IMG/VR virus record: IMGVR_UViG_3300047552_000040
Span: 1-26,712 of that record
Reading direction: 5' to 3' (one strand)
Source of the DNA: a virus
DNA: 26,712 nucleotides
The notes under the pieces were generated by a model, which had not been told where the DNA came from, did not search any database, and worked only from the letters and a program-made list of their open reading frames with translations. Each line of letters starts with the position of its first letter. The first letter of the stretch is position 1. Made by a program: the position numbers and the translations under genes. Positions 1 through 26,712 of this stretch are shown here, piece after piece.

Positions 1-1
1 T

Positions 2-556
2 GCTGATACAGAAGAAGATGCATTTGAAATGGAGGAACTTTTAATAGCCTTAATAGGGAGATCCGACCTTGGGTTAGGTACTCTATTTAATTTAACTAAT
101 GGTGGTGACGGGTTGTCTGGCCACTTGTTTTCAGAAACTCATCGTGCAAAAATTAGCGCAGCAAATCAACATCGCATTGTATCGGCAGAGACAAGAGCCA
201 AAATCGGGTTAAAATCATTAGGTAGAATAAAGTCTGAAGAATCGAAGGATAAAATTTCAAAAGGCAATAGTAAGAAGAGGCCTATCAGAACCGACGAGCA
301 CAAGAAAAATTTATCGTTAGCCAATATGGGTAGGAAAACATCCGACGAAACTAAACAAAAAATGAGCATCTCAAGGAAAGGAGTTCCTAAATCAGAAGAG
401 ACAAAAGAGAAAATGAGACTTGCCGCATTAGGTAAAAAAAGATCAGATGAAACTAGAGAAAAGATAAGCAGAGCAAGAAAAGGTAAAAGTTTGAGCGAAG
501 ATCATAAAGCGAAAATTTCGGAAGGATTAAAACGCTGTAAGAATCACGAGAGATAA
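2..556 (+). CDS. GIY-YIG homing endonuclease, C-terminal part (5' truncated by window edge)
   Basis: The reading frame is open from base 2, so the start lies outside the window and the first internal ATG at 29 is not the real start. The first visible residues (ADTEEDAFEMEELLIALIGR, then a Gly-rich LTNGGDG segment) match the end of a GIY-YIG nuclease domain, including the conserved Glu in the metal-binding region. After it come about eight tandem copies of a 15-16 residue unit of the form S-(D/E)-E-T-(K/R)-x-K-(I/M)-S, the NUMOD3-type DNA-binding repeat of phage and intron endonucleases. The expected role is site-specific cleavage of DNA in genomes lacking the gene, spreading itself by repair. 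It is on the opposite strand to the structural genes and meets them head-on near 557-660. The catalytic GIY and YIG segments are outside the window, so activity cannot be judged. Confidence 0.88.
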   Translation, partial: ADTEEDAFEMEELLIALIGRSDLGLGTLFNLTNGGDGLSGHLFSETHRAKISAANQHRIVSAETRAKIGLKSLGRIKSEESKDKISKGNSKKRPIRTDEHKKNLSLANMGRKTSDETKQKMSISRKGVPKSEETKEKMRLAALGKKRSDETREKISRARKGKSLSEDHKAKISEGLKRCKNHER

Positions 557-600
557 ATATTATTGAGAAGCAAGGATTTTTCATCTTCAGACCACGCCAT
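544..600 (-). pseudogene. Possible truncated start of a small gene (18 codons), running into the endonuclease 3' end
   Basis: An ATG at 600 (minus strand) has a GGAG ribosome binding site nine bases upstream. It opens a peptide beginning MAWSEDEKSLLLNNIY and stops at 544-546, just inside the opposing GIY-YIG gene. The opening resembles the first helix of SANT/Myb-like or similar helix-turn-helix proteins (a W-S/T-E-E/D-E pattern). My inference is that the rest of such a gene was lost when the endonuclease arrived. It could equally be a chance ORF. Confidence 0.2.
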
Positions 601-628
601 GGTTTATTACTCCAGTTCTTGCTTCTCA
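564..628. repeat. Perfect 10-11 bp inverted repeat between convergent genes
   Basis: GAGAAGCAAG at 565-574 is exactly complementary to CTTGCTTCTC at 618-627, and the flanking T564/A628 also pair. The 43-base spacer contains a smaller ACCA/TGGT stem around 591-603. It lies between the end of the GIY-YIG gene and the end of the late transcription unit. There is no T-run, so it is not a standard terminator. It lacks the T-arm and length of a tRNA. It may be a structured 3' end or an insertion scar. Confidence 0.5.
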
Positions 629-659
629 CCCATGTCATAATAACTATATTTTCACCTAA

Positions 660-797
660 TTAAGCCCGTTTGCATTCCGCAGTGTTAACGGGCTTTCTTT
701 TGGGCTTCTTAGGATAAAGAGGCAATCCACAAACATAACGAATGGGATAGACTGTGATATGCCTGCTAAAGATTTTGTTAAACTCTTCTTTAGACAT
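660..797 (-). CDS. Small basic protein of 45 aa, last gene of the late unit
   Basis: An ATG at 797 follows a strong AAGGAG site (TAGTGAT spacer). The frame runs 45 codons to TAA at 660, giving a small, basic, Lys/Arg-rich product ending KPKRKPVNTAECKRA. I do not recognise the family. The ribosome binding site and position directly after the 65-aa gene (11 bases away) argue that it is real. Its last codons are written inside a 9-bp hairpin (662-695) that looks like a terminator, so the 3' end of the gene serves two purposes. It carries no signal peptide, membrane segment or recognisable domain. Confidence 0.6.
   Translation of the reverse strand: MSKEEFNKIFSRHITVYPIRYVCGLPLYPKKPKRKPVNTAECKRA
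662..701 (+). terminator. Hairpin terminator, best on the plus strand, possibly bidirectional
   Basis: AAGCCCGTT (662-670) pairs perfectly with AACGGGCTT (687-695). On the plus strand it is followed by TTTCTTTT, a good intrinsic terminator for the GIY-YIG transcript. Read on the minus strand the same 9-bp stem is followed by AATTAGG, which is weaker, but it would also end the late unit. It lies between converging genes, where a shared terminator is expected. Confidence 0.65.
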
Positions 798-808
798 ATC
801 ACTACTCC

Positions 809-1006
809 TTAAAATAACATAAAGAATTGCGTTGCGTTATATGTTGGTGGCGGAGATCCGCTTGCTGAAGGTGCATAAAACGGATATCCCCGATAGTAAA
901 AATCCAAAGTAGTTGTATCTACTGTAGACTTTACTAGGGGTGCATAAGGATATCCTCTGCGAACTAAATCTAACCCAACCAAATCAGTTTGTACAATTGT
1001 AGTCAT
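809..1006 (-). CDS. Small putative virion protein with duplicated RGYP motif (65 aa)
   Basis: The start at 1006 follows an AAGG element, seven bases after the adhesin stop codon, so it is co-transcribed with the tail-fibre genes. The product contains two related segments, RRGYPYAPLV and YRGYPFYAPS, each preceded by an acidic or hydrophobic D-L/F-x-R/Y stretch, followed by a Pro/Ser-rich tail ending in FFMLF. I know of no catalytic motif here. Small proteins with repeated aromatic/proline motifs beside fibre genes are often minor virion components, but that role is inference from location. Confidence 0.65.
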   Translation of the reverse strand: MTTIVQTDLVGLDLVRRGYPYAPLVKSTVDTTTLDFYYRGYPFYAPSASGSPPPTYNATQFFMLF

Positions 1007-1013
1007 ATCTGCC

Positions 1014-4000
1014 TTAAGTTATAGAGATATCATCTAACCATGCGTTGCTTCCGCTAGGACCATACGCATACCCTAATATTTCAACTACTCCATTTTCTGT
1101 TGCAGTTAAGTTAATGGAATATTGCGTCCATGTATTAATTGCATTGCTTGCCTCGACATAAACATCAGAAGCGATACCGCTAATTTGGCCGCCCACACAT
1201 TTAATACCAGGAATGCAACTTACGTTATCCCTGCGCATCCAGATAGATACTGTAGTTGATACTCCGCTTGCAAGATACACACTAGCAACAGGCATTGTTA
1301 TAGAATAATCATAAGACTTCGCATATACTGGGGAAAATTTCCAAGATATACCAGATGCTGTATTTCTAACGGTTGCATCAGACTGAATATTACCAACAGG
1401 GTGATTTATACGAATATCACTAGGTGTATTATTATAGTTTTGATATATAAATCGAGTTGGTTGTCCAGTTGCTGTGGATGTAAGCCATGTACTATTAACT
1501 AAAACAATACGTCCATTTTGTCCGGCCGTCCTAACTGTATTACCATTATTAAATGTTGTAGAGTAAGATGTGCCAGTCTGGTATAAGCGAACATCATTAG
1601 ACAATCCAATTAGCATTGCATAATATCCAGATAAAGTCGACGCACTAATATTTCCAACGAATACATCGGAATCCGAACTAGTAGTAATAGCAAACGCAGC
1701 ACCATTATTAGGAATACCTTGTGAGTTTCCGATAGTCATCTTGCTTGATACTAAGTTAGATTGTGACACTGATACTGCTGTGATTGCAGTGTTATTCTTA
1801 TTAGGGTAAGATGTATCACCTAAGTAAACATTTCCATAAAACATCCCACCTGTATTAACATAGTTTTGTACATAATTCTGCTTGCAATTTGTAATAGCAA
1901 TTTTGCTATTAGTATATGCAGACGTAATGTTTAACCCATTTGAACCATTGTTGCAAACATTGGTAGCAATAATAGAAGAAGCAAACATATTCGAATTTGC
2001 TGCGACTTGTACGCCGTGAAAAGCATTGCTATGAATATTATTGATTAGGTAGTTATGATTAGGTTGATCGCCACCAGCAAATGTTAATGCTACTGCACTA
2101 TTAACCATGCCGCAGAAATCTTGAGCAATAATAGTAATATCACGCCCGCCACCAGACTGATAGTAACCAGTGTTAAAGTTTACTAAGTTGATATCAGTGA
2201 ATGTTAAGTAACTTCTGTTAGACTGGTTTGAGAATGCATAAGCAAGACCATTACCACCATTAATATAGGTTTGGCCAGTTTGTGTCGACATATTAGTCGA
2301 ATCCCAGCCGCCACTATATGTGATAGGTAAGCCTGCAGAACCAGATTTAGACAATGATCCCCAGGTTGTATCAGAAGTTGCCGTACCATGGTAAGATGCC
2401 GGCAGCACTAATGGTTGTCTAAAGTATAAGGTTTGTGTCCCTGTTTCCAAAGTACCGAATCCAACCACTTGTGTAGATGATGGCCCCCATGAATTTTGAA
2501 AAGATGAGGAATCTATATTTTGTATAGGATACCAAGGACCTTCAGGCGCAGCAGCAAATAATGTATTGTGGTCCATAGCAGTACCACCTGTCGCGTTTAC
2601 CGCAACAATATTATCTATTTGAATAGTTTGTGCTCCGGTATTGGATGCTCTACTTAATGACAATGATTGAATTTGGCCCGCAGTTAAAGTTGCTCCTAAA
2701 TCATAAGATACTGTAACCCAAGTATTCACAGCCTTAAAGGCTGGAAGAGGAATGGTGTATACAGGTGTTGCACCAACAGTATCAGAGCATAAACGTAATG
2801 TAAAATTACCAGCCGTAAGAACAGTGCCTGCAGATTGGCGAAATTTAAAAGTTATACGATTAAATCCACTGCCATCATAGCATCTCCAATAGCCAATGAG
2901 ACCCGTAGTAAAACCAGCCGCAATGGTAAATTGTGCTGACTGAGCGCCAACTACCTGAACACCTTTGAGATATGCAGCAGTAACGTTAGTTGAACCGGTA
3001 GGAATTCTAAAATCAGGCTTCCAATAACTTAGTGCACCATTATTAGTAAACAGGTAAAAAGTGTCATTAAATCCTGCAAGCATAAACCAAGACGCGGCAG
3101 AGTTAGTAGGTCCAATTGTAGAGCCAGTGACCCAGGTTGCACCATTATCTTCAGACAAGGCATATACGGCTGAACTTGTTTGGCCAGCGGTAAAACACAT
3201 GTAGCCGCCAGCATAGGCTACGTCAGACCAGAATGCTGCTGATGGCATAGTTACTGTGCCCCAAGTAATACCATCAGCACTCTTATAGATACTAGATACG
3301 CTCGCACCTGCACATAGCCAATACGAACCATTAGAATATTTGATGCGGAATACTGTTGCACCAGTGTTTGTTCCGGCGTTCCAGGAAGTACCATTATTAG
3401 TTGAGTAAGTAGTTAACCCAGCGGCTGTTGTTGCCACTATCGTTGACCCGCCAGGTGCACTAGTAATGCTACTCCAAGACCCAGATCCAATAGAGTTAGA
3501 TGTCCAACTAATACCATCTGCAGAATAGTACCCAACGTTAGTGCCAACGACTACAAAATTAGTACCATTAAATGTAATTGCAACTATTGAACCTGGAAAT
3601 GTTCTCGCAGTCCAGGACCCTGGTAAGCCTGTTGGGCTAGTATAATAATTAGATGTGTTTTTTGCTAAAACTACAAATAATCCAGCGCCATACACTATAG
3701 ATGAAATACCAGCACTAACTGTAACAGGGAATGTCCCTGAATACCAGTTGAGCATGTCGTATGTGTATGCATAACTAGTGCTAGAACCACCAATAACAGA
3801 AACATAAGTGCCATTACCATAAGCAATAGCATAAGTTGCATTACCACCGTTTTGTGTGTTAATACCAGCGTACCATCCGTTAAAATTGTTCATAACGGAA
3901 CCAATAGGTGAGGATGTTACTATTGAGTTAGTAATAGGAGATGTATTACTATTATGGAAGGTAGCAGTTAACCCTGTTGCGACGTAATCTGGTGATTTAA

Positions 4001-4130
4001 TTACTCTAACAGTGTCACCAGCAGCCAATGCCTTAATATTAATACCTGCTAAGGTTAAGCAGCGGTTCGCAAAAGTCGTACCGTCATTGGCGTCATTACC
4101 ATTAACAGGATCTAAATACCAGGTGCTCAT
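1014..4130 (-). CDS. Large tail adhesin/spike: beta-propeller-like middle and right-handed beta-helix (1038 aa)
   Basis: The N-terminus (WYLDPVNGNDANDGTT) is the typical opening of phage parallel beta-helix spikes. From about residue 97 to 385 there are repeated units such as YGNGTYVSV, YGAGLFVVL, FNGTNFVVVG and YSNGSYWLC alternating with S-x-D-G-x-x-W segments, the pattern of BNR/sialidase-like beta-propeller blades. A jelly-roll-like carbohydrate-binding segment follows (about 400-510, with IQIDNIVA). Then comes a long Asn/Gly/Thr-rich beta-helix (about 600-880) and a second jelly-roll-like C-terminus ending LDDISIT. It begins within the stop of the upstream 65-aa gene (ATGA overlap). The likely role is binding or processing of host surface glycans at the tail tip. 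No catalytic residues can be assigned by eye, so enzymatic activity is not claimed. Confidence 0.8.
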   Translation of the reverse strand: MSTWYLDPVNGNDANDGTTFANRCLTLAGINIKALAAGDTVRVIKSPDYVATGLTATFHNSNTSPITNSIVTSSPIGSVMNNFNGWYAGINTQNGGNATYAIAYGNGTYVSVIGGSSTSYAYTYDMLNWYSGTFPVTVSAGISSIVYGAGLFVVLAKNTSNYYTSPTGLPGSWTARTFPGSIVAITFNGTNFVVVGTNVGYYSADGISWTSNSIGSGSWSSITSAPGGSTIVATTAAGLTTYSTNNGTSWNAGTNTGATVFRIKYSNGSYWLCAGASVSSIYKSADGITWGTVTMPSAAFWSDVAYAGGYMCFTAGQTSSAVYALSEDNGATWVTGSTIGPTNSAASWFMLAGFNDTFYLFTNNGALSYWKPDFRIPTGSTNVTAAYLKGVQVVGAQSAQFTIAAGFTTGLIGYWRCYDGSGFNRITFKFRQSAGTVLTAGNFTLRLCSDTVGATPVYTIPLPAFKAVNTWVTVSYDLGATLTAGQIQSLSLSRASNTGAQTIQIDNIVAVNATGGTAMDHNTLFAAAPEGPWYPIQNIDSSSFQNSWGPSSTQVVGFGTLETGTQTLYFRQPLVLPASYHGTATSDTTWGSLSKSGSAGLPITYSGGWDSTNMSTQTGQTYINGGNGLAYAFSNQSNRSYLTFTDINLVNFNTGYYQSGGGRDITIIAQDFCGMVNSAVALTFAGGDQPNHNYLINNIHSNAFHGVQVAANSNMFASSIIATNVCNNGSNGLNITSAYTNSKIAITNCKQNYVQNYVNTGGMFYGNVYLGDTSYPNKNNTAITAVSVSQSNLVSSKMTIGNSQGIPNNGAAFAITTSSDSDVFVGNISASTLSGYYAMLIGLSNDVRLYQTGTSYSTTFNNGNTVRTAGQNGRIVLVNSTWLTSTATGQPTRFIYQNYNNTPSDIRINHPVGNIQSDATVRNTASGISWKFSPVYAKSYDYSITMPVASVYLASGVSTTVSIWMRRDNVSCIPGIKCVGGQISGIASDVYVEASNAINTWTQYSINLTATENGVVEILGYAYGPSGSNAWLDDISIT

Positions 4131-4324
4131 AATGTTTCCTCGGGTTCTTTAACGGTTACTTCCTTGCCGTTGTAGTTATAGTTCAAAATCAAATTATCAT
4201 ATTGCGGTCTATCCTCAAACGCCAATGCCAATACCTCTAAACATAGGTCTTGATATTGCAATGGGGTGATAACCAAAGGTAGTGACTGCGCTTCACAATC
4301 ACTAAGAAATGCTAGTATACTCAT
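4127..4324 (-). CDS. Small hypothetical protein (65 aa) between fibre genes
   Basis: The start at 4324 has AAGGA eight bases upstream, sitting across the end of the preceding gene (stop at 4327). Its own stop overlaps the start of the large adhesin in an ATGA junction, which implies translational coupling. The product is acidic, with a hydrophobic helical first half (LAFLSDCEAQSLPLVITPL) and an acidic tail KEPEETL. I do not recognise it. Its position between an adhesin and a fibre-associated protein would fit a fibre assembly chaperone, but nothing in the sequence proves that. Confidence 0.65.
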   Translation of the reverse strand: MSILAFLSDCEAQSLPLVITPLQYQDLCLEVLALAFEDRPQYDNLILNYNYNGKEVTVKEPEETL

Positions 4325-4326
4325 CT

Positions 4327-4743
4327 TTAGAATCCTTTAATCAATGCTATTACATCATATTTACTAGCAGCAGCATTGTAGATGAAACCTATTCTATCAA
4401 TCTTACTAGGTGTATTAGTTAGTGTAATCCCTGTGATGTCAGTACCAAAGCGAACATTAGCGGGCCAGGTCGAAGTTCTACTTCCCGTTGCATCTTGAAT
4501 TACTTCTAAGATACATTTTTGTCCGTCGACTGCACCTGTGAATGTTGGTGTCATATTACCTGTAAGTGTAATACGTGCAACATCCACACCATCCCAATCA
4601 ATAGTTGGTGTGGCAGAATATGCCACTGTACTTACTACTGTTCTATAAGAAGCACCAATAGTATCTGTAGAAGTAAACTCAGACAACCCGATGGCATTGT
4701 TGCCTCCATCAAATAATCCTTTAATAGGTAATTTGTTTGCCAT
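4327..4743 (-). CDS. Fibre-associated virion protein (138 aa)
   Basis: The start at 4743 is ten bases after the collagen-like fibre stop. The residue pattern is all beta: a central block (TIDWDGVDVARITLTGNMTP, then F-T-G-A-V-D-G-Q-K-C) and a C-terminal block with DRIGFIYNAAASKYDVIA. This arrangement recurs at the ends of many phage tail fibres, where it forms a small beta-sandwich after a shaft. Here it stands as an independent gene. The likely role is a tip or accessory subunit of the neighbouring fibres. The assignment to virion structure is fairly firm from context; the exact function is unknown. Confidence 0.7.
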   Translation of the reverse strand: MANKLPIKGLFDGGNNAIGLSEFTSTDTIGASYRTVVSTVAYSATPTIDWDGVDVARITLTGNMTPTFTGAVDGQKCILEVIQDATGSRTSTWPANVRFGTDITGITLTNTPSKIDRIGFIYNAAASKYDVIALIKGF

Positions 4744-4753
4744 GATTTAATCC

Positions 4754-7700
4754 TTAGTTATAAAAGTTAGGTGCTTTATTCTTAGTAGCGAATCTACTTG
4801 CTTGATAGTGGATGTCAGAACAGAATACGGAAACTGCATCAGTATTTGTATCTGCGCCATTTGAAGCATCTCTATAGACACGCACAAGTATCAATGAGTC
4901 TGGTTCTAACTGTCCAGAACCAATTCCAGTTGAAATCTCAGCAACATTGTGGTAATATTGACCAGGAGATGCTTGGGTTACTGTAACAGTTGTGCTAGTT
5001 GGGAATGCCATTTGTTGGTGTCCCTTAGCAATCGAATACTCAAATCCCCATACGACATTACCAGTGCTTGTACCAGGACTAGACCAATGTACGTGTAAGT
5101 ATACAGGAGTACCAGGAGCATAATCGTGATTAATGTGGAAGGTCAACCAGCATTCATTCATAACCGTTGCACTGAATTGATATGCATTGATTCCATCGCG
5201 GAATGTACCCCAGGACGGGCTATTAGACCCAGCACCACGTACGGTAATGTCAGCAATAATATCACGCCATCCATAGTTACTAGCGGAAGTATAAATGTCA
5301 GCATTAGAACCAAGAGTTAAACTTGTTGCTAGAGATAATTGATCTCCTGTAGTTGCACCGCTTAATGGAATGTTAGATGTAGATCCAGATGCAGTAGTAA
5401 ATGGTACGGCATCATTACCATAACCCCAGGATACGACAGCACCATCTGTCTTAATGTATTGGCCAGCATGACTTGTTGGATCAGGAATACCATTACCTGT
5501 AAGACCTGTTGGACCTGTAGCACCGTCAGCACCTATTGGGCCAGTGGCACCTGTGGCACCAGTTAAGCCAGTTGGTCCAACATCGCCTTGAATACCTTGT
5601 GGTCCTGTTGCACCAGTTGCTCCTGTTAAACCAGTTGGCCCTGTTAATCCGGTTGCCCCAGTTGGTCCAGTGGCACCAGTTGCGCCATCGGCACCTATTG
5701 GGCCAGTAGGTCCTGTTGCACCATCTATACCTGTAGCACCCGTAGCACCGACTGGTCCTGTAGCACCTGTTAAACCTGTAGCACCAACATCACCGGTTAC
5801 ACCTGTCGGACCAGTAGGGCCTGTGGCTCCATCAATGCCTGCTACTCCGGTTGCGCCAGTTAAGCCAGATGGACCAGTTGCCCCATCAGCACCTGTTAAG
5901 CCAGTAGGCCCAGTTGCACCAGTCAATCCAGTTGCGCCCGTAGCACCTACAGGTCCGGTAGCACCAATTTGACCATCATTACCTTGAATGCCTTGTGGGC
6001 CTGTAGCACCAATTGCACCATCAGCACCAGTTAGGCCAGTAGGTCCAGTTGCGCCTGTAGCACCAGTTGCTCCGACAGCACCCACAGCACCAGCAAGGTT
6101 TACCACCCATGCAGAATATGTTTCTCCAGATGCATTAGTTTTGTCAATTGTACCGCTTAATACACCAGTTGACGAATTGTAAGATGTAACAGTAAAGTGT
6201 ACATGATCAACTGGGTCAAGTGTAGGTGTAGCAATTACTGTTTGATTAGCAGAATATGCAAGACCAGGATCTACAGTTATTGTAAATGTGCTATTAACAC
6301 TACCAATAGTAATAGAGGAAGTGGATGTGGATTGATACTTGTCACCTTGTAGTCCCGATGGACCTGTTGGACCAGTAGCGCCAGTTGCTCCTGCTACACC
6401 AGATGGACCAGTTGCTCCTGTGGCACCATCAATGCCTGCCACACCGGATGGACCAGTAGCGCCTGTTAAACCAGTTGGTCCAGTTGCGCCTTGTGGACCA
6501 GTTGCACCAGCAGGACCTTGAATAGGACCAACGTTATCCCATGTATTAGATGTACTCCATACATAACCATTACCATCAGCAGATACAATGTATAAGTCAC
6601 CAACGGATGCACCAGCAGGTAAATCACCTACAGTAGGAACAGCACCTTTAAGAACCACAGATGTACCAGCAAGACCAGTAGCGCCTGTGGCACCCGTTGC
6701 GCCTACAGGACCAGTTGCTCCTGTGGCACCATCAATGCCTGCCACACCGGATGGACCAGTAGCGCCTGTTAAACCAGTTGGACCTGTAGCACCATCGACA
6801 CCAGCGGGACCTGTAGCACCAGTAGCGCCTGTTGCGCCATCAATACCTGCTACGCCCGATGAACCAGTAGCGCCTGCAGGGCCAGTTGCGCCAGCATCAC
6901 CGGTTACACCAGTTGGACCTGTGGCACCAGTATTGCCCTGGATACCCTGAATGCCTTGGATACCTTGCGACCCAGTTGCTCCAGTTGCACCTGTTAATCC
7001 AGTAGGCCCTGTTGCGCCTGTAGCGCCAACTGCGCCCGCAGTACCAGCGTCCCCTTTATCACCAGTGCGTGAATTACTCCAGGAATAAACTGCACCATTA
7101 GTTAAAGCACCAGAACCAGCAACGTAAGTCACCCCAAGAGTTGTTAATGGTGGTGTACCATCAGTATAAGAATTAATCCTAAAAACATAACTAGAGCCAG
7201 TACTATTTGTAATAGTGATGTATGACTTGATCGTACTTGTACTATCATCCCAGGATTGGATGTAATTTAGTGACGGGTGATTTTGATTAATAAAAATCGA
7301 TGTCGCCAATGCCGGAGTTGCATTGTTAAATCTAAATCCACCGCTAGATGTAGGAGCACCGCTTGTAGTGCTTTCAAATATAAAATACAAACCAGAAAAT
7401 GGACCAGTTGCTCCTGTAGCACCCGTTGCACCTGTAGCACCGACACCAGTGGCACCTGTCGCCCCTGTGTTGCCCGTAACACCTTGAATACCCTGAATGC
7501 CTTGTGGGCCAGTTGCTCCCGTAGCGCCAGTTGCTCCCGTAGCGCCAACACCTGTGGCACCTGTCAAACCAGTTGGTCCTGTAGCACCTTGTGGACCAGT
7601 GGCCCCTGTAGCACCATCAATGCCTGCTAAGCCTTGTGGCCCAGTTGGACCAACAATTTGACCAGCATCATACCAAGCAGAGCCATTCCATACCCATAAG

Positions 7701-8131
7701 TTGCCATCAAATTCAACGATGTATGCATCATTTGCTGCATTTCCCGACGCTGGCAAGTCAGCAGTAGTTGGTACACCACCCTTTAAGTTAACGCCGATGC
7801 CCTGTGGTCCTGTTGCACCTGTTGGGCCTACATCTCCCTGAATGCCTTGTGGACCAGTAGCGCCCGTTGCACCAGCACCTGTTGCACCTACGGGACCAGT
7901 GGGTCCAGTTGGGCCAGTGGCACCTACTCCACCTTGTACGCCCTGAATACCTTGTACTCCCTGTGGACCAGTTGGACCAGCAGGACCTGTTAAACCAGTA
8001 GGTCCGGTTGCGCCAGGAGCACCTGTATCACCAACAACGGTAATACTGTCATAACTAATTGTAATTGGGAATATACCGCTTTGTACTGTTACGTCAGAGG
8101 TTTCTTCTGTGATTGTTACTTGATATGTCAT
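4754..8131 (-). CDS. Collagen-like tail fibre (1125 aa)
   Basis: After a short beta N-terminus (residues 1-34) the protein is dominated by Gly-X-Y triplets rich in GATGPTG, GPQGIQG and [10 protein letters not shown], which should form a collagen-type trimeric shaft. The shaft is interrupted by globular modules. Two are related to each other (about 114-161 and 489-539, both V/L-K-G-x-V-P-T-x-x-D-L-P, then W-V/S-x-G/S-x-x-W). Two others are distinct (about 246-355 and 596-680). The C-terminal 245 residues form a non-collagen head with conserved HVHW and [10 protein letters not shown] segments, seen in other phage fibres and likely the trimerising or receptor-binding end. AAGGA lies six bases before the ATG. 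The low-complexity DNA creates long proline-rich open frames on the opposite strand, which are artefacts. An exact 74-bp repeat lies inside the gene. Confidence 0.9.
6405..6478. repeat. Exact 74-bp direct repeat, copy 1
   Basis: All 74 bases are identical to 6708-6781. The two copies are 303 bases apart, exactly 101 codons, so recombination between them would delete or duplicate part of the collagen shaft and one paralogous globular module without breaking the frame. The flanking bases differ (t versus a on the left, t versus a on the right). Confidence 0.9.
6708..6781. repeat. Exact 74-bp direct repeat, copy 2
   Basis: This is identical to 6405-6478 at every base. Identity at synonymous positions over 74 bases, in a gene where most collagen triplets use varied codons, points to a recent duplication or gene conversion rather than selection on the protein alone. 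Confidence 0.9.
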
Positions 8132-8140
8132 GAGTGATCC

Positions 8141-8641
8141 TTAAACGGTTAATGCAGTGTATGCTGGATCTAATGTTGGGTCACCAACAGTTACCCCAGG
8201 CTCATAGCATTGAATAAGTCCCCAGCGATGGGAGACAGTCTGAACTGGAACGTTTGCATCACTCCAAGTCAATGAGAAAATAGTAATTGGTACATTTTGA
8301 CGTGCATCAGGCACGATTGGTCCTGTGTACATATTAGCAGGAAGAACTACTTTAAGTGTACCTTCTACTGCATTGATAACAGTGGGAGAATTTGTTGTAA
8401 CCAGTTGCATTGGGAAAGAACCAATAACAGAACTCTGACTGAAATTGGGTGCACCTGTATTACGATTAAATGCGATTGCATCCACAACTAATGTTTGGTA
8501 GTCGGCTTTGAATGTCCAACCTGTAATGTCTTTGTGGAAGTTATAAACTAATGTTCGTTGGTTGGATGGAAAAACTTGTTCAATTTTTACTTGATCCGGC
8601 CCGCCAAGATATTGGTCGAATGATAGTACGCCTGCGATGAT
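8141..8641 (-). CDS. Virion structural protein (166 aa) with a non-canonical ATC start
   Basis: The frame is clearly coding from about 8641: IAGVLSFDQYLGGPDQVKIE, then a beta-rich body with GWTFKADYQTLVVDAI and WGLIQCYEPGVTVGDPTLDP. An in-frame TAA lies at 8651-8653. Between it and the body there is no ATG, GTG or TTG; the first later one is a GTG at 8485, which would discard about 52 well-conserved-looking residues. A strong AAGGAG (8647-8652) stands five bases before ATC at 8641, and a second ATC follows at 8638. The spacing matches the ATG genes nearby, so ATC at 8641 is the best start. The product resembles small structural proteins found beside fibres; the function is otherwise unknown. 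A base error at the start codon is the main alternative. Confidence 0.7.
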   Translation of the reverse strand: MIAGVLSFDQYLGGPDQVKIEQVFPSNQRTLVYNFHKDITGWTFKADYQTLVVDAIAFNRNTGAPNFSQSSVIGSFPMQLVTTNSPTVINAVEGTLKVVLPANMYTGPIVPDARQNVPITIFSLTWSDANVPVQTVSHRWGLIQCYEPGVTVGDPTLDPAYTALTV

Positions 8642-8691
8642 ATATTCTCCTTAGGGAAATGTGCCGTGCACTGTGGTGCAGGGATTATGAA

Positions 8692-8699
8692 TATTTATA
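8692..8699 (-). promoter_or_regulatory. T4-like late promoter TATAAATA for the fibre block
   Basis: This is a perfect TATAAATA on the minus strand, 50 bases before the ATC start at 8641. A small hairpin (TGCAC/GTGCA, 8667-8680) lies in the leader. It would drive the structural gene and the fibres downstream. It is one of ten related boxes in the window. Confidence 0.6.
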
Positions 8700-8732
8700 C
8701 CATAATGATTATGCATTGTAGCAGCACTATGT

Positions 8733-8738
8733 TATAAT
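8733..8738 (+). promoter_or_regulatory. Possible -10 element (TATAAT) of the HNH endonuclease gene
   Basis: A perfect TATAAT lies five bases before the ATG at 8744. No good -35 hexamer is visible at the usual distance and there is no clear ribosome binding site, so a transcript from here would be nearly leaderless. It may be chance in AT-rich DNA. Confidence 0.25.
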
Positions 8739-8743
8739 CAAGA

Positions 8744-9190
8744 ATGATAAACTTAGACAAATTTTGGTCCAAAATAGATAAATCAGGACCATGTTGGGAA
8801 TGGACTGGACGATTATCCAGGACCGGCTATGGAAATTTTGACGTAGACCAAAAACCAACTTATGTTCACAGAATTTCATTCGAACTTGCTAATGGTCCTA
8901 TAACTAACGGACTGCATGTATTGCATCAATGTGATAATCGAAAATGTGTAAATCCATCACATTTATTTTTAGGCACGCAGCAAGACAATATGAAGGATAT
9001 GAATGCTAAAGGAAGACATAAATTCGGAAGGCACCTAGGGACAAAGAACCCAAGTGCAAGATTGACTGAACAACAAGTATTAGAAATTAGATCTCTTAAA
9101 GAATCTAGACACGCACTGGCAGCAAAATACCAAGTAGCAGTATGCACTATCGACGATATTAAATCGCGCAAAACCTGGAAACATATCTAA
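8744..9190 (+). CDS. HNH homing endonuclease with C-terminal helix-turn-helix (148 aa)
   Basis: The N-terminus contains CWEWTG and GYG, then VHRISFELANGPI, followed by the core VLHQCDNRKCVNPSHLFLGT. H61, C63, C68, N70 and H73 match the HNH_3-type beta-beta-alpha-metal nuclease, and the DNM motif follows. Residues 106-140 (LTEQQVLEIRSL, then HALAAKYQVAVCTIDDIKS) form a helix-turn-helix that would direct DNA binding. The length is typical of free-standing phage HNH genes. It is on the plus strand, opposite to its neighbours, in the gap between the J-like hub and the fibre block, with late-promoter-like boxes facing the other way on both sides. No intron structure is visible around it, so it looks like an intergenic homing insertion. 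Confidence 0.92.
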   Translation: MINLDKFWSKIDKSGPCWEWTGRLSRTGYGNFDVDQKPTYVHRISFELANGPITNGLHVLHQCDNRKCVNPSHLFLGTQQDNMKDMNAKGRHKFGRHLGTKNPSARLTEQQVLEIRSLKESRHALAAKYQVAVCTIDDIKSRKTWKHI

Positions 9191-9191
9191 G

Positions 9192-9209
9192 GGGCAACTG
9201 AGGCTGCCC
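9192..9209 (+). terminator. Weak hairpin just after the HNH gene
   Basis: GGGCA (9192-9196) pairs with TGCCC (9205-9209) around an eight-base loop, one base after the HNH stop region. What follows is AT-rich (AACTTAGTTATTTA) but has no clean T-run, so termination strength is doubtful. Confidence 0.35.
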
Positions 9210-9217
9210 AACTTAGT

Positions 9218-9225
9218 TATTTATG
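9218..9225 (-). promoter_or_regulatory. T4-like late promoter variant CATAAATA
   Basis: CATAAATA is followed by ACTAAGTT, nearly the same context as the box at 12737-12744 (CATAAATA, ACTTAGTT). It lies after the hub gene stop and points through the HNH gene toward the fibre block. Before the HNH insertion it was probably the promoter directly in front of that block. Confidence 0.5.
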
Positions 9226-9257
9226 GTTTCGGAATGTCTAAATTAATAGCATTAGTA

Positions 9258-11945
9258 TTAAAAATCTTTAAACGGGTTCAGGAGAAAGTAATCTACATAT
9301 TCAAGGACTTCAACATGGTTTTTTGTAACCCCGTCAACAGTTAAAGTGTAAGTAATTGTTGGGCTAGTATAGGTAGGTGGTATTGGGATACTGTAAATAT
9401 TTGTACCTTCAGCATAAGTCCAATTAATACCAGACTGTAGAATCTGGTTAATACAGTCGTAACTACCAACAATAGTCAATGGTGTCGACGATATTCCTAT
9501 GGGTGAAACATAACTATATCCAAAAAGACCAGACGTACCAGAAATAGATGTTGGGACCCATTTACCGTCTGACGAAAAATCTGTCCCAATACTAACATAC
9601 CCAGCACTGCAACTAATAGATAAGGAATATTCACCGCTAATTGATGAATCGTTTTTAATCACCATCTTCTTTTTTAAAGAACCACTTGTGGGTATGCCAA
9701 CCAGGTTAGTGGAGACAACACTAGCAGATAATATACCGCTGGCATAAGGACCAGGGTCAACAGGGTATCTTAAAACAATAGTTGTAGATGTTGAACTATG
9801 CATTTGAAATTTTCCATTGTATGAAGACGGTGTTACCCCATACACTCTGTACCATTGTTGTGTGGTAGGCAAAGTATATGCTGAATTTAAAGTATAGGTC
9901 ACTAACCAAAAAGAACCGTTAAACGTTTTTGTCGGAGGTGTGTTGGCTAGAGTATAACCCGTGGTATTAGGTTTTACTGTCCAAGGCTCGTGTTCATTAC
10001 AACTGGTTAAGTATGAACTTGCAGGCTTAGGTGTAATAATTGCACGCCCAGCGGCGAAAAATCCATCAATATCGCAAATTCCAGAATCAGAAGGCCTTGT
10101 AGCCGATCTAGTAACTCCACTCTGGTCAGGTACCCAATTGCTGCCGTCCCACATTAAATAATCGTACAGTACTGGAGCAATACTCAACGTATTCACATCG
10201 TTAAGATCATTAATGATAGAGATATTCCCATTAGTGGTCCCAGGGATAGTAATAGTAACACTATTTCCTGTTTGTGTTATAGAACTAATTCCGTTCCCAG
10301 TGAAGTTAATTTCAGTAGCACCATCAGTAACTATTGTCTCATTATATTTTATACCTAATGTTTGGCTACTGATCGTATTACCAACAATACTAATACCTGT
10401 ACCCGGGACTAAATCCGTACTAATTACATTTCCAACAATACTAATACCTGTACCAGGGACAATATTTGCACCAGTTGTAACATTTATTACATTATCAATG
10501 ATCTCAAGACCACCCCCAGCAGTGTAACCAATGTCCACAATAACATCATTGTTAATTGATGTTACCGTCTTAACTCCTGTACCAGTAAATTCAATATTTG
10601 CCGCAGTAGGTGTTATTGTATAACCGTTGTGTGTGATACCGAGTAACGTTGTACCAGCATTTGCTTGAGTAACTAGATCAACACCTGTTTGATCATTAAA
10701 TAACCCAAACACTTGGTCAAATATAGAACCAATAGATACATTACCCTTAAACAACTGATCAAGATTGTTTAGCAAATAGTTTACTGCCAACGTACTAATC
10801 AATGCACCTGTGGCGTCGTATACGGCAGTATCTTGTCCGATGCCGTCAGTAATTTGTTTTGGTGCATAGTAAACAACACCGCTCGGATCAGAATATTGAC
10901 CAGCAGTAGTTGTGTTGATACCGCGTGACTTAATAAGGAAGTTACCTGTACCCAATGTGCTTACATCCAATGACACAGCAGTACCATATGTAAATGTAGT
11001 ACCATTCGTTGGTTTAACAGTGCCAAGTAATGTATAACTGCGAGTAGAGTCTACATTGTTGCCTGGTGGCACATCTCTTGTATACCAGAATTCCATCGCT
11101 TCAACAATACCTGTTGGCGATGTACTTGTTACCGTAATCTTAGGTAAAGATGCAACCTCTGTCTTAACTACTTCTGGTAGTCCTGGCTTTCCAATCGACC
11201 CAATGCCAATAATACCAGTGCTATTAGACACAACATAGCGATATAAATCAGCAGTGCTATACACATTCTCATCATACTCCAATGCTGTAATGTCCAATTG
11301 AATGGAACCATCATCTGCATCCTTCTCAATTAAGGAAGTGATACGGAATTTCTTAGCAGTAAATCCATAAATGTCACTTGTAATATCAATGACATTACCT
11401 GCTTTAAGCCCTAACTTACTAAAGTCACTTGTAAAGCGGATGATCTTATCAATACGTGATTGCTTTAAGTTTATAGTTCCGAGTAACTGCGCTTGCACTG
11501 GGTCATTAAGAATGTCGAACTGCATGTCAAGACTATTGATAGGCTCATTAATATTGCGTGATCCAATAGGAATCTCAACGTTAACATAATCTAAATTGTC
11601 TTTAAGATCGACGTGGGGGAATTGACACTTAACTTGGTTATATAGTTCATTGATGTCAGTCCCAGATACTGTAATGGGCCCAATGATATTTGCATCAGTA
11701 AAACTTGCTACTGATGTATCAGACTTATTAATTACTACACTCCATTTACCGTCATGTGAATCATACGATATCCAAGACCCACAAGCAGTTGCCATGGACT
11801 CCAGGTTTTGCATAACAGTTTTGTCAGTGCTAACAACTCCATTAAATGCATAGCGGTAAGCAGACGTTACTGTACTACTTGTCGCAGCATTGTAATAAGG
11901 AACACCTGTTGCACTAAAGGTATTCAGTTCACTTAAACTATTCAT
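9258..11945 (-). CDS. J-like tail hub/central fibre, C-terminal half (895 aa)
   Basis: The N-terminal 130 residues (a VMQNLESMATACGSWISYD segment, then DGKWSVVIN) and the following region up to about 240 (NVEIPIGSRNINEP, then KAGNVIDITSDIYGF) match the body of lambda gpJ-like tail-tip proteins. The rest is fibronectin-like (around 270-370) and then a fibrous region with repeated VPGTGISIVGN units (around 505-535) and beta-rich tip domains. It starts inside the stop codon of the preceding gene (TAATG), so the two are translationally coupled. It begins in the middle of what is one continuous domain in other J proteins, so the two products probably assemble together. The expected role is the tail-tip hub and first contact with the host. 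Confidence 0.85.
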   Translation of the reverse strand: MNSLSELNTFSATGVPYYNAATSSTVTSAYRYAFNGVVSTDKTVMQNLESMATACGSWISYDSHDGKWSVVINKSDTSVASFTDANIIGPITVSGTDINELYNQVKCQFPHVDLKDNLDYVNVEIPIGSRNINEPINSLDMQFDILNDPVQAQLLGTINLKQSRIDKIIRFTSDFSKLGLKAGNVIDITSDIYGFTAKKFRITSLIEKDADDGSIQLDITALEYDENVYSTADLYRYVVSNSTGIIGIGSIGKPGLPEVVKTEVASLPKITVTSTSPTGIVEAMEFWYTRDVPPGNNVDSTRSYTLLGTVKPTNGTTFTYGTAVSLDVSTLGTGNFLIKSRGINTTTAGQYSDPSGVVYYAPKQITDGIGQDTAVYDATGALISTLAVNYLLNNLDQLFKGNVSIGSIFDQVFGLFNDQTGVDLVTQANAGTTLLGITHNGYTITPTAANIEFTGTGVKTVTSINNDVIVDIGYTAGGGLEIIDNVINVTTGANIVPGTGISIVGNVISTDLVPGTGISIVGNTISSQTLGIKYNETIVTDGATEINFTGNGISSITQTGNSVTITIPGTTNGNISIINDLNDVNTLSIAPVLYDYLMWDGSNWVPDQSGVTRSATRPSDSGICDIDGFFAAGRAIITPKPASSYLTSCNEHEPWTVKPNTTGYTLANTPPTKTFNGSFWLVTYTLNSAYTLPTTQQWYRVYGVTPSSYNGKFQMHSSTSTTIVLRYPVDPGPYASGILSASVVSTNLVGIPTSGSLKKKMVIKNDSSISGEYSLSISCSAGYVSIGTDFSSDGKWVPTSISGTSGLFGYSYVSPIGISSTPLTIVGSYDCINQILQSGINWTYAEGTNIYSIPIPPTYTSPTITYTLTVDGVTKNHVEVLEYVDYFLLNPFKDF

Positions 11946-12712
11946 TATGTATTGATCTCCGTAGATGGGATGCCAGCACCATAGCGTGTATTGGTCATAT
12001 AGTCATATAAACAATCACCAGGCTTGGTCATTGAGTTTGTAATTTGGAATTTCATATTTGGTATATTAGTAATTCCTTTATCCTTATTATAAGTGACACG
12101 TACTAGTGCAAAGATCAAGTCATTCATCATATATGTGAGGTCCCATCCAGGCATCACAGCATAAGCATTTTGCAAACTATTATTTGTGTATCCACTAGGT
12201 ACGACAGGCGATGTGCTGTCACCGACAAAGCAGTATACTTTAATTAGATCCTGTGCACTATAGTCAATATTACCGTCTCGGTCAGTTGTATAGTCAACAG
12301 TTATACCATCTGCTTTGAACACAATGCGTTGGTCATTCATGTATACATCATTAAATGTAAATGTACTCTGCACACTATCACTTAATTTAATACCAGTCTT
12401 CTCGGCAATAGTTACAGCATAGGTAATAACTTGGTTAGAATTGCTCGCTTGTGCATCTGTAATAATACCACCTAAATGAGTCATACCATATACGATAGGT
12501 ATCTTATGTTCTGGATCTGGATCAACTTGGAGGCGTGCCCCGTAGTCAGGGTTATTAGATTCAGTTGCTGCCGACGATTGATTATCAGCATTTACGCTTG
12601 CTGTCATCCTGTTAACAGCATACGCTAGAATAGCAGTGCGGGCAAGTTGTGACCCGACGCTCTTACCACCAAGCCAAGACCCTACTGCTTGTAATCCACT
12701 TAAGAAACTCAT
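11945..12712 (-). CDS. J-like tail hub, N-terminal half (255 aa)
   Basis: A hydrophobic N-terminal stretch (LARTAILAYAVNRM) is followed by YGARLQVDPDPEHKIPIVYG, the hallmark of the first domain of J-type hubs, then a tail-hub beta domain (STFTFNDVYMNDQRIVF). It ends with CLYDYMTNTRYGAGIPSTEI, then NT and stop. In related hubs the DYxTNTRYG motif lies inside a continuous domain, and here the chain is cut about ten residues after it. AAGG lies nine bases before the ATG and a CATAAATA box 25 bases before. The function is formation of the tail-tip ring with the following gene product. Confidence 0.82.
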   Translation of the reverse strand: MSFLSGLQAVGSWLGGKSVGSQLARTAILAYAVNRMTASVNADNQSSAATESNNPDYGARLQVDPDPEHKIPIVYGMTHLGGIITDAQASNSNQVITYAVTIAEKTGIKLSDSVQSTFTFNDVYMNDQRIVFKADGITVDYTTDRDGNIDYSAQDLIKVYCFVGDSTSPVVPSGYTNNSLQNAYAVMPGWDLTYMMNDLIFALVRVTYNKDKGITNIPNMKFQITNSMTKPGDCLYDYMTNTRYGAGIPSTEINT

Positions 12713-12736
12713 ATCTATAAACCTTATTAACTAAGT

Positions 12737-12744
12737 TATTTATG
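12737..12744 (-). promoter_or_regulatory. T4-like late promoter variant CATAAATA for the hub genes
   Basis: The box overlaps the TAA stop of the preceding gene and lies 25 bases before the ATG at 12712. Its position, strand and surrounding bases match the box at 9218-9225. Confidence 0.55.
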
Positions 12745-13315
12745 GGGCGCCGAAGTTGAAGTTACTGTTACGTAAGGCTACAACTCTATCGAAAGATTTG
12801 TCGGTTGAATATAAAGATTTTTCGTCACGCTCATTTGTTCTACGACCACTAACTTTATTATTCAATACGTCAACAGCACTACTGCATGTCATAAGAATCT
12901 TATTAGATTGTGTGCGAGACATCATATCTATTTCTTCCTCAAGAGAAAAGTTAGATACAATACCTTGAAAGCGTCCTGCTGGGTTACCACTAATTGCTAG
13001 TTGTGTGCCCGTTGCTGCATCAAAGAATACTCGCCATACTTGTATAGGGCTACCTTTCAATTTAATACTTAATACTTCAGCAATGGACGAATTAGGTATC
13101 CCGGATATACTAATACTCATGTTGCCTTGTGTAGCACGAATAGAACTAGTAGTATCTGTAATCGCTAATAATTGACCAAGGGGTTGATATATTTCGCCAT
13201 TAATAGTTTGCGATTGGTAGTAATCAGAGAATCGTAAGACTTGATAATCAGGTACATCGATTCGAACGAACATACCTGTTGCAATTTGTTTGTAAGATGA
13301 TAGGTTGATTGTCAT
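12740..13315 (-). CDS. Minor/distal tail protein (191 aa)
   Basis: The product is a beta-rich protein (FVRIDVPDYQVLRFSDYYQS, then GNMSISISGIP and GSPIQVWRVFFDAATG). A long C-terminal helix-loop (SLEEEIDMMSRTQSN, then CSSAVDVLNNKVSGRRTNERD) resembles the DUF2163/lambda gpL type of distal tail protein. It shares one base with the preceding gene (TAATG), so translation is coupled to the gpM-like protein. It sits between the distal tail protein and the hub, where lambda has gpL and gpK. It is likely part of the tail-tip complex that links tube to hub. The family assignment is by order and general pattern, not by a unique motif. No CPD-type peptidase is present. Confidence 0.7.
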   Translation of the reverse strand: MTINLSSYKQIATGMFVRIDVPDYQVLRFSDYYQSQTINGEIYQPLGQLLAITDTTSSIRATQGNMSISISGIPNSSIAEVLSIKLKGSPIQVWRVFFDAATGTQLAISGNPAGRFQGIVSNFSLEEEIDMMSRTQSNKILMTCSSAVDVLNNKVSGRRTNERDEKSLYSTDKSFDRVVALRNSNFNFGAP

Positions 13316-13695
13316 TATGCTACATACTCAATAAATTCAAATGCACCTGACCAACTAACTTGATTACGTGCAAATACATTCCACTGCGGAAGGTTAGTAC
13401 AAATAACTGTATAGTTGGATGTTGCAGATGTAAACCAGGTACCATATGTACCTGCCGATATAGTAACTGTGCCAGGCGTGTGGCGACCAGCGGCCTCGAT
13501 TGCTTCGATGTAAGTCTTAGCAGTATCCCAGGCCATGCCGTCAGGCAACTTAACAGTGAATCTCTTTTTGTTGTTATTACGAACTACTGTGCGAACCGTA
13601 AAGTCCCTGGCAATAGTTTGTGATGTAATAGGTCGCGAGTCTATACTAATATTCTCGGCGTTGTCAAATACGTATTGGAATGCAGTTGTTGTCAT
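13315..13695 (-). CDS. Minor tail protein, gpM-like (126 aa)
   Basis: It follows the tape measure gene by 16 bases and has AAGGA six bases before the ATG. The product is a small all-beta protein with KRFTVKLPDGMAWDTAKTYI, GTVTISAGTYGTWFTS and a closing WSGAFEFIEYVA. The final F-E-F-I/V-E-Y segment is typical of gpM/distal-tail proteins, which cap the tube at the tip end after the tape measure. Position between tape measure and the gpL-like gene is exactly where gpM lies in lambda. The role is inferred from order and fold pattern. Confidence 0.68.
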   Translation of the reverse strand: MTTTAFQYVFDNAENISIDSRPITSQTIARDFTVRTVVRNNNKKRFTVKLPDGMAWDTAKTYIEAIEAAGRHTPGTVTISAGTYGTWFTSATSNYTVICTNLPQWNVFARNQVSWSGAFEFIEYVA

Positions 13696-13711
13696 TTATA
13701 ATCCTTTAATC

Positions 13712-16222
13712 TTAGCGACGAGCAGTATCACGCGAACCAGCCATCGCCACAGCATGAATGAAACTCGGATCTTGTGCAATCAATGCCTGGAACGAACGTG
13801 CGTCAACAGCGGAGATATTGTATGTTACATTTTGCCCACCTAAAGCAGAATTAGGAGTAACAGTGCCATTGCTTGCTGGTGTAAACAATTCAGGACCGCG
13901 TTCGCCGACAATATAACTGCGATTAGATGAAGCAGGACCGCCGCTTGCTAAGAAGCCAGGAATGATCTTGCCACCTAATAGCCCGCCAGACTTACCACCC
14001 ATCTTAATACCGCCAAATAAATTAGAAATAGTTTGTTGAAGTTGCGAACGCAGTAATGTGACTAGCATGTCATTTACGAATGACTTCCACTCAAACTTAC
14101 CAGTCTTAGCAAAGTTGACAATCATATCTTCCATGCCCTGTGTCGCTTGATTGAAAATATCCCTTGCTCGTTGTGCTGCGTTAGTTGCGTTCTCAGCATA
14201 CTCATTAAATGCCTGTGCCCAACCTGTGCTGAAGTCACGAGAGTTTTGATATTCTAAATCAACAATTGCCTTAAGATCTTCGGCGCCTTTAATAGCAGCA
14301 TCATAATATGCCTTAACTTCGTCAGCAGTTAACTTGCGACCGACTCGTGCTTCCTCTGCTTGTATTGCCGCACGAGCACTTGCCTTAGCAGCAGCCTCAA
14401 TGTCATAATACTTCTTCTCAATGGTAGTCATTGTTGACTTAGCAATTTCATCTTGAACTGAGATGATCTGATTTTGTAAGTCAATCTCACGTTGAATTCC
14501 ATACAAGCGAAGTTGTTCAATGCTCTGTAGTCTATTCTGATTCTCAATGACACGTTTGATACGCTCTTGTTCAGCCGCAGCCAACTCTTTAACCTTGGCG
14601 ATTTGTGCATCATACTCAGCACCTAATCCAGCAGCCTTTTCTTTGTCTGTTAAGTTGGCTTTAGCATCAGATAACTCTTTGATCTTAGCAGTAGTCCGAC
14701 CAATTAAATCCTCTTGTGCACGAGATACATCAGCATAGTCCTTAGACTTGCCAATCAACATGTTCTCTAAGTTGATGTTATTAATAATCTCTGCATTTTG
14801 ATTTACAAACTCGTCAGTCATGCCTTGCATTTCACGACGTTGTTTAGCAATAGCAGCGGCAAAGGCCTTTGCTTCTTCAGATATTTCTACTACACGTTTT
14901 GTTCTTGGTGGTGTTTTACCAGCATTACCTACTTGGTGCTTCATTACACCTTCAGCAGTTGGCGACTTTAAACCAGGGTCAGAAGCAGGAGGCTCAGGCA
15001 TACCAGCCTTAAGACCTATGAACCTCTTAAATGCATCATAAGCATTGCTTACTTTATTAGTAAACCAATCAATGGGACTGAAGTCGAATGCTTTCTTAAT
15101 AATCCAATCCAACGCAGTTATGCCAGTAATCAACCAACCAATGAATGGAATCATCTTAGCGAGACCAACACCCATAAGAGCAAAACCGCTACCAGCAGCA
15201 GCAGACCCAGCAATTAAGAATCCAAATCGTTTACCTAATGTCGCCAAAGTTAAACTAATCTCAGCAAACAATTGCTTTAGTGTTCCAGATGCTAGCCATG
15301 CTGGTATTGCTTGCTTTGTTAAGACAGAGAATGCTATTTTAAAAGTATCCCCCATATGCTTTAAACCTGTAATGAAGGTTGCAAAGCCAGCAGACAGTGT
15401 AAAGAGCCCAGTCTTAAATAGTGCAAAAGCAGATCCTACTACAGCAACAATACTACCTACCCACTGCAATGCCTTACCAAGTGCTAACAATCCAGTAGCG
15501 GCAGCACCAATCTTAACTACAGCATCAATAAATTCATCAACTTTTTTCTGATCTAACTTATTGACAAAGTCCGCCAATGGCTCAATTGCTCTAAGAATAG
15601 AATTACGGAAAGTTGTCATGCTACGTTCAAACTTATCCATTGTTGCTGCGGCTGTTTCAGCACTACCAGCATAGGCATTTTGTGAACTGATTGCGGCATT
15701 TAATCCAGCAGCAACACCAGGGGTATCGACTCCCTTAAGTGCTTTACCAAATACGTCTGCTTGCGCGGCTGCTCTCTTAGATGCATCAGATATTTGTGCA
15801 AGGCCATCGATAGTTTTGCGTAGTAATTCTTCTTCAGACAAGTTACGCAAGTCTGACATTGATACACCAACTAACTTGAATGCATCTTGTGCTTTTTGCG
15901 AGCCAGCAGCGGCATCACCAATGTTTTGTGATAACTTTAGAATTGCCTCACGTGCCTTCTCAGCCTCGCCACCATTTTGTTGAACTGCTAAACTGAATCC
16001 AGCGATGGTTGCAGTAGCAATGCCAGTTGCATTCTTAAGGTCAACGATAGCATCAGCATACCTAACAGCACTAGCAACAGCAGCACCAATAGCCAACCCT
16101 GACAATGCGCCTTGTAACTTACCGAAACTAGCAGTTAAGCCAGCAACTTTTCCTTGCAGTGATGTTAATGCTGCATTAGCGGCACTTGTATTAACTCCAA
16201 CTGTATAACTTAAATCTGCCAT
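13712..16222 (-). CDS. Tail tape measure protein (836 aa)
   Basis: The N-terminus (SYTVGVNTSAANAALTSLQG, then coiled-coil and Ala-rich helices with YADAIVDLKNATGIA) is typical of lambda-type tape measures. Two hydrophobic regions, about 235-286 and 333-378, could cross the host membrane during DNA entry. Long charged helices fill 440-660. The C-terminus has the usual WKSFVNDMLVTLLRSQLQQ and SYIVGERGPELFTPASNG motifs. At roughly 0.15 nm per residue the length predicts a tail near 125 nm, which is a siphovirus value. It follows the HK97-gp10-like gene by one base (TAA T ATG), so it is translated in a coupled way. The role is setting tail length and helping genome passage. Confidence 0.95.
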   Translation of the reverse strand: MADLSYTVGVNTSAANAALTSLQGKVAGLTASFGKLQGALSGLAIGAAVASAVRYADAIVDLKNATGIATATIAGFSLAVQQNGGEAEKAREAILKLSQNIGDAAAGSQKAQDAFKLVGVSMSDLRNLSEEELLRKTIDGLAQISDASKRAAAQADVFGKALKGVDTPGVAAGLNAAISSQNAYAGSAETAAATMDKFERSMTTFRNSILRAIEPLADFVNKLDQKKVDEFIDAVVKIGAAATGLLALGKALQWVGSIVAVVGSAFALFKTGLFTLSAGFATFITGLKHMGDTFKIAFSVLTKQAIPAWLASGTLKQLFAEISLTLATLGKRFGFLIAGSAAAGSGFALMGVGLAKMIPFIGWLITGITALDWIIKKAFDFSPIDWFTNKVSNAYDAFKRFIGLKAGMPEPPASDPGLKSPTAEGVMKHQVGNAGKTPPRTKRVVEISEEAKAFAAAIAKQRREMQGMTDEFVNQNAEIINNINLENMLIGKSKDYADVSRAQEDLIGRTTAKIKELSDAKANLTDKEKAAGLGAEYDAQIAKVKELAAAEQERIKRVIENQNRLQSIEQLRLYGIQREIDLQNQIISVQDEIAKSTMTTIEKKYYDIEAAAKASARAAIQAEEARVGRKLTADEVKAYYDAAIKGAEDLKAIVDLEYQNSRDFSTGWAQAFNEYAENATNAAQRARDIFNQATQGMEDMIVNFAKTGKFEWKSFVNDMLVTLLRSQLQQTISNLFGGIKMGGKSGGLLGGKIIPGFLASGGPASSNRSYIVGERGPELFTPASNGTVTPNSALGGQNVTYNISAVDARSFQALIAQDPSFIHAVAMAGSRDTARR

Positions 16223-16223
16223 A

Positions 16224-16514
16224 TTATTTCTTTCTCAAAATCTGATCTGTCTTAGTTTTAATAAACTTCTCAGTAGGCTCAACCATACCTTTAGGGGCTT
16301 GACGAGAATAACCCTCATCTAACCTTTGTGCATAATCATAGTTGGCTTGTATTTCATTTCTCACTAACCTTGTACTGCGACGAGCATTGCCAGTTCTTAT
16401 GGGCGTTGCTTTCTTGAATACATCATATGCTTGCTGTGGTAACTTAGCCAACTGTGCTTGCATACGCTTTGTGCTTGCAGTAATATTGTCTTTAACTGTT
16501 AGTGATATTGCCAT
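16224..16514 (-). CDS. HK97 gp10-like tail completion protein (96 aa)
   Basis: The sequence carries the family pattern: AQLAKLPQQAYDVFKKATPI, then RTGNARRSTR, then YDYAQRLDEGYSRQAPKGM, then a basic C-terminal helix. R-T-G-N-A-R and Y-A-x-x-L-D/E-x-G-x-S are the signature of HK97 gp10/lambda gpZ-like proteins, which act at the head-tail joint or at the upper end of the tail. The start at 16514 lies 20 bases after a TTAAATA box and directly before the tape measure. In most siphoviruses this gene lies between connector and tail terminator; here it is displaced past the tail tube and chaperones. Confidence 0.8.
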   Translation of the reverse strand: MAISLTVKDNITASTKRMQAQLAKLPQQAYDVFKKATPIRTGNARRSTRLVRNEIQANYDYAQRLDEGYSRQAPKGMVEPTEKFIKTKTDQILRKK

Positions 16515-16533
16515 ACTTGTTCTACCTGTTATG

Positions 16534-16797
16534 TTATTTAACTGTATTCAGAATGGCTTTAAGTTGGTCTTGTGAAAAGTCTTCTGGCTTCTTCTTAGAC
16601 TCAGGATTTAATCTAGCATTCTCTTGCTCATTCTTGTAGTTGTGCCACTTGGTACTAGTATCTAAGACTTTAAGATCAAAAGTAGTGCAACGTTCAAGTG
16701 CCTCTGATGGGAGACAATTATACCTATGTGCTAGATTATCCAGCGTAATAAGCATCATTGTCTCTGTATCATTGGGATCAAACGCTGAGTCAGTTAC
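16534..16797 (-). CDS. Tail assembly chaperone, T part, reached by -1 frameshift
   Basis: From the A_AAA_AAG site at 16797-16803 the -1 frame runs without stop (VTDSAFDPNDTETMMLITLD, then NLAHRYNCLPSEALERCTTF) to TAA at 16534. This adds 87 residues to the 99-residue G protein, giving a 186-residue fusion. The ATGs at 16755-16758 inside this frame have no good ribosome binding site, so separate translation is unlikely. This is the G/GT arrangement known from lambda and most siphoviruses: the minor fusion binds tube subunits through T while G binds the tape measure. The charged C-terminus (NPESKKKPEDFSQDQL) suits a transient chaperone. Confidence 0.88.
   Translation of the reverse strand, partial: VTDSAFDPNDTETMMLITLDNLAHRYNCLPSEALERCTTFDLKVLDTSTKWHNYKNEQENARLNPESKKKPEDFSQDQLKAILNTVK
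16535..16542 (-). promoter_or_regulatory. Late-promoter-like box GTTAAATA
   Basis: The box overlaps the TAA stop of the GT fusion and lies 20 bases before the gp10-like start at 16514, the same distance as other boxes here. It departs from TATAAATA at two positions, so it is weaker evidence. Confidence 0.4.
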
Positions 16798-17093
16798 TTT
16801 TTTCCCAGCAACTCTACAATCTTACCAATAGCGCCCATCAATGTGTCTGTTGGTAACATGATTTCACCCTGGATAATTTGCTTGCCATCTTCATTAAGGA
16901 TCAATGTGCGGACGATATCAATAACGGATGCTGCGCTATCTTGCGTCACGGATGCTAACTTCATGAATACTTCAAGAGGCTGGCGGTCCCAGGTGTGGAA
17001 TGTAAGTGGTTCTCCATATGCTGCAATTGTATCTGCATCGTCAAGAGTAAGTTCAATAAGTACCGGTTTGGAAGCAAGTGATGCTAATTTCAT
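16794..17093 (-). CDS. Tail assembly chaperone G (99 aa)
   Basis: The short alpha/beta protein (KLASLASKPVLIELTLDDAD, a WDRQPLEVFMKLASV segment and a C-terminal helix IGKIVELLGKK) lies between tail tube and tape measure, the fixed position of gpG-type chaperones. Its last codons GGA AAA AAG TAA contain the dnaX-type slippery heptamer A_AAA_AAG right before the stop, which confirms the identity. It starts within the stop of the 63-aa gene (ATGA overlap). The role is to coat the tape measure during tail assembly; it is not part of the finished virion in known relatives. Confidence 0.88.
   Translation of the reverse strand: MKLASLASKPVLIELTLDDADTIAAYGEPLTFHTWDRQPLEVFMKLASVTQDSAASVIDIVRTLILNEDGKQIIQGEIMLPTDTLMGAIGKIVELLGKK
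16797..16803 (-). other. Programmed -1 ribosomal frameshift site (A_AAA_AAG)
   Basis: In the zero frame the codons read CTG GGA AAA AAG TAA, giving A_AAA_AAG, the most efficient type of bacterial -1 slippery site. Slippage moves ribosomes into GTA ACT GAC, the frame of the T part. The next open frame is exactly in -1 register with the G gene (offset of 335 bases between starts, remainder 2). Confidence 0.88.
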
Positions 17094-17281
17094 TTGTAAT
17101 CGTCTTTCTGTAAATCGTGTCGAACAATAAGTTCATTTGCTAGGACTACTAGGAATCCTAATCTGCTTTGTGCTTTGTTAATATCGCCTAAGGCGCATGT
17201 AAGTTCATTACGTGCTTTGGCAATCTCACCGAGTAAACTGCGTAACAGTTCATCGTCTGTTTTCCTATCAAGGATCTCCAT
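17090..17281 (-). CDS. Small coiled-coil protein (63 aa) upstream of the tail chaperones
   Basis: A strong AGGAG lies before the ATG at 17281. The product is mostly helical (DDELLRSLLGEIAKARNELT, then KAQSRLGFLVVLANELIVRH) with heptad-like spacing, so it probably forms a small helical bundle. It is the first gene after the terminator and CATAAATA box, and its stop overlaps the G chaperone start (ATGA). I recognise no named family. Because it is coupled to the chaperones it may help tail assembly, but it could also be an unrelated late protein. Confidence 0.7.
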   Translation of the reverse strand: MEILDRKTDDELLRSLLGEIAKARNELTCALGDINKAQSRLGFLVVLANELIVRHDLQKDDYK

Positions 17282-17303
17282 ATCTTTCTCCTATATAACT
17301 TTG

Positions 17304-17311
17304 TATTTATG
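17304..17311 (-). promoter_or_regulatory. T4-like late promoter variant CATAAATA for the chaperone/tape measure block
   Basis: CATAAATA lies 22 bases before the ATG at 17281 and directly after an intrinsic terminator, so it restarts transcription for the tail genes. The terminator-promoter pairing is the best positional support for the motif in the window. Confidence 0.65.
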
Positions 17312-17316
17312 GTATC

Positions 17317-17343
17317 AAAAGAATAGGGCAATAAAGCCCCATT
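17317..17343 (-). terminator. Intrinsic terminator after the tail tube gene
   Basis: On the minus strand AATGGGGC (17343-17336) pairs with GCCCTATT (17329-17322) around the loop TTTATT. The stem is eight base pairs with one G-U pair, and CTTTT follows. It lies about 37 bases after the tail tube stop. It would keep the abundant tube and capsid transcripts from flooding into the chaperone block. Confidence 0.75.
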
Positions 17344-17379
17344 CCCCACTATAGTCCTAAGGTAGACTTGTTAGTGTTA

Positions 17380-17826
17380 TTACGCTACTGTAAAGTCACC
17401 AGTGATAGTGATTGTTACAGGTGTGACCCATACTGGGCTATCAGCAGAAACAGTCGGTGCGAGACCAGTAACGTACCCTTGACCAGAGATTGTTTTTGTG
17501 CCCATTGTGATGGATACATTAGACAATGTCTTGTTAGTGGATAAGCCTTGTACACCTAACTTAGCAGCAGAGCCAGTTGTCGCGCTTGCATTGCCGAAGA
17601 ATGTTAGGTCTTCAACAACTAAGTTAGTGCTAATACTGTTTGTGCTTGTAGTTGCGATGGACAATTTACCTGTCTTGTTCAACTGAGTGTATGTGAAAAT
17701 ATCATTCGCGTTATTAATAGTCACATCTTGTAAAGATGGAACTACCAAATCTCCGACGATACTTGGTACGGATAGCGTAATAACTGGGTATTGACCCGAT
17801 ACGCCTGGAGATACTGTAATTGTCAT
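17380..17826 (-). CDS. Major tail tube protein (148 aa)
   Basis: The product is all beta (TITVSPGVSGQYPVITLSVP, VVEDLTFFGNASATTG, LSNVSITMGTKTISGQGYVT) and ends with VTITITGDFTVA, with the Gly/Thr/Ser/Val bias of siphovirus tube subunits. It lies between the tail terminator and the chaperones, the usual place. AAGGA precedes the ATG by eight bases, and an intrinsic terminator follows the gene, as expected for a highly expressed virion protein. It probably polymerises in rings around the tape measure. Identification rests on order, size and composition. Confidence 0.8.
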   Translation of the reverse strand: MTITVSPGVSGQYPVITLSVPSIVGDLVVPSLQDVTINNANDIFTYTQLNKTGKLSIATTSTNSISTNLVVEDLTFFGNASATTGSAAKLGVQGLSTNKTLSNVSITMGTKTISGQGYVTGLAPTVSADSPVWVTPVTITITGDFTVA

Positions 17827-17838
17827 TTTAAAATTCCT

Positions 17839-18246
17839 TTATTGGTTGGTTAGCATTTTTCTAAAACTAAAATCAAACTTTGTGACTAAGTTGTCACCGC
17901 TATATTCTGCTGTCACTTGACATAAACGATGTATTACACCATCTATATCTTGTGTTAATCTAGCAGTCTTTATAACTGATACCAAGTCCTCATAGTTTGG
18001 TAATAGCAATTTAGCGTCTATAGCGAAGTAAACTGTAACTGTGGTTATCTCATCTACGAATCCGCTACTCTTAAGCGTATCAATAAGTGTCTCTTGTTGC
18101 ACCTGGTCGACGTCAACATAGATATACTTCTTGTTTTGTAGATATAGAGGAGCAGTATTATCTACCCAGGGCAAATTGTCAGAGAGTGTTAGTCCCTTTA
18201 GACTTGCCTTATTGGCAAATAGATAATCGTATATTGCTTGTCTCAT
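17839..18246 (-). CDS. Tail terminator protein (135 aa)
   Basis: The fold pattern (MRQAIYDYLFANKASLKGLT, then YIYVDVDQVQQETLIDTLKS, then DEITTVTVYFAIDAKLLLPN and a closing FDFSFRKMLTNQ) is alpha-beta-beta-alpha-beta, as in lambda gpU and phage tail terminators. It shares one base with the connector gene stop (TAATG) and is followed by the tail tube gene. It caps the finished tail tube and joins it to the head. The assignment is by size, pattern and order. Confidence 0.75.
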   Translation of the reverse strand: MRQAIYDYLFANKASLKGLTLSDNLPWVDNTAPLYLQNKKYIYVDVDQVQQETLIDTLKSSGFVDEITTVTVYFAIDAKLLLPNYEDLVSVIKTARLTQDIDGVIHRLCQVTAEYSGDNLVTKFDFSFRKMLTNQ

Positions 18247-18734
18247 TATCTAATTCTCTTAAGTGTAATCTGACCTGCTTGTTGTTCACTAGCAGATACA
18301 GTACCGTCAGCATTCAAGTCATACCAGTCGCCTGAAGTGATAAGTTCCGAGAAAAGTTGTTGAAACTTTTGTTGATAGAAACCTATCTTCGCATGTTCAG
18401 CACTATCCTCTTTCCCAAAATCTGCGATACTAGGAAGGATGTATGTGTGGAATGCGTAATACACACAAAGATCTGTAAAATCATTTTCACGATTTAGGAT
18501 CAATGCTGCATTAACTTCTGGACTAGCACTAACTGAGTTAGAACCAGTGAGGTTAACCCACCAGTCCGTTGCTCTAATTAAAGTTAGAATGCGTTCAGTA
18601 CTACGGATTAGATGTGTTTCAATAACATCATCAGTAAGTCCTTCATTAGCCTCGAATAGACGTTGGTCTGCGCTGAGTACGTCATTGTACTCTGCGAAAC
18701 TTAAGACTGTTGTTCCTTGTTTAATGAAGGCCAT
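18246..18734 (-). CDS. Head-tail connector with an EF-hand-like loop (162 aa)
   Basis: It follows the capsid gene by 12 bases with GGAG before the ATG. It is helical (DDVIETHLIRSTERILTLIR, then FTDLCVYYAFHTYILPSIAD, then HAKIGFYQQKFQQLF), the pattern of gp6/gp15-type connector proteins that form a ring under the portal. Residues 139-150 read DLNADGTVSASE, which fits the twelve-residue EF-hand calcium loop (D1, N3, D5, G6, hydrophobic 8, E12). The loop may bind calcium and order the C-terminus at the connector interface. The connector role is from position and helical pattern; calcium binding is inference. Confidence 0.75.
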   Translation of the reverse strand: MAFIKQGTTVLSFAEYNDVLSADQRLFEANEGLTDDVIETHLIRSTERILTLIRATDWWVNLTGSNSVSASPEVNAALILNRENDFTDLCVYYAFHTYILPSIADFGKEDSAEHAKIGFYQQKFQQLFSELITSGDWYDLNADGTVSASEQQAGQITLKRIR

Positions 18735-18746
18735 ACGTTACTCCGA

Positions 18747-19595
18747 TTAAGCGTCAGCCAAATCTGCAAGAGAGATCAATTGTACGCCATAAGCGTCATA
18801 CAATTCACCAACACCATAAGTTGCAGTAGCAACCAACTCAGTAGCACGTAAAGAAGCATCGCGCTGTGGCTCGATACGGATATCAGACATAACAGCAAGA
18901 CCCAATGCATCACGGTGGAACAAGCCACCCTTGAATACGTCAGCAACGCCATCTAAATTACCTGTTTCATAAACAGGAACACCGGCCAACATACCAACGT
19001 AACCAGTAGCCATTGCTTGGTTCTGGATCAGACCAGCGTTAGGGTTGCTGTAAGTGCCAGTCAATGCCTTCTTCAAGTCATATGCTTGTTCTGGAGACAA
19101 TACGCAAGCCAATGCGTCACCAGGAACACCAATGGAGCGTAGTTTAGCAACTGCCTTGAAGATCGAAGCAGCAGTCAATTCAGTTGCGTTTGTACCAACA
19201 ACTGTGGAGAAGCCAGCAAACAATGCTAACAAGTCCTTGTCCATTTTACGTGCAATTGCTTCACCGAATAAGCGACCAACGTCAGCAACTACATTAGATG
19301 CAGCGGAGTTAGCAACTAAGTCAGTGATAGTTGTCATGATACCTGCTTCACTAACTGTCAACTGTACTGTACCAGTGGAAACAGAAGTGTTTGTAAGGTC
19401 AGTACCTTCAGCAACACCAGCAGCAGTTTGTGCAGTGTAGATAGGTACGTTTACTGTTAAGCCAGTGCCCATTGGGACGCTGTAGTTCTTAACTAGACCA
19501 CGCATGATGGAACGCTCGCTTGCGACGAACATTGCTTCCTGGATGATCGATGGGATTAAGTCATTAAGACTTGTGGTTGTTGTTTCGTTTGCCAT
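18747..19595 (-). CDS. Major capsid protein, HK97 fold (282 aa)
   Basis: The sequence has the HK97-fold layout: N-terminal helix region (LIPSIIQEAMFVASERSIMR), extended loop (GLTVNVPIYTAQTAAGVAEG), spine helix (VVADVGRLFGEAIARKMDKD), the P-domain helix with VLSPEQAYDLKKAL, then MLAGVPVYETGNL and GGLFHRDALGLAVMSDIRIE at the A-domain. It is preceded by a scaffold gene and followed by connectors. AAGGA lies before the start. The N-terminus has no delta-domain extension, so the separate scaffold does that job. It forms the icosahedral shell. Confidence 0.93.
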   Translation of the reverse strand: MANETTTTSLNDLIPSIIQEAMFVASERSIMRGLVKNYSVPMGTGLTVNVPIYTAQTAAGVAEGTDLTNTSVSTGTVQLTVSEAGIMTTITDLVANSAASNVVADVGRLFGEAIARKMDKDLLALFAGFSTVVGTNATELTAASIFKAVAKLRSIGVPGDALACVLSPEQAYDLKKALTGTYSNPNAGLIQNQAMATGYVGMLAGVPVYETGNLDGVADVFKGGLFHRDALGLAVMSDIRIEPQRDASLRATELVATATYGVGELYDAYGVQLISLADLADA

Positions 19596-19617
19596 TATAA
19601 ATTCCTTTAAGTGTTAA

Positions 19618-20289
19618 TTAGGCTATGCCGTTCTCTTTACGATATTTTGCGTAAATCGCTCGGTCTTCAGGTTTACTCATATCCAATTTGAGTACATCAA
19701 CTTTACCAGGAGCGGAAGAGTTAACATTAGATTTAGAATTTGTCGTTGCGGGAGATGCTTGAACAAAATGCGGATTCGAATCCAGGAACTCGCGCACTAA
19801 GTCTTCAACATGTAATGGTGTACCTTTATCGGAATAACGTACAGCACCCTTGTCATCTACTACCTCAACTTCACCTTCTGCACCTAAGCGTACTTTATCT
19901 GCTAACAAGGCCTTCACTTGATTGGGATTCACGCTACGCAATTGAGCAGCAGCATTTAGCAATGGAGTGTTGATCTTGTATTCCTTGATAACTTGATCTC
20001 GCTTTTGGATCTCAGCATCTTTCTTTTGTGCAAGTTCCTGTAGTGTTTTGTCGAATTCACCACGTTTGAGCATTTGCTCTTGGCGGCGTTGTTCTGCTTC
20101 AGTGCGTAATGTACGAAGTTCTTCGGGATCACCAAGGTCTTCATATGGCTTCAATAGGGTTGCTTGTAACTTGCCCTTTTGTTTTGCCAACATTGCGTTA
20201 ACTTCTGCTTGTGTAAACACACGTTCTTTTGCTTCCTGAGTTTGAGAAGTCTCAGTTACTTCACTATCGCCAATATTTGTGTCGGTCAT
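19618..20289 (-). CDS. Capsid scaffolding protein (223 aa)
   Basis: The product is a highly charged helical protein with a long Lys/Glu/Gln-rich middle (RVFTQAEVNAMLAKQKGKLQ, then RTEAEQRRQEQML and KTLQELAQKKDAEIQKRDQV), an alpha/beta region and a C-terminal tail KPEDRAIYAKYRKENGIA. This is the standard layout of phage scaffold proteins, and it lies directly before the capsid gene. The start at 20289 has only a weak GGA element. Its leader of about 60 bases holds a 12-bp hairpin and starts from a TATAAATA box. No protease gene is seen next to it, so scaffold removal may not need one encoded here. Confidence 0.88.
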   Translation of the reverse strand: MTDTNIGDSEVTETSQTQEAKERVFTQAEVNAMLAKQKGKLQATLLKPYEDLGDPEELRTLRTEAEQRRQEQMLKRGEFDKTLQELAQKKDAEIQKRDQVIKEYKINTPLLNAAAQLRSVNPNQVKALLADKVRLGAEGEVEVVDDKGAVRYSDKGTPLHVEDLVREFLDSNPHFVQASPATTNSKSNVNSSAPGKVDVLKLDMSKPEDRAIYAKYRKENGIA

Positions 20290-20322
20290 TGTTTCCGTTT
20301 AGCCTCTTAAAGAGTAGTTTGT

Positions 20323-20350
20323 GACATATACAGACTATTCTATATATGTC
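20323..20350 (-). other. 12-bp hairpin in the scaffold/capsid leader
   Basis: On the minus strand GACATATATAGA pairs with TCTGTATATGTC across the loop ATAG. There are eleven standard pairs and one G-U pair, which would be a C-A mismatch on the other strand, so the fold suits RNA made from the minus strand. There is no T-run, so it is not a terminator. It sits between the TATAAATA box and the scaffold start and could stabilise the mRNA 5' end or bind a regulator. Confidence 0.7.
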
Positions 20351-20356
20351 GTATTT

Positions 20357-20364
20357 TATTTATA
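20357..20364 (-). promoter_or_regulatory. T4-like late promoter TATAAATA for scaffold and capsid
   Basis: This is a perfect TATAAATA just after the portal stop codon, 67 bases before the scaffold start. The hairpin at 20323-20350 would begin about seven bases into the transcript. Confidence 0.65.
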
Positions 20365-20365
20365 C

Positions 20366-21814
20366 TTACGCTACTATAGCGGTACCAGATATAGCAATAC
20401 CCGGATCTACTTGAGGTGTTACTTCCTCGGCAGCCTCTACAGCAGCATTGTATTCAGCAACTTGAGCCGCAGACATGCCTTGTATGTCAGAAATAGTGTA
20501 ATCATCCTCAAGTAACTTAGCAATCTTATTATCAATAAGCGCAAGTACAGCAGGATCAGACGCCGTATCTTTTGCAGTTTTTAAGTTAGTAAACTCTTGT
20601 TGTTTATCTTGCACGTTAAAACTGTCAGGATACTTAATAACACCATCCCATACATATCCCTGGTACATGGCAAAGAGTTGCCATAGTTGTTCTTCAGCAA
20701 GTTCAAGGTTGTCTGCTTTCTCAGATAATTTCGAGTTCAACAACTGAAATTCCGTGGCCATCGCTACACCAGACAGTACCTTAGCAGTTTTAGCACGAAC
20801 AGAGCCAGTATTACTTTGCATATCAATAGCATCAGTACTTTGCTCAATGGACTTATAGATTGAATCAATAGAGCCACCACTATACTCAAGCAAGTATGGC
20901 TTTAAGCCAGGCTCAAGATTCTCAGGCATATTAATAAGTGAGCCAGCGCCATTACCTGCTACTGTGTCAGGTGTCTTAACTAAAGATGGGTGAGAGTCTA
21001 AGCGAATAGTTTGTTCTGCTTCAGAGATCATGTTGTAGATAAACTTTTGACTGTCAGAAATGTCAGTAATATCACTAACGCCCAACCCACGTACTGGACT
21101 GCGGGATGCATAAGCGATAACAGCAGGAATCTTACCTAATCCATTACGCTCAATAATTTCAGAGTGAATCTTCTTTGCTTCAAAGTCTACTTCCCATGTA
21201 GTAACGGTCTCAGGTGTCCACTGTTTAATAGTTTGTACATCACCATTAACTTCCTCTACGTACTTCAACATCTCTAATTGATAATGACCAACAGCATTGC
21301 GCTTCCAATACCAATCCAATACGCTTAGTGGGCTTAAGACGGATGCATAAGGGCGAACACCCATATTAATTTCATCAGCCCGGGTAATAGCGCCTACGTT
21401 AGGCTTGCTTAGTACAACCCAGGAGTGACCAAATACACTTGCCCAGGTTGATACATCCTTCATGAATGAATCTAAACTGCGACCCTCTAAGTCTGCATCT
21501 TCAAGGAATGCTTGTACTTCTGGTAAGTCAGTTAATACACCAAACTCACGGTCTGCTTCATCCTGGAACATAAAACTGTTATACACAGAGATGATGCTCT
21601 TACAGTGATTCTGCAGTGGAGTAGAGCGAATACGTTCAGCGTACTCTGCGTTAGTTTCTAATTGATAGCGAGTTAAGTAGTTACCTTGTTTATAGTCTAC
21701 TCCGCCCATGTATGAATCAAGCAGGAACTTCCAGTTTGCCCTGTTCTCATTATAGATCAAATTTGTACTACCAATGTTTGATAGTTGTGTATCTAGTGTA
21801 TCTGAAGCGCTCAT
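20366..21814 (-). CDS. Portal protein (482 aa)
   Basis: It lies between the large terminase and the scaffold. N-terminal residues (NENRANWKFLLDSYMGGVDY, then LTRYQLETNAEYAERIRSTP) and the middle (VSTWASVFGHSWVVLSKPN, PLSVLDWYWKR, then GLGKIPAVIAY) give the helix-wing pattern of siphovirus portals. The stem helices follow (DISDSQKFIYNMISEAEQTI, then GVAMATEFQLLNSKLSEKAD). Twelve copies would form the DNA channel and nucleate procapsid assembly. AAGGA precedes the start, with a CTAAATA box 22 bases upstream. The C-terminal 60 residues are low-complexity and acidic. The length is normal for the family. Confidence 0.92.
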   Translation of the reverse strand: MSASDTLDTQLSNIGSTNLIYNENRANWKFLLDSYMGGVDYKQGNYLTRYQLETNAEYAERIRSTPLQNHCKSIISVYNSFMFQDEADREFGVLTDLPEVQAFLEDADLEGRSLDSFMKDVSTWASVFGHSWVVLSKPNVGAITRADEINMGVRPYASVLSPLSVLDWYWKRNAVGHYQLEMLKYVEEVNGDVQTIKQWTPETVTTWEVDFEAKKIHSEIIERNGLGKIPAVIAYASRSPVRGLGVSDITDISDSQKFIYNMISEAEQTIRLDSHPSLVKTPDTVAGNGAGSLINMPENLEPGLKPYLLEYSGGSIDSIYKSIEQSTDAIDMQSNTGSVRAKTAKVLSGVAMATEFQLLNSKLSEKADNLELAEEQLWQLFAMYQGYVWDGVIKYPDSFNVQDKQQEFTNLKTAKDTASDPAVLALIDNKIAKLLEDDYTISDIQGMSAAQVAEYNAAVEAAEEVTPQVDPGIAISGTAIVA

Positions 21815-21834
21815 TAGTATTCCTTGTTCATAGT

Positions 21835-23103
21835 TTATTTAGTACCAATAGAATGGCCCCATCTTTGGATAGCATATGGGTCATACTCTACCTTACGTTT
21901 GACGGGCATTAAGTATTCCACACCATAGCCTATAGCATCATTCATGTGGTCAAAGCCCATAGTTTTATCTGGTACTTGCGTACCTTCCTTGTATATTTGT
22001 TTGTCTAGACACTGAATAACATTCTTGCATTTTGGGTCAATCCATAGTCTAACAGTTCCATCACTAGCACACAATGCAGAGTTTACAGCATTAATACGAT
22101 CACGTACAGGAGGGTGAGAAGAACGGTACTTAACATTAAATTTAGCATTTTGTAATATAGATATATCAGTGCGACCACCTGCACTAGTTTTACGTTGTGC
22201 ACCTGCTGGGTCAGGGAATGCAGTTATACGTTTGTCAGGATAGCGATTATATATTTCCTGTACTAACTCATCTGTATTAGAGGAGTGCATAACTATCTCA
22301 TCTATAATGTGATACCCATCCACCCCATCTCTTGTTACTTTGACCGCGATAGCCGCGCTAATAGGGCTAACGTTAAAGTCACACCAAACGTAAATATCTT
22401 GAGGTAACCCATTAGTAGGAATGTTATAAGTTTTGACATTACGCTCTCTGACGAATCCATAATAGATTTGTCCTGCGTATGTTTCAAACGTTGCGAGGTA
22501 TTCTTGCCTGAACGATCTTTCATCTAAGTCCCTTCGTGCTTGCTCAATTTCCCATTCAGGGACATTACCTCCATCAAGTGTGGTATACAGGAAGGATTTC
22601 CATTCTGGATCCTCTCCTGACATACCACGTTGATATAAATCATAGGACCAGTTTTGTGTTCCATCTGGCGTGCCAATAAACAATGCAGAGCCCTGATGGT
22701 CAGACAATGTAGGACGCAATACTAGATTCCAGGTGTCTGGATGTATCATTGCGAACTCATCCATTACGATGCCATGTAAACCCACACCACGTAAACTATC
22801 CGGATTATCGCTACCACGAAGAGAAATTGTACTGTTATTCCTAAGAGTGAGTGTAAGGTCTGTTTCATTTGCTTTTGCTAACCAGCGTACATCCTGCAAC
22901 TTAAACTTGAGCAAGTTCCACATCACTGCTTTAGACTGCCTGTAAGTTGGGCCCACGTAGAACACACGCTTACCAGGGTAACGTGCAATCTTTGCTAACT
23001 CATTCATTGCTAGGAAGGATTTGCCAAAGCGACGTCCCGCAATCAATACACGAAAGCGGGCATCACAGTTTGAGACTGTTTGCTGTGGGTTACTTAGTGG
23101 CAT
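21835..23103 (-). CDS. terL: Terminase large subunit (422 aa)
   Basis: ATPase motifs: Walker A AGRRFGKS (residues 22-29), Walker B plus catalytic Glu IVMDEF (112-117, D115, E116) and coupling motif FIGTP (142-146). Nuclease motifs: D242 in WCDFNVSP, D298 in FPDPAG and D389 near FDHMND (385-389), the RNase H-type metal cluster. All key residues are present, so it should be active as the packaging motor and headful or end-cutting nuclease. It overlaps the upstream 71-aa gene by 14 bases. Read-through from the small terminase is likely, as no promoter box precedes it. Confidence 0.96.
   Translation of the reverse strand: MPLSNPQQTVSNCDARFRVLIAGRRFGKSFLAMNELAKIARYPGKRVFYVGPTYRQSKAVMWNLLKFKLQDVRWLAKANETDLTLTLRNNSTISLRGSDNPDSLRGVGLHGIVMDEFAMIHPDTWNLVLRPTLSDHQGSALFIGTPDGTQNWSYDLYQRGMSGEDPEWKSFLYTTLDGGNVPEWEIEQARRDLDERSFRQEYLATFETYAGQIYYGFVRERNVKTYNIPTNGLPQDIYVWCDFNVSPISAAIAVKVTRDGVDGYHIIDEIVMHSSNTDELVQEIYNRYPDKRITAFPDPAGAQRKTSAGGRTDISILQNAKFNVKYRSSHPPVRDRINAVNSALCASDGTVRLWIDPKCKNVIQCLDKQIYKEGTQVPDKTMGFDHMNDAIGYGVEYLMPVKRKVEYDPYAIQRWGHSIGTK
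21836..21843 (-). promoter_or_regulatory. Late-promoter-like box ACTAAATA for the portal gene
   Basis: The box overlaps the last codons and stop of the large terminase gene and lies 22 bases before the portal start. CTAAATA-type variants also occur at 26267 and 26308. Confidence 0.45.
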
Positions 23104-23305
23104 TAACTATTACTTCGATATTAGTATACTGTGGTTCATCTAGACTGCCCCAATCAGTATCTACTTCTTCCTCGCTTGATACATTAGCCATATGTCCTTC
23201 TGGAATGTTCTTACGGAAGATAGCATCATAGTTACTTGCATATTTTGCATGATCAGTGGGGCGTTGCTTATCACCCTTGCCTGCTTCTTCATATAACTTG
23301 TCCAT
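23090..23305 (-). CDS. Small conserved phage protein with GKGDKxRP motif (71 aa)
   Basis: A strong AAGGAG lies five bases before the ATG, overlapping the end of the small terminase gene. The N-terminal half (EEAGKGDKQRPTDHAKYASN, then YDAIFRK) matches a short motif found in many small phage proteins, where G-K-G-D-K-x-R-P is followed by an aromatic-rich helix. The second half is acidic. Its function is unknown. Its place between the two terminase genes and its overlap with the large subunit suggest a packaging-related or co-regulated role, which is inference only. Confidence 0.75.
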   Translation of the reverse strand: MDKLYEEAGKGDKQRPTDHAKYASNYDAIFRKNIPEGHMANVSSEEEVDTDWGSLDEPQYTNIEVIVNATK

Positions 23306-23307
23306 GT

Positions 23308-23697
23308 TTACTCCTTAATGTCCAATGCCACTTCCCAAGGTAATACCTTATTGTCGTCAGAGTCGACTGGGTTCTCAGACTGACCAAGTATATTCTTACC
23401 TAGCCATATAAGCATTGTTGCATTACCGCTTAATGCTAACTTGATTTGTGCCTGGCGTAATGACTGCTTAAGGTTTTCCCGGCCTTTTATAAGTTCTTCG
23501 CTAAAATTATATCTAAGTGTATTAGCATCAATACCAATCCAATCACATATTTCAGAATCCTTACAGTTTAAGGCTGCTAGTTGATAGACTTCCTTGGGAT
23601 TAACAGGCTTCTTATTACGACCAACAATAATATGTGGTACTGGTATATCAACCAATTTCTTAGGCTTAGGACCAGTTTTTTTAGGTGAGTCAGTCAT
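23308..23697 (-). CDS. terS: Terminase small subunit (129 aa)
   Basis: The basic N-terminus (KKTGPKPKKL) is followed by a helix-turn-helix (VYQLAALNCKDSEICDWIGI, then DANTLRYNF), a helical oligomerisation segment (LIKGRENLKQSLRQAQIKLA) and the typical NATMLIWLGKNILGQSE. This is the arrangement of phage small terminases, which recognise packaging DNA. It lies directly upstream of the 71-aa gene and the large subunit. The only ATG is seven bases after a TATAAATA box and has no ribosome binding site, so the mRNA from that box would be almost leaderless. Confidence 0.88.
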   Translation of the reverse strand: MTDSPKKTGPKPKKLVDIPVPHIIVGRNKKPVNPKEVYQLAALNCKDSEICDWIGIDANTLRYNFSEELIKGRENLKQSLRQAQIKLALSGNATMLIWLGKNILGQSENPVDSDDNKVLPWEVALDIKE

Positions 23698-23703
23698 ATA
23701 TCT

Positions 23704-23711
23704 TATTTATA
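23704..23711 (-). promoter_or_regulatory. T4-like late promoter TATAAATA ahead of the terminase genes
   Basis: A perfect TATAAATA whose TAA is also the stop codon of the 87-aa gene. It lies only seven bases from the small terminase ATG. Confidence 0.55.
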
Positions 23712-23970
23712 TTAGGGGTTTTACCAGTTCATGCTCACCAGAGAGTGCTCGCCAGTAGGCACCACCTTGTACTGCAATCATAGTGATCATCGTTATGTTA
23801 GGGTGATTCTCAGATACTGCATAACTGTTATAAAGCAATTTGTTCATTTGCTTTTGTAGTGGCTTATTATCCTTGAATGTAAGTGACTGTAGTTGTGGAT
23901 ACTTAAGGAAAGAACTTAAGTTAACTATGAGGTAATTGTAATTCGTGGGGTGTTGTTTCTTTTTACTCAT
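23707..23970 (-). CDS. Hypothetical protein (87 aa)
   Basis: The start at 23970 lies in an ATGA overlap with the methyltransferase stop, with GAGG six bases upstream. The product has a basic N-terminus (MSKKKQHPTNYNYL), helical middle segments with LQKQMNKLLYNS, and a C-terminal stretch PNITMITMIAVQGGAYWRAL. I do not recognise it. It belongs to the accessory block that ends at the small terminase. There are no Cys/His metal motifs, and the hydrophobic stretch is too short and polar for a confident membrane segment. Confidence 0.65.
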   Translation of the reverse strand: MSKKKQHPTNYNYLIVNLSSFLKYPQLQSLTFKDNKPLQKQMNKLLYNSYAVSENHPNITMITMIAVQGGAYWRALSGEHELVKPLI

Positions 23971-24548
23971 ACTTGTCCTCTAATGAATACACCATGGAAT
24001 GCATCGCCATAACATCCATTCTCACCATTGTATGTTTTACTTTCAAACTTACTTTGATCTAGATTAGGTTTCATATAACTTAGTAAGTTCTGTATAGTAA
24101 GCATTTGCGGGTGACCTTCATGTGGTGGAATATTAATCCATTCGAATAGTCTAATAACTGGTGCTGCTTTAAATGCATTACGTAGAATTAGTTCTGGATT
24201 TTGTGAGTGCTGCATACAGTTATAGATCCATACTTCATCAAAGTTAGTTTCATCCACTTCTTCTCCAGGGATGACTTTAACATTTATGTTCTTTGTTTTA
24301 TATCTGTCTTTAGTCCATTGTGGGTAGTTGATTGGATCGCAAACTAGTCCTTCTTTTAAGTTGTATGTCTTTAATAGCATTGATGTTGGTCCACCGCCTA
24401 TATCAAGTATTTTCTTATTGTTTGCATCTAGGGAATAGTGATGTCCTGATAAGTACATTCCCCTTGCATATATAAAATGCTTTGCATCTTCACCGAATGT
24501 ATTTGTGCAATCACCCCAGAAGTCTTCTTCGAAATCTAAATCACTCAT
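23967..24548 (-). CDS. Class I SAM-dependent methyltransferase (193 aa)
   Basis: Motif I is KKILDIGGGPTSML (about residues 45-58), and an acidic residue ends the next strand (LVCDPINY, D71), the ribose-binding position. A further strand and helix follow (FDEVWIYNCMQHSQNPELIL), which takes the place of motif IV, and then VIRLFEWINIPPHEGHPQML. This is the layout of a small-molecule or sugar methyltransferase rather than a DNA methylase: there is no DPPY or PCQ motif. I chose ATG 24548, eight bases inside the glycosyltransferase end, because an AAGGA precedes it; a longer frame from 24644 would overlap that gene by over 100 bases. It probably acts with the glycosyltransferase to decorate a glycan. 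Confidence 0.8.
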   Translation of the reverse strand: MSDLDFEEDFWGDCTNTFGEDAKHFIYARGMYLSGHHYSLDANNKKILDIGGGPTSMLLKTYNLKEGLVCDPINYPQWTKDRYKTKNINVKVIPGEEVDETNFDEVWIYNCMQHSQNPELILRNAFKAAPVIRLFEWINIPPHEGHPQMLTIQNLLSYMKPNLDQSKFESKTYNGENGCYGDAFHGVFIRGQV

Positions 24549-25686
24549 AAGTGTACCATCCTTGTTTTGTATAGACATTGAGAACGTCCTGGAAATATCT
24601 TTCATATTGTGGTGCAACATTACCCAATACAAACTTATATCCATGGTCTCTGCAATTAACTGGTTTTAGGTTTGATACATTATGACATGCATCAACATAG
24701 TCCTTGAATGTGCGACATCTATAACCCGTAACTCCATCGATATTAAGTTCAGCGAATGCTGCATAGTCAGGAGTAATTGTTGGTGTACCGGATAGCCAGG
24801 ATTCTACTTGTACTCCCGCGAATGGTTCGCCATACTTGGATGCGATGAAGAGGGCTTGTGCATTGCTCATAAGTTTCATTCTTAATTGCGGGTCAGCATA
24901 TCCTACTTCCGTGACATGTTTCATGTCTGGGTGGGACATGTCATATCCCATTTCTTTGAGTGTACCTTGGCCCGCTACAACTAATCTCTTATTTGCTTTT
25001 CTCGTTGCATCAATGGCAATGTCCACACCCTTACCTGTGTATACTCTTCCTAGATAGAGAATGTAATCTTGTTTGGCAATTTGATACTTAAAATCTTCTG
25101 GGTCAAAGTAGTTGGGGATGACAACGTGGTAGTTGTCCTGGGTACATTGGTTGATACTGTTAAGTCCGCCGATTGCATTGCGTATTGCATGTGATTCAAA
25201 TACACGCCATCTTGCGAATGCGCCTCCATAACCAATACCAGATTCAACAAATATTAGTTGCCTGTGTGAATCTCCGCCAAAGTGATCATATATTGCTTTG
25301 TGTCCATAACCCCATGTCATGCAAACAATGATATGCTCATTAGATTGAGACATTAATTCATTCAATACTTTAATACTATTTTCAGCAAATACTTTATGAG
25401 CATAATCATCTGCTTTGAAATACTTCGCAAAGCCATGTACTTTCCAGGCTTTGCTGTCTACGTAGTCATCACCATATGCTTGTCTATGTGCACTATTATT
25501 AATTACTGTATGATGATGAACATCATGTGCATTGTGTATTTTTGAATCTTCGTGGCCTAAGTGATGTATTTCATGCCCTCTGCCAGACATCATTTTAATC
25601 ATCTTAAGTGCCTTTGACTGAAAGGCACATGCACTCCACTCAGGATGCGTGATAGTGTGAGGGACTCCTAAAATTGCTATTCTCAT
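24541..25686 (-). CDS. Glycosyltransferase, GT4-type GT-B fold (381 aa)
   Basis: The N-terminal Rossmann half starts MRIAILGVPHTITHPEWSAC and is His-rich (about 38-60). The C-terminal half carries the donor-binding motifs: PNYFDPEDF (191-199), YLGRVYTGKGVD (211-222, with R214 and K219), RLVVAGQG (234-241), and the E-x7-E motif E287/E295 in EPFAGVQVESWLSGTP. These are all expected for a working retaining GT4 enzyme. It starts in the stop of the HNH-like gene (ATGA) and overlaps the methyltransferase by eight bases, so the three are coupled. The acceptor is unknown: candidates are virion fibres (the collagen-like shaft), hypermodified DNA or host surface glycans. Confidence 0.9.
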   Translation of the reverse strand: MRIAILGVPHTITHPEWSACAFQSKALKMIKMMSGRGHEIHHLGHEDSKIHNAHDVHHHTVINNSAHRQAYGDDYVDSKAWKVHGFAKYFKADDYAHKVFAENSIKVLNELMSQSNEHIIVCMTWGYGHKAIYDHFGGDSHRQLIFVESGIGYGGAFARWRVFESHAIRNAIGGLNSINQCTQDNYHVVIPNYFDPEDFKYQIAKQDYILYLGRVYTGKGVDIAIDATRKANKRLVVAGQGTLKEMGYDMSHPDMKHVTEVGYADPQLRMKLMSNAQALFIASKYGEPFAGVQVESWLSGTPTITPDYAAFAELNIDGVTGYRCRTFKDYVDACHNVSNLKPVNCRDHGYKFVLGNVAPQYERYFQDVLNVYTKQGWYTYE

Positions 25687-26246
25687 AATCTAATCCAATC
25701 TGTTAATCTATCTAAATTTCTTTGTATCGTCGAGGTGTGCACTTTATAGAACTCTGCTGCTTTCTTGATAGTTTCAAATTTGCCATCAGGAGTTTGTATA
25801 GCACATTTGCCACCAGTTTTATTATCAGTGAAATAATACTCTAATGGTTTGGAGATCATTCTGTTACGAATAGTAACGTCCGTGCAACCATGACTTTTTG
25901 CAGCATCACCGATAAATTTAAAATCACCATTTGGTGTGTGCAAACTACGTGCGCTATGTCTATTAGCGCCTCTTTTTGTGAAGGGATTTATTGCTCGAGC
26001 ATCCTTTGAATTTTGACCTCTTGTCGCGCAATATATATTTCCTAATTGATATGGACCTGTATCATTAATGCGACACATGCATAATACATTAGGGTCAGTT
26101 CTAGATTGAGGTGGTTGAGTGTTTTTATCTATTCCATTAGATAACCACCAATCATACCATTCGTCGAATGTTAATAAGAAGCCAATGCCGCGAGTTTTCG
26201 CTTTGGCTTTATGAACTCTATATCTTTGTAGTGCGTTGGGTACCAT
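25683..26246 (-). CDS. HNH-type homing endonuclease with two NUMOD1/IENR1-like repeats (187 aa)
   Basis: The N-terminal part (RYRVHKAKAKTRGIGFLLTF, then DEWYDWWL) leads into CMCRINDTGPYQLGNIYCAT and RGQNSKDA, the pattern of phage HNH-type nucleases in which GPY-x-x-x-N-x and Q-N-S-x-x close the nuclease domain. Two tandem repeats follow: HTPNGDFKFIGDAAKSHGCT and QTPDGKFETIKKAAEFYKVH, each continuing into T-I-R/Q-R-N; these are IENR1/NUMOD1 DNA-binding units. A TTG at 26276 would add ten residues, but it lies upstream of a CTAAATA box at 26267-26274, so ATG 26246 (or 26252) is preferred. Unlike the other two endonuclease genes it is on the strand of the late genes and is translationally coupled to the glycosyltransferase. 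Confidence 0.82.
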   Translation of the reverse strand: MVPNALQRYRVHKAKAKTRGIGFLLTFDEWYDWWLSNGIDKNTQPPQSRTDPNVLCMCRINDTGPYQLGNIYCATRGQNSKDARAINPFTKRGANRHSARSLHTPNGDFKFIGDAAKSHGCTDVTIRNRMISKPLEYYFTDNKTGGKCAIQTPDGKFETIKKAAEFYKVHTSTIQRNLDRLTDWIRL

Positions 26247-26266
26247 GTACATCTCTATATCACTAG

Positions 26267-26274
26267 TATTTAGC
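26267..26274 (-). promoter_or_regulatory. Late-promoter-like box GCTAAATA
   Basis: It lies 20 bases before the preferred ATG at 26246 and shares CTAAATACT with the second box at 26308-26315, giving tandem boxes 41 bases apart ahead of the accessory block. Confidence 0.45.
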
Positions 26275-26307
26275 AATTATAGAGTAAGCACAATTATATC
26301 TATAGAG

Positions 26308-26315
26308 TATTTAGT
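26308..26315 (-). promoter_or_regulatory. Late-promoter-like box ACTAAATA (upstream of the tandem pair)
   Basis: It starts two bases after the stop of the membrane protein gene. The following CTCTATAGATATAATTG is similar to the sequence around the second box, suggesting a duplicated promoter region. A perfect TATAAT at 26278-26283 lies between them, but it has no -35 hexamer. Confidence 0.4.
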
Positions 26316-26317
26316 TG

Positions 26318-26712
26318 TTACTTTTCCAGGGAAATTTCATTAGCGATGTGAGATGAGATATCCTGAATAGCAACTTTCTCATGTGCTTTGGATTCCAACC
26401 AAGTAAACACTGTCCATGCAGCACCCGTGACCATTGCAATTACAGTTGCTACTTTGATTAGTGTCATGGCAATTGCATCCCACTTGAGTATTTGCTTTGC
26501 GCTAGTATTTGCTAAGTTGGCAATTTCTTTGAGTGTCGAATTCGTCTCGCTAACTGTGCTTGATAAAGTAGTAACGGCCCCAGTAATTTGATTAATTGTG
26601 TTCTGTAACTGATGATCTCGTTCTGTACTTGCTGCTACATGAGCATCTAACTTGTCAATGATGCGAACTTGAGTTGCATGAGTATCCTCAATGCGAGACT
26701 CAGCAGTTGAGA
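26318..26712 (-). CDS. Coiled-coil membrane protein, C-terminal 130 residues (5' end outside window)
   Basis: The frame is open from the window edge to TAA at 26318. The visible part has a long helical region (TQVRIIDKLDAHVAASTERD, then LQNTINQITGAVTTLSSTVS) with heptad hydrophobics, then one clear membrane segment (MTLIKVATVIAMVTGAAWTV, followed by FTWL), and a 25-residue tail. This layout, coiled coil before one membrane helix, is like XhlA/holin-accessory or other phage membrane-anchored proteins. I cannot assign the family without the N-terminus. Confidence 0.65.
   Translation of the reverse strand, partial: STAESRIEDTHATQVRIIDKLDAHVAASTERDHQLQNTINQITGAVTTLSSTVSETNSTLKEIANLANTSAKQILKWDAIAMTLIKVATVIAMVTGAAWTVFTWLESKAHEKVAIQDISSHIANEISLEK

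Follow-up and report, generated by a model that had tools for sequence, protein, structure and literature searches.

In T4, late promoters have the sequence TATAAATA and are used by gp55, gp33 and gp45, and the late promoters of the cyanomyoviruses S-PM2 and Syn9 read NATAAATA. The T4 box is located about one helical turn before the transcription start, is numbered from -13 and is accompanied by no -35 element; gp55 contacts the promoter at -12, -9 and -8 (PMC2988020, PMC7892883). A review describes T4 late transcription as unique to T4-related phages, or significantly different outside them (PMC2988020).

Here, we analyzed a 26.7 kb partial virus record, referred to below as the window. It has the same structural gene set as phage DSL-LC06 ("Nanhuiviridae", PMC10611076), with a TerL that is ~50% identical, and the common terminase, portal, scaffold, capsid, neck and tape measure genes place it in the DSL-LC06 clade, although its content of glycan-modifying genes differs. 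DSL-LC06 has a circular genome of 29.8 kb with TAAATA boxes at seven junctions; a text search of the paper describing it gave no mention of either promoters or sigma factors (PMC10611076). Closed genomes in the clade are ~29-33 kb and encode a siphovirus-type portal, scaffold, capsid and tape measure, and these phages do not have the T4-type structural genes and large genome of the T4 superfamily. A search of bacterial genomes for integrated relatives gave remote ones only, at most 43% identical. The Pelagibacter phages HTVC026P, 111P, 112P and 202P have a related capsid, terminase and portal and a similar genome size, and have HTH regulators, DnaD-type genes and nuclease genes among their annotated early genes.

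TAAATA Boxes in the Window

We scored minus-strand TAAATA sites in the window against gene junctions. There are 12, and 10 of them are at junctions, as the initial annotation of this DNA had claimed for nearly all; the other two, at 4358 and 84, are internal. The positions it reported are also correct, with TATAAATA at 8692, 20357 and 23704 and CATAAATA at 9218, 12737 and 17304, all on the minus strand. The close spacing it described between box and gene holds for most boxes (6 to 67 nt) but not for those at 9218 (732 nt) and 8692 (206 nt), both measured to annotated starts. The features are as follows:

26308..26313, minus strand: putative late-promoter box ACTAAATA, after a holin-like partial ORF and before the HNH gene
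26267..26272, minus strand: second box GCTAAATA, 20 nt before the likely ATG of the HNH gene (26246)
25683..26246, minus strand: HNH-like protein, phrog_16521; all listed database matches are T4-like phages
23704..23709, minus strand: box TATAAATA, 6 nt before the small-terminase ATG; predicted leaderless mRNA
23308..23697, minus strand: small terminase subunit, phrog_309-like, conserved in the clade
21836..21841, minus strand: box ACTAAATA, overlapping the large-terminase stop codon, before the portal gene
20366..21814, minus strand: portal protein, phrog_145
20357..20362, minus strand: box TATAAATA, before the scaffold-capsid operon, at a clade-conserved position
20323..20350, minus strand: 5'-terminal hairpin gacatatatagaatagtctgtatatgtc, beginning ~1 nt past the predicted +1; z -4.2
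18747..20289, minus strand: scaffold (19618-20289) and major capsid (18747-19595) genes
17304..17309, minus strand: box CATAAATA, directly after a terminator-like hairpin and U-tract
17090..17281, minus strand: gene of the tail/chaperone block, downstream of the box at 17304..17309
16535..16540, minus strand: box GTTAAATA, before gene 16224-16514 (tail assembly chaperone by position)
12737..12742, minus strand: box CATAAATA, overlapping the upstream stop, 24 nt before the hub gene 11945-12712
9218..9223, minus strand: box CATAAATA, after gene 9258-11945 and before a plus-strand HNH ORF and the fibre block
8692..8697, minus strand: box TATAAATA, before the fibre block (8141-8485, 4754-8131)

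The total number of TAAATA sites in the window is not enriched; their position and strand are. The whole-window count that the initial annotation proposed as a check gives 19 TAAATA against 32 expected and 3 TATAAATA against 2.5 expected, and the lack of enrichment arises because TAAATA is under-represented within genes. At junctions, TAAATA is the commonest hexamer: 10 sites are seen where composition predicts 1.8 (Poisson P 2e-5). When genes are called automatically, 9 junction sites are found against 2.9 in dinucleotide-shuffled junctions, a number that TAAATA reached in none of 1000 shuffles. Since some hexamer reaches 9 at shuffled junctions in 1.3% of shuffles, the P value for the window alone is ~0.01 when corrected over all hexamers. 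This modest value, the raw counts below expectation and the overlap of several boxes with a TAA stop would favor an explanation of the boxes as a by-product of AT-rich intergenic DNA, TAA stops or ribosome-binding context, an artefact to which we return below.

Conservation in Relatives

The box observation is real, and the relatives turn the signal of the window into an overwhelming one. We searched for TAAATA within 110 nt upstream of the scaffold gene, using the reverse complement as the control. TAAATA is present in 18 of 19 higher-GC relatives, the window counted in, and the reverse complement in 1 of 19; in an out-of-sample set of loci fetched later, the numbers are 21/23 and 1/23. Over the junctions of the clade, with the window left out, TAAATA occurs 96 times in the sense and 11 times in the antisense orientation, which makes it the most strand-biased of all hexamers. 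Its single-base variants show a far weaker bias, and other A4T2 anagrams are weaker as well. In the window and in the clade, the boxes lie on the sense strand ahead of virion genes, as in T4. The sense/antisense counts are 16/5 in T4 and 16/1 in S-CAM7, a bias similar to that of the clade, whereas the Pelagibacter phages have none (21/20); in a Vibrio siphovirus the counts are 3/1.

The sole conserved promoter element in the clade is NATAAATA, with A preferred at -12. The base before TAAATA (-1 of the box) is A in 59 cases, C in 21, G in 8 and T in 5, and in S-CAM7 A in 9, C in 6 and G in 1, so both have A or C at this position. A -35 element carries no information over 45 and 93 aligned sites. 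The core TAAATA, the A at -12 and the absence of a -35 element are all as in T4, but the T preference of T4 at -13 is missing and the phages are of siphovirus type and ~30 kb. T-runs precede the boxes: 19 of 100 boxes have TTTTT within 40 nt upstream, compared with 162 of 2580 junction positions (P 2e-5). As in T4, terminators lie just upstream of some boxes.

Inferred Transcription Starts and a Proposed Early/Late Programme

In eight cases an ATG follows the box by 5-6 nt, and none of these (0/8) has a Shine-Dalgarno (SD) sequence; among genes with a leader of at least 15 nt, 67/76 have one. When folded, each of the 18 scaffold leaders of at least 40 nt forms a hairpin close to the predicted 5' end (mean z -2.0). 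From the leaderless ATGs and the 5'-terminal hairpins we infer a transcript start ~6 nt past the box, which is the T4 late geometry. The distance from box to gene start ranges over 3-107 nt, too variable for a ribosome-binding element.

Near-consensus sigma70 promoters occur in the early regions of several clade members, again as in T4, which has separate sigma70 early promoters; strict ones (11 or 12 of 12) were not found in the window or in some of the near-complete members. Together with the boxes, the sigma70 early promoters suggest an early/late programme. The early region would be transcribed by host RNA polymerase from ordinary sigma70 promoters. The polymerase would then acquire a factor that reads a -10-type element only, in the fashion of T4 gp55, and initiate at the NATAAATA boxes at -13 to -6 without a -35 element. 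The late targets would be the terminase, portal, scaffold/capsid, tail and fibre genes, with transcripts starting ~6 nt past the box, some on the ATG (leaderless) and some with a 5'-terminal hairpin.

Search for the Factor That Reads the Boxes

The gp55 profile phrog_234, which matches T4 gp55 at 3e-69 and S-CAM7 gp55 at 5e-67, has no hit in the window and no credible one among 66 related records, which include closed genomes of 29.8-32.8 kb. Its lone match is stop-ridden (E 0.002) and lies in a pelagiphage without boxes. Sensitive hmmsearch and profile-profile comparison with hhalign gave no gp55 match either. None of the related records tested encodes a sigma-70 region 2, and the gp45 sliding clamp (PF09116) is missing from 11 box-bearing genomes. 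No early gene family is common to all box-bearing genomes, and this speaks against a conserved factor of phage origin. The commonest early gene was rejected as a sigma candidate, being HNH-like, and its neighbour splits into two families; AlphaFold models of both, the two early candidates modelled, have no significant fold match in the PDB. We scanned 27 non-structural proteins of DSL-LC06, none of which is a recognizable replication or transcription protein. One genome (G001) encodes a 403-aa protein in which PolA-like motifs can be seen by eye, with no relatives besides itself.

The proposal of T4-type late promoters in a siphovirus-type module thus stands as regards sequence, strand, lack of a -35 element, inferred start and conservation. 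Its further part, a hybrid with the T4 trans machinery, does not, since neither the gp55-like sigma nor the sliding clamp to be expected was found in the genomes tested, closed ones included. A hybrid with T4 gp55, gp33 and gp45 is thus no more than half correct as a description. Because the complete genomes examined contain no recognizable T4-type reader, the boxes must be read by something other than a recognizable T4-type factor of their own.

Candidate Readers

The comparative evidence shows the cis half, a predicted box regulon. We consider it probable that the boxes serve as late promoters in the small siphovirus-type phages of the DSL-LC06 clade and are read by a -10-only specificity factor. 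As to the reader, a strongly diverged factor from the variable early region of the phage is the most likely candidate, which we favor tentatively; we think that a host sigma factor comes next, followed by the gp55 of a co-infecting T4-like phage.

Recognition of TAAATA by a host-encoded sigma factor, or by host sigma70 with a phage activator, is rather doubtful. It would explain why the cis element is conserved and yet no conserved phage factor is found, and -10-like elements are indeed read by region 2 of the sigma70 family. However, the junctions of these phages are enriched in their own right for TATAAT, a motif different from TAAATA, the pelagiphage relatives do not use TAAATA, and a host sigma that would recognize TAAATA as a -10 element alone is not known to us. 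We rejected TAAATA as an ordinary host sigma70 -10 element on the separate enrichment of TATAAT, the missing -35 element and the lack of comparable enrichment of single-base variants.

Virophages carry the late promoters of giant viruses, and a bacterial counterpart would be boxes read by the gp55 of a co-infecting T4-like phage, with gp33/gp45, so that late genes would need a doubly infected cell for their expression, or at least be expressed best there. The motif and its -1 preference agree with the cyanophage version. The cyanomyoviruses themselves are large T4-like phages (216 kb in S-CAM7) with homologues of gp55, gp33 and gp45, whereas the phages studied here are small and yielded no gp55 or gp45. 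The failure to find their own sigma factor or clamp even in closed genomes, and the 0/27 result with DSL-LC06, point the same way. At 23967-24644 of the window, 45/45 matching records are Synechococcus phages, as are 51/52 matches at 24541-25686, where those listed are T4-like cyanophages like the listed matches of the HNH gene. Such sharing may, however, merely reflect common hosts and database bias. Near-consensus sigma70 early promoters in several members imply autonomous infection, the PolA-like motifs in G001 also count against this reading, and boxes conserved clade-wide would demand an obligate association throughout. We regard this reading as unlikely; that the small phages parasitize T4-like phages at the level of transcription, building their own virion and leaving late promoter recognition to the partner's gp55, is quite unlikely.

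Finally, the artefact raised above is very improbable and already contradicted by the 96/11 strand bias over weaker anagrams, the 21/23 out-of-sample conservation, the conserved extra -1 base, the start-site geometry and the lack of box bias in the AT-richer pelagiphages, which also argues against a composition artefact of low-GC phages.

Conclusions

What is new here is a T4-type late regulon without recognizable T4 machinery in uncultured small (~30 kb) tailed phages. A conserved set of NATAAATA boxes with T4 geometry, in phages unrelated to T4 that yielded neither gp55 nor gp45, leaves three options: an unrecognized minimal class of sigma factor, a host sigma with TAAATA specificity, or a reading factor borrowed from T4-like phages. 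For annotation, the boxes provide a rule that gives a late-promoter map for an uncultured phage group.

Placement of the boxes in the window

The window is a linear, incomplete IMG/VR virus record of 26,712 bases, whose closest annotated relatives are DSL-LC06, a circular, metagenome-assembled genome of 29.8 kb, and four Pelagibacter phages of ~32 kb. It carries a siphovirus-type module on its minus strand, and two plus-strand ORFs face the late operon.

Features of the window
Module (-): small and large terminase, portal, scaffold, HK97-type capsid, neck and tail genes
Module (-), further: tape measure, hub, collagen-like fibre
29-556 (+): ORF with matches to homing-endonuclease families
8744-9190 (+): HNH-like ORF with relatives in DSL-LC06
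8141-8660 (-): first fibre-block gene, 114 aa from the listed GTG start versus ~175 aa in relatives

A Shine-Dalgarno-like AAGGAG lies 3' of the 8692 box, ahead of an extended frame of this fibre gene that lacks a standard start codon.

The initial annotation read the TAAATA hexamers (boxes) at gene junctions as a T4-type late-promoter regulon, and its box coordinates were all correct on rechecking. An excess over expectation is not seen in the raw count, since TAAATA is rarer in the whole window than expected (19 versus 32), but it is seen at the junctions, where 10 of the 12 minus-strand sites lie, with 1.8 expected from composition; the plus strand has one junction site. With dinucleotide-shuffled junctions, TAAATA occurs 9 times versus 2.9 expected and 0 of 1000 shuffles reach 9, while 1.3% of shuffles have some hexamer at 9. 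The signal is location, rather than number.

Conservation across relatives

Eighty loci were taken from IMG/VR through capsid alignment. Within 110 nt upstream of the scaffold gene, the box occurs in 18 of 19 loci with GC ≥0.38, including the window and DSL-LC06 (reverse complement, 1/19), and in 6/21 and 7/32 loci of the lower-GC groups. Loci fetched later served as an out-of-sample test, and 21 of these 23 carry the box (reverse complement, 1/23); both exceptions belong to members of GC 0.35. In the capsid tree, 32 of the 34 rows in the strongly supported clade that includes the window have the box, and a second group has it in 8/8 rows; the label clusters well beyond chance, with 8 changes versus 31.7 in shuffles.

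Terminase-selected loci with GC ≥0.38, some shared with the earlier set, show 73 sense and 7 antisense junction sites. In the clade without the window the figures are 96 and 11, the top strand bias of all hexamers, and single-base variants of TAAATA are far less biased. A sense bias is also seen in the positive controls (T4, 16/5; cyanophage S-CAM7, 16/1), and no such bias is found in the pelagiphages (21/20, GC 0.31) or a Vibrio siphovirus (3/1). Comparative evidence strongly supports a late-promoter regulon in the clade. Two low-GC relatives, G052 and G053 (L305-L308; GC 0.32-0.33), have sense-biased junction sites (9/2 and 11/1), and the higher-GC clade may therefore not be the limit of the regulon.

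Promoter anatomy and predicted start site

Alignment of first 45 and then 93 box sites shows conservation close to the core at a single position, immediately before TAAATA (A 59, C 21, G 8, T 5), and none in the -35 region. S-CAM7 is close to this preference (A 9, C 6, G 1), whereas T4 has an extra T preference one base further out that is not a feature of the clade. The reported elements are NATAAATA in cyanophage S-PM2 and TATAAATA in T4 (PMC2984593). The T4 late box is numbered from -13 and has no -35 element (PMC2988020), and gp55, the T4 late sigma factor, contacts -12, -9 and -8 (PMC7892883).

Box-to-ATG distances in the clade are bimodal, with 13 boxes at 3-8 nt, two at 9-14 nt and the remainder mostly at ≥16 nt. 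Shine-Dalgarno sequences accompany 0/8 boxes located 5-6 nt from ATG versus 67/76 with a leader of ≥15 nt (Fisher P 6e-7); the former look as leaderless mRNAs beginning on ATG would, and the small-terminase box of the window, 23704, is predicted to be of this type. Scaffold leaders fall into a short class, mostly of 25-38 nt and with little structure, and a long class of 18, each of which folds into a stem-loop that starts no more than a few nucleotides from the predicted 5' end (z relative to mononucleotide shuffles: mean -2.0, window -4.2). Predicted 5'-terminal hairpins include 20323-20350 in the window and those in the scaffold leaders of DSL-LC06 (L002), L012, L024, L124, L125 and L127. 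The hairpin, a modular insert, may stabilise late mRNA. Two independent features, ATG distances and stem-loops, place the putative start site, and each step that leads from a box to the beginning of an mRNA is inferred. T-runs typical of terminators lie upstream of 19/100 boxes versus 162/2580 junction positions (P 2e-5).

Search for the reader of the boxes

The T4 machinery that the initial annotation suggested for the boxes was not found. The gp55 profile phrog_234, which detects gp55 of T4 (E 3e-69) and S-CAM7 (E 5e-67), has no match in the window and no credible one in 66 relatives; the single weak hit, in a pelagiphage, has six stops. The set of relatives includes circular DSL-LC06, G001, both ends of which lie in one gene, and G031, G045, G046 and G048, which their identical 79-127 bp ends mark as closed 31-33 kb genomes. 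A 44-sequence gp55 profile gave no match by hmmsearch in its most sensitive mode or by hhalign, and sigma70 region 2 and the C-terminal domain of gp45, the T4 sliding clamp, are absent from the related genomes searched.

No early gene common to all box-bearing genomes was found; the nearest is a three-gene cassette that many members carry upstream of the small terminase.

Cassette and its loci
Gene order: HNH-like protein, 114-163-residue protein, small coiled protein with a (D/W)DP start
L091:1036-1512 (-)
L293:7566-8006 (-)
L301:6030-6437
L300:6969-7349
L295:2806-3150
L215:491-982

The middle genes, absent from the window, belong to unrelated families, and 11 of 13 middle proteins have an LF-containing C-terminal peptide (e.g., FHNLFEVQE, FRNQLFDWGK), same-family members not being independent; such an end occurs in only 2.5% of all proteins in the set. 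These tails resemble a sliding-clamp-binding tail, such as the one expected at the T4 gp55 end, SLDFLYEAND, and may act as one. Similar ends are seen in a few further proteins in the group, such as an adenine-type DNA methyltransferase (G045 24318-25445, NNFDALFE). AlphaFold modelling of two middle proteins (pLDDT 81 and 74) gave folds that are unlike one another and match nothing in the PDB significantly, and we therefore do not call these proteins sigma factors.

Links to T4-like phages and a proposed two-stage programme

A reading that we keep alive is that the boxes are served by a co-infecting T4-like phage. Accessory genes of the window match such phages: all matches listed for its HNH gene are T4-like, gene 23967-24644 matched 45 phage records, all from Synechococcus phages, and 51 of 52 matches of gene 24541-25686 are Synechococcus phages, those listed being T4-like cyanophages. 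Also in line with a helper, no replication or transcription gene was recognised among 27 non-structural proteins scanned in DSL-LC06. Against obligate dependence on one speak early sigma70 promoters, with 12/12 matches in DSL-LC06 (at 1293), G002 (at 9010) and G045 (at 21331) and 11/12 in G003, G031, G038 and G048, though promoters this strict (11-12/12) were not found in every member.

Region 23967-25686 is a glycosyltransferase and phrog_3603 gene pair found elsewhere in T4-like Synechococcus phages; the counterparts adjoin in ACG-2014f and are also adjacent in S-CAM7, but in both the order is reversed relative to the window. The scan of DSL-LC06 (OR003941) differs from its source paper (PMC10611076), which reports replication genes, among them primase, helicase and polymerase, for all its genomes. 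A 403-aa early protein of G001 (L089:1995-3206) has DNA polymerase A-like motifs by eye (CADVDASAL, CHDAVYT) and no database relative was found for it.

At the DNA level, the system of the clade appears to act like T4 late transcription, but it differs from the T4 system in that neither gp55 nor gp45 was found in the genomes searched. TATAAT is likewise enriched at junctions, and some boxes sit ahead of early-region genes too. The programme would run in two stages, with host sigma70 serving early and NATAAATA late transcription.
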